Shown here piece by piece: positions 1-64,000 of a stretch of DNA of 64,000 nucleotides; the first letter of the stretch is position 1; the number at the start of each line of letters is the position of its first letter. Origin of the DNA: Actinomycetaceae bacterium (GTDB taxonomy: Bacteria; Actinomycetota; Actinomycetes; Actinomycetales; Actinomycetaceae); contig JAUMZK010000001.1 of assembly GCA_030528145.1 (NCBI GenBank), positions 62,001 through 126,000 on the forward strand, in the 5' to 3' direction. The notes under the pieces are model-generated. The model was given only the letters and a program-made list of their open reading frames with translations, was not told the DNA's origin and made no database searches. Made by a program: the position numbers and the translations under genes.

Positions 1-662
1 AGGTGGGCACTGCACTGTTAGTTTTAGACGCTTTGGAGCGCGGCGTTTCCTTTGACGACCTCCAGCTGCTGCGCCCCTTGCATGCCATACGCGTAATCAA
101 CCACGACCTGAGCGTGCAAACCAAAGTGGAACTGGCAAACGGAAGGTTCCTCACCGCCCTCGAAATACAAAAAGAATTTTTAGACCGCATAGACCCGAAT
201 TATCTGGGCGAAGTGGCGACCACCTGGGCAAAAGTACTAGAGGCTATTGCCTGCGGCGACTTGGATAAAATAGCTGCCGAGGTCGACTGGGCGGCAAAAT
301 ACCGTATCTTGCGGCGCGCCCGTCAAAAGCACGGATGGGAACTAGGCAGCGCACAAATACGGCGCTTAGATTTGGCATATCACGATATTTGCGATCTCGG
401 ACCAAAAATGCACGAACGCGGTCTGCTGCGTCCCATTGTCAATGCCGCTGCAACGCAAAAAGCCAAGGAAAAAGCGCCTTCTACCACCCGAGCTAACGTG
501 CGCGGCGCAGCTATTGCCAGTGCCCAGGCAAATCGCCTGGACCTGATGGCAGACTGGAGCCACTTGCGCTTGCAAACCCAGGAGACCATAGTTATAGACG
601 ACCCATTTGCCAACACTGACCCTAGGGTCAGTGAGCTCATTGAAAAAATGGAGACCAAATGA
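1..662 (+). CDS. pafA: Pup--protein ligase PafA, C-terminal part (5' end outside window)
   Basis: PafA attaches the small protein Pup to lysines of cytoplasmic proteins, marking them for the actinobacterial proteasome. Only the last ~220 residues are here and the reading frame stays open to the left edge. The segment VDWAAKYRILRRARQKHG, the LDLAYHDI motif, the TTRANVRG stretch and the tail DDPFANTDPRVSELIEKM match the PafA C-terminal domain. The related deamidase Dop has a different tail, so I prefer PafA over Dop. The stop codon overlaps the next start as ATGA, so the FKBP-like gene is translationally coupled. The GTG at position 3 lies inside the gene and is not the true start. Confidence 0.88.
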   Translation, partial: VGTALLVLDALERGVSFDDLQLLRPLHAIRVINHDLSVQTKVELANGRFLTALEIQKEFLDRIDPNYLGEVATTWAKVLEAIACGDLDKIAAEVDWAAKYRILRRARQKHGWELGSAQIRRLDLAYHDICDLGPKMHERGLLRPIVNAAATQKAKEKAPSTTRANVRGAAIASAQANRLDLMADWSHLRLQTQETIVIDDPFANTDPRVSELIEKMETK

Positions 663-1579
663 ACGAACTACCACCCCGGCAAATTCGCCGGCAGGGGCGT
701 CGCAAAGCCCAACTGCCGTGGCACAAAAAAATACTGCGCTACTGGCCAGTATTCGTCGGAGTGGTAATATCTGTACTCATACTGGGAACCATCTTTAGCT
801 TCGGTCCGAAAGGACCCCAAACAGAACCCGGGAAAATCTTGGTATCAGGCAACCTGGGGGCATTACCCATCGTCGAATTCGCCGCCCCTCTGGAAATCAA
901 AAAACCCGTAGTGTGGCAGGGAATACCCGGCAGTGGACGCCTGGTGGCAGTAGGAGACCCGGTCCTGTTAAAACTCACGGTTTTTGATGGTGATACCGGA
1001 AAAAACGAAAGTCCCGAGGGCAAACCGCAGATCGTCTTGTCACGTGCTTCCAACGAAGACCTGAGCAAAGAAATGTCCGCCGCCATAGTCGGACGTCGCG
1101 AGGGGACCCGCCTGGTGCTGGCACGCCCAGTATCAAAAGAAAACACACCAAAAATGGAAGTGGACGTCCTCGACATACTGCCCACCGCAGTACACGGACT
1201 AATCGAACAACCCAGTGACGCTCCTGTCAAAGTCGACACCGTAGACGAATTGCCAGAACTTGCCGCTATTACCGGACAAGTTCCGCACAGCCCTTATGTG
1301 GGCGTGATGATTCAGGGAAAAGGGGCACAAATTAATAACGAACGAAAAGTCGTGGTCCAATACGGAATATGGCGGTGGAAGGACAAAACAAAGATTGCCT
1401 ACACGTGGAAAAAAGACGGTCCACAACTGATCGACCTCGAAAAAACCTTCCCAGGGGTACGTACTTTAGTGACCGACCAACACTTAGGTTCGCGCCTGTT
1501 AATGGTAATTCCGGCGGATGAAGCGCGCGGCGCAGACGATTTGGTGGTAGTTGCTGATTTATTAGCGGTTCCGAACTGA
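659..1579 (+). CDS. Membrane-anchored protein with two degenerate FKBP-like repeats
   Basis: This 306-residue protein has a basic N-terminus, one membrane segment at about residues 30-48 and then an extracytoplasmic region. Two segments look like FKBP peptidyl-prolyl isomerase folds: the first runs from VGDPVLLKLTVFDGDTGK to MEVDVLDIL, the second from about residue 205 to LVVVADLLAV, with GSRLLMVIPADEARG resembling the usual FKBP GSRVLLVIPP-YG strand. The aromatic residues of a working FKBP pocket are mostly not evident, so enzymatic activity is doubtful. FKBP-type genes follow pafA in several actinobacteria, which supports the family call. It overlaps pafA by four bases. Function is inferred from family and position only. 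Confidence 0.6.
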   Translation: MNELPPRQIRRQGRRKAQLPWHKKILRYWPVFVGVVISVLILGTIFSFGPKGPQTEPGKILVSGNLGALPIVEFAAPLEIKKPVVWQGIPGSGRLVAVGDPVLLKLTVFDGDTGKNESPEGKPQIVLSRASNEDLSKEMSAAIVGRREGTRLVLARPVSKENTPKMEVDVLDILPTAVHGLIEQPSDAPVKVDTVDELPELAAITGQVPHSPYVGVMIQGKGAQINNERKVVVQYGIWRWKDKTKIAYTWKKDGPQLIDLEKTFPGVRTLVTDQHLGSRLLMVIPADEARGADDLVVVADLLAVPN

Positions 1580-1659
1580 GCATATTCAGGTAATATACAG
1601 ACGATTTTGTGATCGTTACCTCTTTCGCGTCTAATATAGGTAAGGCAGAAGGAGATGCG

Positions 1660-2493
1660 ATGAACATGCTGCAGACAATAGTCGCCAAAGCACTGGCGGA
1701 TATGCATGATCGCGAAAAATGCGTCTCTATGGAACAGCTCAAACAAGTAGCGTGCCATCAAGGCGAAGCCCGCAACGTAATTGCGGCTTTGAAAGGATCC
1801 GCAGCGGTATCGATTATTGCGGAATTGAAGCGAGCCTGCCCAGAAAAAGGCGATTTAGCGCCTATTCCAGATCCGGCAGAATTAGCGGGACAATACGAAG
1901 CTGGGGGAGCAAGCGTTATTTCGTGCGTCACTGAACACCATTTTTATAAGGGATCGTTGGAGGATTTCCGTCAGGTACGCGCCAATGTCGATATTCCTTT
2001 GATGCGCAAAGATTTTATTGTTCACCCATATCAGGTGCATGAGGCACGTGCTTATGGGGCAGACATGGTGACCTTAATAGTGAAGGCTTTGCCCCAAAAT
2101 GCGTTGGTGGCGTTGGTGGAACGTACTCATTCCTTGGGGATGACGGCACTAGTGGAGGCGCATTCGCGGCTAGAAGCGTTGCGAGCTTTGGAGGCGGGTG
2201 CCAAAGTGGTGGGTATTAATGCGCGTGACCTTGCCACTATGGACATGAATATGGAAAATTTTGCGCAGATTGTGGATGTTATTCCCGAGGGTGTTGTGGC
2301 AGTTGCCGAAAGCGGAGTGCGTTCTGCCAGGGATGTGTTTGATTATGCTAGTCAAGGGGCGGATGCGATTATGATCGGGGAAGCCCTGGTTACAACTGGG
2401 GAGCCTCGTCAGACGGTAGCTGACATGGTTGCAGCGGCTTCTCACCCGGCGTTGGATCGGTCTCGGCGGGCACGCATTGCAAAAGAAATATAG
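1660..2493 (+). CDS. trpC: Indole-3-glycerol phosphate synthase
   Basis: TrpC closes the indole ring in tryptophan synthesis, in the cytoplasm. The 277-residue protein has the catalytic lysine in LMRKDF, the HPYQVHEARAYGAD segment, a LVEAHSRLEAL strand, GINARDL, AESGVRSARD and the GEALV phosphate site. I start at ATG 1660 because AAGGAG sits five bases before it; an upstream in-frame start at 1609 would add residues unlike the family. The signature around the first catalytic Glu/Lys reads AELKRACPEKG, where the family normally has SPS. In most actinobacteria trpB and trpA follow and then lgt; here lgt follows directly, so trpC stands alone in this locus. Confidence 0.92.
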   Translation: MNMLQTIVAKALADMHDREKCVSMEQLKQVACHQGEARNVIAALKGSAAVSIIAELKRACPEKGDLAPIPDPAELAGQYEAGGASVISCVTEHHFYKGSLEDFRQVRANVDIPLMRKDFIVHPYQVHEARAYGADMVTLIVKALPQNALVALVERTHSLGMTALVEAHSRLEALRALEAGAKVVGINARDLATMDMNMENFAQIVDVIPEGVVAVAESGVRSARDVFDYASQGADAIMIGEALVTTGEPRQTVADMVAAASHPALDRSRRARIAKEI

Positions 2494-2506
2494 TGTTTAG
2501 GAACTG

Positions 2507-3394
2507 GTGGTTTTCATGTTTTTTGTGTCCATCCCATCACCACCGCAGGGGGTTTGGCATATCGGTATTATTCCGGTGAGGGCGTATGCGCTGGCAATAC
2601 TGACGGGCATGTTTGTGGCTATCTACGTTGGGAGGAAACGCTATGCTGCCCGTGGCGGGGATCCCGAAGTGGTGTTAGATGTTGCCGTTTGGGCTATTCC
2701 TGTTGGGATAGTGGGTGCCCGTCTTTACCATGTCATCACTGACTATCAGTTGTATTTTGGTCCGGGAAAGCATCCACTTGACGCTTTGAAAATATGGAAT
2801 GGTGGTTTGGGTATTTGGGGTGGCGTTATTGCCGGAGCCCTGACGTGTGCAATTGTGCTACGTCGGCGGGGTCTGACAGTGGCCCCGTTTGCAGACGCCC
2901 TCGCCCCTGGTGTGATTTTTGCCCAAGCTATAGGACGTTTGGGCAACTGGTTTAACCAGGAATTGTTTGGCAGTCCCACCACTTTGCCGTGGGGTTTGCA
3001 GATAGACGCGGCTCATACTCCCAGCCAATTCCCGGTAGGAACCTTGTTTCACCCCACTTTTCTTTACGAGCTGGTTTGGTGTGTTTGTGCAGGTTGCTTC
3101 TTGCTTTGGTGGGATAAAAAGTACCTTATAAAGGGCGGGCAGTTGTTTGCACTTTATGTTTTTGTTTATGCTTTAGGGCGGATTTGGGTGGAAAATTTGC
3201 GTATTGATCCGGCTCACATAATTTGGGGGTTGCGTTTGAATGTGTGGACCACATTAGCGGGTGCGGTGCTGGCAATACTCATATACTGGTGGTTAGGACG
3301 TGGCGATCAGTCTAGTTTCGTCCAAGCCCACGAGTGCGATAACAATTCCCAGCGCAATTCAAGCTGGATGAAAGCAAGCAGCCAGAATGTTTAA
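2507..3394 (+). CDS. lgt: Phosphatidylglycerol--prolipoprotein diacylglyceryl transferase
   Basis: Lgt transfers diacylglycerol from phosphatidylglycerol to the lipobox cysteine of prolipoproteins in the membrane. About seven hydrophobic segments are visible, with the Lgt signature GRLGNWFNQELFG at about residues 143-155 and the preceding WNGGLGIWGG loop. The start is uncertain: GTG 2507 has AGGA five bases upstream, while ATG 2516 would remove three residues. The last 30 residues are hydrophilic and rich in Ser and Asn, as in many actinobacterial Lgt proteins. It lies 13 bp after trpC and directly before pyk. Confidence 0.93.
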   Translation: MVFMFFVSIPSPPQGVWHIGIIPVRAYALAILTGMFVAIYVGRKRYAARGGDPEVVLDVAVWAIPVGIVGARLYHVITDYQLYFGPGKHPLDALKIWNGGLGIWGGVIAGALTCAIVLRRRGLTVAPFADALAPGVIFAQAIGRLGNWFNQELFGSPTTLPWGLQIDAAHTPSQFPVGTLFHPTFLYELVWCVCAGCFLLWWDKKYLIKGGQLFALYVFVYALGRIWVENLRIDPAHIIWGLRLNVWTTLAGAVLAILIYWWLGRGDQSSFVQAHECDNNSQRNSSWMKASSQNV

Positions 3395-3418
3395 CGTCAA
3401 AATGGCAGTGAATGGAGA

Positions 3419-3430
3419 TATTCTAAAGAC
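3419..3430 (+). promoter_or_regulatory. Candidate -10 element of a leaderless pyk transcript
   Basis: TATTCT at 3419-3424 is followed by exactly six bases and then the pyk ATG. The only SD-like run (GGAG, 3414-3417) is 13 bases from the start, too far to work normally. The same TANNNT-N6-start spacing recurs at six other genes in the window. Confidence 0.45.
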
Positions 3431-4846
3431 ATGCGCAGAGCAAAAATAGTTTGTACTATCGGTCCGGCAACTGAGTCCCCAGAACAAGTGCAGGCACTGG
3501 TAGATGCCGGCATGGACGTTGCCCGAATCAATCGCTCTCACGGTTCTGCCAGTGAGCACGAGAAAGTTATTCGCAATGTGCGAGCCGCAGCGAAGTCTTC
3601 GGGACGTGCCGTAGCCGTTTTGGTTGACTTGCAAGGTCCCAAAATTCGCTTGGGCAAGTTTGAAAACGGCAAGGAGCTTTTGCATAAGGGCGACACGTTC
3701 ACTATAACCACGCGTGACGTTCTTGGCAGTGCCACTTTGGTGGGTACTACTTTTGCGGGGTTGCCGGGGGATTGTCGCCCTGGGGATCGGCTGCTAATCG
3801 ATGACGGTAATGTGGCGGTGCGGGTCACTTCAGTGACACAAACTGATGTGACTACCGTAGTTGAAGTTCCGGGTTACGTATCTGACCATAAGGGGTTGAA
3901 TCTGCCAGGGGTGGCAGTGTCCGTTCCAGCTTTATCAGATAAAGACCGTGAGGACTTACGGTGGGCGCTGCGCGTGGGTGCGGACATTGTGGCGTTGTCG
4001 TTTGTGCGCAGCGCTAAGGATGCACAGGACGTCCACGAAATTATGGCAGAAGAAGGCGTGCGCGTTCCCGTTATTGCCAAAATTGAAAAACCGCAGGCAG
4101 TTGAAAATTTGTTGGATATTGTTACTGCGTTCGACGGAATTATGGTGGCGCGCGGTGACCTCGGCGTGGAAATGCCTTTGGAAGCCGTACCTTTGGTGCA
4201 AAAGCGGGCTATTGAGCTGGCCAGGCGCAACGCGAAGCCGGTAATTGTGGCTACACAAGTGCTCGATTCTATGATTCACAACCCGCGTCCCACTCGTGCG
4301 GAAGCATCGGACTGTGCCAATGCGATTTTGGATGGTGCGGATGCCGTAATGCTTTCTGGGGAAACCTCCATTGGTGCGTACCCGATTGAGGCAGTGCGAA
4401 CTATGGCACGCATTTTGGAGAACGTCGAAGAAAACGGCGGAGAGCGCATCGCCCCACTGGGTTCCTACCCGAACACGCGCGGTGGGGTTATTACGAGGGC
4501 GGCTGCGGACATTGGCGAGCTCATGGACGTCAAGTTCTTGGTCACGTTCACCCAATCTGGGGATACAGCGCGGCGGCTATCGCGGTTGCGTTCGCCTATT
4601 CCAATGTTGGCGTTTACGCCTTTAGAGTCCACTCGCAGCCAGTTAGCGGTAACATGGGGCATGCAAACCTACCGTACGCCAGAGGTGCACCACACTGACG
4701 ATATGGTGCGTCAGGTGGATCATGTGTTACGTGATACTGGGCTTGCCGTCGAGGGCGACGAGATCGCTATTGTTGCGGGTATGCCGCCGGGCACGCCAGG
4801 GTCAACTAACTCGATTCGTTTGCACACTATTGGCGACGAAGTGTAG
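3431..4846 (+). CDS. pyk: Pyruvate kinase
   Basis: Converts phosphoenolpyruvate and ADP to pyruvate and ATP, the last step of glycolysis. At 471 residues it is full length. Visible motifs are RRAKIVCTIGPATES at the N-terminus, IAKIEKPQAVENL around residue 215, ARGDLGVEMP at about 239 (Mg and substrate site), ATQVLDSMIHNPRPTRAE at about 272 and the MLSGETSIGAYP loop. The C-terminal allosteric domain is present. A strong terminator follows, so pyk probably ends its transcription unit. Position after lgt is typical of actinobacteria. Confidence 0.97.
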   Translation: MRRAKIVCTIGPATESPEQVQALVDAGMDVARINRSHGSASEHEKVIRNVRAAAKSSGRAVAVLVDLQGPKIRLGKFENGKELLHKGDTFTITTRDVLGSATLVGTTFAGLPGDCRPGDRLLIDDGNVAVRVTSVTQTDVTTVVEVPGYVSDHKGLNLPGVAVSVPALSDKDREDLRWALRVGADIVALSFVRSAKDAQDVHEIMAEEGVRVPVIAKIEKPQAVENLLDIVTAFDGIMVARGDLGVEMPLEAVPLVQKRAIELARRNAKPVIVATQVLDSMIHNPRPTRAEASDCANAILDGADAVMLSGETSIGAYPIEAVRTMARILENVEENGGERIAPLGSYPNTRGGVITRAAADIGELMDVKFLVTFTQSGDTARRLSRLRSPIPMLAFTPLESTRSQLAVTWGMQTYRTPEVHHTDDMVRQVDHVLRDTGLAVEGDEIAIVAGMPPGTPGSTNSIRLHTIGDEV

Positions 4847-4863
4847 AAATACGCAGTTTTGTT

Positions 4864-4888
4864 GGGGGGCATCTGTGCGGTGCCCCCC
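4864..4888 (+). terminator. Rho-independent terminator of pyk
   Basis: GGGGGGCA (4864-4871) pairs perfectly with TGCCCCCC (4881-4888) around a 9-base loop, followed by an AT-rich, T-containing tail. It lies 17 bases after the pyk stop codon. Confidence 0.85.
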
Positions 4889-5341
4889 AAATATTTGCTT
4901 TTTATACTTATCGCAGCCAACTGAGGACGCTGCGTTCGCTTGCCCCCAGTCCCTTAGGGGCTTAGTTGCAGGGGAACCTGCGTGAGTGGGAGATTGCCGT
5001 TTTTGGTGAGAAAAATGCAAGTTTACGGCAGCTCACGAAAATATGAGGTCCCAGCGTCAAGGTGTTGCTAACGGACTTTATCGGTCCGCCTGCTTACCTA
5101 TAGGTCAACTTTTTACCTTGTAAGGTTTTAGCGTCGCTAATGTGACCGGCACTAACGTAACCCAGGAGGCTTTCGCCGCAGTCGCCCTCAGCAATGTTTT
5201 CTCCCATGGGGCAGTAGGGTTTTGCTTTGGGCTTTTTCGTGGCAGTATTTGGTGATGATTTGGCGTACTTGGTCGACTTGGTGTGCTAGTGCGCGTATGA
5301 GTTGGGTTTTGGTGCGTGCTAGTTTGGTTTCTCTCATGCCG
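4889..5341. other. Gene-free stretch with several small dyads
   Basis: No convincing coding region is visible. Local structure includes a GCAGG/CCTGC hairpin near 4968-4981, CGGAC (5072-5076) with GTCCG (5084-5088), the perfect palindrome ACCTATAGGT (5096-5105) and ACCTT-GT-AAGGT near 5115-5126. On the minus strand a 49-codon reading frame starting near 5338 (MRETKLARTKTQ...) lies just beyond the integrase relic; I do not recognise it. The region may be debris of the same integrated element or may carry a structured RNA. Confidence 0.4.
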
Positions 5342-5575
5342 TTAGTGTGTGTATCCTCGTCGTACTGCGTAGGACAGGGCTCCTAGCATGAGTGAGCGGG
5401 CTCGTTTGGCTGCGAGGAGGGTTTTTTCTTTGCTTAAACGGTCTAAAAATTCTTGGCATGTTGGTCCGTTAATTGTTCTTACTGGTTGTGAGTCAATGTA
5501 GGCGATAATGCTTTTTCCTTGCTGGAAATATGTGATTTTGCCAAAAGATCCTGGTTTTAATGTAGGGCGGACCAT
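5342..5575 (-). pseudogene. Tyrosine-recombinase (phage-type integrase) remnant
   Basis: The 77-residue frame joins two parts of an actinobacterial phage-type integrase. The beginning (RPTLKPGSFGKITY) resembles the N-terminal segment of such integrases. The remainder (FLDRLSKEKTLLAAKRARS, LGALSYAVRRG) resembles the end of the core-binding domain. Roughly 80-100 residues that normally lie between them are missing, and the whole catalytic domain with its R-H-R-Y residues is absent. It lies about 330 bases from the 3' end of tRNA-Leu and in the same orientation, which is where the integrase of a tRNA-integrated element is expected. I read it as the relic of a lost element; the identification rests on short similarity. 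Confidence 0.5.
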
Positions 5576-5905
5576 GAGCCTCCCAACCAGTATTTTATGT
5601 CACATTTTTTGTGGTAGGTGGTGTTGGTTTCGGTTTTGTAAAGCTTTGGTCTGATCTTGTTTTCGCGTCATCTAGCAAGGGTTTTGACTGGTCTTGAGGG
5701 GTGGGTAGCCAGGTTTTTCGGGGTAAGCATTTTTTGCACGGCTGGTAAATACAGCCAGACCACAAAAATAATGAATAAGTATTCTGGGTGTCGTATAAAA
5801 CTGGGGGTGTTTGGTGGGAAATACACAAGCTTGCGACAGTTTACGGCAATAAAATGCAAAATGATGTGGGTTTAACCGGCAAAACCGTATCATTTACCCA
5901 AAAAG
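5576..5905. other. Gene-free stretch between integrase relic and tRNA-Leu
   Basis: Several short open frames occur here on both strands but none has a recognisable product or ribosome binding site. I searched by eye for a repeat of the tRNA 3' end that would mark an attachment site and found none. A short T-run follows the tRNA 3' end on the minus strand and could terminate it. Confidence 0.4.
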
Positions 5906-5979
5906 TACCCTGGGTGGGAGTCGAACCCACAACATGCCGATTTTGAGTCGACCGCCTCTGCCAGTTGGGCCACCAGGGC
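5906..5979 (-). tRNA. tRNA-Leu (anticodon CAA)
   Basis: The minus strand folds as a cloverleaf: acceptor GCCCTGG with CCAGGGT and discriminator A, a short D stem, anticodon stem GTCGA/TCGGC with loop CTCAAAA (anticodon at 5943-5945), a five-base variable region, and T arm GTGGG-TTCGACT-CCCAC. CCA is not encoded. CAA reads UUG, hence Leu. The variable region is short, unlike the long arm of most bacterial tRNA-Leu; I believe a similar short form occurs in other actinobacteria but cannot check it here. Confidence 0.88.
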
Positions 5980-6011
5980 AACATCGCTGTCTTGCTGCAA
6001 CGAATTCATAC

Positions 6012-6023
6012 TAAACTATAACC
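6012..6023 (+). promoter_or_regulatory. Candidate -10 element of a leaderless pdtaR transcript
   Basis: TAAACT at 6012-6017 lies exactly six bases before the GTG start of pdtaR. No Shine-Dalgarno sequence precedes the start. No clear -35 hexamer is seen at standard spacing. Confidence 0.45.
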
Positions 6024-6635
6024 GTGAATCAAAATAAATCCAACTTGAAAACTACGGCTACATCCCAGCGACGCGTACTCGTAGTAGAAGACGAGCCACT
6101 CATTCGTCTGGACATTGCAGAAACGCTAACCGAGGCCGGCTATGACGTTATTGGCGAAGCCACCAATGGCGAAGACGCCGTCACACAGGCCCTCGAACTT
6201 GAACCTGACCTGGTAGTGATGGACGTAAAAATGCCAAAAATGGACGGCATTAGCGCGGCCGAAAAAATCCTCGACGAAATCAAGTGTGCAGTCGTGATGC
6301 TCACAGCTTTTAGCCAAACGGAGTTAGTAGAAAGGGCGCGCGATGCCGGCGCAATGGCTTATGTTGTGAAACCTTTCACTCCCGCTGAGCTGCTTCCTGC
6401 GGTAGAAATCGCATTTTCTCGGCATGCAGAAATGGTGTCTTTAGAGGAAGAAATTGCGGACCTTTCTGAACGCTTCAACACGCGCAAAGCGGTGGAACGC
6501 GCCAAAGGCTTACTGATGGAACGCATGGGCATGACTGAACCAGAGGCATTCCGGTGGATCCAAAAGACTTCAATGGACAGAAGGCTGTCGATGCGTGAAG
6601 TGGCTGATGCTGTTATAGAGCAGGTAGGCGAATAA
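6024..6635 (+). CDS. pdtaR: ANTAR-domain response regulator (PdtaR type)
   Basis: A 203-residue two-domain regulator. The N-terminal receiver domain has the acidic pair in VVEDEP, the phosphoacceptor Asp67 in VVMDVKMPKMDG, a conserved Thr in VVMLTAFS and Lys in YVVKPF. The C-terminal ~55 residues (RKAVERAKGLLMERMGMTE) form an ANTAR RNA-binding domain, which in this family acts as an antiterminator on nascent transcripts. The partner kinase PdtaS is not in the window. No ribosome binding site precedes the GTG start. A strong terminator follows. Placement before polA-rpsA matches other actinobacteria. Confidence 0.93.
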   Translation: MNQNKSNLKTTATSQRRVLVVEDEPLIRLDIAETLTEAGYDVIGEATNGEDAVTQALELEPDLVVMDVKMPKMDGISAAEKILDEIKCAVVMLTAFSQTELVERARDAGAMAYVVKPFTPAELLPAVEIAFSRHAEMVSLEEEIADLSERFNTRKAVERAKGLLMERMGMTEPEAFRWIQKTSMDRRLSMREVADAVIEQVGE

Positions 6636-6648
6636 GTCAGGTTTGAAG

Positions 6649-6689
6649 AGCTCCCCAAATCACGAAAATTAAAATCGTTTTGGGGAGCT
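6649..6689. terminator. Bidirectional terminator between pdtaR and the thioesterase gene
   Basis: AGCTCCCCAAA (6649-6659) is a perfect complement of TTTGGGGAGCT (6679-6689), with a 19-base loop. The arms provide A-rich and T-rich flanks on both strands. It lies 13 bases after the pdtaR stop and about 150 bases beyond the convergent thioesterase gene; nothing else is seen in that gap. Confidence 0.75.
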
Positions 6690-6841
6690 ATATTTCATCG
6701 CTTATGTATTGTAGGTGAAATCACAAGGACGCTGAATGGTCGTTATCACCATATCCTGCGGTCAACCGTTACTTCGGGCAGAAACGTCAGCACTATTTGA
6801 TACCCACATGAAATGCGCCGCTACAGCCGCGCAAAAACCTA

Positions 6842-7243
6842 CTACGGTTTACGGGGAGCAACGAAACGCGCTGTCATTCGCGCCGTAGCGAAGTGCCTGC
6901 CGCGGTCGTCCTCGAAAGAAATCAAAAAAACGCCCTGCGACCTGGTTGCCCCCACGAGGCGAGCACTGGCACGCACCATCCCCTCTTTAACCGAGGCAAT
7001 ATGGGAAATGCTCAGCTCTGTGCCCACCGAAACGCAGCCTGGTGGAACATGATTTACCGCCGCCACCGAAGCTACTGCTTCTGCTAACGCCGCCGAAGCA
7101 CCCCCATGCAGCAACCCCAAAGGCTGCGTGTTGCCTGCCACGGGCATTTCCATTACCGTGACTTCTTTAGTGTTCTCCACAACTCGCATATTCATGCGTT
7201 CCATGAGTGTCCCTGACCAGGACCTCTCGTCTAAATTGCTCAT
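6842..7243 (-). CDS. PaaI-family hotdog thioesterase
   Basis: A 133-residue single hotdog-fold protein. The helix motif QPLGLLHGGASAALAE (about residues 40-55) is the PaaI/MenI signature, and VSVGTELSISHI is the following strand. Members hydrolyse acyl-CoA thioesters such as phenylacetyl-CoA or dihydroxynaphthoyl-CoA; the substrate here cannot be told from sequence. Its start lies within 20 bp of the divergent polA start, so the two share a very short control region. A thioesterase gene near polA and pdtaR also occurs in mycobacteria. Confidence 0.88.
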   Translation of the reverse strand: MSNLDERSWSGTLMERMNMRVVENTKEVTVMEMPVAGNTQPLGLLHGGASAALAEAVASVAAVNHVPPGCVSVGTELSISHIASVKEGMVRASARLVGATRSQGVFLISFEDDRGRHFATARMTARFVAPRKP

Positions 7244-7262
7244 GTTTTATAGGCTTTCATAC

Positions 7263-9887
7263 GTGAGCAACAAACGCCTACTTTTGATTGACGGACATTC
7301 TTTGGCTTTCCGTGCCTTCTATGCCTTGCCCCCAGACAACTTTAAAACTGCTACGGGACAGCACACTAACGCCATTTTTGGTTTCCTTTCCATGCTGGCT
7401 CGAATGGTCGAGGACGAAGCCCCGACCGCCATTGCTGTCGCCTTTGATGTGTCTCGCTATTCCTTCCGAACCCGCGAATACGCCGATTACAAGGGCGGTC
7501 GGAAAGAAACTCCTGAAGAATTCAAAGATCAGGTTCCCCTGATAAAAGAAGCGTTGGACGCCCTCAGAATAAAATGGTTCGAAAAGGAAGATTATGAAGC
7601 AGACGACATTGTGGCGTCATTTGCGCGTGCCGGGGAAGTAGCAGGTTACGAGGTTATTATTTCTTCCGGGGACCGCGACACGTTCCAACTGGTAAACGAG
7701 CACGTAACCGTCCTCTACCCAGGAAAATCCACTGCAGACATGCGGCGCATGACTCCGGAAACAGTGCTAGCGCGCACTGGCGTAAGTCCTGCAAGATACC
7801 CGGAAGTTGCCGCCCTCGTAGGAGAAAAAGCAGACAATTTGCCGGGCGTTCCCGGAGTAGGGGACAAAACAGCCGCACAATGGTTAAACAAATACGATGG
7901 TTTGGACAATCTGTTGCGCAATGCTGACCAGATTGGTGGCAAACGGGGGGCGGCGCTGCGCGAGAGCATCGAAACCGTGAAGCTAAACCGGAAACTAAAC
8001 GCCCTGGTGACCGACCTGCCACTACCACCTGTAGATTCTTTGGGGGCAGGATGCGCCAACGCGACGGAACTTAACCACCTCTTTGATGCGTTGGAAATTA
8101 GTCGTTTGCGCACACGCTTGCTGGATGCCATGGCGGAGAAACCGGTAGTTGTGGTGAAAAATCCCACAGTGAAGGGGGAATTTGCAGAAAACGTGGATGT
8201 GCAAGGCTGGCTCGCGAACCTGGATCCTAATATTCCTGTTGGTTTGGTGGTCGAGGGCGATACTCGTCCACTTGGCAGCGTCGACCGGGTGGTATTAGCG
8301 CAAAATAATAGCGCCCTGGTTTGGCATGTGGGAAATACTGCAGCGTGGGACGCGCTCACCAGTTTTTTGGCAAAAAGTGGCGGAAAAATGTATGCGAACG
8401 ACGTCAAGGGGGCAGCTCACGCTCTGGGAGTGACACGTCTGCCCGTCAAAGACGTCCAGTTGGCGGCCTATCTGTGTAACGCAGACCAGCGCAGTTACGA
8501 CACTCCTACACTGGCAGCACAATACTTGGGGCGCACTCTTAGTGAACCCGAAGAAACTGGCATGTTGGATATGCTACAAGATGTTCCCACGCATCTATGC
8601 GAACAGGCGCAAGCCATAGCCGATCTAGCGGAACCGCTGTGGACGGAATTGGAAAACAAAGCAGCCGTGCCCTTGGTGGACTTAGAAACGCGCGTGCAAA
8701 AAGTTTTAACCGAACTGGAAAACACGGGCATTGCCATGGACCGTGACGAACTGCAAACTCAAGCCCGTGCCCTCCAAAAAGACGTCAAAACGCTGGAAGA
8801 ATCGGCTTACGCGGCTATTGGTCACAGCGTAAACCTGTCCAGTCCCAAACAGTTACAGACTGTGCTGTTCGAAGAACTGAAAATGCCGCCCACACGCAAA
8901 ACCAAGACTGGGTACACCACGAACGCCGCCGCCCTCGCGGAACTATTTGCAAAAACCGAGCACCCTTTCTTGGAAGCCCTGTTGGCGCACCGGGACCGCA
9001 TTAAACTGTTGCAAACTGTCATAGGTTTGCAAAAAGCCGTGCGCGCCGACGGACGCATCCACACTACTTTCCAGCAAACTGTGGCGGCCACCGGCAGATT
9101 GTCATCAACTGAACCGAATCTGCAAAACGTCCCCGCACGCACCGACCTCGGGCGGGCTATTCGGGGGGCTTTTGTCGGCGGTGATGGCTACGATCTGATT
9201 CTCACTGCAGACTATTCACAAATTGAAATGCGTCTGATGGCACACATGTCTGGTGATAAAGAGATTATTACCGCTTTTGGTGAGGGCGAAGACTTACATA
9301 AAACCATGGCTGCGATGGTATTTGAGGTAGATCCCGAGGACGTCACTAACGATTTGCGCAGCAAAATAAAGGCCACCAGTTACGGTCTGGCGTACGGATT
9401 GTCCGAATACGGGTTGTCGAAACAGTTGAAAATATCGGTAAAAGACGCGGCAAAGCTGCGTGAGCAGTATTTCGACCGCTTCGGGGGGATACAAAAATAC
9501 TTAGACTCACTGGTAAAACAAGCCCGCAAAGATGGTTACACGGAAACTATTCTCGGGAGGCGCCGTTACCTGCCCGACTTGAACTCAGAAAATAGGCAAC
9601 GCCGAGAGATGGCGGAACGTGCCGCCCTCAACGCCCCCATTCAAGGCAGCGCCGCAGACGTAATTAAGTTGGCAATGCTGGCAGTTGACAAAGAATTGAA
9701 GAGCATGCAGATGACATCGCGTATGTTGTTGCAGGTTCACGACGAATTAGTTTTTGAAACCACCGCAGCAGAATGTGAACAGTTGACTGCGCTCGTGCGC
9801 CGGGCGATGGCAAAACCCTTGGAATTGTCGGTACCTTTGGACGTGTCGGTGGGAGTGGGGAAAAATTGGCGGATGGCCGCCCACTAA
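7263..9887 (+). CDS. polA: DNA polymerase I
   Basis: Fills gaps in repair and removes RNA primers. The N-terminal 5'-3' exonuclease/flap domain is seen in LLIDGHSLAFRAFY, SSGDRDTFQLV and the H3TH stretch DNLPGVPGVGDKTA. The middle segment corresponds to the 3'-5' exonuclease domain but lacks its metal-binding acidic motifs, as in other actinobacterial Pol I, so proofreading is probably absent. The polymerase domain has motif A (DYSQIEMRLM, D650), the O-helix (KATSYGLAYG, about 703) and motif C (VHDELVFE, about 823). I chose GTG 7263 because the product then begins at the family N-terminus; ATG 7242 is possible but overlaps the divergent gene. Confidence 0.95.
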   Translation: MSNKRLLLIDGHSLAFRAFYALPPDNFKTATGQHTNAIFGFLSMLARMVEDEAPTAIAVAFDVSRYSFRTREYADYKGGRKETPEEFKDQVPLIKEALDALRIKWFEKEDYEADDIVASFARAGEVAGYEVIISSGDRDTFQLVNEHVTVLYPGKSTADMRRMTPETVLARTGVSPARYPEVAALVGEKADNLPGVPGVGDKTAAQWLNKYDGLDNLLRNADQIGGKRGAALRESIETVKLNRKLNALVTDLPLPPVDSLGAGCANATELNHLFDALEISRLRTRLLDAMAEKPVVVVKNPTVKGEFAENVDVQGWLANLDPNIPVGLVVEGDTRPLGSVDRVVLAQNNSALVWHVGNTAAWDALTSFLAKSGGKMYANDVKGAAHALGVTRLPVKDVQLAAYLCNADQRSYDTPTLAAQYLGRTLSEPEETGMLDMLQDVPTHLCEQAQAIADLAEPLWTELENKAAVPLVDLETRVQKVLTELENTGIAMDRDELQTQARALQKDVKTLEESAYAAIGHSVNLSSPKQLQTVLFEELKMPPTRKTKTGYTTNAAALAELFAKTEHPFLEALLAHRDRIKLLQTVIGLQKAVRADGRIHTTFQQTVAATGRLSSTEPNLQNVPARTDLGRAIRGAFVGGDGYDLILTADYSQIEMRLMAHMSGDKEIITAFGEGEDLHKTMAAMVFEVDPEDVTNDLRSKIKATSYGLAYGLSEYGLSKQLKISVKDAAKLREQYFDRFGGIQKYLDSLVKQARKDGYTETILGRRRYLPDLNSENRQRREMAERAALNAPIQGSAADVIKLAMLAVDKELKSMQMTSRMLLQVHDELVFETTAAECEQLTALVRRAMAKPLELSVPLDVSVGVGKNWRMAAH

Positions 9888-10001
9888 AATTGTGAAAATT
9901 TTTGCAAGTTGGCGACTACCTGATATTGTTGTCGAGTGTGCCCAACGGGCATACATTGTCCTGTCCATAATCTATCTATCCAATTCGGAGTCAATCACCA
10001 T

Positions 10002-11471
10002 ATGACTACCCCCAACTCGCCGCAGATCGAACAGGTCGCGGTAAACGACATCGGGTCTGAAGCAGACCTTCTCGCCGCAATCGACGAGACCATTAAGTAC
10101 TTCAATGATGGCGACATTGTTGAAGGCACCGTTGTTAAAGTCGACCGTGACGAGGTTCTTCTCGACATCGGTTACAAGACCGAAGGCGTAATTCTTTCGC
10201 GCGAACTTTCCATCAAGCATGACGTTGACCCTGATGACGTTGTGGCTGTGGGGGATCAAATCGAAGCCCTAGTTCTTCAAAAAGAAGACAAAGAGGGGCG
10301 ACTACTGCTCTCGAAGAAGCGTGCGCAATACGAACGCGCATGGGGATCTATCGAAAAAGTCAAGGAAGAAGGCGGTGTCGTTACCGGTACCGTCATCGAA
10401 GTGGTCAAGGGTGGCTTAATCGTAGACATCGGTCTGCGCGGCTTCCTACCGGCGTCCTTGGTGGAAATGCGTCGGGTACGCGACCTGCAACCTTACGTTG
10501 GTCGGGAACTCGAAGCCAAGATTATCGAACTGGACAAGAACCGCAACAACGTGGTTTTGTCCCGTCGCGCCTGGCTGGAACAGACCCAGTCCGAAGTACG
10601 TTCTACCTTCTTGCAAACCTTGCAAAAGGGACAGATCCGCAGTGGTGTGGTTTCCTCCATCGTCAATTTCGGTGCGTTTGTTGACCTGGGCGGCGTAGAC
10701 GGTCTGGTACACGTTTCTGAACTTTCCTGGAAGCACATCGACCATCCGTCCGAGGTTGTCGAAGTTGGCACTCCGGTTACTGTGGAAGTTCTAGACGTCG
10801 ACATGGACCGCGAACGCGTGTCGTTGTCCCTAAAGGCAACCCAAGAAGATCCGTGGCAAACCTTTGCCCGCACTCACGCTATTGGGCAAGTTGTTCCTGG
10901 TCGCGTCACCAAACTCGTTCCGTTCGGTGCGTTTGTGCGCGTCGAGGACGGCATCGAAGGTTTGGTACACATTTCCGAACTGGCTGTTCGCCACGTCGAA
11001 ATGCCGGAACAGGTTGTCAAGGTTGGCAGCGAAATATTCGTCAAAGTAATTGATATTGACCTGGAACGTCGGCGCATCAGTCTGTCTTTGAAGCAAGCCA
11101 ACGAAGGTGTGGACCCGGTGTCCGAAGACTTCGATCCCTCGCTCTACGGTATGGCTGCAGAATACGACGAGGATGGCAACTACAAGTACCCTGAAGGCTT
11201 TGACCCTGAAACTAACGAATGGTTGGAAGGCTACGAAGCGCAACGTGAAGCTTGGGAAGCAGAATACGCTGCCGCTCACGCTCGTTGGGAAGCTCACAAG
11301 GAACAGGTGGCGCAAGCTCTGGAAGCAGATCGCGAAGCTGCTGCCGCAGCTCCGATCGAAGAAACTGCGTCATACTCCTCTGCTGGCGAAACTACCACAC
11401 AAGAATCTGCTGGTACTCTTGCCACCGACGAGGCACTTGCCGCTCTTCGCGAAAAACTGACTGGTAACTAA
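10002..11471 (+). CDS. rpsA: 30S ribosomal protein S1
   Basis: S1 binds mRNA leaders on the 30S subunit. The 489-residue protein has four S1 (OB-fold) repeats beginning near residues 35, 120, 205 and 290; the third and fourth carry the classic GAFVDLGGVDGLVHVSELS and GAFVRVEDGIEGLVHISEL cores. The acidic C-terminal tail rich in Glu and Ala (about 375-489) is typical of high-G+C Gram-positives. ATG 10002 is preceded by CGGAG at a long spacing of 11 bases. Codon choice is strongly biased, as expected for a highly expressed gene. A strong terminator follows. Confidence 0.97.
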   Translation: MTTPNSPQIEQVAVNDIGSEADLLAAIDETIKYFNDGDIVEGTVVKVDRDEVLLDIGYKTEGVILSRELSIKHDVDPDDVVAVGDQIEALVLQKEDKEGRLLLSKKRAQYERAWGSIEKVKEEGGVVTGTVIEVVKGGLIVDIGLRGFLPASLVEMRRVRDLQPYVGRELEAKIIELDKNRNNVVLSRRAWLEQTQSEVRSTFLQTLQKGQIRSGVVSSIVNFGAFVDLGGVDGLVHVSELSWKHIDHPSEVVEVGTPVTVEVLDVDMDRERVSLSLKATQEDPWQTFARTHAIGQVVPGRVTKLVPFGAFVRVEDGIEGLVHISELAVRHVEMPEQVVKVGSEIFVKVIDIDLERRRISLSLKQANEGVDPVSEDFDPSLYGMAAEYDEDGNYKYPEGFDPETNEWLEGYEAQREAWEAEYAAAHARWEAHKEQVAQALEADREAAAAAPIEETASYSSAGETTTQESAGTLATDEALAALREKLTGN

Positions 11472-11485
11472 TCTTAAACCAGACA

Positions 11486-11523
11486 ATGCCCACGCCCAAC
11501 CGGTAAGGTTAGGGCGTGGGCAT
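11486..11523 (+). terminator. Rho-independent terminator of rpsA
   Basis: ATGCCCACGCCC (11486-11497) pairs perfectly with GGGCGTGGGCAT (11512-11523). The loop holds a further AACC/GGTT pairing. TTTT follows at once. Confidence 0.92.
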
Positions 11524-11530
11524 TTTTCAT

Positions 11531-11542
11531 TACAGTAATTTT
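11531..11542 (+). promoter_or_regulatory. Candidate -10 element of a leaderless coaE transcript
   Basis: TACAGT at 11531-11536 is six bases before GTG 11543. It begins four bases after the T-run of the rpsA terminator, so coaE could be re-initiated right behind the terminator. This supports GTG 11543 as the coaE start over the GTG at 11516, which lies inside the terminator stem. Confidence 0.45.
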
Positions 11543-12130
11543 GTGCCCGGTCCGCGTTTGGCGGTTACCGGTGGAATTGGCAGCGGCAAGTCAACCATTG
11601 CGAAAATGCTTTCTCAGCTCGGCGCACACGTTATTAGTGCTGACGAAATCTCCCACCGTCTGCTAGGAGAAGGCGGTAGGGCAGTCGCCCTCGTAACAAA
11701 AGCATTCGGAACCCAAGTGCTCACCGACGGACGTGTGGACAGGAAAAAACTTGCGCACATCGTGTTTTCAAACGCCGATAAGAAACAAATGTTAGAAGAA
11801 ATAATGCATCCGTTAATCCAGGTGGAGGCGGCGGATTTTTTGCGCTTACCTGGAATTAGGGTTTACGACGTCCCGCTGCTCGCAGAAGGAGGGGACGAAC
11901 AGCAGGTAAATCCTTTCGACGTGATAATAAATGTGTGGGTTCCGCTAAAATACCGTTTACAACGTTTGGCGCAGCGAGGACAAAAGGATGCGCAGGCGCG
12001 GATAAAAGTACAAGCAAGGGACTGGCAGCGTTTCGCCCTCGCCAACGTAATAGTCGACAATTCCGGTACGAAAGACGAAGTGTTCACTGCAATCCAGAAG
12101 GAACTTTGGCCAAAGTTGAGCAACCTATGA
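11543..12130 (+). CDS. coaE: Dephospho-CoA kinase
   Basis: Phosphorylates dephospho-CoA, the last step of coenzyme A synthesis. The 195-residue protein starts with [13 protein letters not shown], a P-loop, followed by the [10 protein letters not shown] segment that binds the acceptor and the YDVPLLAE strand typical of CoaE. The C-terminal uridine-binding-like extension found in mycobacterial CoaE is absent. No Shine-Dalgarno sequence precedes the chosen start. The stop codon overlaps the uvrB start as ATGA, so uvrB is translationally coupled. The rpsA-coaE-uvrB order is conserved in actinobacteria. Confidence 0.92.
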
Positions 12131-14199
12131 ACATTCCTGAAATAGAACGCATTTACAAACCATTTGAAGTAATATCAGAATTTACTCCCAGTGGGGATCA
12201 GCCAAAAGCTATTGCAGAGCTGGCAGAACGCATTAACAATGGTGAAAAAGATATTGTTTTAATGGGAGCAACGGGCACCGGTAAATCTGCTACAGCAGCC
12301 TGGCTAATTGAACAAATACAGCGTCCCACTTTGGTAATGGAACCGAATAAAACTTTGGCGGCGCAGCTGACTGCGGAATTTCGGGAACTATTGCCGAACA
12401 ATGCTGTGGAATATTTTGTTAGTTACTACGACTACTATCAACCCGAAGCCTACGTGCCCCAAACAGACACGTATATCGAAAAAGATTCTTCGATAAACGA
12501 CGAGGTCGAACGGTTACGTCACAGTGCTACTAACTCGTTGCTGACTCGCCGTGATACCGTGGTAGTTTCTTCTGTTTCTTGCATATACGGTTTGGGCACA
12601 CCCCAAGAATATGTGGCACGCATGGTCCCTCTCGAAGTTGGTATGCAAGTAGATCGGGACGAGTTATTAAAGCGTTTCGTACAGATGCAGTATTTGCGCA
12701 ACGATATGGCATTTACGCGCGGAACATTTCGCGTACGCGGCGATACCATTGAAATAATTCCCGTTTATGAAGAATTAGCCATTCGCATTGAAATGTTTGG
12801 TGACGAAATTGAGTCCCTTACAACTCTTCACCCCTTAACCGGTAAGACGATTCGCGAAGAAGAACAAGTGTTTTTGTTTCCCGCTTCGCACTACGTTGCG
12901 GGCAAAGAAAGAATGGAACGCGCCATTGCGGGCATAGAAGCCGAACTTCAGCAGCGTCTTACCGAACTGACGCGACAAAACAAGTTACTGGAAGCGCAAC
13001 GCCTCAAAATGCGCACAACCTACGACCTCGAAATGCTGCGCGAAGTCGGAACTTGCGCTGGTATTGAAAACTACTCGCGGCATATTGACGGCCGTGAAGC
13101 AGGTACCCCACCGAATACGTTACTTGATTACTTCCCTGAAGACTTCGTCCTCATAATTGACGAATCCCACGTGACTGTGCCACAAATAGGCGCAATGTTT
13201 GCTGGGGACATGTCCCGCAAACGTACGCTGGTAGATCACGGATTTCGCCTCCCCTCCGCCCTCGATAACCGCCCCTTAAAATGGGAAGAATTTTTAGAGC
13301 GCATCGGACAAACCGTCTACCTGTCAGCTACGCCCGGTCCGTACGAACTATCCCAAGCAGATGGCGTAGTGGAGCAGATTATTCGTCCTACCGGACTGGT
13401 GGATCCGCTAGTGGTAGTAAAACCCACTGACGGGCAAATTGATGACCTACTGGGCGAAATAACAGAGCGCACGGAACGCGACGAACGCGTATTAGTAACT
13501 ACGCTGACGAAAAAAATGGCGGAGGACCTGACGGACTACTTTTCACAAAGGGGCGTGCGCGTTGAATACCTGCATTCGGATGTGGACACGTTGCGTCGCG
13601 TGGAATTGCTACGCGAACTGCGGCAAGGCAAATTCGACGTGTTGGTAGGCATCAACCTGCTGCGTGAGGGGCTGGACTTACCGGAAGTGTCGTTAGTAGC
13701 AATATTGGATGCGGACAAAGAGGGCTTTTTGCGTTCCACAACGTCACTGATTCAGACAATTGGGCGTGCCGCACGTAATGTGTCCGGGCAAGTTCACATG
13801 TATGCGGACAACATCACTGACTCGATGCGCCAAGCAATTGATGAAACTAACCGTCGCCGAGAAATCCAAATTGCCTATAACAAAGAAAAAGGTATCGACC
13901 CGCAGCCGCTGCGAAAGAAAATTTCCGATGTCACGGACATGTTGGCGCGCGAGGACGTCGACACTAAGACTTTACTTGAGGGCGGGTATCGCCGGGCGGG
14001 CAAAGCACCAGAAGCAAAAGCTTCGGTGCGTGAACGCCTCGCTGGGACTGCGCAAGCCGACCTGGTGGCGTTAATAGAGGAGCTGAGCGACCAAATGCAT
14101 GTGGCTGCAGAAGAACTGCAATTCGAGATTGCCGCCCGGTTGCGCGACGAAATTGCGGAACTGAAAAAGGAACTGCGGCAAATGCGTAACGCACTATAG
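12127..14199 (+). CDS. uvrB: Excinuclease ABC subunit B
   Basis: UvrB is the damage-verifying helicase-like subunit of nucleotide excision repair. The 690-residue protein has Walker [14 protein letters not shown], the beta-hairpin region [19 protein letters not shown] that inserts at lesions, the DEAD-like LIIDESHV, helicase motif [11 protein letters not shown], and motifs V and VI ([24 protein letters not shown]). A UVR domain that contacts UvrC closes the C-terminus ([20 protein letters not shown]). The ATG overlaps the coaE stop by four bases. uvrA and uvrC also lie in this window. Confidence 0.98.
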
Positions 14200-14266
14200 C
14201 GGGAAAGCAGTCACAAAATAAAGAAAATTTGGGCACGCCACTGCACGAACCAGTAGTATTGGGGGC

Positions 14267-14376
14267 GGAGGGGAGTATTTCCACCAATTTCGGGGTCGTC
14301 ATCACGACAGCAGTCCGGTCCCGAAGCCTGACAGGCGGAAAGAGACCTCCGGAATTTTGTCTACCGGAGGAACTTC
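14267..14376 (+). promoter_or_regulatory. yybP-ykoY (manganese) riboswitch controlling terC
   Basis: The leader carries the conserved pieces of the yybP-ykoY aptamer in order: GGGGAGTA (14270-14277), GTCGTCA (14295-14301), CTGACAGG (about 14328) and GAGACCTCC (14342-14350). Stem P1 forms from GGAGG (14267-14271) and CCTCC (14346-14350). The same 3' strand, extended to CCTCCGG (14346-14352), is a perfect 7-bp complement of CCGGAGG (14364-14370), which contains the terC ribosome binding site. Metal-bound P1 would free the binding site and metal-free RNA would hide it. TerC-family manganese exporters are established targets of this riboswitch class; the switching mechanism is inferred from the pairing. 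Confidence 0.82.
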
Positions 14377-15354
14377 ATGCAGGTACATATATCAGGTTGG
14401 ATCGTCCTCGGCGTAATAGTAGTAGGAATGGTCGTTTTCGACATTTTTGCGCACATTCGCAGCCCCCACGAACCCACTATTAAAGAGTCAGCTATTTGGT
14501 CGTCTATATACATTGGTTTTGGTTTGGCGTTCGGGCTATTAGTTTGGGCAGCGTGGGGAGGACGTTACGCGCTAGAATACTATGCAGGTTACTTGACCGA
14601 AGAATCATTATCTTTGGATAATCTGTTTGTATTCATTATTATAATTACGGCGTTTCGGGTTCCCAGGCGCGACCAACAACGCGTACTGCTGTGGGGAATA
14701 GTATTTGCGCTGATATTGCGCTTTACCTTTATTTTGTTGGGCGCCGCCGCAGTGAATGCCTTTGCGGGCATATTTTACGTTTTCGGATTCTTCCTTATTT
14801 ATACTGCCATCAAGCAGGTAAGGGATGGTATGGGAGATGACGAGGACGAATACAGCGAAGGGCGTTTTACCCGCGTAATGCGCAAAATATTCCCCGTTAC
14901 CGAGGGGTTTGTGGGGGATAAGTTTTTCCATCGGCATAGCGGAAAAACCTACATTACTCCGATGTTCCTGTGTCTAATTGCCATTGGTTCAACCGATCTG
15001 ATGTTTGCTATGGATTCCATTCCGGCAATTTTTGGTCTGACTCGCGAACCGTTTTTAGTGTTCGCCACTAATGCTTTTAGTTTATTGGGACTGCGCCAAC
15101 TTTACTTCTTATTAGACGGCTTGTTGCAGCGTTTAGTCTTCTTAAATTGGGGGCTTGGTGCCATACTAGGTTTCATTGGCGTTAAACTAATTGTTCACGC
15201 TTTACATGAGGCTCCTATTTTCGGTTCACAGAACTGGGCACACGCAATTCCAGAACCGTCAATCGGCGTGTCTATCACTTTCATAGCCGTAGTGTTAGTA
15301 CTAACTACAATCGCATCGTTGTGGTACACACGCCGACTGGAACGGTCAAATTAG
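14377..15354 (+). CDS. TerC-family membrane protein, probable manganese exporter
   Basis: A 325-residue integral membrane protein with about eight or nine hydrophobic segments. The two acidic TerC motifs, ESLSLDNLFVF (about residues 73-83) and STDLMFAMDSIPAIF (about 206-220), are intact and carry the Asp residues expected to bind a divalent metal. Families of this type export Mn2+ or supply it to secreted enzymes. The yybP-ykoY leader makes a manganese role the best explanation. GGAGG lies six bases before the ATG. The gene ends by overlapping the convergent hydrolase gene by four bases, with no separate terminator between them. Confidence 0.9.
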   Translation: MQVHISGWIVLGVIVVGMVVFDIFAHIRSPHEPTIKESAIWSSIYIGFGLAFGLLVWAAWGGRYALEYYAGYLTEESLSLDNLFVFIIIITAFRVPRRDQQRVLLWGIVFALILRFTFILLGAAAVNAFAGIFYVFGFFLIYTAIKQVRDGMGDDEDEYSEGRFTRVMRKIFPVTEGFVGDKFFHRHSGKTYITPMFLCLIAIGSTDLMFAMDSIPAIFGLTREPFLVFATNAFSLLGLRQLYFLLDGLLQRLVFLNWGLGAILGFIGVKLIVHALHEAPIFGSQNWAHAIPEPSIGVSITFIAVVLVLTTIASLWYTRRLERSN

Positions 15355-16652
15355 GCGCGCCAACCGCTCATTTGCAGCAGCTTTTCTACCATGTTCGAAC
15401 ATGTGCGTATGCCGTCGTGTTGGAACTCATTAGTTTCTAGCAAGCGTATTCCGGCAATGTGGTCAGCGGTTTTCAGTGACAGTTCATGGGGCACAAACAT
15501 GTCGTTTACGTAAACGGCAGCGGCAACTGGGACGGTATTTTTCTGGAGGACGCCCGGCAGGTACGTTTCTGACCATTCAGCTTGATTTGCCATTGCGTCC
15601 ATTATTTCGACAGTTCCAGATAACGCCGGGTCTGCAAGGAATACTTCCCGACTGATGTGTTCACCCGTCAAATAATACGGATTATTGCCGGTGGGGTCGG
15701 CATCTATAGCAAAACCATCAATCTTTGCTCGCAAGCGATCTGCGGACCATCGCGTCGCTTTCCCGGCACTAAAGCAGCTGGCTCCGGCGTAAATGGGCTC
15801 GTGAATGAGCGCGTAGAGTGGGGCAGCAGCGTGGGAAATAATGTCCGCAGTTTCCCACAAGAAATTCGGGCTGAGCCTGCGCCTGTGAGCAGCCGACCCT
15901 GCGAATGGGTCCTCAAACAAGTAGTGCAACCGATCAAAACCAGTTGTTGTTCCCAACCCTAAACCAGTTTGTCGCAACCTGGTAGTGGTGAGGATTTCCC
16001 CGGTAGGCAGGGTTTCGTCATGTTCTAAAATATGTTCGGCTACAGCCCGGATATTGTGCGCCGTGCCGGGGTAGACTGCCTCCAATTGTGCGTTTCGTTT
16101 GGCTGTTTGCTGATAAGTGCGTTCGTAAATGTCGTCAATGTAGCCAAGGTGCGGCAGACCGCCAGTGAGAGCAGCCCGGCAAACGCCCTCGGGAAACAAA
16201 GAAAGGTAGGCAGTAATACAAAAACCACCGAAAGATTGCCCCACTAAGGTCCACGGCTCGGCTCCAAGTTGCGCGCGCAAAGCTTCACAGTCGGCCACAA
16301 TGGAATCTTGTCGGAAGTAACTAAGGTAGGTAGCTGCCGCTTGCGGATCTGTGAAATCGGCTAGCATGCGAGAATCTATCGGGGCAGATAGCCCGGTACC
16401 GCGTTGGTCAATTTGGATCACTCGAAAATGGTCTAACGCCCAGTCCATCCACCCCGAGGGTGCTGTCGGACGCATTCCTAAAGTCCCCGGACCACCCTGC
16501 AAATAAAGCAGTCGCGGCTTGTCGGCATAACGAACGTATTCGCGCGAAAAGAAGGGAATAGTGCGTCCATCTACATGGCGGAAATCGAGCGGCACATCCA
16601 CCCACCGCTCAATCAGATGAATGCCATACATATCAAATTCTGTGGTTTTCAA
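15351..16652 (-). CDS. Alpha/beta hydrolase of the proline iminopeptidase (S33) type
   Basis: The 433-residue protein has the S33 layout: oxyanion region LLYLQGGPGTLGMRP, QIDQRGTGLSAPI, nucleophile elbow VGQSFGGFCITAYLS (Ser near residue 162), and a late Asp/His region (VNDMFVP, NEFQHDGIR). S33 enzymes remove N-terminal proline or other residues from peptides or amides; the substrate here is unknown. No signal peptide is seen. I take the TTG at 16652 as start: it overlaps the stop of the upstream transporter gene as TTGA and has AAAGGA about eight bases before it, so the two genes are translationally coupled. The 3' end overlaps terC. Confidence 0.85.
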   Translation of the reverse strand: MKTTEFDMYGIHLIERWVDVPLDFRHVDGRTIPFFSREYVRYADKPRLLYLQGGPGTLGMRPTAPSGWMDWALDHFRVIQIDQRGTGLSAPIDSRMLADFTDPQAAATYLSYFRQDSIVADCEALRAQLGAEPWTLVGQSFGGFCITAYLSLFPEGVCRAALTGGLPHLGYIDDIYERTYQQTAKRNAQLEAVYPGTAHNIRAVAEHILEHDETLPTGEILTTTRLRQTGLGLGTTTGFDRLHYLFEDPFAGSAAHRRRLSPNFLWETADIISHAAAPLYALIHEPIYAGASCFSAGKATRWSADRLRAKIDGFAIDADPTGNNPYYLTGEHISREVFLADPALSGTVEIMDAMANQAEWSETYLPGVLQKNTVPVAAAVYVNDMFVPHELSLKTADHIAGIRLLETNEFQHDGIRTCSNMVEKLLQMSGWRA

Positions 16653-17614
16653 CTGCGTTCCTTTCTGCCTAAATGCTGCGCTAACGTTGCGCAAACAATC
16701 AATTGAAACTGGTGAAATACAATAACGGGAATAGTTACTGCCGCCACCGTAGTGGTGGGAAAAATAATGGCAGCCATTGGCAAACCCGTTGCTAAAGACT
16801 TCTTCGAGCCGCACATTAACACCACAATACGGTCATTTAGTGGGAATGCCAATGCCCCTGAACTATACCAAGAAACCAGCAACATAATGGTCAAAATGAA
16901 GGCGCTAGCGATAATCAGCAGACCTACTTGCGCCCAAGTGACGTGTGCCCACAATCCCTTCGCAGTTGCCCCAGCTATACCCGCCGCGACCACCAATAAA
17001 ATAGTTATTTGGTCTGTGGCAGTAGTAATAGGTCGATGAGCCCGCACGAATCCCCCGATTCTTGGTTGCAAGATTTGCCCAACAATGAAGGGTAATAACA
17101 GTTGTAAGAGGACGTCACGCACACTATCTAAAGAAACTCCGGAGCTTTTGCCCATTACCAGCAGTACCAACAGTGGGGTAATGACCATTCCAATAATGTT
17201 ACTGATGGTAGCACTGCAAACAGCCGCCCCAATGTTGCCGCGCGCAATAGAAACAAACGCTACTGAGGACTGCACGGTCGAGGGCAACAAACACAAATAA
17301 ACCAGACCCAAGGCAAAAGGTGCGCCCAACAGTTTGGTTAAAAGCGACCACAGCGCCACCCCGAGCAACGGGAAAATAATAAAAGTGCAGGCAAAAACTG
17401 CGCCCTGAACGCGAACGTTCTTCAATCCTGCCCACACTTCCGCAGTTGACAGCCGTGCACCATATAGAAAGAACAACAGCACTACGGCGTAACTGCCTAA
17501 ATGCTCGAGCAAACTAATTGCGCCTGAAGGCAGTGGTACCAGTATTCCCAGAACCAATATGACCAAGATAGCCAAAATGAATGGATCTTTAAAACCTGCC
17601 AGTGCTGTTTTCAA
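16649..17614 (-). CDS. Bile acid:sodium symporter (BASS) superfamily transporter
   Basis: A 321-residue membrane protein with about nine or ten hydrophobic segments. The crossover helices typical of SBF-like (YfeH-type) carriers are visible in LPSTVQSSVAFVSIARGN and in MCGSKKSLATGLPMAAIIFP. Relatives carry organic anions, often with sodium; none can be named here. The TTG start has AAGG seven bases upstream. The downstream hydrolase gene overlaps by four bases, so transport and hydrolysis of a related compound is a reasonable but unproven reading. Confidence 0.85.
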   Translation of the reverse strand: MKTALAGFKDPFILAILVILVLGILVPLPSGAISLLEHLGSYAVVLLFFLYGARLSTAEVWAGLKNVRVQGAVFACTFIIFPLLGVALWSLLTKLLGAPFALGLVYLCLLPSTVQSSVAFVSIARGNIGAAVCSATISNIIGMVITPLLVLLVMGKSSGVSLDSVRDVLLQLLLPFIVGQILQPRIGGFVRAHRPITTATDQITILLVVAAGIAGATAKGLWAHVTWAQVGLLIIASAFILTIMLLVSWYSSGALAFPLNDRIVVLMCGSKKSLATGLPMAAIIFPTTTVAAVTIPVIVFHQFQLIVCATLAQHLGRKERS

Positions 17615-17728
17615 AATGAAGCCTTACTTCAAATGCCTCCTATGAAAGGATTCCACACGTTTGCTTCGCGGTCCAAAACGACTCCGTTTTAATATGGGGA
17701 TGCACCTGCAAGGGTTAAAGCGGTCTGC

Positions 17729-18058
17729 TTACTGCCATGGTACGGACTGTTCTTTCGGGTTCAGATCGCCAAAAGACAATTTACCTGCAACAGGTTTCCA
17801 CTCGCGAGCAACACGATCCTTCACCAGACCGCCCTCGATATAAGGATCTTCCGACAGCTCTTCTAAAGCTTGTTGGGCGTTTCGCGCTCGCACAACGCTC
17901 AACGACCCTTCGTGACTGAAAGAAACTAACTTGCCCGTCGCCAGCAGCGTGCCATCATCAGACAGACGCCGCATAAAAGCCCGGTGTGCAGGGCGCAGCT
18001 CATCTTTAACCGCCTGCAAATTATGGTGATAAATGTATTCCACGCAATAAATTCTCAT
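17729..18058 (-). CDS. YciI-like (YCII domain) protein
   Basis: A 109-residue protein with one YCII domain. The N-terminal strand CVEYIYHH is followed by DELRPAHRAFMRRL, whose His is the conserved polar residue of the family, then GTLLATGKL and the SEDPYIEGGLVKDRVAREWKP segment. YciI proteins are small dimeric alpha/beta-barrel proteins of mostly unknown activity. It is transcribed divergently from uvrA across a 106-bp gap. Nothing convincing lies between it and the transporter gene. Confidence 0.85.
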   Translation of the reverse strand: MRIYCVEYIYHHNLQAVKDELRPAHRAFMRRLSDDGTLLATGKLVSFSHEGSLSVVRARNAQQALEELSEDPYIEGGLVKDRVAREWKPVAGKLSFGDLNPKEQSVPWQ

Positions 18059-18152
18059 GTCTTAACTATTACCTTGTTTTTGCCCATCCCGCTAAGTATT
18101 GTCCCAAATTTAGCTCGAAAAAGAATCACACGAAATAGCTGGGTGGTCCTTG

Positions 18153-18164
18153 TAAAGTTACAGT
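18153..18164 (+). promoter_or_regulatory. Candidate -10 element of a leaderless uvrA transcript
   Basis: TAAAGT at 18153-18158 is six bases before the GTG start of uvrA, and no ribosome binding site is present. I looked for an SOS-type operator in the 106-bp gap and saw none. Confidence 0.45.
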
Positions 18165-20990
18165 GTGACTGAAAAGCTGAGAGTTCGCGGAGCTCGAGTA
18201 CATAACTTGCGCAGTGTCGACCTAGACCTGCCACGCGGTGCAATGATTGTTTTTTCCGGTTTATCCGGGTCAGGTAAGTCTTCGTTGGCCTTCGACACCA
18301 TTTTTGCCGAAGGACAGCGCCGCTACGTCGAATCGTTATCGTCCTACGCCAGACAATTTTTGGGGCAGATGGACAAACCGGACGTGGATTTCATTGAGGG
18401 GCTTTCTCCAGCCGTTGCTATTGACCAAAAATCGACCAGTCGCAACCCTCGCTCTACGGTGGGGACCATCACTGAAATATATGATTATTTGCGTTTACTT
18501 TATGCTCGTGCCGGCGTGGCACACTGCCCCATTTGTGGGGAAGAAATCGCCTCTCAGAGTGCAGAACAGATCGTCGATCGGGTGCTCAAACTTCCCGAAA
18601 ATACGCGCTTTCAGGTGCTTGCTCCGGTTGCTCGAGGACGCAAAGGCGAATACGCAGATTTGCTTGCGGAACTCTTGTCACGCGGCTTTTCGAGGGCGAA
18701 GATTGATGGGGAACTGGTTCGTATAGAAAAAGCCCCCACACTCGAAAAGAAACTAAAACACGACATCGAAATAATCGTCGACCGTCTGGTAATGCGGGAG
18801 GGCGTGCGTTCCCGTCTAAACGATTCTGTAGAAACCGCCCTCGAACTGGCAGAAGGCAGAGTTTTTATCGAGTTGGTCGACAGTGGGGAAGTGTTGCGTT
18901 ACAGCGAAAAACGCGCCTGTCCGAACGACCACCCGTTGCTATTAGACGAAATAGAACCGCGCACATTCAGTTTCAACGCCCCCTACGGTGCTTGTGAAAC
19001 ATGTGACGGAATCGGAATGCGGTTGCAAATCGACCCCGAACTGATTGTGCCCAGTGTCGGACTTAGTCTCAAAGAAGGGGCCATCGCGCCGTGGTCAGGA
19101 AACAATAAATTCTTTCAACGCCAACTTGGGGCATTGGCAAAAGAACTGGACTTTTCCATGGATACGCCCTGGAAAGACCTGCCAAAAAAAGTCCAAAAAG
19201 CGCTCCTTTACGGGAAAGACTACAAAGTGACCGTGCGCTACCGAAACCGGTGGGGGCGCGAACGCGTGTATTCCACCGGTTTTGAAGGCGCAATACACTA
19301 TGTAGAACGCAAGCACGGCGAAACTGAATCAGACACAATGCGTGGTCGCTACGAAGACTACATGCGCGAAGTTCCCTGTGCCACGTGCGGCGGAAAACGC
19401 CTCAAACCAGAAGTGCTGGCAGTAACCTTAGGCGGCCTGTCTATTTCCGATTTCACGGAGCTATCGGTACAAAAAAGTGCTGAATTTCTGGGCAATCTGC
19501 GCCTAGAGGGCGCAGCAGCAAAAATAGCCGCACCCATACTTGCTGAAGTAAAAGCGCGCTTAGCATTTTTGAACGACGTGGGTTTGTCCTACCTGACTTT
19601 GGCTAGATCTGCGGGCACGCTTTCAGGCGGGGAAGCCCAACGCATCCGCCTCGCCACGCAAATAGGCTCGGGATTAGTTGGCGTCCTGTACGTCCTCGAC
19701 GAACCTTCAATTGGGTTGCACCAACGCGATAATGACCAGTTAATTCGCACGCTACTGCGGTTGCGAGACCTGGGCAACACACTGATTGTGGTTGAACACG
19801 ACGAAGGCACCATTGAAGCAGCTGATTGGCTTGTAGACATCGGTCCTGGCGCAGGCGAGCACGGCGGCGAAGTTGTATATTCGGGTCCGGTAAGTCAGCT
19901 GGCGGGGGCTAAAAATTCGCTCACCGCTGACTACTTGGTAGGGCGCAAAAAAATTAGTATCCCGCAGTCGCGGCGCAAAATAGATAAAACTCGGCAGTTG
20001 GTAGTGCGCGGCGCCCGCGAAAACAACCTAAAAAACGTGACGGCAACCTTCCCTCTGGGAGTTTTCACCGCTGTAACAGGGGTATCCGGTTCCGGAAAAT
20101 CAACACTGGTGAACCAAATTTTGTACCAGGTACTTGCGAAAACTTTGAACAAAGCACGGGTCGTTCCGGGGCGGCATACTCGCGTTGACGGAATGGAACA
20201 CTTGCGTAAAGTCGTTCACGTAGACCAATCCCCAATTGGGCGAACCCCCAGGTCGAACCCGGCAACCTATACGGGAGTGTGGGATGAAGTGCGCAAACTA
20301 TTTGCTGAAACCGAAGAAGCGAAAGTGCGCGGATACGGACCAGGACGTTTCAGTTTCAACGTTAAAGGCGGACGCTGTGAATCATGTAAAGGCGATGGCA
20401 CTTTAAAAATCGAAATGAACTTCCTGCCTGACGTCTACGTACCGTGTGAAGTGTGCAAAGGTGCGCGATACAACCGCGAGACACTGGAAATCCGCTATAA
20501 AGGCAAAACGGTGGCGGACGTCCTCGAAATGCCAATATCCCAAGCAGTGAAATTTTTTGGCGCAATCGACAAGATTCGCCGGTACTTGCAAACTCTGGTT
20601 GACGTGGGATTAGGGTATGTGCGTTTAGGTCAACCTGCGACAACTCTGTCTGGTGGGGAAGCCCAACGCGTCAAGTTAGCTTCGGAATTACACCGGCGTT
20701 CCAATGGACAAACCGTTTACATATTGGACGAACCTACCACAGGATTGCACTTGGAAGACATCCGCAAACTGTTGTTGGTACTGCAAGGTCTGGTTGATAA
20801 AGGCAACACGGTGGTAGTTATTGAACACAACCTAGATGTCATTAAGTCCGCAGATTACATTATCGACATCGGTCCAGAAGGGGGCGAGGGCGGTGGCACC
20901 ATTATTGCCAGTGGCACCCCGGAACAGGTGGCGGAAGTGGCAGAATCATGGACCGGACAATACTTGAAAGATCTTTTGGCAAAAGCCTAA
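18165..20990 (+). CDS. uvrA: Excinuclease ABC subunit A
   Basis: UvrA dimers find DNA damage and load UvrB. The 941-residue protein has two ABC ATPase modules: Walker [18 protein letters not shown] with signature [18 protein letters not shown] and Walker [11 protein letters not shown], then [13 protein letters not shown] with [15 protein letters not shown] and [10 protein letters not shown]. Zinc modules are seen as [18 protein letters not shown] and the [17 protein letters not shown] pair. It is full length with no unusual substitutions. A strong hairpin follows the stop. Confidence 0.98.
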
Positions 20991-20996
20991 AAGAAC

Positions 20997-21035
20997 AGAA
21001 AAGGTGCTGGCAAAGCATCTGCCAGCACCTTTTCT
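20997..21035. terminator. Bidirectional terminator between uvrA and glnA
   Basis: AGAAAAGGTGCTGGC (20997-21011) is a perfect complement of GCCAGCACCTTTTCT (21021-21035), a 15-bp stem with a 9-base loop. The arms themselves supply the A-run and T-run for termination of both convergent genes. Confidence 0.88.
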
Positions 21036-21050
21036 ACGCAATTTATTCGT

Positions 21051-22475
21051 TTAAATGCTGTAATACATCTCGAATTCAAACGGGTGCGGATAAATGCGCA
21101 TGGGCGCGATTTCTTTGGAGCGTTTGTAGTCCAGCCACGTCTCAATGAGGTCGGTGGTAAAGACATCGCTCTCGGTGAGGAAGTCATTATCGGCTTCCAA
21201 AGCATCCAGGGCGGCTTCTAACGAGGACGGCAGCTTCGCAATATCGTTGTACTCTGCGGGCGGCAGTTCGTACAGATCCTTGTCAATAGGTGCTGCAGGT
21301 TCGGTACGATGACGAATACCATCTAAGCCAGCCATCAGGCACGCCGCAAACGCAAGGTACGGGTTAGCGGTAGGATCGGGAACCCGATATTCGATGCGCT
21401 TAGCTTTAGGAGAAGTGCCAGTAACCGGAATGCGGATGCAAGCCGAGCGGTTGCGCGCAGAATAAACCAAATTAATCGGGGCTTCAAATCCTGGTACCAA
21501 GCGGCGGAATGAATTCACAGAAGGATTCGTGAAAGCAAGCAGCGCGGGAGCGTGTTCCAGCAAACCGCCGATGAAATAGCGGGCAGTATCAGACAAACCA
21601 CCGTAACCGCTTTCGTCATAGAATAACGGTTCGCCGTTTTTCCACAGCGACATGTGCGTGTGCATACCCGAGCCGTTATCGCCGTACAGAGGCTTTGGCA
21701 TGAAGGTGGCGCTGCGACCGTGTTCAAGTGCCACATTCTTAACGATGTACTTAAATTTCAACATGTCATCGGCGGCGCCCACCAGCGAATTGAACCGGTA
21801 ATTGATTTCTTGCTGACCGCCACTGCCGACCTCGTGGTGAGCGCGCTCAATTTGTAGCCCACTGGACATCATTATTTGCGACATTTCGTCGCGAATATCG
21901 GCGTAATGGTCGAGAGGGCTGACAGGGAAATATCCGCCTTTAATTGGGGTTTTATAACCGAGGTTTCCGCCCTCTTCTGTTCGCCCCGTATTCCAGTTCC
22001 CGCTTTCGCTATCAATTTCAAAGAAAGTGTGGTTGCGGTCAGTTTGGTAACGAATGGAATCAAAAAGGTAGAATTCTGCCTCGGCCCCAATGAAACAGGT
22101 ATCGGCTATGCCTGTGGACTGCATGTAAGCTTCAGCCTTGCGCGCCACCTGGCGGGGATCGCGCCCGAAGGGTGCGTTAGTGAACGGATCGACGACAGTA
22201 AAATTGACTATCAAAGTGCGGGCGGTACGGAACGGATCCACATACGCAGTGGACACGTCTGGAACCAGTTTTAGGTCCGACTCGTGGATCTCGGCGAAAC
22301 CGCGCACTGACGAGCCGTCAAACATGAGACCATCATTTAGTGCAGCACCAATAAATTCGCTGGCTGGGATGGAAAAGTGCTGTTGCACGCCGGGCAAGTC
22401 ACAAAAACGGACATCAACAAATTTGATCTGTTCTTTTTTGATGAAATCGATGACTTCCTGGTTTGACTGGAACAT
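21051..22475 (-). CDS. glnA: Glutamine synthetase, type I
   Basis: Makes glutamine from glutamate, ammonia and ATP. The 474-residue protein has the GSI signatures [44 protein letters not shown] (ATP and metal site) and NRSACIRIP. The [10 protein letters not shown] motif near residue 397 carries the Tyr adenylylated in GSI-beta enzymes, so activity is probably controlled by GlnE, which is not in this window. I start at ATG 22475, six bases after GAGGAG; an ATG 12 bases further upstream lacks such spacing. Confidence 0.97.
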
Positions 22476-22523
22476 CTGGCTCCTCACATTGGAATTTACA
22501 CACTAAATTTATCAGGAGAAAAC

Positions 22524-22545
22524 GCCCCTGCGAAAAGGGGGGGGC
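22524..22545 (-). terminator. Possible terminator of the L,D-transpeptidase gene
   Basis: On the minus strand a run of eight C plus T pairs with AGGGGC (plus-strand 22524-22529 with 22536-22545), followed by GTTTT. The stem is short and the C-run allows several registers. Confidence 0.4.
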
Positions 22546-22581
22546 TTAAAACAAAAAAGGACGCTGCGCGCCCAATTTTGT

Positions 22582-24048
22582 TTAGTAGTGAACTTTTACG
22601 GTTGTCCCCACCGGTGCCCAATCGTAAAGCCAGCCAGCCAAACCAACTGGTAAGTTTACGCATCCGTGCGATCCGCTGGCGCCTGCGTAACCAAAAGAGC
22701 TGCGCCACGGCGCACCGTGGAGGGCGTAACCCCCGCTAAAGTACATCGCGTAGGGCACGTTAGGTGTCACGTAATCATCGCCCTTCATGGTGTCGCTGAT
22801 TAGCTTGCGTTGAATACGGAACGTTCCAGTAATTGTGGGGGTCGCTGGCGCACCGTTCACCATCGGTTCGGCCTGGCGCACAGGTTGCGCCCCAATGTAG
22901 GCAGAAACAGTGTGATTTGAAAGGTTGACGTCAATCCACTTTTCGTTTTCCGCAGCCGGGTAAGGCAGATTTTCCGCACCTTTTGCCAGTGTTCGCTTTT
23001 GCCAGTGTGCCTTAATGGGCTTGTCTTTGAAAGAACCAGTGTAGGGTTTTCGCGAACTCATTGCGGAAACAGCCGCTTTGGAGACCTCTGCAGCATTACT
23101 GACTTCCGCACCATCAGTGGGCTCGTTTAGAGTCACTAATACCTTGCCGCTGGAATCGACGTTCTGAAGCCCGGCAATAGGATCGGTTTTTAGCTGCCCA
23201 GCCAGTTTGTTCACCCACGCGCTAATAGCTGCCGGATTTGGGGCAGGAGCTTCTTGCTTGCCAAATTTATTAGTCGGCAGTTTTATCCAAGTTGCTTTCG
23301 TATTATTACGAGGACGATACGTCTCGCCGTCATAGGTTACCGCAATGTCTGTCTTCATGAGGGCGCGGGCGTCCTCGACAAATTTCTTGGCGTCCTCGTC
23401 GGTAACACGCGGCTTGCTTTCTTTCGCCACTACTTTGGTTGTGCGTGACTGCAGGATTTTAATGGCGTCCATTGCGGCTTTATCAACTGTTGCCGCATCG
23501 ATTCCGTGACCATTTTTGCCTGGGGTTACAACGAAATCGTCGGCATCAGCCTGGTATGTAACTAATGCGTTCACAGGCGAATCGCCGGTTTTAGCGGACA
23601 AGGAATCCGAAAACTGCTTCAATTTGGTTTCGTCCCGGTGAATTACCGGGTCAACGTGGTGTTTAGAAAATAAGCCACCGATACGTGAGTGCCAAGAACG
23701 CGCCGGAGCCAGCGCCTTTTTGGCGGTGGCGGTAGTGTCGACCTCGTAACCTAACTGAGCTAAAGATGCCACCGCATCGGCGTCACCTTCTAAACGAACT
23801 TTGACCGCAGCTACCCGTTCTTTTACTAAATCCGCAATTTGTGATTGGGTTTTCCCTGTCACTGGGATGCCAGCCACCATAGTTCCCGGCACAGCCTTGC
23901 CACTGTAGTAGGCGCAATAACCACTGGTAGCCCCGATGCCAGAGAGGACAATCGCACCACCAGCAATGAGGGCGGCTAGTTTCAGCTTTTTGCGTTTCCC
24001 AGCTGGGGAACTAGTCACGCTTGCGTTCATATAAATCCGATCGCTCAC
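22582..24048 (-). CDS. Membrane-anchored L,D-transpeptidase (YkuD) with peptidoglycan-binding region
   Basis: A 488-residue cell-wall enzyme. After a short basic cytoplasmic tail, one membrane segment lies at about residues 22-42. A middle region (about 55-330) resembles the repeated PG-binding domain common in Gram-positive YkuD proteins. The catalytic domain ends in YALHGAPWRSSFGYAG and SGSHGCVNLP, with the active Cys near residue 462 and the conserved His residues in place. Such enzymes form 3-3 crosslinks in peptidoglycan. The start is uncertain: GTG 24048 or ATG 24030, neither with a good ribosome binding site. Confidence 0.92.
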   Translation of the reverse strand: MSDRIYMNASVTSSPAGKRKKLKLAALIAGGAIVLSGIGATSGYCAYYSGKAVPGTMVAGIPVTGKTQSQIADLVKERVAAVKVRLEGDADAVASLAQLGYEVDTTATAKKALAPARSWHSRIGGLFSKHHVDPVIHRDETKLKQFSDSLSAKTGDSPVNALVTYQADADDFVVTPGKNGHGIDAATVDKAAMDAIKILQSRTTKVVAKESKPRVTDEDAKKFVEDARALMKTDIAVTYDGETYRPRNNTKATWIKLPTNKFGKQEAPAPNPAAISAWVNKLAGQLKTDPIAGLQNVDSSGKVLVTLNEPTDGAEVSNAAEVSKAAVSAMSSRKPYTGSFKDKPIKAHWQKRTLAKGAENLPYPAAENEKWIDVNLSNHTVSAYIGAQPVRQAEPMVNGAPATPTITGTFRIQRKLISDTMKGDDYVTPNVPYAMYFSGGYALHGAPWRSSFGYAGASGSHGCVNLPVGLAGWLYDWAPVGTTVKVHY

Positions 24049-24194
24049 TTCTTACCCGGAAAATGATAGTCAACTTTTACGATACACTGCTACAGACGAT
24101 ATCGCGCCAGCTGAAATAAGAGAAGCATCTGACCCAAAGCCTGGGTAATTAGTGGTCATTGTCTCCAAAAGTGCGGTATGTAGAGGAGTTATTG

Positions 24195-26159
24195 GTGAGT
24201 GTTGCCTACCGACCCCAGCCCGGAGAAATCCCGACTGATCCTGGCGTTTACCGTTTTTTGGACGAACGCGGGCAGGTTTTGTATGTAGGCAAAGCCAAAA
24301 ACCTACGCAACCGACTTTCCTCTTACTTCGGTGACCCTAAGAACCTAAATCCACGCATTGCCCAAATGGTGCACGCAGCTGCAGCCGTACGGTGGACTGT
24401 AGTTTCTTCCGAGGTCGAATCACTAGCTTTAGAATACGCGTGGATTAAAGAGTTCGAGCCGCGGTTTAACGTGATGTTTCGCGACGACAAATCCTACCCA
24501 TACTTGGCGCTGACCTTGAACGAAAAGTTTCCGCGCGTGTTTATAACTAGGGGAGTGCGGCGCACGGGCGTGAAATATTTCGGACCATACACCAAAGTTT
24601 GGGCAATACGCGAAACCTTGGAATTGCTGCAGCGTCCCTTCCCGATACGCACTTGTACGAAAAGTGTCTTTAACCGCGCAGTTTCCCAAGCTCGTCCTTG
24701 TCTATTGGGGTATATAGACCGTTGCAGTGCTCCTTGCGTAGGCAAAATATCCCCAGAAGCGCACTACCAGTTAGCCCGGTCCCTCAGCGATTTCATGTCC
24801 GGCAAAACTGGTCCCATCCTTGCCGACCTCGAAAAACAGATGCGTGCCGCCGCCAAAGAATTAGATTTTGAAAAAGCGGCGAAATTGCGCGACACGTTCA
24901 TGGCAGCCAAGACCGTCCTCGAAAAAAATACAGTAGTTTTATCAGACGGTACAGATGTGGATATCTTCGGTATCGCCGCCTCGGAACTGGAAGTGGGCAT
25001 TGCCGTGTTCTACGTTCGAGGAGGACGCATACGCGGGGAGCGCGCCTGGGTCAGTGAACGCGCGGAAGGCGCCGAGACCGCCGACTTGATGGAAAAGTTT
25101 TTGGAACAGGTTTACGGCGACTACCAAGCAGACGATACTGCCATTGAAGAGCGAAAAAGTGTTGACGACATGGTACACACTTCGACTTCTGCCCTGCCGC
25201 GACAAATATGGGTACCCACAATGCCAACGGGGGCGGGCGCCCTCGAAAAATGGTTGAGTAAAATTCGTGGCGGTCCCGTGACCATTTCTGTGCGCGAACG
25301 CGGAGACAAGAAAGCTCTGAGCGAAACGGTTTCCAAAAATGCTGCCGAAGCGTTGCGATTGCACCAAATGCGCAGAATTGGCGACCTGACAGAACGCTCT
25401 AAAGCGCTCGAAGAACTGGCAGCAGCATTGGACCTGGAGCGCGCCCCGCTGCGCATCGAAGGCTTCGATATTTCCCACACTAGCGGTACCAACCAGGTTG
25501 GTTCCATGGTAGTTTTCGAGGATGGTGCCCCCCGTAAAAGTGCTTACCGACACTTCACCATCCGGGAAAATGAAGGTGCTGACGATACCGCTGCGATGCA
25601 AGAAGTGTTACGCCGTCGCCTGCAACGATTATTAGCGGAAGAAGCGCGCGAAGAACGGGAATCTGGCGGTGATATTGCCAGCGCTATTGATCCCGAAACG
25701 GGGCGGTTGCGGCGTTTTAGTTACCGCCCTGACCTTTTAGTAGTAGATGGCGGTTTGCCACAAGTGCGCGCTGCCGCTGCTGTGGTAACCGAACTTGCCC
25801 CCGACATTCCGCTGATAGGTTTGGCAAAACGTCTGGAAGAAGTGTGGTTGCCCGAGGACGACTACCCAATTATTTTGCCGCGCACCAGTTCCGCCCTGTT
25901 CCTGTTGCAACACTTGCGCGACGAGTCGCACCGCTTTGCTATCACTCATCACCGGAAAAAACGCGCCAAGCAAATGACCAGATCTGTTTTAGATAAAGTC
26001 ACCGGGCTGGGACCAAGCCGACAGGTCGCCCTCTTGAAAAAATTTGGATCAGTGGCGAAAATGCGCAAAGCTAGTGCCGAAGAACTGATGGAGGTACCCG
26101 GTGTGGGACCGAAGTTGGCAGCAGCGATCCAAAAAACACTTGGCGAAGTGGGCGGCTAG
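24195..26159 (+). CDS. uvrC: Excinuclease ABC subunit C
   Basis: UvrC makes both incisions in nucleotide excision repair. The 654-residue protein has an N-terminal GIY-YIG nuclease (PGVYRFLDERGQVLYVGKAK), a UVR domain (AKELDFEKAAKLRDTF, about residue 217) that meets UvrB, an RNase H-like nuclease (IEGFDISHTSGTNQVGSMVV and LLVVDGGLPQV) and C-terminal helix-hairpin-helix repeats (VTGLGPSRQ, VPGVGPKLA). I chose GTG 24195, six bases after GAGGAG; an upstream TTG at 24159 is in frame but not supported. rapZ, yvcK and whiA follow in the conserved order. Confidence 0.97.
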   Translation: MSVAYRPQPGEIPTDPGVYRFLDERGQVLYVGKAKNLRNRLSSYFGDPKNLNPRIAQMVHAAAAVRWTVVSSEVESLALEYAWIKEFEPRFNVMFRDDKSYPYLALTLNEKFPRVFITRGVRRTGVKYFGPYTKVWAIRETLELLQRPFPIRTCTKSVFNRAVSQARPCLLGYIDRCSAPCVGKISPEAHYQLARSLSDFMSGKTGPILADLEKQMRAAAKELDFEKAAKLRDTFMAAKTVLEKNTVVLSDGTDVDIFGIAASELEVGIAVFYVRGGRIRGERAWVSERAEGAETADLMEKFLEQVYGDYQADDTAIEERKSVDDMVHTSTSALPRQIWVPTMPTGAGALEKWLSKIRGGPVTISVRERGDKKALSETVSKNAAEALRLHQMRRIGDLTERSKALEELAAALDLERAPLRIEGFDISHTSGTNQVGSMVVFEDGAPRKSAYRHFTIRENEGADDTAAMQEVLRRRLQRLLAEEAREERESGGDIASAIDPETGRLRRFSYRPDLLVVDGGLPQVRAAAAVVTELAPDIPLIGLAKRLEEVWLPEDDYPIILPRTSSALFLLQHLRDESHRFAITHHRKKRAKQMTRSVLDKVTGLGPSRQVALLKKFGSVAKMRKASAEELMEVPGVGPKLAAAIQKTLGEVGG

Positions 26160-26188
26160 ACCAAGCGGAAAATGGCACAATAAGGGGT

Positions 26189-27127
26189 ATGAGCAACCAG
26201 CAGAATCCGTCTACGTTCCCACACGGAATTCCCGCCCTCGACCAAGCTGCAAAACCGAAAACAACCGAGCGTCCTAGAGTCCTGATTATTACGGGGCTCA
26301 GCGGTGCTGGCAGGTCGCGGGCAGCCCAAGCATTAGAAGACTTGGACTGGTACGTTGTAGACAATTTACCCCCGCGCCTGTTAGGCGCATTTGCAAAAAT
26401 GATGACCCCTGAAGGGGGTGGCGTTCACCGGATGGCAGCCGTAGTTGACGTTCGCAGCGGTCGCTTTTTTGAAGAATTCAACCAAAATTTAGATAACTTG
26501 GGAAACGAAGGCATCGATTACCAAATTATTTATTTAGAGGCAGACGACGCCACGTTAGTGCGCCGCTACGAACAGGTGCGCCGTCCTCACCCTCTGCAAG
26601 GCGATGCTCGTATCCTCGATGGGGTGCGCGAAGAACGAAAATTATTACGCGGACTTCGCGACCGGGCAGACGCGGTAATAGACACCTCAAAAATGAGCGT
26701 GCATGACCTGGCGCGCCACATGCGTGATGTTATTGCGGGGGAGTCGGACCAGCGCCTGAAAGTGACGGTCATGTCCTTTGGGTTCAAGCACGGCGCGCCC
26801 TTGGACGCGGACCACCAGGTCGACGTCCGCTTTTTAGCTAACCCCTATTGGGTAACCGAGTTGCGGCACCTGACTGGTTTGGATAAACCTGTCTCCGATT
26901 ACGTGTTGGCGCAACGCGGAGCTACTGAATTCGCTGAGGGGTATGTGAAATTGCTCAGTCCGGTCCTAAATGACTACTTATCGGAACTGAAGCCCTTCGT
27001 AACCATTGCCGTGGGATGCACCGGCGGGCGGCACCGTTCGGTGGCTATGACCGAAAAAATTGCGGCAGGACTGCGCGAAGCCGGTTTTCCTGTGCGAACA
27101 TTGCACCGAGACATGGGAAGGGACTAA
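26189..27127 (+). CDS. rapZ: RapZ/YvcJ-family nucleotide-binding protein
   Basis: A 312-residue P-loop protein. Walker A is ITGLSGAGRSRAAQALED near residue 34, and the family motifs YVVDNLPP, SFGFKHGAP, DVRFLANPYW and GCTGGRHRSV are all present. In enterobacteria RapZ is an RNA adapter for RNase E acting on amino-sugar synthesis; in Gram-positives the YvcJ role is less defined. The rapZ-yvcK-whiA trio next to uvrC is conserved in Firmicutes and actinobacteria. It ends directly before yvcK. Confidence 0.95.
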   Translation: MSNQQNPSTFPHGIPALDQAAKPKTTERPRVLIITGLSGAGRSRAAQALEDLDWYVVDNLPPRLLGAFAKMMTPEGGGVHRMAAVVDVRSGRFFEEFNQNLDNLGNEGIDYQIIYLEADDATLVRRYEQVRRPHPLQGDARILDGVREERKLLRGLRDRADAVIDTSKMSVHDLARHMRDVIAGESDQRLKVTVMSFGFKHGAPLDADHQVDVRFLANPYWVTELRHLTGLDKPVSDYVLAQRGATEFAEGYVKLLSPVLNDYLSELKPFVTIAVGCTGGRHRSVAMTEKIAAGLREAGFPVRTLHRDMGRD

Positions 27128-28093
27128 ATGCTGCCTGGGCAAACGCAAATCGGAGGACCAAATGTGGTGGCATTTGGTGGAGGACACGGGCTGTCCGCAA
27201 CTTTGCAAGCCTTACAACTCATAACTCGCAATTTGACAGCGGTTGTTACTGTTGCTGACGATGGTGGGTCCTCCGGGCGTTTGCGGCAAGAGGTAGGGGT
27301 TCTACCTCCCGGCGATTTGCGTATGGCACTTAGTGCCTTATGTGAAGATACGCAGTGGGGGCATACGTGGAAAAACGCGTTGCAATACCGTTTTGATACG
27401 GACGGTCCACTGGATTATCACTCTATGGGGAACCTGCTTATTACCACCATGTGGAATCTTTTAGGGGACGAGGTCGCTGGGCTGGATTGGGTTGCCAAGT
27501 TGCTGCGATGTCAGGGTCGCGTATTGCCAATGGCAGGGGTACCTTTAACAATTTCTGCGGACGTGAAAACCGAAAGTGGAATAAAAACTATTGTGGGGCA
27601 GTCAAAAGTAGCCAGTTGTGGGGAGCAAATTATTGACCTTAGACTTACGCCTGACAACCCGCCCGTACGTCCCGAAGTTATTGCGGCTATCGCAGAGGCA
27701 GACTGGTTGGTTATGGGACCCGGATCGTGGTACACCAGTGTTTTACCACACCTCATGTTGCCCCAAATTAGGGCGGCTATCACTGCTAGTGCTGCCCGTA
27801 AAGCACTCATTATGAACCTTAGTGCCACAACCAACGAGACCAGAGGACTTTCTGTAGCAGACCACGCCTCGGTAATAAAAAAGTATGCTCCGGAAGTCAA
27901 ATTTGATGTGGTGGTGGCAGACCCGGCAACTTTGGACGATATCGATAGTATGGAGATTGCTGCCCGCAATTTGGGGGCAGAACTGATGTTACGACAAGTC
28001 GGGGTAGGGCATGCGGTCGCAATACACGATCCGCTGCGTCTGGCAGCTGCCATTCGCGACGCAGTCGAAGGGCATCTTGCTGACCTGTACTAA
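27128..28093 (+). CDS. yvcK: YvcK-like (CofD superfamily) gluconeogenesis factor
   Basis: A 321-residue cytoplasmic protein with the YvcK motifs FGGGHGLSATLQAL, VTVADDGGSSGRLR, a PPGDLRMALSAL segment and MNLSATTNETRGLSV. YvcK/CuvA proteins bind UDP-GlcNAc and link carbon metabolism to cell-wall synthesis. The ATG follows the rapZ stop immediately, with GGAAGGG overlapping the end of rapZ as ribosome binding site. The gene belongs to the uvrC-rapZ-yvcK-whiA unit and lies just upstream of the glycolytic genes. Confidence 0.95.
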   Translation: MLPGQTQIGGPNVVAFGGGHGLSATLQALQLITRNLTAVVTVADDGGSSGRLRQEVGVLPPGDLRMALSALCEDTQWGHTWKNALQYRFDTDGPLDYHSMGNLLITTMWNLLGDEVAGLDWVAKLLRCQGRVLPMAGVPLTISADVKTESGIKTIVGQSKVASCGEQIIDLRLTPDNPPVRPEVIAAIAEADWLVMGPGSWYTSVLPHLMLPQIRAAITASAARKALIMNLSATTNETRGLSVADHASVIKKYAPEVKFDVVVADPATLDDIDSMEIAARNLGAELMLRQVGVGHAVAIHDPLRLAAAIRDAVEGHLADLY

Positions 28094-28126
28094 AACGTAC
28101 TTGCACAGACCAGAAATGATGGGAAA

Positions 28127-29110
28127 ATGTCACTAACTTCCGACCTGAAAGTGGAATTGGCAGGAATAGAGGTAAACAAACCTGACCAAAAATTCAGCGA
28201 GACGGTGGCACTTTTGCGCTTTGCGGGTGGTCTGCACTTAGTTTCGCGACGTATCGTGATTGAAGCGGAAGTTGATTCCGCGCCGGTAATGGAACGTTTG
28301 AACGCGAACTTAGAGGAACTATTCGGTGTCAACGCGCAAATCATTCAAGTGAGTTCTGGCGGCATACGAAAAACCAGCCGCTACGTCATTCGGGTGGTAA
28401 CCGGGGCTGAATCTTTGGCACGCACTACCGGGCTTATCGACAAACGGGGTATGCCCCTGCGCGGGCTTCCCCCCGAAATTGTAGGCGGTTCCCAAGGTGC
28501 CGCCCTCGCCGGATGGAAAGGGGCACTGATGGCGCGCGGTTCCCTCATGGAACCAGAGCGAGGTGCCGCCCTCGAAGTAACTAGTCCGGGACCGGAAGCT
28601 GGTCTGGCACTAGTCGGATTAGGACGCCGAGTCGGTATTGTGGCAAAAACGCGCGAAGTGCGCGGCATCGACCGAGTAGTGCTGCGCGACGGAGACATGA
28701 TTCATCGCCTGCTTACAGATTTAGGAGCTACCGCAACATTGGCTGCCTGGCAGCGCAAACGAGAAACTAGGGAAATGCGCGGTAGCGTTAACCGCCTGGC
28801 TAATTTCGATGATGCTAATTTGCGGCGCTCAGCCCGCGCTGCTGTTGCTGCCGCCGCCCGCGTTGAACGCGCATTCGAAATCTTAGGCGATGACATCCCT
28901 GACCATCTGATTGAAGCGGGAGAACTGCGCATAAAATACAAAGGTGCCTCGTTGGAAGAACTCGGGCAACAAGCAGACCCCCCGCTAACAAAAGACGCAA
29001 TTGCCGGACGAATCCGGCGTCTGCTGGCAATGGCTGACAAAAAAGCCAGTGAGAAAGGGTGCCCTGATACAGAAATGATTATCACTAGTGACCTGCTACC
29101 TGGTGAATAA
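28127..29110 (+). CDS. whiA: Sporulation/division regulator WhiA
   Basis: A 327-residue DNA-binding protein. The N-terminal half holds a degenerate two-repeat homing-endonuclease-like (LAGLIDADG) domain, seen in LRFAGGLHL and [11 protein letters not shown]. The C-terminal half has the helix-turn-helix around [20 protein letters not shown] and [21 protein letters not shown]. In Streptomyces WhiA works with WhiB on division genes; homologues occur in non-sporulating Gram-positives, as here. It is 33 bp downstream of yvcK, and a 133-bp gap separates it from gap. Confidence 0.96.
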
Positions 29111-29141
29111 TTACGCATTTGACGTATCTTTGGACTTTTGA

Positions 29142-30251
<1,110 letters not shown>

Positions 30252-30263
30252 ACCTTTGTTACT

Positions 30264-30292
30264 AGCGCCCGCGCAGCAAATGCGTGGGCGCT
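30264..30292 (+). terminator. Terminator or attenuator between gap and pgk
   Basis: AGCGCCCGCGCA (30264-30275) pairs with TGCGTGGGCGCT (30281-30292) with one G-U pair and a five-base loop, followed by TTTAAAAA. Partial read-through would let gap be made in excess of pgk and tpiA. Confidence 0.75.
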
Positions 30293-30311
30293 TTTAAAAA
30301 GGGAGATCAAA

Positions 30312-31505
30312 ATGCTAAAAACTATTGAATCGCTGGGCGAACTGCGCGGCAAAGCAGTTTTGGTGCGCTCAGACTTTAACGTTCCCCTCAAAGACGGGGT
30401 TATCACTGACGACGGGCGCATTCGGGCAGCCCTGCCCACTTTACAAAAGCTCACCGAGGCAGGCGCAAAAGTAATCGTTATGGCGCACCTTGGGCGACCA
30501 AAAGGGGAAGTGAAAGCCGAGTTTTCGCTCGCCCCAGTTGCCAAGCGTTTAGGCGCACTTGTAGACGTACCAGTAAAGCGCGCATCTGACCTCACAGGTG
30601 AAAGCGCACAAGCAGAGATAGCGGCGTTAGGAGCAGGCGAAATCCTGCTTTTGGAAAACGTCCGTTTCGATCCTCGCGAAACTTCCAAAGATGATGCTGC
30701 GCGCGCAGAACTAGCTGGCGAATTAGCAAAATTTGCCGACTTCTTTGTTTCTGACGGATTTGGTGTTGTCCACCGCAAGCAAGCCTCTGTATACGACATT
30801 GCAAAACGCCTTCCTGCTGCCGCCGGGCTGCTAGTTATGAAGGAAATTGAGTCCTTGTCGCGCGCCACGGAAAATCCAGAACGCCCCTACACTGTCGTCC
30901 TCGGCGGATCAAAAGTGTCGGATAAACTGGGCGTGATTGCGAACCTTTTGGGCAAAGCTGATGCACTGCTTATCGGCGGGGGCATGGCATACACTTTCTT
31001 GAAAGCCAAAGGATACGAAGTTGGAAATTCACTCCTAGAAGAGGACCAGCTCGAAACGGTCAAAGGTTACATGGAAGAAGCCCAAAAGAACGGCGTCGAA
31101 CTACTAGTCCCAGTAGACACCGTAGTAGCCCCAGAATTTGCGGCAGATGCGCCAGCCACCATAGTTGCGGCAGATAGCATTCCCGCCGACCAAATGGGAC
31201 TCGACATCGGTCCAAAGACCGCCGAACTATTTGCAGAAAAAATTGCAACATCCAGGACCGTGGTATGGAACGGTCCTATGGGTGTGTTTGAATTCCCCGC
31301 ATTTGCTAAGGGGACTGAAGCAGTAGCCACCGCACTATCTGAGTCCGCAGCATTCACCGTAATAGGTGGTGGCGACTCCGCAGCTGCTGTGCGCGGTCTC
31401 GGCTTTGACGAAGAGAAATTCTCCCACATTTCTACGGGTGGGGGAGCCTCACTAGAGCTCCTTGAAGGCAAGGTGCTTCCCGGAATCTCAGTACTGGAGG
31501 ACTAA
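30312..31505 (+). CDS. pgk: Phosphoglycerate kinase
   Basis: Transfers phosphate from 1,3-bisphosphoglycerate to ADP. The 397-residue protein has the signature [15 protein letters not shown], the substrate-binding [10 protein letters not shown], the [15 protein letters not shown] segment, the nucleotide-binding [13 protein letters not shown] and NGPMGVFE, and the C-terminal [11 protein letters not shown] purine-rich GGGAG ribosome binding site precedes the ATG. tpiA follows after one base. Confidence 0.98.
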
Positions 31506-31506
31506 C

Positions 31507-32280
31507 ATGACGCGCAAACCAATGATGGCGGGCAACTGGAAAATGAACATGGACCACCTGGAAGCCATCCACCTGGTCCAAGGGCTCGCCCTCGATCTAG
31601 AAGACAATAACTTTGATTCCGAAAAAGTCGAAGTAGTTGTCTGCCCTCCCTTCACCGACATTCGCTCGGTACAAACTCTCATTGAATCCGATAACCTGCC
31701 TATCGCTTATGGCGCTCAGGACGTGTCGGTACACGACAACGGGGCTTTCACTGGTGAAATCTCCACCGCGATGCTAACTAAACTGGGGGTCACCCACGTT
31801 ATCGTAGGTCACTCCGAACGGCGCGAATATCATGGCGAAAGCGACGCCCTCGTAAACGAAAAGGCCCGCAAAGTATTAGCCGCAGAAATGACCCCAATTA
31901 TTTGCTGCGGTGAAGCACTGGAAGTTCGTCAAGCAGGCAAACAAGTTAGCCACGTAGTTGCGCAAATTAAGGCTGCTTACGAACAGATCAATTCCGAGGA
32001 AGCTCTGAAAACCGTAATCGCATACGAACCGATTTGGGCAATTGGTACCGGCGAGGTCGCCACCCCGGAAGATGCCCAAGAAGTTTGCGGCGCCATTCGC
32101 CAGTGCCTGAGCGAACTGTACGACCAGGAAACTGCGGACCAAATTCGGGTACTTTACGGTGGCTCCGTGAAATCCTCCAATGTTGCCGACATTATGGCAC
32201 AGCCAGATGTTGACGGCGCTTTGGTTGGTGGTGCTGCACTGAAGGCAGACGAATTCGGCAAGATTGTTCGTTTCGCCTAG
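31507..32280 (+). CDS. tpiA: Triosephosphate isomerase
   Basis: Interconverts dihydroxyacetone phosphate and glyceraldehyde 3-phosphate. The 257-residue protein has the catalytic Lys in AGNWKMNMD, His in [14 protein letters not shown], Glu in [16 protein letters not shown] and the phosphate loop [14 protein letters not shown] 31507 is chosen because GGAGG lies just before it, overlapping the last codons of pgk; the frame is open further upstream inside pgk but without family similarity. Confidence 0.98.
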
Positions 32281-32326
32281 CGGTGCGCTAAGATTAGGTG
32301 TTAGTTACAACCCGGAGGTTAAATAA

Positions 32327-32572
32327 GTGAGCGTGCTACTGATTGTTTGCAAAGTCATTTTGGTGTTGACTTCGCTGCTGCTGATTCTAACTGTGCTCAT
32401 GCACAAAGGACGCGGTGGCGGTCTTTCAGACATGTTCGGTGGTGGCTTCAGCTCCGCAGTAGCGTCCTCGGGTGTTGCAGAGCGAAATCTCAATCGGATT
32501 ACGGTGGGGGTATCCGTAATATGGGTACTAACCATAATAACCATTGGGATAGCAACTAAGATCCAGTCTTAA
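32327..32572 (+). CDS. secG: Preprotein translocase subunit SecG
   Basis: SecG is the small accessory subunit of the SecYEG channel. The 81-residue protein has two membrane helices (about residues 4-25 and 58-77) joined by the Gly-rich loop RGGGLSDMFGGGFSSAVASSG, where the GG-SDMFGGG pattern is the family hallmark. GGAGG lies eight bases before the GTG start. Position after tpiA is standard in actinobacteria. A bidirectional terminator begins at the stop codon. Confidence 0.95.
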   Translation: MSVLLIVCKVILVLTSLLLILTVLMHKGRGGGLSDMFGGGFSSAVASSGVAERNLNRITVGVSVIWVLTIITIGIATKIQS

Positions 32573-32603
32573 AAAGTTTCGGACCAGCGGTCCGAAACTT
32601 TTT
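32571..32603. terminator. Bidirectional terminator at the secG / unknown-gene junction
   Basis: AAAAAGTTTCGGACC (32571-32585) is a perfect complement of GGTCCGAAACTTTTT (32589-32603), giving a 15-bp stem with a three-base loop. It ends both secG and the convergent operon on the other strand and touches the stop codons of both. Confidence 0.92.
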
Positions 32604-32896
32604 TAATCATCTAAACTGTCTAAACGGTAGGGGTCCTCTATGGGACCCCACCCGCAAATATGCGCTGACAGTGGGTCACGGCAACACGGTAAATGCGTCT
32701 CAATAAGGTTGGCTAATTCCAGGGTATAATGGCGCACACAATAAGTCGCAGGGCTGGGTCCTTCTGAAGTCACATACAAAATAGTGTGCGTTACGTCCCC
32801 GGAACAATAACCACCCTGCCAATCGCAATGACCGCCGCCACCACTGCTTCCCAGCAACTCTTCAATATCATCCCAACGTTTGGTCTGCTGCATCCT
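32603..32896 (-). CDS. Unrecognised small Cys-rich protein
   Basis: I do not recognise this 97-residue protein. It contains CDWQGGYCSGDVTH and YCVRHY about 25 residues later, a C-x6-C ... C-x2-H arrangement that could bind one zinc ion, then a hydrophobic helix (LELANLIETH) and three further Cys. No membrane segment or signal is seen. I chose ATG 32896, with GAGG six bases upstream, over an ATG 12 bases earlier. It overlaps the gene before it by about 29 bases and is the last gene of the tkt-zwf-opcA-pgl operon. In other actinobacteria rbpA often sits between secG and pgl, but this protein shows no RbpA motif. Confidence 0.65.
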   Translation of the reverse strand, partial: RMQQTKRWDDIEELLGSSGGGGHCDWQGGYCSGDVTHTILYVTSEGPSPATYCVRHYTLELANLIETHLPCCRDPLSAHICGWGPIEDPYRLDSLDD

Positions 32897-33962
32897 CCAC
32901 CTCGGCAATTTCTATCGCTACTGCTGAAAGCGCGAGCGCGACACCATTCAGTTCCTCTGGATCAATGTACTCGGTTTGGTCATACCAACGCATCCACCGG
33001 TCAACGTGCATCCTTGCCAACTGATTCTGATACCCTTGCCACATATCATCAGCAAGTGTCAGTGTTACGTGAGCACCGTCCTCGTCCCAATGCAACATTA
33101 CCTGGGAACTACAAGGCGGAATTAATGCGTAATAACCCGAGTTTTTTAGTGTCACAGCGTACAAAGCACTATCGAAACCCTCACTGAGCGGCCAGCGCGG
33201 CAAATCGTCCTCGGAAATAACATTTTCCCCATGAAAAGCAGAAATAATATTTCCGTCCATTTGCCCTTCAAGAATGGAAAACGGTGGAATATCGGGACCA
33301 AAATCGTCAAATCTGGTCACATCCTGAGGGTCTTCTACACGATACTCGGCGACTTGCTCAACTTCCGTTCCCTGGGTTCGGCTAACTGCCAGCAAATGCG
33401 GAGCCGTCTGGGCCAAGCGCGCCGCAGAGACCTTAAAAACCTCGAATTTAGCGGGCGTAAGCCGCGTGTGCTCGTCTAACCACTCCTGGAATTTACGGCT
33501 GCTGCCAGCAAAAGAATCCGTGTGCGTGACGTCAAAACCTGCACGTGAAATAGACAATTCCACGCGTTTTATTTCTGCTTCTAAAGAATCTCCAGCCCAA
33601 TCAAAACTTTGATCAAAGTCGTGGTTACGCCGGTGTAACTGACCTTTCGCATCCGAACGGCAAATCCAGTCGTACCACAACGCAAGAGGCTGCACCGAGC
33701 CCATTTGCACAAATAAATCGGGGTGAACCATCTGCACCGGAACACCTTTTTCATAGGCTTCCGCATACCAGTCGTCCTCTTCCCAAATTTCGAGGTCGAA
33801 CACCCGCGTTTTCATTTGGATGTCTAGGAACTCCACGCGATAAGTGGGAAGGTTTTGCCGCGACGCCACTTTAATAAAATCAGTCGGATCCAGCCGCACG
33901 CCGGCGACCGGGGGCAGATCTAAAAGTGACTTGGCTGCCGGACTATCTGCCAGTGTTGTCAC
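32868..33962 (-). CDS. Unrecognised acidic cytoplasmic protein of the pentose phosphate operon
   Basis: This 364-residue protein has no family I can name. It is soluble and acidic, rich in Trp, Asp and Glu, with blocks such as LEIWEEDDWYAEAYEKG, ALWYDWICRSDAKGQ and LARMHVDRWMRWYDQTEY. No nucleotide-binding, catalytic or DNA-binding motif stands out. The GTG start overlaps the pgl stop codon, so it is translationally coupled to 6-phosphogluconolactonase. Base composition and motif content are like the neighbours, so it does not look recently acquired. Translational coupling suggests a role near glucose 6-phosphate oxidation, but that is only inference. Confidence 0.75.
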   Translation of the reverse strand: MTTLADSPAAKSLLDLPPVAGVRLDPTDFIKVASRQNLPTYRVEFLDIQMKTRVFDLEIWEEDDWYAEAYEKGVPVQMVHPDLFVQMGSVQPLALWYDWICRSDAKGQLHRRNHDFDQSFDWAGDSLEAEIKRVELSISRAGFDVTHTDSFAGSSRKFQEWLDEHTRLTPAKFEVFKVSAARLAQTAPHLLAVSRTQGTEVEQVAEYRVEDPQDVTRFDDFGPDIPPFSILEGQMDGNIISAFHGENVISEDDLPRWPLSEGFDSALYAVTLKNSGYYALIPPCSSQVMLHWDEDGAHVTLTLADDMWQGYQNQLARMHVDRWMRWYDQTEYIDPEELNGVALALSAVAIEIAEVEDAADQTLG

Positions 33963-34645
33963 GGTCTACCTGCGCATTCGAGGTCGACATACCAGGTTGC
34001 GGGCAAGCGTTTCGCCGGTAGTTGGGTGGCAGAAACCTGCGGATCTAGTGCTGCCAGCAGTGCTTCCCTCTTCGACTTCCCGAGCGCGACAATGTAAGGT
34101 CGCTCAATACTGGCGAGTTGCGGCGGAGTCAAAGACACGCGTGTCGGTGGTGGCTTGGGGGAGTCATACACGGCCATCGCCCCCTGTTCACTGTTATCAC
34201 TGCTGCTGTGGTTCGGAAATACAGAAGCAACATGCCCATCGGAACCAACACCCAAAATTGCTATGTCTAAGCGAATCCCCTTCAGTGCTTCACTATAACG
34301 CGCGGCGGCGTCCTCGGCAGAGGCAAATTCCTGAGAATCCCCGATGCGGTGAACATTCGGAATGAGCCCCGCGAGGATTTCCAGTGCCCGCACATCATTG
34401 CGGTCCTTGCTGGAAGGAGCCACGAAACGCTCATCTGCCCACCACAGGTGTACCGCCGACCAGTCTATTACATAACGAAGTTCACTTTTTACCAGTTCTG
34501 GCAACACAACCTCTGCCGCACTGCCACCAGAAATAGCCAAATTTGCTGTCTGTGCCGCAGATAACGTGCGCGCCAAATCCAATAAAACTTGCGCAGCGAC
34601 GACTTTTCCAACCGCCGATTTGGTGGGCAAAACTTGGACAAACAT
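33959..34645 (-). CDS. pgl: 6-phosphogluconolactonase (DevB/Pgl type)
   Basis: Hydrolyses 6-phosphogluconolactone, the second step of the oxidative pentose phosphate pathway. The 228-residue protein has the family pieces LAISGGSAAEVV, the WSAVHLWWADERFV strand, DIAILGVGSDGHVASVFP with the catalytic Asp/His region, and RVSLTPPQLAS. The ATG shares one base with the opcA stop (TAATG), and GAAGGA is close upstream. It sits between opcA and the first unknown gene. Confidence 0.94.
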   Translation of the reverse strand: MFVQVLPTKSAVGKVVAAQVLLDLARTLSAAQTANLAISGGSAAEVVLPELVKSELRYVIDWSAVHLWWADERFVAPSSKDRNDVRALEILAGLIPNVHRIGDSQEFASAEDAAARYSEALKGIRLDIAILGVGSDGHVASVFPNHSSSDNSEQGAMAVYDSPKPPPTRVSLTPPQLASIERPYIVALGKSKREALLAALDPQVSATQLPAKRLPATWYVDLECAGRP

Positions 34646-35562
34646 TAGGATTCCTTCAGTAGTTCGAGGACGGTGGCGTAATATTCGTCAGGGTCAAACC
34701 GTCGTAGTTCCTCCATTAAACAATCTTGGGGGGTGCGCCTGGCTAATTTCACTAGCGTTGCCGGTTTTCCGGTGCGGGTCAGTTCTGCAATGCGCGATTG
34801 CTCGGGACGACTAAGTGCCGTTTCTTCGCCACAACTGAAGAAGAACCGTACACCGCTGATGGTTGCTGCGTTTTCCACATGTTCCAGCTTGCATTCAATG
34901 CCGTAACTTTCTAGCCAGGCGCGCGTTAATGTGGGCGCCGGGTGGTGCAAGTTACCGCTAATCAGCGCAGTTTCGATATCCGCACCATCGCATTGATCCA
35001 TAATCGAGGAAAGGAGGGCGCGCCACAAAGTTATTGCAGACCACGCCAAGTCGTTGTCACCAGGAGAATACACTGAGGCTAAATGTCGCAAAGTAGTAAC
35101 CGGGTGCTGCCCAGAACGCACATCCGTAATGCGTTTAGTGGCCATTCGTCCTAATGGATGCGCAGAAGGTACTTTGGGAGCGGTAAATGGCCAATAAACT
35201 ACAATCGGAACGTCAGAAAGTAGCAGAGGCATTACCAAGGTGTCAAGGTTATTCGCTACCTCACCTTTTGGTTCGAGGACGATGACTTCAGAAGCGCCCG
35301 CTGATTCCCCAGTGCGAATCTCTGCGTTCAACAAATTAGTGTTAGCTTCGATACCGCCCTCGACGACAATGATGACCCGACACGGATGCTCGCGCGACGC
35401 CGCGCTGCATATTTCTCGCGCCGTTCCCACATCAATCATGCCCGGCACACACACCAACAAAGTGAGGACGCGACCTAATACTCCCGCCCCCTGCTGTTCG
35501 CGCTGATCGTCTAGAAACGCCGCAATATCTTGGGCGGAGGTGTTCTTCATAATTTTTATCAT
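34645..35562 (-). CDS. opcA: Glucose-6-phosphate dehydrogenase assembly protein OpcA
   Basis: OpcA is needed for activity of glucose-6-phosphate dehydrogenase in cyanobacteria and actinobacteria. The 305-residue protein has the family features VLTLLVCVPG near the N-terminus, LDTLVMPLLLSDVPIVVYWP in the middle, and FFFSCGEETALSRPEQSRIAELTRTG near the C-terminus (cited here in parts). The ATG overlaps the zwf stop as ATGA with GGAGG just upstream, and its own stop overlaps pgl. The coupling with zwf fits a chaperone-like partner of Zwf. Confidence 0.93.
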   Translation of the reverse strand: MIKIMKNTSAQDIAAFLDDQREQQGAGVLGRVLTLLVCVPGMIDVGTAREICSAASREHPCRVIIVVEGGIEANTNLLNAEIRTGESAGASEVIVLEPKGEVANNLDTLVMPLLLSDVPIVVYWPFTAPKVPSAHPLGRMATKRITDVRSGQHPVTTLRHLASVYSPGDNDLAWSAITLWRALLSSIMDQCDGADIETALISGNLHHPAPTLTRAWLESYGIECKLEHVENAATISGVRFFFSCGEETALSRPEQSRIAELTRTGKPATLVKLARRTPQDCLMEELRRFDPDEYYATVLELLKES

Positions 35563-37067
35563 GGCAGCCTCCAGGCACGTTTACCTAACATTGTTTCGGC
35601 AGAGGGCGGACCCCACGTACCAGGTCGATACGGCTCGGGTTGCCCCTGACTTTCCCAATACGCCAATACTGGGTCCAGAATTTTCCACGCCAACTCTACT
35701 TCGTTTTGGTGAGGGAACAATGGCGCGTCCCCCGTGAGGGCATCCTTGATTAGTCTTTCGTAGGCTTCGGGGGAATCTTCGGTGAAAGCGTGACCGTAAC
35801 CAAAATCCATGGTCACGTCGCGCACCTGCAGGTCTGCTCCGGGAACTTTTGCGCCAAAACGTAAGGTAACGCCCTCGTCAGGTTGAATGCGCATAACTAA
35901 CGCATTTTGTCCCAATTCTTGGGTAGCTTCCTCGTCGAAAGGCATGTGTATTGCTTTCTTAAACACCACCGCAATTTCGGTAACCCGTTTGCCCAGGCGT
36001 TTACCGGCGCGCAAGTAAAACGGCACGCCGCCCCACCGCCGGTTTTCAATATATAAAGTGAGAGCTGCGAAAGTATCAGTGGTGGAATCAGGAGGAATTC
36101 CGTCCTCGTCTAAATATCCTTTTACCTGTTCACCGCCTTGCCAGCCCGGTCCGTATTGACCGCGGGCGGTAGTTTTATCGAGGTTGGCTGGTAACCTAAC
36201 GCTGGCCAGCACTTTCTCTTTTTCTATCCGCAAATCGCGCGGAGTGAAGGTGGCCGGCTCTTCCATTGCTGTTAGTGCCAGCAGTTGCAACAAGTGGTTT
36301 TGGATAACGTCGCGGGCAGCCCCAATGCCGTCATAGTAGCCAGCGCGCGAACCAATACCGATAGTTTCCGCCATAGTAATTTGGACGTGGTCAACGTAGT
36401 TTGCGTTCCAAATAGGCTCAAACATAGCGTTGGCAAAGCGCGTTGCCAAAATATTTTGCACAGTTTCTTTACCCAAGTAATGGTCGATGCGGAAAATGTC
36501 CTTCTCGTCGACTATGCCAGTGAGCGTGTGCGCAAGTTCGCGGGCCGATTCCAAGTCATGGCCGAAAGGCTTTTCAATAATTAGGCGCCGGAACTGACCC
36601 GGTTCCTTTTCTGTAAGACCAGTAGCTTGCAACTTCTCGCAAACAGTGCCAAAAAATTTCGGTGGAACCGATAAGTAAAACACGTGATTACCGCCAGTAC
36701 CACGAGTTTTGTCAAGATCGTGAACCGTTTTCATCAACTCCCGGTAACCGTTCTCCTCGTCGAAAGAACCCGGAACGAACCGTAAACCTTCAGCGAAAGT
36801 TTCCCAGGTTTCTTCGTTAAACTTTGTCCGCGCGTACTTCATCACGTTTTCACGCACAAAGTCCTCGAAATCGCCTTTTTCCCAATCTCGGCGCGAAAAA
36901 CCGGTGAGTGCAAAAGCCGGATGCAGCAAACCGCGATTTGCCAAGTCGTAAATTGCTGGCAGCAGCTTTTTTCTAGCCAAATCGCCAGTGATTCCAAAAA
37001 TAACCAGACCGCAAGGAGGCGCAATGCGCGGAAGCCGGTGATCTGCTGCAGTGTTATGAATTGCCAA
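35559..37067 (-). CDS. zwf: Glucose-6-phosphate 1-dehydrogenase
   Basis: Oxidises glucose 6-phosphate and makes NADPH. The 502-residue protein starts with the nucleotide-binding VIFGITGDLARKKLLPA and has the active-site signature RIDHYLGKETVQN, with the catalytic His in a later conserved stretch, and PFYLRAGKRL. It starts with TTG, which has AAGGAG five bases upstream. A hairpin lies between tkt and zwf, and transaldolase, which usually occupies that gap in actinobacteria, is missing. Confidence 0.97.
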   Translation of the reverse strand: MAIHNTAADHRLPRIAPPCGLVIFGITGDLARKKLLPAIYDLANRGLLHPAFALTGFSRRDWEKGDFEDFVRENVMKYARTKFNEETWETFAEGLRFVPGSFDEENGYRELMKTVHDLDKTRGTGGNHVFYLSVPPKFFGTVCEKLQATGLTEKEPGQFRRLIIEKPFGHDLESARELAHTLTGIVDEKDIFRIDHYLGKETVQNILATRFANAMFEPIWNANYVDHVQITMAETIGIGSRAGYYDGIGAARDVIQNHLLQLLALTAMEEPATFTPRDLRIEKEKVLASVRLPANLDKTTARGQYGPGWQGGEQVKGYLDEDGIPPDSTTDTFAALTLYIENRRWGGVPFYLRAGKRLGKRVTEIAVVFKKAIHMPFDEEATQELGQNALVMRIQPDEGVTLRFGAKVPGADLQVRDVTMDFGYGHAFTEDSPEAYERLIKDALTGDAPLFPHQNEVELAWKILDPVLAYWESQGQPEPYRPGTWGPPSAETMLGKRAWRLP

Positions 37068-37084
37068 TTTGGCTCCTTAAAAGG

Positions 37085-37108
37085 TGGTGGCGGGTTGCCC
37101 CGCCACCA
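37085..37108 (-). terminator. Hairpin between tkt and zwf (terminator or attenuator)
   Basis: TGGTGGCGGG (37085-37094) pairs with CCCGCCACCA (37099-37108) around a four-base loop. On the minus strand the stem is followed by CCTTTT and then the zwf ribosome binding site, so it may reduce read-through from tkt into zwf. Confidence 0.6.
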
Positions 37109-37114
37109 AGCCAC

Positions 37115-39181
37115 TTACTTGTTGAGTTCTAGAACTTCTTGGACCACTCTTACGACATTTTCCGTAGTAAAACCGAAGTGGTCAAAAAGCGTCTTCGCAT
37201 CGCCAGGCAGACCGAAAGAATGCATCGCAATGGCCCGGCCGCCCTCGCCCAAATACTTGTACCAAGGCATGTCGATACCAGCCTCAATAGAAACCCGGGC
37301 TTTGACCTGCGGAGGTAATACGGCGTCGCGGTACTGCTTGTCCTGCGCGTCAAACCATTCCATACACGGAACCGAAACGACGCGCACGCGCGCATCCAAT
37401 TGATCGGAAGCTGCCAATGCGTACTGCACTTCAGAACCAGAAGCCATCAGAATAACTTCCGGTGTGCCTGTGCAATCCTTTACTACATATGCACCCTTAC
37501 TAACGCCTGTCGTATCCGCAAGACCGCCCTCGCCGCGGGTCAGTACAGGGAGAGCCTGACGAGTCAAAATCAGCCCAGCTGGACCGCGCCGCTGCAAGAT
37601 CTCTAGCCATGCTGCGGCGGTTTCGTTAGCATCCATAGGGCGAACGATCGCCAAATTCGGAATAGCACGGTAGGCGGCCAGATGCTCCACGGGCTGGTGG
37701 GTAGGACCGTCCTCGCCAACCCCAATGGAATCGTGAGTCCACACATAAGTAACCGGCAAATTCATGAGGGATGCAAGACGCACAGCGCCGCGCATGTAGT
37801 CCGCAAACACGAAGAATGTGCCCCCATAGGGACGAGTAAAACCATCGAGGGCAATACCGTTCAAAATAGCGCCCATACCGTGTTCGCGCACCCCGAAGTG
37901 CAAATTCCGCCCATAAGGATCTGCCGGGAACTTTGCCGAACCGCGACCTTGAGGAAGGAAAGAAGTTTCGCCCTTAATCAAAGTATTGTTCGACCCAGCG
38001 AGGTCCGCAGATCCACCCCAGAATTCTGGCATCAGTGGGGCAATAGCGTTGATGACTTCCCCGGACGCCGCTCTGGTAGCAATTGCCTTACCAGGTTCGA
38101 ACTGCGGCAGTGCCTCTTGGAGTCCCTCTGGTAGTTCGCCCCGCAAGACGCGGTCCAACAACTGTGCTTTAGCAGCGTTGTCCCGTTGCCATTTCGCGAA
38201 CTTTTGGTCCCATTCCTGGCGAGCTTTAGCGCCACGCGTTGCCGCATTTTCCCGCGAATGTGCCAATGCCTCTTCGTCAATTTGGAACGTTTGCTGTGGA
38301 TCGTAACCCAAAACTTCCTTCAGACCGCCCAAAGCTTCGGCGCCCAAAGCCGAACCGTGGATTCCCCCCGTGTTCTGTTTGCCCGGAGTAGGCCAACCAA
38401 TGATGGTGCGAATGGAAATCAGAGAAGGACGATCAGTTACCTGCTTGGCGACTTCAATAGCTTCGTGAAGCGCTTGGACGTCCTCGAAATAGTCGCCTCC
38501 GCGCACCCAGTCGACCTGCTGGGTATGCCAGCCATAAGCCTGGAAACGTTTGGGCACGTCCTCGTTAAACGCAATATTTGTGTCGTCTTCGATAGAAATA
38601 AGGTTTTCGTCGTAGAAAACGATTAGGTTGCCCAGGCGTTGGGTACCAGCCAACGAGCATGCCTCCGAAGCCACGCCTTCTTCCAAGCAGCCTTCGCCAA
38701 CTACTGCATAAACATAATGATCGAATGGGGATTCGCCCTCTGGCGCCTGTGGGTCGTACATGCCTCGCACGCGCCGCGCACTCATAGCAAAACCTACTGC
38801 TCCAGCTACACCAGAACCCAGTGGACCCGTAGTAATTTCCACGCCATCAGTATGGGAATATTCGGGGTGCCCAGGCATCTTTGAGCCGAAAGTGCGGAAC
38901 TTTTGCAAGTCTTCAAGTTCTACGCCTATGCCCGCCATATACAACTGAATGTATTGGGTCAAGGATGCGTGCCCAATAGAGAGGACGAATTTATCGCGAC
39001 CAATCCACTTTGGATCTTTCGGGTCGAAACGAAGATGCTTTTGGAACAGCAAGTATGCTAGAGGAGCTAAGGAAATAGCGGTACCTGGATGCCCGCTACC
39101 TGCCTTCTCCACGGCGTCCCCGGCAAGTACCTTCGCGTTCTTCACCGCGCGATCATCTAACTCTTGCCAATTTAGCGCCAT
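37115..39181 (-). CDS. tkt: Transketolase
   Basis: Moves two-carbon units between sugar phosphates using thiamine diphosphate. The 688-residue protein has the N-terminal SGHPGTAISLAPLAYLLF, the ThDP/Mg motif GEGCLEEGVASEACSLAG ending in YDEN, the catalytic DGFTRPYGGTFFVFADYMR strand region, and HDSIGVGEDGPTHQPVEHL. AAAGGG precedes the ATG. It heads the minus-strand operon and is divergent from xerD. The usual actinobacterial order tkt-tal-zwf is broken here by the absence of tal. Confidence 0.97.
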   Translation of the reverse strand: MALNWQELDDRAVKNAKVLAGDAVEKAGSGHPGTAISLAPLAYLLFQKHLRFDPKDPKWIGRDKFVLSIGHASLTQYIQLYMAGIGVELEDLQKFRTFGSKMPGHPEYSHTDGVEITTGPLGSGVAGAVGFAMSARRVRGMYDPQAPEGESPFDHYVYAVVGEGCLEEGVASEACSLAGTQRLGNLIVFYDENLISIEDDTNIAFNEDVPKRFQAYGWHTQQVDWVRGGDYFEDVQALHEAIEVAKQVTDRPSLISIRTIIGWPTPGKQNTGGIHGSALGAEALGGLKEVLGYDPQQTFQIDEEALAHSRENAATRGAKARQEWDQKFAKWQRDNAAKAQLLDRVLRGELPEGLQEALPQFEPGKAIATRAASGEVINAIAPLMPEFWGGSADLAGSNNTLIKGETSFLPQGRGSAKFPADPYGRNLHFGVREHGMGAILNGIALDGFTRPYGGTFFVFADYMRGAVRLASLMNLPVTYVWTHDSIGVGEDGPTHQPVEHLAAYRAIPNLAIVRPMDANETAAAWLEILQRRGPAGLILTRQALPVLTRGEGGLADTTGVSKGAYVVKDCTGTPEVILMASGSEVQYALAASDQLDARVRVVSVPCMEWFDAQDKQYRDAVLPPQVKARVSIEAGIDMPWYKYLGEGGRAIAMHSFGLPGDAKTLFDHFGFTTENVVRVVQEVLELNK

Positions 39182-39277
39182 AGCTATCGGTATCCCTTTC
39201 TTTAACCATGGTTTTGTTTCAATTCTAGGCTAAAGCACTGTGATAGTCAGGGTTGTTCATGTTCGGCTGAGTCGTAA

Positions 39278-39289
39278 TAGTGTTATGAC
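39278..39289 (+). promoter_or_regulatory. Candidate -10 element of a leaderless xerD transcript
   Basis: TAGTGT at 39278-39283 is six bases before the xerD ATG. No ribosome binding site is present. TTGTTC at 39253-39258 could be a weak -35 with 19-base spacing. Confidence 0.45.
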
Positions 39290-40204
39290 ATGAACCCTTT
39301 AGAGTCCTTAGTTGGCATGTATCTGACGCACCTGCGCGTGGAAAAAGGGTTTTCTAAGAACACGCTGGCGGCATACCGGCGGGATTTGGCGCGGTTTACG
39401 GATTGGGGAAAAGAAAACTTGGTTACTTCGATAGGGCAAGTTAGTACCCAAGGAGTGACCGATTTCCTCATAAGTTTGCGTGAAGGCGGTAGCGGGCGTT
39501 CGGCGCTGGCAACTTCGAGTGTGGCGCGGGTACTTTCGGCAGTTCGCGGCTTGACTAAATTTGCTGTTTTAGAGGGCGAAATAGCGGTAGATCCTGCCGC
39601 TTCAGTTCCCATGCCGGTTCCGCCAAAGCTGTTACCTAAAGCGTTGCCGGTGGAGACAGTAGCGAAACTGTTGGCAGTGCCCTCGGACTCGGTCAAGGGT
39701 TTGCGTGACAAAGCTTTGTTGGAGGTACTTTATTCTACAGGCGCACGTATCAGCGAGGTTGTGGGTCTGCATATTGACGATATTGACGAGGACGGCACGT
39801 TTTTGCGCGTTGTCGGTAAGGGGGATAAGGAACGCCTGGTACCACTGGGGCAATACGCGCGCAAGAGTCTAGATGAATACTTGGTTCGTTCCCGCCCCGC
39901 GCTGGCTGCAAAAGGAAAAGGCACCTCGCTGCTGTTTTTAAATAGCAGGGGCGCGCCCTTGTCCCGCCAGTCAGCATGGCTGATTTTGCAGGAAGCCGCC
40001 AAGAAGGCAGAAATTGATGTTCACGTTTCTCCCCACACGTTGCGGCATTCTTTCGCTACTCATTTGCTTGAGGGCGGTGCGGACGTGCGCGTTGTCCAAG
40101 AGCTTTTGGGCCATGCCTCGGTTACCACCACCCAGATTTATACCAAAATCAGTGACGGTACCTTGCGGGAAGTGTACAGGAGTGCGCATCCGCGCGCGCT
40201 TTAG
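39290..40204 (+). CDS. xerD: Site-specific tyrosine recombinase XerD
   Basis: XerD with XerC resolves chromosome dimers at dif. The 304-residue protein has the N-terminal SAM-like DNA-binding domain (VEKGFSKNTLAAYRRDLARF) and the catalytic residues Arg in STGARISEVVGL, Lys in VVGKGDKERLVPL, His and Arg in SPHTLRHSFATHLLEGGAD, His in ELLGHASVTTTQ and the nucleophile Tyr in IYTKI. It starts the plus-strand cluster xerD-parA-scpA-scpB. This is the housekeeping enzyme, not a mobile-element integrase. Confidence 0.95.
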   Translation: MNPLESLVGMYLTHLRVEKGFSKNTLAAYRRDLARFTDWGKENLVTSIGQVSTQGVTDFLISLREGGSGRSALATSSVARVLSAVRGLTKFAVLEGEIAVDPAASVPMPVPPKLLPKALPVETVAKLLAVPSDSVKGLRDKALLEVLYSTGARISEVVGLHIDDIDEDGTFLRVVGKGDKERLVPLGQYARKSLDEYLVRSRPALAAKGKGTSLLFLNSRGAPLSRQSAWLILQEAAKKAEIDVHVSPHTLRHSFATHLLEGGADVRVVQELLGHASVTTTQIYTKISDGTLREVYRSAHPRAL

Positions 40205-40226
40205 TGTATTTAGAGGAAAAACACGG

Positions 40227-40238
40227 TAATTTAGAGGG
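40227..40238 (+). promoter_or_regulatory. Candidate -10 element upstream of parA
   Basis: TAATTT at 40227-40232 lies six bases before the GTG start. The run GAGGGG abuts the start codon too closely for a good Shine-Dalgarno interaction, so leaderless initiation is plausible. Confidence 0.4.
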
Positions 40239-41099
40239 GTGAGTAACTTGCAACAAGGTTTAGTGGCTGACATTGACGGGGAGTACCAGAATTTTCCTGA
40301 ACCACCAGTTTTGGGTGACCACGGTCCGGCGCGCATTATTGCGATGTGCAACCAAAAAGGTGGAGTGGGGAAAACTACCACGACGATTAACCTTGCGGCC
40401 GCCCTCGCTGAATATGGTAGACGCGTCCTGATAGTTGACTTTGATCCGCAAGGGGCGGCCTCTGCGGGGCTGGGAATAAGATCCCATGAAATGGACCAAA
40501 CTATTTACACTTTAATGACTCGCCGGGGTGTAGAAGTACATAGCGTTATTCAAAATACGCAAGTTGAAGGCTTGGATATCATTCCTGCAAATATTGATTT
40601 GTCCGCAGCCGAATTACAGTTGGTTAACGAAGTTGCTCGCGAACAAATTTTGGCTACAGTGCTTCGTCCCGTGAGCGAGGAATATGATGTTATTTTCGTA
40701 GATTGCCAACCCTCCTTGGGGTTACTGACCGTAAACGCTTTGACAGCTGCGCACGGAGTAATGATTCCTTTAGAAGCGGAATTTTTTGCGTTGCGTGGTG
40801 TGGCTTTGTTGGTGGAAACTATTGACAAAGTGAGAGACCGCTTAAATCCACGGTTAAAGACCGATGGAATTTTGGTAACCATGGTGGATATGCGGACTTT
40901 ACACGCGCGTGAAGTCATCGAGCGTCTCGAAGAAGCTTTCGGTGAACTGGTGTACGAAACAAAAATTCGTCGGTCTGTGAAGTTCCCCGATGCCACGGTC
41001 GCTACCGAACCTATTACTGTTTTCGCTCCCACTCACGCCGGGGCGTTGGCTTACAAGCAGTTGGCGAGGGAATTAATTGCCCGCGGCGACGCCGCCTGA
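40239..41099 (+). CDS. parA: ParA/Soj-family chromosome-partitioning ATPase
   Basis: A 286-residue deviant-Walker ATPase. After a ~30-residue leader come CNQKGGVGKTTTTINLAAAL (Walker A with both Lys), VDFDPQGAASAGLG, and VDCQPSLGLLTVNAL. No parB follows; this is the ParA paralogue that sits with scpA and scpB in actinobacteria rather than the one beside oriC. The end overlaps scpA by 23 bases. It probably works with the SMC-kleisin complex, but that is inferred from position. Confidence 0.92.
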   Translation: MSNLQQGLVADIDGEYQNFPEPPVLGDHGPARIIAMCNQKGGVGKTTTTINLAAALAEYGRRVLIVDFDPQGAASAGLGIRSHEMDQTIYTLMTRRGVEVHSVIQNTQVEGLDIIPANIDLSAAELQLVNEVAREQILATVLRPVSEEYDVIFVDCQPSLGLLTVNALTAAHGVMIPLEAEFFALRGVALLVETIDKVRDRLNPRLKTDGILVTMVDMRTLHAREVIERLEEAFGELVYETKIRRSVKFPDATVATEPITVFAPTHAGALAYKQLARELIARGDAA

Positions 41100-41856
41100 G
41101 TTTCAGGTTGAGTTAGAATCCTTTTCGGGTCCTTTCGAGCTGCTGCTGGGGCTGTTGGCACGTAAGAAACTGGATATTACCCAATTAGCTTTAGCTCAGG
41201 TGACCGGGGATTTTTTGGCATACATGAAGTTGCGCCCAGATTTGTCTCAAACCACTGAATTTTTGGTTACCGCAGCAACTTTGTTAGCCCTGAAAACTGC
41301 TCGCTTGTTACCCGGCGATGAACAATCAGACGAGGACGACCAGTTATTTGAAGCTCGCGACTTACTGTTTTCCCGCCTACTTTTATATCGCGTCTTCGCG
41401 GGTGCTACCGAGCAGATTAGTAGACGTCTAGACTCCCAAAGTGGTTTTTACCCTAGTGCGGTACCTTTGGAGGAACAGTTCCAAAATTTAGTTCCCGAAC
41501 TAAAAATCGCATTGCGTCCGGCAGAATTTGCGCAATTAGCCGCAGACGTATTTACTGCAGAAAAGCAAGAAGTCGTCCTCGTCCATATGCACGAACCCAC
41601 CGCCCCTATAGAACGAGAATTGAAAGAAGTTTCCAAAATATTACGCCTGAAAAAGAGCTGTAGTTTTTCCGAGATAATTTCTGGATGTTCCCGCCCAGTT
41701 ATAGTATCTAGGTTCCTCTCACTGTTGGAGTTATACCGACATCGGCAAGTGAATTTTATTCAACAAGCACCCTTAAGTGCACTCATAATTAATTGGGTTG
41801 GAACAGATACAGATATAAAAATAACAGATCGTTACGAGGGGGCAGAAAATGGATGA
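41077..41856 (+). CDS. scpA: Segregation and condensation protein A (kleisin)
   Basis: ScpA is the kleisin that bridges SMC heads. The 259-residue protein starts with the family segment FQVELESFSGPFELLLGLL, followed by KKLDITQLALAQVTGDFLAY, and ends in a winged-helix region (FSEIISGCSRPVIVSRFLSLLELY). I take TTG 41077, inside the end of parA, because GAGGG lies six bases upstream. It overlaps scpB by eight bases. Confidence 0.95.
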   Translation: MPAATPPEFQVELESFSGPFELLLGLLARKKLDITQLALAQVTGDFLAYMKLRPDLSQTTEFLVTAATLLALKTARLLPGDEQSDEDDQLFEARDLLFSRLLLYRVFAGATEQISRRLDSQSGFYPSAVPLEEQFQNLVPELKIALRPAEFAQLAADVFTAEKQEVVLVHMHEPTAPIERELKEVSKILRLKKSCSFSEIISGCSRPVIVSRFLSLLELYRHRQVNFIQQAPLSALIINWVGTDTDIKITDRYEGAENG

Positions 41857-42430
41857 AAATACTGTAGAAACAGCAGGAAACCAAAGTGTTTTCGCGGCTT
41901 TGGAGGCGCTTCTGTTAGCATCGTCCTCGCCCCGCAGCGCCGCAGAATTGGACCTGGTACTAGGACTGGGCGAGGACGAAATCGAACGCCACCTGCACCA
42001 GCTGGCAAAGCACTACGAGGACCGGGGCATACGCGTGCGGCAAGCGGGAGGAGGGTGGCGGTTCGTAACATCCCCCACCTACGCACCTTTAGTAGCCAAA
42101 CTAACAACGCAAAGCAAGAACGCTAGGTTGTCGCGTGCCGCCCTCGAAACCCTGACGATAATTGCATATAGGGGACCGGTGACGAGAGCGCAAATTGCGC
42201 GTATCCGTGGGGTAAACGTGGATTCTGTAGTGCGTTCACTGACAAAGTGGGACCTGATAACCGAAGCTGGTGAATCAGCCAGTGGCGCCATTTTGTACGA
42301 GTGCACGCAAACTTTTTTAGAAAAAATGGGTATTAATTCGCTAACAGAATTGCCCCCATTGGCTCCATATATGCCACAATCAAGTGACTTAGAAGAAATG
42401 CTCGCCGAGATGGAGGACCATGATGGTTAA
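41849..42430 (+). CDS. scpB: Segregation and condensation protein B
   Basis: ScpB is a winged-helix dimer that binds ScpA in the SMC complex. The 193-residue protein has ALEALLLASSSPRSAAEL, the first winged helix ending in GWRFVTSPTYAPLV, and the second around LSRAALETLTIIAYRGPVTR with the following RGVNVDSVVRSL. The start overlaps scpA and the end overlaps rluB, so all are co-translated. Confidence 0.95.
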   Translation: MDENTVETAGNQSVFAALEALLLASSSPRSAAELDLVLGLGEDEIERHLHQLAKHYEDRGIRVRQAGGGWRFVTSPTYAPLVAKLTTQSKNARLSRAALETLTIIAYRGPVTRAQIARIRGVNVDSVVRSLTKWDLITEAGESASGAILYECTQTFLEKMGINSLTELPPLAPYMPQSSDLEEMLAEMEDHDG

Positions 42431-43166
42431 AGACCCGCACGTACCCGGAGGAGTTCGCCTCCAAAAACTCTTATCCCAAGCTGGCGTTGCCTCGCGTCGT
42501 CACGCCGAAAAACTAATCGTGTCTGGGCGGGTTAAAGTAAACGGACAGATTGTGCGCCAACTGGGCACCCGCGTGGACCCGAAGGCCACTTTGCACGTTG
42601 ACAACAAACGTGTGTTTAGGGACGAAACGAACCTTACTTTGGCGCTAAATAAGCCCTTTGGTGTGCTATCGTCCATGTCCGATCCGGAAGGGCGCGACTG
42701 CCTGGCAAACTACCTCGCGGATTACAATGAACGGCTGTTCCACGTTGGGCGGTTAGACCAAAACTCCGAGGGACTAATTTTGGTCACGAACGATGGCGAA
42801 TTGGCTAACCGCCTAACTCACCCCAGCTACGAAATTAAAAAAACGTATATGACAACCGTGGCGGGAGTCGTTAATGCCGCGAGCGCGCGTGCCGCCCTCG
42901 AAGGCGTGGAATTGGAGGACGGTCCCATTGTGTGTGATGAATTTGTGGTGAAAGATTCGCTGTCTGACCGTTCCTTGGTGCAAATTACCATTCACGAGGG
43001 ACGCAAACGCGTGGTGCGTCGGCTGATGAAACAATTGGGGCACCCCGTTATTCGGCTGGTGCGCACCCGAATTGGCAGTATTCACTTGGGACACCTCCAT
43101 TCCGGCGCCACCCGTAAAATTGAGGGTGACCAGCTGGCCGAACTGATGAAGTTGGTGGACCTGTGA
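42423..43166 (+). CDS. rluB: Ribosomal large subunit pseudouridine synthase (RluB family)
   Basis: A 247-residue enzyme with an N-terminal S4 RNA-binding domain (RLQKLLSQAGVASRRHAEKL, GRVKVNGQ) and the RsuA/RluB catalytic domain, with the active Asp in VGRLDQNSEGLILVTNDGE. Members modify 23S rRNA. Two adjacent ATG codons exist (42420 and 42423); the second has better spacing (six bases) from GGAGG. The end overlaps tyrA as GTGA. Position after scpB is conserved across actinobacteria. Confidence 0.94.
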   Translation: MVKDPHVPGGVRLQKLLSQAGVASRRHAEKLIVSGRVKVNGQIVRQLGTRVDPKATLHVDNKRVFRDETNLTLALNKPFGVLSSMSDPEGRDCLANYLADYNERLFHVGRLDQNSEGLILVTNDGELANRLTHPSYEIKKTYMTTVAGVVNAASARAALEGVELEDGPIVCDEFVVKDSLSDRSLVQITIHEGRKRVVRRLMKQLGHPVIRLVRTRIGSIHLGHLHSGATRKIEGDQLAELMKLVDL

Positions 43167-44257
43167 AAGACGATGGCTTGCAGTCAGTTCTGATAATCGG
43201 AACCGGCTTGCTCGGCGCTTCTTTAGGATTAGCGCTTTCGGCGGCACACATTCGTTGTTATTTACAAGATTCCTCGCCTACTGCGTTGGCGTTGGCGCGC
43301 GATATGGGCGCTGGTACGGAACTTTTCGAGGGCGCCCAGCCACAGTTAGTGGTAGTGTGCGTCCCCCCGGACGTGGCGGGAACATGCGTTGGGGCTGCCC
43401 TGAAAGCATACCCGCACGCAGTTGTCACAGACGTCGCGTCTGTGAAACAAACTGTGCTGCAAGAAGTGCAAGAATCCGGTGCGGATACCAGCCGCTACGT
43501 TGGCTCCCACCCGATGGCAGGTCGGGAACGCAGCGGACCAGATGCCGCAGACCGCGACCTTTTTACGGGCAGACCGTGGATTGTAGTACCTCACGAAAAA
43601 ACTGATGGGCGTGCCAAAAAAATGGTGCAGGAAGTAATCGACCTCGTCGGTGCCGTTGCGCGCGAACTGGATGCTTCTGAGCATGACCGGGCAGTCGCCC
43701 TCGTCAGTCACGTCCCCCAACTAGCGGCCAGTTTATTGGCGGCGCGACTAGAAGGCGCAGACCCGGCCGCCTTGTCTTTAGCAGGGCAAGGTTTGCGTGA
43801 TACCACGCGCATTGCCCGCTCTAATCCGGCACTGTGGGCGGCAATAATTTCGGCCAATTCTGCGGCGGTGGCGGGCGTCCTCGAGCAACTGCGGGCGGAC
43901 CTTGACTACCTCATTGAAGGCTTACAAGCTGAAAAACCCGCCGGACTGGACGTGCCGGGGCGAGCCCGGACAGTCGCCACAGTGGTTTCCAGTGGCAATG
44001 CCGGAGTCGACCGCATACCGGGCAAACACGGGGGTGCCCCCAAACGCTATACGGAACTGTCCGTACTCGTACCTGACGAACCAGGGGAATTAGGACGGTT
44101 GTTCAGTGAAATGGGCGAAGAAAATATTAACCTGGAAGACCTCTCGTTGGAACACTCAGCTGGGGCGGCACTGGGCATTGCGCGCCTCCAAGTACTACCC
44201 GCAAATGCCACCCCCTTGGCGCGGGCACTGACCAAACGCGGCTGGCAAGTAGTTTAG
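43163..44257 (+). CDS. tyrA: Prephenate dehydrogenase with C-terminal ACT domain
   Basis: Converts prephenate to 4-hydroxyphenylpyruvate for tyrosine synthesis. The 364-residue protein has the NAD-binding IIGTGLLGASLGLAL, conserved VVCVPPDVAG, TDVASVKQTV and the substrate-site SHPMAGRERSGPDAAD. The last ~75 residues (SVLVPDEPGELGRLFSEMGE) form an ACT domain that probably binds tyrosine for feedback. It sits between rluB and cmk with a GTG start overlapping the rluB stop. Confidence 0.95.
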   Translation: MKDDGLQSVLIIGTGLLGASLGLALSAAHIRCYLQDSSPTALALARDMGAGTELFEGAQPQLVVVCVPPDVAGTCVGAALKAYPHAVVTDVASVKQTVLQEVQESGADTSRYVGSHPMAGRERSGPDAADRDLFTGRPWIVVPHEKTDGRAKKMVQEVIDLVGAVARELDASEHDRAVALVSHVPQLAASLLAARLEGADPAALSLAGQGLRDTTRIARSNPALWAAIISANSAAVAGVLEQLRADLDYLIEGLQAEKPAGLDVPGRARTVATVVSSGNAGVDRIPGKHGGAPKRYTELSVLVPDEPGELGRLFSEMGEENINLEDLSLEHSAGAALGIARLQVLPANATPLARALTKRGWQVV

Positions 44258-44265
44258 GAAAGAAC

Positions 44266-44937
44266 ATGAACGGAATAGTTATTGCCATAGACGGTCCTTC
44301 CGGGTCCGGTAAGTCCACCGTGTCGCGGGCAGTAGCCCAACAATTGAAACTACAGTACTTAGACACCGGGGCCATGTACCGGGCATTCGCATGGTGGGTG
44401 CTAGACCAGGGACAAGACCCCGAAAACGCAGAAAAAGTGGGTGAATTAGCAGACCACTTTCCCCTGCGGATGGTATGTGACCCTAAAGCGCCTGCAGTGG
44501 TGGTGAATAACCAAGATATTACGCAGGCAATACGCCAGCCAGAAGTCACCATGGCAGCTAGCACGGTCTCTGCCTACCCGAAAGTACGCCACACCTTAAT
44601 CGCGTTGCAACGTAAATATATTGAAGTAGGTAAAAAGAACCGGGGGATTGTTGCCGAAGGCCGCGACATTACTTCTGTGGTTGCCCCGCAGGCGCCAGTG
44701 CGCATTTTGCTTACGGCATCAGCTGCGGCGCGGCTCGCCCGGCGGTCGAAGCAGACTGGCGAACGCGACCAAGCCGTCCTCAAACGCACTGTTGTTACCA
44801 GAGACCAACAAGATGCGCGCACAACATCCTTTATGGAACCAGGTGAGGGCGTACACCTTTTAGATTCGACGGCGCTGACTTTGGAAGCAGTTATTGCCAA
44901 AGTAATTTCGTGGGTAGAAGAGGAAACACAACAATGA
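44266..44937 (+). CDS. cmk: Cytidylate kinase
   Basis: Phosphorylates CMP and dCMP. The 223-residue protein has the P-loop [16 protein letters not shown], substrate contact [24 protein letters not shown] and the lid segment [22 protein letters not shown] precedes the ATG. The stop overlaps the der start as ATGA. The rluB-cmk-der order is conserved in actinobacteria, here with tyrA inserted. Confidence 0.96.
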
Positions 44938-46364
44938 CTAGCTATGACGAAATGCTACGTGGGGGACTGGAAGACTACGAACTAACTGAGGACGACCTGA
45001 CTCTATTAAACGAGGGCGAAGACGAAGAACGTTCGCAAACATTTGCCGGAGATCCGGTAGTGGCAATTATAGGGCGACCAAACGTTGGGAAATCAACGCT
45101 GGTAAACCGTATTTTAGGCAGGCGCGCAGCAGTAGTCCAAGATACGCCAGGGGTAACGCGCGACCGTGTTTCCTACCCGGCCCAGTGGGACGGCAAGAAC
45201 TTCACTCTGGTAGACACGGGCGGATGGGAATACGCTGTAAAAGGTTTAGATCAGGAAGTAGCAGACCAAGCCCGCCGCGCTATCGATGAATGCGATTTAG
45301 TGCTGTTTGTAGTGGACGCGTCTGTGGGGGCAACTGCAACCGACGAAAAAGTACTAAAAATATTGCGCGAAGTCGGAAAACCCGTGGTTTTGGTTGCCAA
45401 TAAGGTGGATTCAGACACTCAAGAATCTGACGCTGCAATGCTCTGGTCTTTAGGATTAGGTGAGCCCTATCCGGTTTCTGCGTTGCACGGGCGTGGAATG
45501 GGAGACATGCTTGACCACGTAGTGCGATTACTGCCAGAAAAATCTGCAGTTGCCAGTGCGGCAAGCAACGACGGGGTCTTTCACGTCGCCCTCATTGGGC
45601 GCCCAAATGTGGGCAAATCTTCACTGCTCAATTCGCTGGCAGGTAGTAACCGTGTGGTGGTCAACGAACTGGCCGGTACCACTCGTGATCCCGTCGACGA
45701 GCTCATCGAGTTGGACGGAGAACCCTGGTGGTTTGTAGATACAGCAGGGATTCGCCGGAAAATGCACAAATCCCAAGGAGCTGACTTCTACGCTTCTATT
45801 CGCACCCAAAATGCGTTAGACCGCGCCGATATTGGGGTAGTTTTACTTGACGCCAGCCAAGCAGTAAGCGAACAGGACGTACGCATAATCAGCGAAGTCA
45901 TAGACGCCGGGAAAGCATTGGTAATTGTCAACAACAAATGGGATTTAGTTGACGAAGAACGCCAGTGGGAATTCAAACGCGAAGTAGCCAGCGACCTCGG
46001 GCATGTGGCGTGGGCACCCCAAATTAATGTGACCGCAAAAACCGGGTGGCATACGAACCGTTTGACGAGGGCGCTGCATACTGCACTGGAAGGGTGGCTG
46101 ACCCGCATTCCTACCGGCAAATTGAATGCCGTAATTGGGGAAATAGTAGGCGCGAAACCGCATCCTGTACGCGGCGGAAAACAGCCGCGTATACTGTTTG
46201 CCACGCAGGTTCGCGCCGCGCCGCCCCGCATTGTGTTATTTACTACCGGATTCTTAGAACCTTCATATCGGCGCTTCCTGGAGAGGCGATTGCGTGAAGA
46301 ATTTGGCTTTGCGGGCTCACCATTATTCATTTCTGTGCGGGAAAGACAACGCCGAAAGCGGTGA
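44934..46364 (+). CDS. der: Ribosome biogenesis GTPase Der (EngA)
   Basis: A double-GTPase for 50S assembly. The 476-residue protein has a ~40-residue acidic N-terminal extension, then G domain 1 ([25 protein letters not shown]), G domain 2 ([29 protein letters not shown]) and the C-terminal KH-like domain. The acidic extension is common in actinobacteria. ATG 44934 overlaps the cmk stop; a frame upstream of it lies inside cmk and is not supported. tRNA-Pro follows after 61 bp. Confidence 0.97.
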
Positions 46365-46425
46365 AACCTGGGCTGACAATACGGTTTGGTGTTTACTAAA
46401 TCTGTTTGCTAATCTTAGGTGGTCA

Positions 46426-46499
<74 letters not shown>

Positions 46500-46582
46500 C
46501 AAAATATGGAGCTAAGTTCGGTGATCGAATTTTATAACTCTAGGACTGCCAACTAGGCAGCTGTCGGAGCAAAGGATCGAAA

Positions 46583-47479
46583 GTGAAAAAGTGGAATCCT
46601 GACGGTCCAAATATGGTATTTCATGCTGATAACTTGCCGGTATTAGCTGCTTTGCCCAGTGCAGCGTTTCAAATGATATATATTGATCCCCCTTTCAATA
46701 CTGGCAAAGTGCAGATGCGTAAAAACGTGAAAACCGTGCGCAGCCCAGAAGGAGCCCGCACAGGTTTTAAAGGACTAAATTACGAAACTGTGCGTGGACA
46801 AATAACCGCCTACAACGATGCTTTTGCGGATTATTGGCAGTTTTTGACCCCCCGTTTAGAACACGCCTGGCGGTTGCTAAAGCCTTCTGGCACATTATAT
46901 TTACACCTAGATTTTCGCGAAGTACACTACGCGAAGGTACTTTTAGACGCACTGTTTGGGCGGGAATGCTTTTTAAACGAAATAATTTGGGCCTACGACT
47001 ATGGGGGGCGGTCCAAAAAGAAGTGGCCGGCAAAACACGACAATATTCTGGTTTACGTCAAAGATCCAAAACAATACTATTTTGACGCCTCCGAGGTCGA
47101 CCGCGAACCTTACATGGCACCGGGTCTGGTCAGTGCCGAAAAAGTAGCGCGTGGAAAATTGCCTACAGATGTTTGGTGGCACACTATAGTGTCCCCAACA
47201 GGGAAAGAAAAAACTGGTTACGCCACCCAAAAACCCGAAGGCATTTTGCGGCGCATGGTGGCTGCCAGCAGCCAGCCTAAAGACTGGGTTTTGGACTTTT
47301 TTGCCGGCAGCGGGACAACCGGTGCGGTAGCCGCGAAACTGGATCGACGCTTCGTCCTCATCGACGAAAATCCGCAAGCTATAGAGATTATAGAAAAACG
47401 ACTGCAGAAAATAGCGGCAAGCTTTCGCAAGGTCAGTGCGCTCCCGCCTAAGCGACAGACTCTACCTGGTAGCCTTTAG
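46583..47479 (+). CDS. Solitary DNA methyltransferase (N6-adenine/N4-cytosine, beta class)
   Basis: The 298-residue protein has motif IV IDPPFNTG at about residues 34-41 and motif I LDFFAGSGTTGAVAAKL at about 238, with a probable target-recognition region between them. That order (IV, TRD, I) defines beta-class amino-methyltransferases. VLIDENPQAIEIIEKRL follows motif I as the SAM-binding strand. No restriction endonuclease, specificity subunit or transposase is adjacent, so it is probably an orphan enzyme. The GTG start has AAAGGA seven bases upstream. It lies 83 bp after tRNA-Pro and the tetR start follows its stop by two bases. Its recognition site cannot be read from sequence. Confidence 0.88.
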   Translation: MKKWNPDGPNMVFHADNLPVLAALPSAAFQMIYIDPPFNTGKVQMRKNVKTVRSPEGARTGFKGLNYETVRGQITAYNDAFADYWQFLTPRLEHAWRLLKPSGTLYLHLDFREVHYAKVLLDALFGRECFLNEIIWAYDYGGRSKKKWPAKHDNILVYVKDPKQYYFDASEVDREPYMAPGLVSAEKVARGKLPTDVWWHTIVSPTGKEKTGYATQKPEGILRRMVAASSQPKDWVLDFFAGSGTTGAVAAKLDRRFVLIDENPQAIEIIEKRLQKIAASFRKVSALPPKRQTLPGSL

Positions 47480-47481
47480 GG
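47470..47481 (+). promoter_or_regulatory. Candidate -10 element of a leaderless tetR transcript
   Basis: TAGCCT at 47470-47475, inside the last codons of the methyltransferase gene, is six bases before the tetR GTG. No ribosome binding site is seen other than GGGG touching the start. Confidence 0.35.
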
Positions 47482-48135
47482 GTGGGAAACCGTTACGAAA
47501 CGCAAGATCGCCTGATTCAGGCGACCAGAAAAATAATTGTCGAAGAAGGCGTTGAAGCAACAACCCTTGAACACATTTGCAAAGTTGCCGGGTTTACCAG
47601 GGGCGCATTCTATTCCAACTTTTCGTCCAAAGATTCTTTGCTGGCAGCAATGGCCGAGGACGAATACGCCGATTTGGTGGACAGGTTGCGTGCTACCGTG
47701 GACCGGTGGGCGGCGGCGGAAGTCCCCACAGGAAATGAATATCCTCAAATTGAAAACCTGTTATTTGAGGCACTCGATGCTATTGGCATTGACAATTCCT
47801 TGTACGTGATTCACTCGGAATTATTGTCGCGTTCCATCCGAGACCCCCAGTGGGGTGCCACTTTGAAGCACATTAACGACGAATTTGTCGCGGAAATGGG
47901 CAACGTCCTCGAATGGATAGTGCGCGCAGCCCACCGAGAACTGACTATCCCACTGTTGGCGTTAGTGCATTCCGTTATTGGCATTGGCATTCGCGCGGCA
48001 GGCATCAGAGGGTGGCAGCAATCGGCTGCGCAAAGTGAAGCCGAACACGAAAACGGTGGGGAGGATCTAGCTGGAGTTGACGAAATTTTGAAAGTTATCC
48101 AAATAGTTATCTACGCCGCTTCAAAACCGCTGTAG
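47482..48135 (+). CDS. TetR-family transcriptional regulator
   Basis: The 217-residue protein has an N-terminal TetR helix-turn-helix (RLIQATRKIIVEEGVEATTL, then CKVAGFTRGAFYSNFSSKDS) and an all-helical ligand domain of unknown specificity. It sits directly upstream of birA and the carboxylase-fas operon, with two palindromes in the gap. In Corynebacterium the TetR-type regulators BioQ (biotin genes) and FasR (fatty-acid genes) control the corresponding genes, so this protein is a good candidate for the same job. That link is inferred from position; the HTH alone does not prove it. Confidence 0.88.
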   Translation: MGNRYETQDRLIQATRKIIVEEGVEATTLEHICKVAGFTRGAFYSNFSSKDSLLAAMAEDEYADLVDRLRATVDRWAAAEVPTGNEYPQIENLLFEALDAIGIDNSLYVIHSELLSRSIRDPQWGATLKHINDEFVAEMGNVLEWIVRAAHRELTIPLLALVHSVIGIGIRAAGIRGWQQSAAQSEAEHENGGEDLAGVDEILKVIQIVIYAASKPL

Positions 48136-48186
48136 CTGGGAAAACAGGACAATAGTGCAACAGGCAGGCGGCAAGTAGCCCAGAAA

Positions 48187-48238
48187 AATACACAGTTGTA
48201 TTCGACTCTGATTTTCCGTTTAGGAACAGTAGTTCCTA
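48187..48238. promoter_or_regulatory. Two inverted repeats upstream of birA, candidate operators
   Basis: AATACA-CAGT-TGTATT (48187-48202) and TAGGAAC-AGTA-GTTCCTA (48221-48238) are perfect dyads with 6- and 7-base arms and four-base centres. The second ends one base before the birA ATG. The GGAAC/GTTCC core resembles the BioQ half-sites as I recall them (TGAAC, GTTAC). They may bind the TetR protein encoded just upstream. The second could also form an RNA hairpin over the start codon. Confidence 0.5.
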
Positions 48239-48991
48239 ATGAACACCAGTAGCTTCAGATTTCAGATAACACGCCTAGGAGTCACTTCCTCGACTATGGA
48301 AGTGATGGCGGGCGCGGTGCGTGAAAACCCAAATCTGCCCGCTTTCTTCACAATTGTCTCTGACCACCAGATGGCAGGTCGAGGACGAAACGAAAGAATT
48401 TGGTTCGACGACGGTAGCGCCTTGCTTTTTACCACTCTGCTACGTCTAGACGCGGCAAGCATGAACTTGGCGGCAGGAATGTGTGGAATTGCGGTGGCGG
48501 GCGCCCTCGAAAAATACGGTATTTCAGCCCAGCTGAAATGGCCGAATGACGTATTGGTTTCGGGGCGCAAAATTGCGGGAATTTTGTGTGAACACCTGCA
48601 TGTTGAACCTGGCGATAAACACGTTGTAGCCGCCGGCATTGGACTAAATATTAGTGGCGTTCCGAAGCCGGTAGAAAACCAAGCGATAGCAGTGAAAAAT
48701 GCCGCAGAGCTAAAGTTATCTGACGAAGCTTTGCGTACAGAATTGCTGCGCGAAATTTTGCGCGAATTGCAAGAAGTAGACGGGCTAGAACCAGAACAGA
48801 TACTTGCCCGCTACGCAGAGCTGTTGGCGGGTCTAGGGCAAGAAACTGCTGCCTTGTTACCAGGAGACCGGGAAGTACACGGCACTATATGTGGGCTTGG
48901 TGCGAACGGCGCATTGCGACTGAGAACCGCAGGTGGGGAAGTCGAAATTAACGTCGGCGATATTGACCTTGTGCGGGGGCGAGATGCGTAA
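48239..48991 (+). CDS. birA: Biotin--[acetyl-CoA-carboxylase] ligase
   Basis: Attaches biotin to the carboxylase alpha chain. The 250-residue protein has the catalytic MAGRGRNERIWFDDGSALLF, KWPNDVLVSGRKIAGILCE with the biotinyl-adenylate Lys region, and the C-terminal SH3-like domain. It lacks the N-terminal helix-turn-helix of E. coli BirA, so it cannot repress by itself, which leaves room for the adjacent TetR protein. The last eight bases overlap the carboxylase alpha gene. Confidence 0.94.
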   Translation: MNTSSFRFQITRLGVTSSTMEVMAGAVRENPNLPAFFTIVSDHQMAGRGRNERIWFDDGSALLFTTLLRLDAASMNLAAGMCGIAVAGALEKYGISAQLKWPNDVLVSGRKIAGILCEHLHVEPGDKHVVAAGIGLNISGVPKPVENQAIAVKNAAELKLSDEALRTELLREILRELQEVDGLEPEQILARYAELLAGLGQETAALLPGDREVHGTICGLGANGALRLRTAGGEVEINVGDIDLVRGRDA

Positions 48992-50966
48992 AATCCGTAA
49001 ACTTCTGGTGGCAAATCGCGGCGAAATAGCGGTACGCATTATTCGCAGTGCGAAAACGTTGGGAATAGCCACGGTGGCGGTCTATGCTGATGACGATTTT
49101 GACTCGTTAGCTGCGCAAATGGCAGATGAAGCGTACGCACTGCCAGGTGGCACGGCTACTGCCACATACCTGAACCGGGAAGCAATTTTAGAAATTGCCT
49201 TGCGCGCAAAGGTCGATGCGGTGCACCCCGGCTACGGATTTTTATCCGAGGACGCCGACTTTGCGACAGCGGTTACAGCGGCGAAAATCATTTGGTTAGG
49301 ACCTAGCCCCACCGCCATTGCTGCATTGGGGGACAAAATATCGGCACGCTCCATTGCTAAATCCCAGGAAGTGCCCGTAATCCCAGGGGAGACCCTGAGT
49401 GGGCAAAAGAAAACCGCGAAAGAGCAGACACTGCGTGTTGGATCCGAGGGCGGCTACCCAATTTTGGTAAAGCGCGCCGATTCCGGTGGGGGACGGGGAA
49501 TCACGCGCCTGGATTCGCCCGCAGAAGTGCGCCGTTACTTTGCAGATTTACCGCGCGGTGCGACGATAGAAAACAGTTTTGTGGAAAAAATGGTGCAACG
49601 TGCCCGGCACGTGGAAACCCAATGCGTGCGCGACCAGCACGGAAACTTTGCGGTGGTCAGTACCCGAGATTGTTCGGTGCAGCGGCGCAACCAAAAAGTT
49701 ATCGAAGAAGCGCCTGCGCCACATCTGCCACCACACCTGTGCGAAAAACTATGTGCGTGGTCCGAAACACTATTTTCCGCAGTCGACTATGTGGGAGTAG
49801 GAACCTGCGAATTTTTGGTAGAAACTGACCATGCAGATTCAAATCAGTGCGACCAAACAGATGCGGGTGGCACGCCAGATACACGCGAAAACGCAAACCC
49901 AAACGATAGCGGCACCGCAAGCGGGCGTCCTCGCGCATACTTTTTAGAAGTAAACCCGCGCCTGCAAGTAGAACACACCGTTTCCGAAGAAATAACTGGA
50001 ATAGACCTGGTTTCCACCCAAATTCGCATAGCCGAAGGAACCGCCATAGACCCGGTTCCGCCAGCGCGCGGGCACGCCATCGAAGTCCGTATAACCAGCG
50101 AAAATCCGGCAGATAACCTGATGCCCGCAACCGGACAAATTACCACATTGACGCTGCCAGGTGGACCAGGAGTACGCCTCGACACCTTCTTGCGTACGGG
50201 AGAAAAAATTGGGGCTAACTTTGATTCACTGATTGCCAAACTGATAGTTAGCGGACCCAACCGCGCCACCGCTATATCCCGCCTGCTGGGTGCCCTCGAC
50301 GAAATTATCGTGGAAGGGCTACCGACTTGTGTGCCGCTGCTAAAGCAAATGCTCACAGACGCCGACTTCTACGGACCGGACCGACCAGAATACGAGGTTG
50401 GACGAGCACTGCTGCTACGTGACGACATTGGGGTATATACCACCTGGCTTGAAGATACGGACCAACTGGGAAAGATAACTAAAGAACGGCAAAGCGCACA
50501 ACTGGAGCAACCAAATTCCGCCAGCGAAACCGCGAATCTAACGGAATTTGTCGTAGAAGTAGGTGGAAAACGCGTAGTACTGCGCATACCAGCGTCTTTG
50601 TGGGAACAGCTTGGAGGCGAAAAGAACCCGAAAAATCAGGGGTTTATAGCGCAAACGACCAACAGTATTTTCAACCAAAACGGCAAATTGCAAACGCTGC
50701 TGGGACGCTTCAAACACACTAATCCCAGCGCGGGTGGGAGCGACGAACCCAATATTGTCGCGCCGATTCAAGGAACGATTGTGCGCATACCAGTCTGTGC
50801 AGGTGAAACTGTGAAAGAAGGAGATCTGGTAGCTGTAATGGAATCCATGAAAATGGAGAAGCCACTTTACGCCACCATTGCAGGCAAAATCAGCAAGATT
50901 AACCTGAATACGGGCGACTCAGTCAGTATCGGTCAGACCATCGTAGAAATTCTTCCAGCTTCCTAA
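48984..50966 (+). CDS. Acyl-CoA carboxylase alpha chain (biotin carboxylase plus biotin carrier)
   Basis: Carboxylates its own biotin, using ATP and bicarbonate, for acetyl-CoA carboxylase. The 660-residue protein has the biotin carboxylase start KLLVANRGEIAVRIIRSAK, the VHPGYGFLSE motif, ATP-grasp loop KRADSGGGRGI, FLEVNPRLQVEHTVSE, and the C-terminal carrier domain with biotin on Lys623 in MESMKMEK. About 33 hydrophilic residues rich in Asp, Asn, Thr and Gly (about 284-317) are inserted just before FLEVNPRLQ, where relatives have only a short turn. ATG 48984 overlaps birA. The carboxyltransferase and fas genes follow, so malonyl-CoA supply is its likely role. Confidence 0.94.
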   Translation: MRKIRKLLVANRGEIAVRIIRSAKTLGIATVAVYADDDFDSLAAQMADEAYALPGGTATATYLNREAILEIALRAKVDAVHPGYGFLSEDADFATAVTAAKIIWLGPSPTAIAALGDKISARSIAKSQEVPVIPGETLSGQKKTAKEQTLRVGSEGGYPILVKRADSGGGRGITRLDSPAEVRRYFADLPRGATIENSFVEKMVQRARHVETQCVRDQHGNFAVVSTRDCSVQRRNQKVIEEAPAPHLPPHLCEKLCAWSETLFSAVDYVGVGTCEFLVETDHADSNQCDQTDAGGTPDTRENANPNDSGTASGRPRAYFLEVNPRLQVEHTVSEEITGIDLVSTQIRIAEGTAIDPVPPARGHAIEVRITSENPADNLMPATGQITTLTLPGGPGVRLDTFLRTGEKIGANFDSLIAKLIVSGPNRATAISRLLGALDEIIVEGLPTCVPLLKQMLTDADFYGPDRPEYEVGRALLLRDDIGVYTTWLEDTDQLGKITKERQSAQLEQPNSASETANLTEFVVEVGGKRVVLRIPASLWEQLGGEKNPKNQGFIAQTTNSIFNQNGKLQTLLGRFKHTNPSAGGSDEPNIVAPIQGTIVRIPVCAGETVKEGDLVAVMESMKMEKPLYATIAGKISKINLNTGDSVSIGQTIVEILPAS

Positions 50967-50985
50967 CTTCGCAAAAAGGTTGACA

Positions 50986-52563
50986 ATGCAAGAAAACCAA
51001 GACGCCGGCCAAACCTGTCCAATTAATCGTGCCAATTTTGCCGCACGTGAAGAAGAAATCATGCGCACCGCCGAAGAACGGGCGCGTCAGCGTCAGCACC
51101 CCAAAGGCAGAGGGACAGCACGCGAAAGAATTTCACAGCTGCTGGACAGTGGCACTTTTTATGAAATAAATCGCTTCGCTGGGGGAGATATGGCAAGCGG
51201 CGCCCTCGGATCCGCCGTAATAACCGGGCTAGGCGAAATAAACGGTCGGCAAGTTGCGGTCTACGCCCAAGATTTCTCCGTCCAAGGCGGCACTTTAGGA
51301 GAAGTAGAAGGGCACAAGATCACCAGTTTGATGGACCGCGCCCTATCGCTGCGAATCCCCGTTATTGCACTGTTAGATTCAGGGGGTGCGCGCATTCAAG
51401 AAGGCGTGAACGCGTTGGCACAATACGGGCGCATATTCCGAAAAATCAGTGAATGTTCGGGAGTAATACCGCAAATATCGGTAATCCTGGGACCGTGTGC
51501 GGGCGGCGCAGTGTACGGTCCGGCTTTGACCGATTTTATTATTATGACGCGCGAATCTTCTTACATGTTTGTCACCGGTCCGGCGGTAGTAAAGGCGGCT
51601 ACCGGTGAAGATATCAGTTCAGAGGACCTGGGTGGGGGTAATTTACACAACACCATTTCGGGGGTCGCCCACTTTTTGGCAGATGACGAGGACGAAGCCT
51701 TAGAATACGCCCGCACCTTACTGTCCTACCTGCCCTCTAGCTGCGAAGAAAAGGCTCCCCATTTTTCGTTTGACCCTGCCACCGGTTCTCCCTCAGGAGC
51801 TAGCCGCGTAGGCGACCTCGTCCCAGAAAATCCAAAGGAAGCCTACGATATGGCGCAAGTAATCTGTGCTCTGGCGGACTACGAAGAATTTTTGGAAATA
51901 CAACCGTTGTTTGCGCCTTCCATACTGATAGGTTTTGCGGCATTTGAAGGACGGACTGCCGGAATAGTCGCTTCCCAACCAATGAACGATGCGGGCACAT
52001 TGGACGTAAACGCATCCGAAAAAGCCGCCCGCTTTGTGCAGTTTTGCGACGCATTCGGGATCCCCGTTGTTACGCTGGTGGACGTTCCGGGCTACCGTCC
52101 TGGCTCCGAACAAGAACGTGCCGGCATAATTCGGCGGGGAGCCAAAGTGATTACCGCCTATGCCACCGCGACTATCCCCCTAGTAACCATAATTTTGCGT
52201 AAAGCCTTTGGGGGCGCATATATCGTGATGGGCTCGAAATCTTTGGGCGCCGACCTAAACTTTTCTTGGCCTGCCTCGCAAATAGCAGTTATGGGTTCGG
52301 AGGGTGCAGTAGACATCGTGTACCGCCGCCAACTAGCTAAAACTAGTGCTGCGGGCGGGGACGTTGCCGCAGAAAAGGCGCGCTACCAGGAACTATACGA
52401 TCGCACTTCCGTAAATCCCACGCTTTCGTTGCGAAACGGGCAGCTCGATGCACTGATCGAGCCCGCACAAACGCGCGCCACAATTATTCAGTCCCTGGTT
52501 TCTTTAGCAACTAAAGATCGTCGCGTATGTACGCCCCGCGTTCACGCCAACGCGCCCCTATAG
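50986..52563 (+). CDS. Acyl-CoA carboxylase beta chain (carboxyltransferase)
   Basis: Transfers carboxyl from biotin to acetyl-CoA or propionyl-CoA. The 525-residue protein has both crotonase-like halves: VYAQDFSVQGGTLGEVEGHK, LLDSGGARIQEGVNAL and LGPCAGGAVYGPALTDF in the first, then VDVPGYRPGSEQERAGIIR, AFGGAYIVMGSKSLGADL and WPASQIAVMGSEGAVDI in the second. It is of the AccD/PccB type. ATG 50986 has AAGG six bases upstream. Adjacent to the biotin carboxylase and fas genes, it most likely makes malonyl-CoA, but propionyl-CoA cannot be excluded. Confidence 0.94.
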   Translation: MQENQDAGQTCPINRANFAAREEEIMRTAEERARQRQHPKGRGTARERISQLLDSGTFYEINRFAGGDMASGALGSAVITGLGEINGRQVAVYAQDFSVQGGTLGEVEGHKITSLMDRALSLRIPVIALLDSGGARIQEGVNALAQYGRIFRKISECSGVIPQISVILGPCAGGAVYGPALTDFIIMTRESSYMFVTGPAVVKAATGEDISSEDLGGGNLHNTISGVAHFLADDEDEALEYARTLLSYLPSSCEEKAPHFSFDPATGSPSGASRVGDLVPENPKEAYDMAQVICALADYEEFLEIQPLFAPSILIGFAAFEGRTAGIVASQPMNDAGTLDVNASEKAARFVQFCDAFGIPVVTLVDVPGYRPGSEQERAGIIRRGAKVITAYATATIPLVTIILRKAFGGAYIVMGSKSLGADLNFSWPASQIAVMGSEGAVDIVYRRQLAKTSAAGGDVAAEKARYQELYDRTSVNPTLSLRNGQLDALIEPAQTRATIIQSLVSLATKDRRVCTPRVHANAPL

Positions 52564-52602
52564 AAGGCTCCGTAACCAGGTGCATCCAAAAGTCACAAGA
52601 AA

Positions 52603-55600
52603 ATGCGCAAAAGTAAAAACGAAAGAATAAAAATGACAAAAACCTTCCTTTCCCAGCTAAACTCCAACTTTGCCCTGATATTTGCAGGACAAGGCACCGC
52701 CTGGGCAAAAAACCTAAAAGAACTGGGAAGCCTGCCGAAACTCGGGCAAGAACTGCGAGAAATATTGGCGCGCGCCGCAGAAATTACGGGTCTTGTCGCC
52801 CTCGAAATGGAAACAAAAGTGCCAGGAGCAACCTGGCGGTTACGCCAAATCTTGGAAGGGGCAGATCCCGAGCCTGCGGACAACAGTCCGGCAATATCTG
52901 GACCTGGCATCGCCCTCACACAATTGGGGGCGCTGGCGCAACTATATTCCGAGGGCATCATCCCCAGTAACGCCACCGCGCTTGCCGGACATTCCCAGGG
53001 GACCTTGGGCGTATCTTTAGCGCAGACATACGGGGATACAGAGGGCGAAGCGGGAGTTATTGCCCTCGCGATGCTGATAGGACACGCGGCTGCCAGTGCC
53101 GGAAATGAGCATAATCTGCGTCCCCACGCCGGTGCCACCCCCATGCTCGCCATCAGCGGTGAAGAGGTGGGCGTCCTCGACCAAATACTGGACGAATTTT
53201 TGCCCCATACCGAAAATCGCACAGTTGTGCGGGCATTGCGCAACTCTCATAACGCCGCAGTATTTAGCGGTAACCCAGCAGAACTAGCGGAATTTTGCGA
53301 ATACGTGCAGAGCCGCCGCACCTTCAGCGAAAACAAGCCGGTCCATGCATCTGCCTTACAATTTGACTGGCTGCGAATTGAGGCGCCTTTCCACAACCCC
53401 GTCTTGGAAGGCGCGTACCAGCAGTACCAGGAGTGGGCAAAACGCATCAGCGAAAAACTGCCCGCAAACCGAGACCAGTTGGCACGTCAAATCCTGTTGG
53501 AAACCGAAGATTGGGAAAGTCAAGTGCGTGCCGCGCTAAAAGAAGGCGCGCGTTATTTCATCGACTTGGGACCCAGCACCCAACTGGGCAAAATTACGCA
53601 AAGCATCATTGAAGGCAGTCACGCGGTAGTGGTAGACGGAACCAGCGTCAGAGCACGGATGTCTTTGGCGATGCCCGGTTACCAACCGCCCAAACCAATC
53701 GACTGGTCACAATGGGCGCCAAAAGTTGTGAAGCTTCCAAACGGACGTACCGTAGTTGATACTGCGTTTACTCGCTTGACCGGTAAATCTCCCATAATTT
53801 TGCCGGGGATGACACCAACCACCGTCGACCCTGAAATTGTGGCAGCGGCTGCCAACGCGGGAAACTGGGCGGAACTAGCTGGTGGGGGACAGTATTCCGC
53901 AGAAGTTTTCGAAAACCACCACAAACAGTTACGAAAGTTACTGAAACCTGGTTGCACTGCGGCATTCAACACCATGTTTTTTGACCGGTTCATGTGGAAC
54001 CTGCAATTTGGTGTTACGAAAATTGTGCCAAAAGCTCGGCGTGAAGGTTCCCCAATTGATGCGGTCACAATTGCGGCGGGCATACCAGAAGTAGCGGAAG
54101 CAGACGAACTGATTCGCGGACTTGTCGAGGACGGTTTTTCTTACATTTGTTTCAAACCCGGCACCGTCGAACAAATTAAGCAAGTTCTGGAAATTGCTGA
54201 CGCCAACCCGGATTTTCGGTTCATCGTCCAGGTCGAGGACGGACATTCCGGCGGTCACCACTCTTGGGAAGACCTTGACTATTTGCTGCTGCAAACCTAT
54301 GGGCAAATTCGCCGCACCAAGAACGTGGTGCTAGCCGTAGGCGGCGGTATTGCCACTCCCGCAATTGGGGCTGACTATATTTGGGGCACGTGGGCAGAAA
54401 AATACGGAAGAGCACCTATGCCTGTAGATGCCGTCCTCGTCGGAACAGTAGCAATGGCGTGCGCGGAAGCGAAAACTTCCCCCCAGGTGAAAGAGTTGCT
54501 GAAAAGCACTGCGGGTGTGGACGGCGACGGCTGGGTTGGGCGCAGTGAGATTCGCGGTGGCATGACTTCGGGGCTTTCGCACCTGGGTGCGGACATGCAC
54601 GAGATTGCCAATTCTTCCGCGGCTGCTAGCGCCCTAATACATCAGGTTGGGTCGGATCCGCAGGAGATCGCGCGCCGTCGTGCCGAAATTATTTCCGCCC
54701 TTGACAAAACTGCGAAACCTTATTTTGGGGATGTTGCGGAAATGACGTACGCACAGTGGCTGCGTCGTTTTGTGGAATTGTCTTCCCCATGGGCGGACCC
54801 GACCTGGCAAGATCGCGCTTTTGATCTATTCCACCGGGTTGAAGCCCGCCTGCACCCCGCCGATCATGGCGAAATTCCCACACTATTTGCGGAAATGACG
54901 GATTTGGATGATGCGCAGGTGGCGTTGGAACGTCTGTTGGACGCCTATCCTTGCGCCGAGGACGAACGGGTTAGTGCTTCTGATGCTGCTTGGTTCCCAG
55001 TACTGTGTCGCAAACATCACAAACCGTTACCGTTCGTGCCCGTCCTCGATACTGAATTGGCGAAGTGGTGGGGAACAGATACTCTGTGGCAATCCCAAGA
55101 TCCGCGTTTTTCAGCAGATGCTGTGCGGGTTATTCCCGGTCCACGTTCGGTTGCGGGAATTGATCGCATAAATGAACCGGTTGGCGAATTATTTGCGCGT
55201 TTTGAGGACGAGGTCGCCCGGCGGGCAGATTCTTTGCCGCGCGCAGTTTTTGCGCGGCTTCGTGCGGCCGAGGACGCCACTACCTTTTTGCGTGCCTGCC
55301 CCAGTATCGAATGGGCGGGAAATGTTGTGGCAAACCCGGCTTGCCTCATGCCGGAAGATACCGAGATCGTCTGCCAAGATGGTAAATACTCCATAGTGGT
55401 GAATTGTCGTAACACTACGGAGGCAGCAGTAGCAGGGGATACCCATGGCGAGGGCGTACAGGCAATTGCGTTGCCTTTGTTGTTGCCTAGTAGTGTTTCC
55501 AGCGGAGGATTGCCCGTAATTGATATGGAACGTCTGTCAGTTAGCGCCTACGACTTGTTGGCAGGGGCTGCTGGCGTGGGAACGACTACGGTAAATGGGG

Positions 55601-58600
55601 ATGAAATCACTGCCTTGCCGGGTGTGGATAAAAATCAGACCGAGGACGGTGCTGCGCCTTTTGGTACAGTTAAGTTCAGTTTCACTTGGGGTCAGAAACT
55701 GGGTATTTCCCACCGGGCGGTTACTGGGGGTGCATTATCTGGGCGTCTGGCAGAAATTGTTCCCGACGCATTGGTTGGTCCGGTCTGGCCGGCAATATAC
55801 GCAGCTCTTGGCAGCGCCAAGCATGACGGAATTCCCGTAATTGAAGGTTTGGTGAACGCGGTCCACCTGGACCACACTGTGCGGCTAGTAGCCGCTTTGC
55901 CCAATCCTGGCGAAACCGTTCAGGTCGTTTCGCAATGTGGACAGTTGGCTGATTCTTCTGCCGGTAGAGTGGTTACGGTTCGCGTACAGTTACGGCGGAA
56001 TGACCGCACGTTTGCACACATGACAGAGCGGTTTGCGATTCGCGGTAGGATCGCCTCGAAACAGCCACCGGCGGCACCACCATCTCCGGCTGATAACCAA
56101 GTGATGACTGATACCCCCAGGTCTTTCCTGCGCCGCGTCCTCGTAAATGCCCCGGCAGATATGACGGCATTTGCGAAGATTTCGGGGGATTTCAACCCCA
56201 TTCACGTGGCGCGCGCTGCCGCCGGCCTATCTGGTTTATCTGCCCCGTTGGTACACGGGATGTGGCTTTCGGCTACTGTCCAACACGCGATTAGTGCCAG
56301 CGGAATTGCGGGCAGTGATGTGCCAGCGCGTACCGGACTCATTCGTGGTGGGGAAGACGCGTTGGGAACTATAGCCGGTTGGACCTACCAGATGCACGGG
56401 ATGGTAAATCTGGGAGATCAGGTAGAAATTACCGTTGAACGTGTCGGTCATTTGGGTACTGCGCCGGTGTTGGAGGCGACTTGCCGCATTGACGGACAGG
56501 TGGTTTCTATTGGCCGCGCAGTCATGGCGCCGCCGGTTTTGGCGTACGTTTACCCGGGTCAAGGCATTCAACGCCAGGGTATGGGTATGGAGAAAATGAC
56601 CCCAGTGATGCGGGAAGTATGGCAGCGGGCAGACCGTTTCACGCGTTCGCGTCTGGGCTTTTCTATCGAGCATATTGTGCGCGCAAATCCCACCGAGATA
56701 ACCGTAAAGGGGAAGGTTTTCCGCCATAGTGAAGGCGTATTGAATCTAACTCAATTTACACAAGTGGCGCTCGCAACTTTGGCTTACGCGCAGACGCAGC
56801 AGTTGCGTGCGAACGGAGTATTTGACGAAAACGCGGTTTATGCAGGGCATTCACTGGGTGAATACAATGCTTTGTCTTGTTGCGCCGGTATTTTCCCGTT
56901 TGAACAGGTTTTAGAAATTGTGTTCCAGCGTGGTTCCGCGATGCATCATTTGGTCAGCCGGGATGCCAGTGGTGCCTCAAATTACCGTTTGGGGGCGTTG
57001 CGCCCAGACCAGATGGGTATTTCCGAGGACGAAGTCGCCGGTTTTGTCCGCCAGGTTGCGCACCGAAGTGGCGAGTTTTTGCAAATAGTGAACCTGAATT
57101 TGGCCGGCAAGCAGTATGCGATTGCGGGGACTATTGCGGGCATGAAAGCATTGGAAGAATCCGCCGGTCAAGCGGCTGCAAAGTGTGGCGGAGAACGTCC
57201 TTTTATGCTGATTCCAGGCATTGATGTGCCTTTCCATTCTGAAAAACTACAAGGTGGGGTGGCGTCCTTTAAGCAAAAACTGCAAGAACTAATTCCCGCA
57301 GATTTAGACCCGACTCCGCTGATTGGGCGGTACATTCCTAACTTGGTCGCTAAACCTTTTGCTTTGACAAAAGAATTTGCTGAAAGCATTTTGCAAGTTG
57401 TGCCTGCCCAAGGAGTTCAGGATCTGCTGGATTTGGGTTGGGAGAAGGCGCTTGAAAATCCGCATCAAACTGCTCGAACACTGCTCATTGAATTATTAGC
57501 ATGGCAGTTCGCTTCCCCGGTGCGGTGGATCGAAACCCAAGATTTGCTGTTTACTTCGCGCGGCGGTATGGGGGTAGACCGTCTTATCGAAGTAGGTTTG
57601 GGAGCGGCGCCCACCCTGGCGAACCTGGCTAGTCGCACCCTTGCCTTGCCTTCGCGGGACTTTTTTAGACACCGGCAAGTAGACATCCTCAACGTGGAAA
57701 GGGACGCCCAGAAAGTGAATATGACGGATGTCCAAACCGCGCCGGTGGCATCAGAAACATTAGCGGACACGGTAGAAAAATCCGCAAGTGTGGAAAAACG
57801 TGAAACTGCAGAAGCGGTTACATCAGACCTGACTCCTGCCCCGAAAGCGGTAAATAGCCCGAGCGAACCCGTGGCTCAAGCCGCACCAGTGGGACCGGTG
57901 CCGGTGCGTCCTCGGGAAGCAATGAAAATCCTGCTGGCATGGTCCAATAAGGTGACCACCGACCAAATTGAGGATGGGGACACCGTCGACGTGTTAACTG
58001 GTGGTGTTTCTTCTAAACGCAACCAGTTGCTCATGGACATGGCCGCAGAGTTGGGCGTTCCCACCATCGAGGGTGCCACCGAAGCCACCATGGACCAATT
58101 GTTCGACGCTGTGGATAAGGCAGCCAGTGGTTACGTAGCCTTCGGGCAGGTTCTTGAGGACGCCATTACCGCAACACTGCGCAAACTGTTTGGTGGTGTC
58201 TCACTAACCCCCGCGCACGTGGAAAAACGAGTTCGCGACATATGGGGGCTAGGCGCCGATTGGACGGAACGTACTCGCGCCCAAATTCTGTTGGGAACGC
58301 GTGGGGGAGATTCGGTGCGTGGTGGGCAATTGGCCACTTTGCCTCAAACAGTGGCGAACGAGGACGAAGCTAACGCACTCGTTGACCAAGCTTTGCAACA
58401 GGTAGCCGCCGAGTTGAACGTCGCACTCACTATGCCGGGAACTGGCAGTAGTGGCGATAACGCAATGGTAGATAGCGCTGCCCTCGCAAATTTGGGTGAA
58501 AAAATATTGGGAGCCGATGGCGTTTTGGCTAACAATGCTCGCCAATTGTTGCATTCTTTGGGTATCGATATGCGGTCCCAGAACGGGGGTGCCGGCACGG

Positions 58601-61600
58601 AAGGTGAACTGTCGCAGTTGGTGAGTGTCCTCGACGCAGAACTGGGGCAAAACTGGGTGAAGACCGTAACCCCAGCGTTCGATCCGGCGCGTGCCGTGCT
58701 GCTCGATGACAGGTGGGCCTGGGCAAAAGAGGACCTGGCACGCGTTGCCAGCGGACAGCTGGACCCGGATACGCTTTCGCTGAACACTTTTGTTGGCGCC
58801 GGCGAGCAACTGCGGGATCTGGCGAAATGGTACTCTGTCGGGGCAAATAAGACAGAGCGCGATTTCTTTGAACGCGTCCAAAATGCCGCCATGGCAGATG
58901 ACGAGGGCGCCTTCGCCGGTGAAGTTGCACTGGTTACGGGGGCAGCGCCGCATTCGATTGCCGCAGCTGTGGTTGCGAGACTGCTAGAGGAAGGGGCGAC
59001 GGTCATAATCACGGCTTCATCTGTGAATAATGCCCGCCTCAGTTTCGCCAAAGAACTGTACGCCCGTCACGCTCGCCCAGGCGCTGCCCTGTGGTTGGTG
59101 CCAGCGAATATGGCGTCGCTGCGAGATGTTGACAGTTTGATACAGTGGATCGGAGCGCCCTTCTATGAAAGCGTTGGAGGGCAACACGCGCTGGTCAAAC
59201 CCGCATTGCGTCCGAGCTTATTCTTCCCCTTTGCGGCGCCACGCGTGTACGGCACTTTGGGTTCAGATACGCACGCGGCAATTGCTCAAGAACGGTTGCT
59301 GTTGTGGTCCGTAGAACGGGCTATTTACCAGCTGGCAAATTTGGATAGTGCGAACAATATTGACCATCGCGTACACGTAGTCTTACCGGGATCACCCAAC
59401 CGCGGCATTTTCGGCGGAGATGGTGCATACGGTGGCGCCAAAGCTGCCTTCGATACCATTGTCAACAGGTGGCACGCCGAAACCGGTTGGTCAGAAAAAG
59501 TGACGTTGGCACACCCACGCATTGGCTGGGTTCAAGGTACATCGCTAATGGGCGGAAACGACCGCCTTGTACCTGCGGTTGAAGCTGCTGGCGTTCACGT
59601 ATACAAAACCTCGGAAATAGCCTTAGAACTGCTCGCACTTGCAAGCAAGTCTGCGCGACAGCACGCGAAAGAAAGTCCGTTAGTAGCCGACCTCACCGGG
59701 GGACTAGCAGAGATCAAACTCGATTTTGCAGAACTTGCAAAAGCCAGCGAACGCGACCCCGCAAACCATATGGATGGCAGTGCAAACGCGAAACCTAGCA
59801 TTTCGGCGCTGCCGACGCGGCGTCCTCGCAAACTTGCGGAACCACTACAGTGGGGCAAGGTTACCCAAAATCTTGACGAACAAGTAGTGATCGTTGGCAT
59901 TGGTGATGTGTCGACGTGGGGTTCAGGACGCACCCGTGCCCAGGCAGAACTTGGGGATGGAGAAGTCGAACTTACAGCAGCGGGCGTCCTCGAGCTGGCG
60001 TGGATGATGAACCTGGTACACTGGGCAGAAACACCCACTCCCGGTTGGTACGATCAGGAAGAAAAACCAGTCGAAGAAGCGGAAATATTCGACCGATTCC
60101 ACGACCAAGTGTTAGCGCGCTGTGGTATTCGCGAAGTAGTTGACGACTCTATTTTGGTGGAACGCGGGTCCCATGACGTAGCTAGCGTGTACCTGCAAAC
60201 CGAACAGACCTTCCCGGTCAACAGCGAGGACGATGCGCGCGCTTACCTCAGTGCCGACTCCACGCACACTGAGATTTTCTACGACACTGCGGCGGGAACC
60301 TGGATGGTTACGAAGAAACCGGGCGCCCTCGTGCGGGTTCCACGAAAGGCCACCCTAAGCCGTTTCGTGGGCGGGCAAATGCCCACAGATTTTGATCCCG
60401 CAAAATGGGGTATTCCCGCCACCATGGTGGAAGCTTTGGACCGCATGGCCGTGTGGAATTTGGTAACCGCAGTGGATGCGTTTACCAGTTCCGGTTTTAG
60501 TCCTGCTGAACTTCTCAGGGCTTTGCATCCAGCGGATGTTTCTTCCACCCAAGGTACGGGCATCGGCGGGATGGAATCTTTACGAAAAGTGTTCCTAGAC
60601 CGCTTCCTGGGCGAAGATCGACCGCAAGATATTTTGCAAGAAGCTCTGCCTAATGTCGTTGCTGCCCACACCATGCAAAGTTACATTGGGGGCTATGGAC
60701 AAATGGTCCACCCTGTTGGTGCGTGTGCTACTGCAGCTGTGTCTATCGAGGACGCCCTCGACAAGATCCGGTTGGGCAAGTCGGATTTCGTTGTCGCTGG
60801 CGGTATTGACGATATTTCGGTGGAGTCCTTAACGGGCTTTGGGAACATGAACGCAACTGCGGATACTCAGGAAATGCTCGATCGGGGGATCAGCCCGGAT
60901 CGCATCTCCCGCGCTGGTGACCGCCGCCGTGGGGGCTTCCTGGAAGCCCAAGGTGGTGGCACGGTACTGCTGACTCGTGGCAGTATTGCGGCAGACTTGG
61001 GGTTGCCAGTGCTGGGCGTAGTGGCGTACGCGCGGTCATTTGCTGACGGGGCTCACACGTCGATTCCCGCTCCTGGTCTGGGAGCTGTAGCTGCCGGTCG
61101 TGGTGGTGATAAATCAGAGCTGGTGCGAGCTCTAACCAACTTGGGGTTAGATGCCGATGACCTTGCGGTGGTTTCCAAACACGACACGTCCACTAAAGCG
61201 AACGATCCCAATGAAGCCGAACTGCATTCTTTGCTAGCAAAAGCGTGGGGTCGCAGCACCGGAAACCCACTGTACGTCGTCAGCCAAAAGACGGTAACTG
61301 GGCACGCGAAAGGTGGGTCAGCCGTATTCCAAACTGCAGGATTGGTGGAAATATTTACCAACCAACGTATTCCTGGAAACCGCTGTTTGGACTGCTTGGA
61401 CCCACAAATGCGTCAATACCAGCCATTTGTGTGGTTGCGCCGACCTTTGGACACGGCAAAAAATCCGGTAAAAGCGGGCTTGTTAACATCGCTCGGCTTT
61501 GGACACGTCGCAGCTTTGATCGCGTTGGTACATCCCAGCGCTTTTGAAACCGCGTTGCAGGCAGAACGGGGTGTCGAGGACGCACAGCGGTGGCGTAAGA

Positions 61601-61782
61601 AGGCTAACGCCAGGCTGGATGCCGGCAGTGAACACTTGCAAGAGGCAATGCTCGGACGCAGGCCGCTGTTCGAACCGGTTGCTGGGCGACGGTTGCCAGG
61701 ACAAAACGATCACGAGGTCGAAGTAGCATTGCTTCTAAATCCCACCGCTCGCCTGGGCATAGATGGTCTTTACCACCTATGA
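52603..61782 (+). CDS. fas: Type I fatty acid synthase (multifunctional)
   Basis: A 3059-residue megasynthase of the bacterial/fungal FAS-I type. Domains in order: acetyltransferase with Ser131 in AGHSQG; enoyl reductase from about residue 390 (LPGMTPTTVDPE, WAELAGGGQ); hotdog dehydratase near 1190 (FAKISGDFNPIHVA); malonyl/palmitoyl transferase with Ser1417 in AGHSLGEYNA; acyl carrier with phosphopantetheine Ser1803 in TGGVSSKRNQ; ketoreductase from about 2108 (LVTGAAPHSIAAAVV); ketosynthase with Cys2708 in GACATAAVSIED and His in VSKHDTSTKAND and VTGHAKGGSA. The usual integrated phosphopantetheinyl transferase is absent, and acpS follows. Length is normal for the family. The exact start (52603 or 52633) is unclear. 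Confidence 0.97.
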   Translation: MRKSKNERIKMTKTFLSQLNSNFALIFAGQGTAWAKNLKELGSLPKLGQELREILARAAEITGLVALEMETKVPGATWRLRQILEGADPEPADNSPAISGPGIALTQLGALAQLYSEGIIPSNATALAGHSQGTLGVSLAQTYGDTEGEAGVIALAMLIGHAAASAGNEHNLRPHAGATPMLAISGEEVGVLDQILDEFLPHTENRTVVRALRNSHNAAVFSGNPAELAEFCEYVQSRRTFSENKPVHASALQFDWLRIEAPFHNPVLEGAYQQYQEWAKRISEKLPANRDQLARQILLETEDWESQVRAALKEGARYFIDLGPSTQLGKITQSIIEGSHAVVVDGTSVRARMSLAMPGYQPPKPIDWSQWAPKVVKLPNGRTVVDTAFTRLTGKSPIILPGMTPTTVDPEIVAAAANAGNWAELAGGGQYSAEVFENHHKQLRKLLKPGCTAAFNTMFFDRFMWNLQFGVTKIVPKARREGSPIDAVTIAAGIPEVAEADELIRGLVEDGFSYICFKPGTVEQIKQVLEIADANPDFRFIVQVEDGHSGGHHSWEDLDYLLLQTYGQIRRTKNVVLAVGGGIATPAIGADYIWGTWAEKYGRAPMPVDAVLVGTVAMACAEAKTSPQVKELLKSTAGVDGDGWVGRSEIRGGMTSGLSHLGADMHEIANSSAAASALIHQVGSDPQEIARRRAEIISALDKTAKPYFGDVAEMTYAQWLRRFVELSSPWADPTWQDRAFDLFHRVEARLHPADHGEIPTLFAEMTDLDDAQVALERLLDAYPCAEDERVSASDAAWFPVLCRKHHKPLPFVPVLDTELAKWWGTDTLWQSQDPRFSADAVRVIPGPRSVAGIDRINEPVGELFARFEDEVARRADSLPRAVFARLRAAEDATTFLRACPSIEWAGNVVANPACLMPEDTEIVCQDGKYSIVVNCRNTTEAAVAGDTHGEGVQAIALPLLLPSSVSSGGLPVIDMERLSVSAYDLLAGAAGVGTTTVNGDEITALPGVDKNQTEDGAAPFGTVKFSFTWGQKLGISHRAVTGGALSGRLAEIVPDALVGPVWPAIYAALGSAKHDGIPVIEGLVNAVHLDHTVRLVAALPNPGETVQVVSQCGQLADSSAGRVVTVRVQLRRNDRTFAHMTERFAIRGRIASKQPPAAPPSPADNQVMTDTPRSFLRRVLVNAPADMTAFAKISGDFNPIHVARAAAGLSGLSAPLVHGMWLSATVQHAISASGIAGSDVPARTGLIRGGEDALGTIAGWTYQMHGMVNLGDQVEITVERVGHLGTAPVLEATCRIDGQVVSIGRAVMAPPVLAYVYPGQGIQRQGMGMEKMTPVMREVWQRADRFTRSRLGFSIEHIVRANPTEITVKGKVFRHSEGVLNLTQFTQVALATLAYAQTQQLRANGVFDENAVYAGHSLGEYNALSCCAGIFPFEQVLEIVFQRGSAMHHLVSRDASGASNYRLGALRPDQMGISEDEVAGFVRQVAHRSGEFLQIVNLNLAGKQYAIAGTIAGMKALEESAGQAAAKCGGERPFMLIPGIDVPFHSEKLQGGVASFKQKLQELIPADLDPTPLIGRYIPNLVAKPFALTKEFAESILQVVPAQGVQDLLDLGWEKALENPHQTARTLLIELLAWQFASPVRWIETQDLLFTSRGGMGVDRLIEVGLGAAPTLANLASRTLALPSRDFFRHRQVDILNVERDAQKVNMTDVQTAPVASETLADTVEKSASVEKRETAEAVTSDLTPAPKAVNSPSEPVAQAAPVGPVPVRPREAMKILLAWSNKVTTDQIEDGDTVDVLTGGVSSKRNQLLMDMAAELGVPTIEGATEATMDQLFDAVDKAASGYVAFGQVLEDAITATLRKLFGGVSLTPAHVEKRVRDIWGLGADWTERTRAQILLGTRGGDSVRGGQLATLPQTVANEDEANALVDQALQQVAAELNVALTMPGTGSSGDNAMVDSAALANLGEKILGADGVLANNARQLLHSLGIDMRSQNGGAGTEGELSQLVSVLDAELGQNWVKTVTPAFDPARAVLLDDRWAWAKEDLARVASGQLDPDTLSLNTFVGAGEQLRDLAKWYSVGANKTERDFFERVQNAAMADDEGAFAGEVALVTGAAPHSIAAAVVARLLEEGATVIITASSVNNARLSFAKELYARHARPGAALWLVPANMASLRDVDSLIQWIGAPFYESVGGQHALVKPALRPSLFFPFAAPRVYGTLGSDTHAAIAQERLLLWSVERAIYQLANLDSANNIDHRVHVVLPGSPNRGIFGGDGAYGGAKAAFDTIVNRWHAETGWSEKVTLAHPRIGWVQGTSLMGGNDRLVPAVEAAGVHVYKTSEIALELLALASKSARQHAKESPLVADLTGGLAEIKLDFAELAKASERDPANHMDGSANAKPSISALPTRRPRKLAEPLQWGKVTQNLDEQVVIVGIGDVSTWGSGRTRAQAELGDGEVELTAAGVLELAWMMNLVHWAETPTPGWYDQEEKPVEEAEIFDRFHDQVLARCGIREVVDDSILVERGSHDVASVYLQTEQTFPVNSEDDARAYLSADSTHTEIFYDTAAGTWMVTKKPGALVRVPRKATLSRFVGGQMPTDFDPAKWGIPATMVEALDRMAVWNLVTAVDAFTSSGFSPAELLRALHPADVSSTQGTGIGGMESLRKVFLDRFLGEDRPQDILQEALPNVVAAHTMQSYIGGYGQMVHPVGACATAAVSIEDALDKIRLGKSDFVVAGGIDDISVESLTGFGNMNATADTQEMLDRGISPDRISRAGDRRRGGFLEAQGGGTVLLTRGSIAADLGLPVLGVVAYARSFADGAHTSIPAPGLGAVAAGRGGDKSELVRALTNLGLDADDLAVVSKHDTSTKANDPNEAELHSLLAKAWGRSTGNPLYVVSQKTVTGHAKGGSAVFQTAGLVEIFTNQRIPGNRCLDCLDPQMRQYQPFVWLRRPLDTAKNPVKAGLLTSLGFGHVAALIALVHPSAFETALQAERGVEDAQRWRKKANARLDAGSEHLQEAMLGRRPLFEPVAGRRLPGQNDHEVEVALLLNPTARLGIDGLYHL

Positions 61783-62324
61783 AAACCGGAAGCATTGAGG
61801 CTTGGCCGCGCATTGGCAGCGGTGTCGATATCGTCGACATTGCTGCCTTTGCCAGCCAACTGCAACGCGAAGGCAGCGTTTTCGCAACCGTTTTTAGTGA
61901 TAAGGAACGTGCCGTCCTCGACCTGCACACTAAACAGTCTTTCGTTTTCGAAGGCACTCTTGCCACCACAAATGCGCAGGGTAAAGAAACGGAAAACACT
62001 GCGCCGCCTCTCCCACTGCATGCTTCCTTGGCGGCACGGTGGGCAGGAAAGGAAGCTTTCGTAAAGGCCTGGTCCGCACTCCTGGTAGGACGCCCGCCAG
62101 TAATTGCAGAACACGATTTTTGTTGGGAGGAAGTGCAGGTACTTTCCGACGTCTGGCACAGACCATACTTACACTTTACTGGGCACCTCGCAAAGTGCCT
62201 GCAAAATTGGGAGCACGCCCAGCAAGTGAACGTGAACTGGCAGATAAGCCTAAGCCACGACGGCAACTACGCCATCGCCCTCGTGCAAGCACTGGCAACT
62301 GCGCACATTCCACACACAAATTAG
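61779..62324 (+). CDS. acpS: Holo-[acyl-carrier-protein] synthase dedicated to FAS-I
   Basis: Transfers phosphopantetheine from CoA to the FAS carrier domain. The 181-residue protein has GSGVDIVDIAAF with the Mg-binding Asp, FSDKERAVL and LAARWAGKEAFVKAW with the catalytic Glu/Lys. About 35 residues between the second and third motifs are longer than in the E. coli enzyme, as in other FAS-linked actinobacterial AcpS. The ATG overlaps the fas stop by four bases, so it is co-translated with its substrate. Confidence 0.95.
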   Translation: MKTGSIEAWPRIGSGVDIVDIAAFASQLQREGSVFATVFSDKERAVLDLHTKQSFVFEGTLATTNAQGKETENTAPPLPLHASLAARWAGKEAFVKAWSALLVGRPPVIAEHDFCWEEVQVLSDVWHRPYLHFTGHLAKCLQNWEHAQQVNVNWQISLSHDGNYAIALVQALATAHIPHTN

Positions 62325-62366
62325 ATTCGCATAATTTTGCGAAATACTACCTCGAAAGGGAATTAA

Positions 62367-62966
62367 ATGAACACTACTGCGTATGCGCCAGTTTTGGTCG
62401 ACGCCTATGGACTGACAAACAGCAAGATAAAAAATTGCGCACTGGTAGCAGCGGGAGCGGCAGTCGTGGGATTGGCGGCGCAGGTTTCTGTTCCCCTGTG
62501 GCCTGTCCCAGTAACTGGGCAAACCTTGGCGGTTCTGGTTGTGGGGGCCATGCTAGGTGCCCGACGGGGCGCCGCCGCATTAGGTTTGTATGTGGTGGCA
62601 GGACTGACCGGGGTGCCGTGGTTTGCCGACTTCGGGGGTGGACCCGCCTACGTTTTACACCCCTCTTTTGGCTTTGTTGTTGGTTTTATTGGGGCCGCTT
62701 GGGTGGCGGGATGGGCTGCTGAACGCAAATGGGATAGGGGAGCATTGCGCGCTTTCGGGGCTTTCGCCGTTGCTTCCTTAATTCCTTTCGTGGTGGGAAT
62801 TCCTTACATGTGGGCGGTTCTTGATTTCGCCTTCGGCAAATCACTTTCCTTGTGGGGGGCACTGCAAGCAGGTTTAATCCCGTTCATTCCGGGCGGCATT
62901 ATTAAAGCAATTATTGCGGCTCTTATTTTGCGTCTGGCATGGAAGCTACCGAGGATGAAACACTAG
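62367..62966 (+). CDS. bioY: BioY, biotin-specific S component of an ECF transporter
   Basis: A 199-residue membrane protein with six hydrophobic segments. The BioY signature is visible in VPLWPVPVTGQTLAVLVVGA and GPAYVLHPSFGFVVGF. BioY binds biotin and works alone or with the shared EcfAT module, which is not in the window. AAGGGA precedes the ATG. Biotin import fits the upstream birA and carboxylase genes. The 3' end overlaps the convergent antiporter gene by 44 bases. Confidence 0.95.
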   Translation: MNTTAYAPVLVDAYGLTNSKIKNCALVAAGAAVVGLAAQVSVPLWPVPVTGQTLAVLVVGAMLGARRGAAALGLYVVAGLTGVPWFADFGGGPAYVLHPSFGFVVGFIGAAWVAGWAAERKWDRGALRAFGAFAVASLIPFVVGIPYMWAVLDFAFGKSLSLWGALQAGLIPFIPGGIIKAIIAALILRLAWKLPRMKH

Positions 62967-64000
62967 TTTTTGTCTCGTCCTCAATTTGCGCCTGGCTGTG
63001 GTCCACGAATTCACCGTGGGCCACAGCCAGGTCAGCTAGTTCCGCACCCGCACCGCCGTAAATGTAGACGACCTCGTCCGCGCCGGCACGCAATAACACT
63101 TCTTTTTGGTCCGGGTAACGGCAGGCAACTACGAGGCGGTAGCTATCAGCTTTTTCGCTGGTGGGGATTTTGATGCGGCGCGTGGCAAACTGGGTGAACA
63201 AAGGAATATTGTCGTGGTCTTCGCAAATGGGGACTGTGCTGAGCACGAACCTGATATTTGGGCAGCCGGCGAAGGCTTCCCACAAGTTGGGGTCGGTGGC
63301 ATCGCCCTCGAAAACTTTGGCGCCGCGCGAGCGCAACTTTTCCAAGCGGTGCAGGTCCGATTCGATGCCCACGGGTTTTAGCCCATACACGTTCGCAAGA
63401 CGGTAATAGGTGGCTTTGCCTACGCGTCCCATTCCGAGGACGATCGCGTCAGAATTACTAAAGTCCCACGGTTCCGGTTTGTCACCAATACCGGCAAGGC
63501 TAGGAAGTTTCTGGAGCGCTGATTCGGGTAGGTGCAGAGCGTTCAGTTCGGCGCGTCCCGCCTTACTTTGACGCATTACCCAAGTGAGCAAGCGCGAATC
63601 GTAACGGAAGACAATGGCTGAGCCCACGAAGGATCCGGCTACTGCAATGGCGATCGCACTGAGCCAATCGGCGCTGAGCCAGCCAGCTGCCACCGCCAGT
63701 GACGCTATTACGAGGGCGAACTCAGAGTAATTGGTAAGCGTTGCGGAAGACATCGCGCTGAGGCGGGGCGCTGCCCGAAAAACCCGGAAGAGCAGTAGGA
63801 ATACCAGTGACTTTAGAGGGAGTACCGCCAGTAACATCAGGGCCATGACAGCGAGCTGAATGTTAGGCAGACCGCGCAATCCGACCTCGACAAAGAAAGC
63901 GATGAGCAGCAGTTCTTTAATAGGTCCGATGCGCGCGTTCATCTCGCGCGCTTGGGCGGTATAGGATACGAGGACGCCCACAACGAGCGCTCCGAGGTCG
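62923..64000 (-). CDS. CPA2-type cation:proton antiporter with TrkA-N domain (5' end outside window)
   Basis: The visible ~358 residues hold the last five or so membrane helices of a KefB-like exchanger (LLLIAFFVEVGLRGLP, TNYSEFALVIASLAVAAGWL) and a cytoplasmic TrkA-N/RCK NAD-binding domain starting with AIVLGMGRVGKATYYRL. The frame stays open to the right edge. Homologues export K+ or Na+ against protons, gated by the RCK domain. The C-terminus ends inside bioY, and the last ~40 codons contain a long inverted repeat. Confidence 0.88.
   Translation of the reverse strand, partial: DLGALVVGVLVSYTAQAREMNARIGPIKELLLIAFFVEVGLRGLPNIQLAVMALMLLAVLPLKSLVFLLLFRVFRAAPRLSAMSSATLTNYSEFALVIASLAVAAGWLSADWLSAIAIAVAGSFVGSAIVFRYDSRLLTWVMRQSKAGRAELNALHLPESALQKLPSLAGIGDKPEPWDFSNSDAIVLGMGRVGKATYYRLANVYGLKPVGIESDLHRLEKLRSRGAKVFEGDATDPNLWEAFAGCPNIRFVLSTVPICEDHDNIPLFTQFATRRIKIPTSEKADSYRLVVACRYPDQKEVLLRAGADEVVYIYGGAGAELADLAVAHGEFVDHSQAQIEDETKTSVSSSVASMPDAK
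62991..63031. repeat. 17-bp near-perfect inverted repeat within the antiporter 3' end
   Basis: The left arm 62991-63007 (CCTGGCTGTGGTCCACG) and the right arm 63015-63031 differ at one base, which is still a G-U pair in RNA read on the plus strand; the loop is seven bases. It begins 25 bases after the bioY stop and lies in coding sequence on the other strand. It could end bioY transcription although no T-run follows. Confidence 0.65.

Follow-up and report, generated by a model that had tools for sequence, protein, structure and literature searches.

What keeps a single short word, CGAGGRCG, so abundant in both strands of an actinobacterial chromosome, in genes and spacers alike, is the question raised by this locus. 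In the window, i.e., the whole 64,000-nt stretch of Actinomycetaceae DNA that was analysed, there are 104 copies of this octamer (42 plus, 62 minus), against 8.0 predicted by a third-order Markov model built on the window. Synonymous codon shuffling within the 42 ORFs of the window (58,128 bp, 200 rounds) yields 7.2 copies on average and 15 at most, against the 99 seen. The first-pass annotation had tallied by hand about 130 copies of the heptamer GAGGRCG (about 70 and 60 in the two orientations); the abundance stands, and the true count is higher, 146 (68 plus, 78 minus). It had also proposed comparison with Markov and codon-shuffled backgrounds and a genome-wide count. Neither background reproduces the numbers, the word being denser relative to them than had been supposed, and the whole genome (1.85 Mb) contains 3,300 copies (1,652 forward, 1,648 reverse), 28 times the 118 (66 and 52) of the reversed-pattern control. 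A stricter shuffle, which keeps both neighbouring bases too, leaves 79 copies where 680 are observed (349,902 coding bp), and in the ORFs of an 876-kb sample words of the CGAGGNCG class number 1,686, compared to 182 after codon shuffling. Density is 1.45-3.1 per kb across each of the 19 stretches sampled, and the window, home to polA and uvrA, B and C, shows no surplus over the genome (1.62 versus 1.78 per kb). Many-fold overrepresentation of a short word over codon and Markov backgrounds is characteristic of the DNA uptake sequences of Neisseriaceae (DUS) and Pasteurellaceae (USS).

The core of the word is sharply defined. In a 408,853-bp sample, CGAGGACG, CGAGGGCG and CGAGGTCG are found at 17.8, 11.7 and 6.5 times their third-order expectation, and CGAGGCCG, with 4 copies, is not enriched. 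Among the one-mismatch neighbours of CGAGGACG, which the first-pass annotation had singled out for inspection, those with T or A as the first base are enriched 4.5 and 3.5 times, and the remaining ones stand at 0.3-1.7 times expectation, without clear enrichment. The first base of the word is C in 1,870 copies, T in 410, A in 187 and G in 126; because the leading C belongs to the word, the octamer is a better unit than the heptamer. The word is best written as CGAGGDCG, which is non-palindromic, inside a wider footprint, about WTKnCGAGGDCGVH. Across the window (positions 1-64000), genes and spacers hold 53 plus-strand and 73 minus-strand CGAGGDCG words, 104 of the 126 being CGAGGRCG; copies with the full footprint are found, for example, at 39783-39796 on the plus strand (WTKnCGAGGRCGVH, core 39787-39794) and at 33204-33217 on the minus strand (core 33206-33213). 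Flank preferences are much alike whichever of the six combinations of frame and strand a copy falls in, and much the same again among 193 intergenic copies, which argues that DNA, not protein, is conserved, and they draw the picture that one DNA-binding reader would be expected to leave.

Codon choice follows the word. Outside it, glutamate is encoded by GAA 10,472 times and by GAG 3,061 times; all 732 Glu codons that lie wholly within the word are GAG, and all 647 such Leu codons are CTC, in line with the earlier claim that the word imports GAG and CTC into genes. One frame (GAG-GRC or GYC-CTC) accounts for 88% of the genic copies in sense orientation and 76% of those in antisense; the other frames are used too, and copies lie both within genes and between them, as is the case for DUS and USS. 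The two gene strands are used nearly equally (324 and 356 genic copies), which rules out ribosome binding as the cause, as had been argued from the window. The view that the DNA word rather than the protein is under selection is backed by most sequence tests, which point to selection or drive at the DNA level.

Orientation of the word shows no GC-skew bias (236/261 versus 249/235), GC skew standing in for mapped origin and terminus positions as a proxy for replication polarity. Near-equal orientations without replication polarity are typical of DUS and USS, and the replichore-biased orientation of Chi and KOPS is not seen by this proxy. A replication-polar signal is thus ruled out by GC skew, and the argument of the first-pass annotation against a KOPS-like site gains from the genome-wide balance of the two orientations. 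Spacing between words is close to Poisson (CV 0.95). Adjacent words tend to switch orientation: they do so in 585 of 1,001 cases where the null gives 500 +/- 15, and in 1,051 of 1,845, above chance, in an enlarged sample. Same-orientation pairs are scarce at less than 200 bp. Such alternation of neighbours is not what an orientation-blind receptor would predict, and the uptake reading discussed below leaves it unexplained. Close opposite pairs at 12-50 bp are in no clear excess (46 versus 41 expected), which speaks against terminator hairpins; in a larger sample of 1,870 words, the raw count of opposite pairs within 40 bp is 76. Quintiles across genes are nearly flat, with no gene-end bias found. 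Divergent spacers, where promoters lie, have 19 words in 18.3 kb (1.04 per kb), and convergent spacers have 49 in 21.8 kb (2.25 per kb). The idea that words favour less conserved protein positions was dropped: no such preference is seen in comparison with the related genomes G001 and G002, and a weak one in comparison with G007 (p 0.058).

Some relatives bear the same word more weakly, some bear a one-base variant, CGACGNCG, and some neither; Winkia neuii is one of the relatives that bear the word. Relative to the shuffle, CGAGGNCG is enriched 4.0, 3.3, 3.7 and 3.6 times in genomes G002, G001, G007 and G013. In G033 the CGACGNCG variant reaches 6.6 times in a first sample, with a larger sample giving 4.8 times (88 versus 18); in G026 it reaches 3.7 times, and it is clearly enriched in loci of Arcanobacterium bovis, A. 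phocae, Trueperella bonasi and Actinobaculum suis; the Arcanobacterium loci L013 and L021 are without the excess of their relatives. In the source genome CGACGDCG is below its own control, and in several genomes of the family neither word rises above the shuffle in the samples taken. CGACGACG is a dialect form of the word. With the CGAGGNCG and CGACGNCG groups, relatives share a word or a near variant of it, as do bearers of DUS and USS. The ratio of word to reversed control, which is uncorrected for codon use and can mislead, spans 0.7 to 11.8 within one genus, and in genera g10 and g16 CGAGGRCG runs from the level of its control to over tenfold; G029 is a warning, with a ratio of about 9 by the reversed control, yet 81 versus 52 copies by codon shuffle. 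In 67 loci (L022-L088), mostly of Microbacteriaceae, the same codon shuffle gives ratios of 0.4-2.3. Conservation in orthologues, suggested as a check in the first-pass annotation, is found for dialect words and not for single copies: alignable copies common to three relatives amount to 6 of 50, 4 of 40 and 2 of 56. On a UvrA tree the dialect groups match the branching only in part (8 changes as a raw count, poorly resolved); the tree was built by a quick method from 29 rows, 21 of them labelled, omits G009 and G010 (no ORF recovered), and includes one of the 13 named loci, L021, as the one that has UvrA.

The genome carries comEA, comEC and dprA together with two Tad-type loci; comEA and comEC are among the competence genes that the first-pass annotation had proposed to look for. 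An encoded competence machinery is shared with the bearers of DUS and USS, though it does not discriminate among relatives: comEC is present in 58 and a Tad-type ATPase in all 59 of the 59 genomes searched (source genome included), whether or not they carry the word. Presence of the machinery is therefore no predictor of the word, and correlating the word with either gene is no test. None of 37 family genomes has a PF00437 match at E below 1e-100, a strength that is reached elsewhere in the order; from these match strengths the family is read as lacking a type IVa pilus. In Micrococcus luteus both tad clusters are needed for transformation, and tad together with comEA/comEC is described as frequent in actinobacteria (PMC4322843); a term search of that paper returned no mention of an uptake sequence.

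In the 876-kb sample, the three word-free gaps of at least 4.5 kb lie in foreign-looking DNA, with a serine recombinase, an IS3-type fragment or genes of low GC content; two further gaps carry Abi_2-type genes, and among the others some hold ordinary genes. The comparison with DUS and USS, which are sparse in recently acquired DNA, rests on these gaps of mixed content. The longest gap in the window (4750-6907, 2,157 bp from word to word) includes a tRNA gene (5906-5979, minus strand, Rfam RF00005) and a 77-aa ORF (5345-5575, minus strand) with a weak match to the central domain of phage integrase (E 8e-4, 20 bits, under the Pfam cut-off of 27), which is probably a remnant of a tRNA-targeted element.

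Judging from sequence, the reading that we favour, at even odds, is that CGAGGDCG and its flanks form an uptake sequence recognised by competence machinery built on a Tad pilus. A DNA receptor on the cell surface, presumably either one of the minor pilins of the Tad/Flp system or a different protein that precedes ComEA and ComEC in the pathway, would bind double-stranded DNA from lysed kin at the footprint; bound, word-bearing DNA would be favoured for import, and DprA and RecA would recombine it. With such DNA imported and recombined more often, copies born by mutation would spread, which would explain why the word is enriched, evenly dense and indifferent to orientation and frame, why it leaves gaps at foreign DNA, and why dialects exist. 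We infer competence of the cell, a word-reading receptor and an uptake bias that drives abundance. The broader proposition, that Actinobacteria have sequence-specific uptake with a family word core CGASGNCG, one-base dialects between genera, a Tad/Flp machine and a receptor unrelated to ComP, we hold at a shade under even. Low conservation of single copies, lack of gene-end bias and lack of an excess in the window with its polA and uvr genes count against uptake, as do the alternating orientations, the lack of a clear excess of close opposite pairs, the near-universal machinery, the uneven ratios within one genus, and the family genomes and Arcanobacterium loci that are without an excess of the word. 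Of the original interpretation, DNA-level selection or drive, absence of polarity and likeness to the words of Neisseria and Pasteurellaceae find support in most of the sequence tests; uptake itself stays a prediction, with rivals. Among the titles and opening lines of abstracts listed in literature searches, none describes an uptake word for Actinomycetaceae or any other actinobacteria, a weak negative given that the search covered few subscription papers; a text search gave no paper with two of the five word spellings together, and an overview of the family (PMC4224338) mentions neither competence nor uptake nor transformation.

The word could instead be a methylation-coupled iterated word of the HIP1 kind, in which a solitary methyltransferase marks the adenine and the use of the mark in repair, replication timing or the nucleoid keeps copies abundant. 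The candidate enzyme is a solitary N6-adenine-type DNA methyltransferase of 298 aa (46583-47479, plus strand), located between der and a tRNA gene on one side and a TetR regulator and birA on the other. No restriction gene adjoins it, its counterpart in G002 is 75% identical, and matches in open frames of 285-311 aa exist in four CGAGG genomes (G000, G001, G002, G007) and in G003; HIP1 and its relatives have likewise been tied to methyltransferases (PMC4390886). We consider this unlikely, however, as a match of that size is found in 5 of the 10 genomes searched, and some genomes with dialect words do without it, such as G026 and G033, which have CGACG words; G013, G021 and G011 have no match of that size either. 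The word is non-palindromic, its footprint of at least 14 positions is longer than the usual methyltransferase sites, and the one-base neighbours show no special avoidance of changes at the adenine that would carry the methyl group. The m5C methyltransferases, of which the source genome has two, are absent in 4 of the 10 genomes and were rejected as a common cause.

Similarly unlikely is an orientation-specific, Chi-like recombination or repair site, read by an AdnAB-type helicase-nuclease and dense enough each way for a break soon to meet one on either side. The genome has a pair of neighbouring genes for helicase-nucleases with UvrD and PD-(D/E)XK domains, and alternation together with short-range scarcity of same-orientation pairs would be expected if each orientation were spaced on its own. 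Yet classical Chi sites are skewed in orientation, and known ones are shorter and exceed their codon null far less than the word does. A site for some abundant protein that belongs to the nucleoid or organises the chromosome, coating it evenly, would agree with near-Poisson spacing, with words lying in genes and spacers alike, with a footprint as long as a bound protein would need and with the relative poverty of divergent, promoter-bearing spacers, but seems rather improbable, as we know of no nucleoid protein with a site enriched about tenfold over the codon null throughout coding DNA, and a core chromosomal protein would hardly be expected to leave an enrichment that varies so widely among related genomes. 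An origin as a side effect of codon usage, protein composition or mutation bias, suggested by the preferred frame and by high-GC relatives that are copy-rich without a strong codon-null excess, is scarcely credible and is ruled out by two codon-preserving shuffles, which remove more than 85% of copies, and the Markov model, as well as by like flanks in all frames and spacers, mostly unenriched one-base neighbours and the low ratios of loci L022-L088.

If the word does serve in uptake, it would be a third, independent case, in Gram-positive actinobacteria and with a different pilus type; a 2020 paper attributes strong sequence-specific uptake of DNA to only two families, Pasteurellaceae and Neisseriaceae (PMC7811141). 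Kin-recognition words would then evolve repeatedly, the Tad pilus would gain a sequence-reading role, the long-standing puzzle of what such words are for would have a new test bed, and adding the word to DNA could aid laboratory transformation of these organisms.

Among known systems, Chi and KOPS are similar as short G-rich octamers scattered genome-wide; the word differs in its lack of GC-skew polarity and its far larger codon-null excess. Cyanobacterial HIP1 is similar in density, tolerance of coding DNA, a possible link to a solitary methyltransferase and replacement by other words in some relatives (PMC4390886), but HIP1 is palindromic, and here the methyltransferase is missing in some relatives with dialect words. 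M. luteus is another actinobacterium with two tad loci and comEA/comEC (PMC4322843); transformation needs tad there, and here the machinery is known from genes.

The USS of Pasteurellaceae are comparably dense, at about one per kb (PMC7811141) versus one per 0.5 kb here, and have a core with AT-rich flanks (T-rich here) and two subclade dialects in one family (PMC1626085). They are biased to gene termini (PMC2346458), where the word shows no bias, and work cited in the same paper reports a bias of DUS and USS to genome-maintenance genes; the window, with its polA and uvrA, B and C, has no more of the word than the genome at large. Word and host are unrelated to those of Pasteurellaceae. Actinobacteria of this kind, unlike Pasteurellaceae, have no outer membrane, and the close opposite pairs that serve as terminators in Haemophilus are in no clear excess here. 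From the DUS, too, the word differs in its letters, in its monoderm host with Tad-type loci and in lacking a clear excess of inverted pairs; the DUS has a named receptor, the minor pilin ComP (PMC6370729). The likeness lies in a short word repeated many times across a small genome (about 1,000 to 6,000 copies for the DUS) and in dialects between related species, some one base apart (PMC3630211), and the distribution of the DUS has been used to locate integrated foreign elements (PMC7371117).

The octamer CGAGGRCG, which the first-pass annotation had described as dense in all genes and in both orientations and as possibly uptake-sequence-like, is real at genome scale, with 1,652 and 1,648 copies on the two strands versus 66 and 52 copies of a control, the same pattern read backwards. 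The genome comprises 1,854,458 bases in 17 contigs, and the window corresponds to C5:62001-126000. In the window there are 42 copies on the plus strand and 62 on the minus strand (68 and 78 for the shorter form GAGGRCG), with a third-order Markov expectation of 8.0 for the octamer; 42 ORFs of the window, defined as longest non-overlapping open frames and not as curated genes, hold 99 copies, compared to a mean of 7.2 and a maximum of 15 in 200 synonymous codon shuffles. The claim is overturned neither by a background model, Markov or codon shuffle, nor by the genome-wide count. Against third-order expectations, a sample of 408,853 bp from the genome has 395 copies of CGAGGACG (22 expected), 360 of CGAGGGCG (31 expected) and 104 of CGAGGTCG (16 expected), and 4 of CGAGGCCG; among the other one-base neighbours of CGAGGACG, enrichment is clear only when the first C is changed to T (4.5-fold) or to A (3.5-fold). 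The wider class CGAGGDCG, hereafter the word, has 1,870 copies, or 2.13 per kb, in a sample of 876,109 bp that includes the window and makes up 47% of the genome.

In the window, the first base of the word, in plus coordinates, lies at 53 positions for the plus strand (278, 4494, 4750, 7409, 8252, 9335, 10943, 12501, 13950, 14841, 18633, 18691, 20885, 21222, 23309, 24410, 25853, 27469, 32052, 33791, 33979, 34665, 35274, 39787, 41331, 41971, 43327, 45011, 46066, 47092, 47655, 48380, 49247, 49445, 51687, 54126, 54234, 54957, 55209, 55269, 55449, 55641, 57024, 58359, 58902, 60225, 60747, 61575, 61713, 63435, 63711, 63969, 63993) and at 73 for the minus strand (155, 1165, 1432, 2896, 6907, 7811, 8930, 9143, 11686, 12034, 13023, 13257, 14403, 16184, 17830, 18836, 19691, 20519, 21827, 23370, 23391, 23739, 24824, 24914, 25238, 26233, 28501, 28567, 29303, 30896, 31587, 31845, 32463, 33077, 33206, 34309, 35355, 35870, 36101, 37240, 37525, 37708, 38479, 38557, 40400, 41574, 41922, 42139, 42893, 43639, 43696, 43876, 45992, 47904, 48502, 49926, 51201, 51813, 52797, 53172, 54432, 55041, 56136, 57907, 59821, 59985, 60324, 60753, 61913, 62276, 63069, 63303, 63882). 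The plus-strand interval 52603-61782 is a single ORF of 3,059 aa, a candidate type I fatty acid synthase, judging from its size.

The word has a cost in codons. The 732 Glu codons that it fully contains are without exception GAG, versus 10,472 GAA and 3,061 GAG outside; likewise, each of the 647 Leu codons that it fully contains is CTC, compared with 2,209 of 23,976 outside. Over 349,902 bp of coding sequence there are 324 sense and 356 antisense copies of CGAGGRCG, versus 32 and 21 after codon shuffle, and 53 and 26 after a stricter shuffle that also keeps the neighbouring bases.

Constraint extends into the flanks. Upstream, A or T makes up 69% at -4, T 51% and A 9% at -3, and G or T 71% at -2; downstream, T falls to 12% at +8, G to 5% at +9, and A to 9% at +12. 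The main preferences persist in the 193 copies that lie between genes and, within genes, in each of the six combinations of frame and strand, although sense copies in frame 0, of which there are just 37, show a weaker one at -3. Codon position accounts for part of the depletion of A at -3 and +12, to judge from its recurrence in the comparison loci L022-L088, mostly from Microbacteriaceae; those loci show neither the T at -3 nor the scarcity of G at +9. Such a trace would be expected from a single reader that binds double-stranded DNA over some 14 to 17 bp.

Word-free gaps of at least 4.5 kb number three in the 876-kb sample, versus 0.13 expected at 2.13 words per kb. The first reaches a contig start and has a serine recombinase near a tRNA; the second (GC 0.48) has an IS3-type HTH_21 fragment, together with what looks by eye like an ABC-transporter ATPase; the third (GC 0.44) encodes a radical-SAM/SPASM protein as well as one of the MFS type. 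The next three span 3.7 kb (to the end of a stretch), 3.4 kb, with an Abi_2 gene, and 3.0 kb. There is a weaker Abi_2 match inside one 2.5-kb gap, and other gaps of 2.4-2.6 kb have ordinary content by eye. The longest gap of the window, 4750-6907, contains a tRNA and an integrase-like fragment that scores below the Pfam cut-off.

Among named PolA matches Winkia neuii ranks first, at 60% identity, ahead of Trueperella, Arcanobacterium and other Actinomycetaceae, in a match list from which the records closest to the window's own are possibly omitted. The window's organism is thus probably one of the Actinomycetaceae; genomes G001 and G002 belong to the same genus as the window's organism. Relative to codon shuffle, CGAGGNCG is enriched 9.3-fold in the window's genome, 4.0-fold in G002, 3.7-fold in G007 and 3.6-fold in G013, with lower values in G001 (3.3), G021 (2.2) and G011 (1.7). 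The sixth base of the word is G in 54-56% of copies in G001, G002 and G007; in the window's genome A (46%) is slightly ahead of G (43%). Some other genomes and loci carry a sister word, CGACGNCG, in place of CGAGGNCG; it is dense in certain genomes, among them some of Arcanobacterium, Trueperella and Actinobaculum. Its carriers, entered as loci L011, L018, L019 and L020 with genomes G003, G026 and G033, include G033 (69 vs 10.4 shuffled; 88 vs 18 in a larger sample), G026 (94 vs 26), G003 (44 vs 14), Arcanobacterium phocae (38 vs 6.3), A. bovis (35 vs 7.2), Trueperella bonasi (44 vs 12.1) and Actinobaculum suis (29 vs 9.2); no excess of it over codon shuffle is present in L013 and L021, two further Arcanobacterium loci. 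CGACGTCG is a palindrome, and each of its sites therefore enters both the observed and the expected numbers once per strand. By strand, CGACGDCG in the window's genome (141/135) is below control (294/296), and in G026 it reaches 1,182/1,170 versus 181/168.

The ratio of CGAGGRCG to its reversed control, which carries no correction for codon use, is highest in the window's genome (28) among 161 family genomes, and about 7.8 to 12.7 in G007, G182, G112, G092, G137, G172, G109, G029, G148 and G178, but G029, at about 9, has only 81 CGAGGNCG vs 52 shuffled. The 2.6 Mb of G182 carry 7,388 copies. Within genera the ratio ranges from 0.7 to 11.8 (g10) and from 1.1 to 10.6 (g16). In G144 (16/11 vs 111/91) and some other genomes of genus g32, CGAGGRCG is well below control, as if avoided. 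By codon shuffle, neither word reaches threshold in 9 of 21 labelled rows, and G021 is just short; the 67 loci L022-L088 have codon-null ratios of 0.4-2.3. Single copies turn over between relatives: among alignable copies, with any sixth base allowed, 6 of 50 are kept in G002, 4 of 40 in G001 and 2 of 56 in G007, against a baseline in which 2-3% of the other 8-mers in that frame are identical.

Other repeated words occur in the comparison loci and genomes. CGGCATCC is perhaps another dense word, with 105 copies vs 30 shuffled (3.5-fold) in eight Microbacteriaceae loci picked because they looked rich (L031, L038, L041, L049, L053, L058, L067, L072), and 359 vs 181 (2-fold) in all of L022-L088. 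Near polA, the Agrococcus loci L024, L025 and L032 carry a 20-bp repeat of type TGAGTGGCGCCTCCCGCAGG in tandem arrays. In 40-kb samples each of G018 and G003, the palindrome CCTCGAGG has 14 genic sites vs 4.5 by codon shuffle, and the palindrome AAGCTT 25 vs 7.9.

With middling confidence, we regard sequence-specific DNA uptake as the most likely mechanism, in which a Tad-pilus competence machine would read the word. The window's genome has comEC on contig C11, with comEA (SLBB and helix-hairpin-helix) immediately upstream, as well as dprA and a Tad-type ATPase in two loci, one of which also has a T2SSF protein and TadE-like ORFs with borderline scores. Two adjacent UvrD/PD-(D/E)XK proteins, probably AdnA and AdnB, adjoin one Tad locus. 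Transformation of Micrococcus luteus requires both tad clusters, and tad plus comEA/comEC are frequent in actinobacteria according to the same authors (PMC4322843); a search of that paper by term gave no mention of an uptake sequence. Counting the window's genome, comEC was found in 58 and the Tad ATPase in all 59 of the genomes searched; this near universality means that their presence leaves the species distribution of the word unexplained. In the window's genome (L150:9633-11117, where the Competence domain is the only Pfam match), in G001, G002, G007, G011, G013, G021 and in some others, ComEC has a short open frame of about 340-565 aa, compared with 700-1,400 aa in many relatives.

A methylation-coupled word, similar to the cyanobacterial iterated palindrome HIP1, is an improbable alternative, kept alive, though not proven, by a solitary adenine-type methyltransferase in the window (46583-47479) and two m5C methyltransferases in the genome. 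The G002 counterpart of the former is 75% identical, with different neighbour genes; among ten genomes searched, matches of similar size were found in G000, G001, G002, G007 and G003 and none in G011, G013, G021, G026 and G033. The m5C type is absent from 4 of 10 genomes.

Spacing of the word is near random (CV 0.95), with too few neighbours less than 20 bp apart (13 vs 43). Orientation is independent of GC skew (236/261 at positive skew, 249/235 at negative), and density is 2.25 per kb in convergent, 1.58 in co-directional and 1.04 in divergent spacers. Orientation alternates between neighbours in 585 of 1,001 pairs of a first sample (mean 500 and maximum 552 in 2,000 label permutations) and in 1,051 of 1,845 pairs of the 876-kb sample, which includes the first; in the larger sample alternation persists at gaps above 600 bp (280 of 477). 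At distances under 200 bp, pairs with the same orientation are depleted. The alternation has no ready explanation; it favours an orientation-specific recombination site, a reading that we nonetheless hold to be improbable. That the word is a nucleoid site appears slightly less probable still.

Returning to DNA uptake, we call the word uptake-sequence-like, and not a proven uptake sequence. Neisseriaceae have eight dialects of their DNA uptake sequence, with genomes carrying about 940 to 5,900 copies each (PMC3630211); Pasteurellaceae have two subclades of uptake signal sequence, with AT-rich flanks (PMC1626085), and in Haemophilus these are spaced about 1 kb apart, and uptake between sites may be 1000-fold lower (PMC7811141). 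The word resembles both systems in density, lack of polarity, tolerance of coding sequence, flanks and dialects. It differs in having no clear bias to inverted pairs, in the alternation of orientation, and in having no bias to gene ends, with gene quintiles nearly flat, whereas the uptake words of Pasteurellaceae favour gene ends (PMC2346458).
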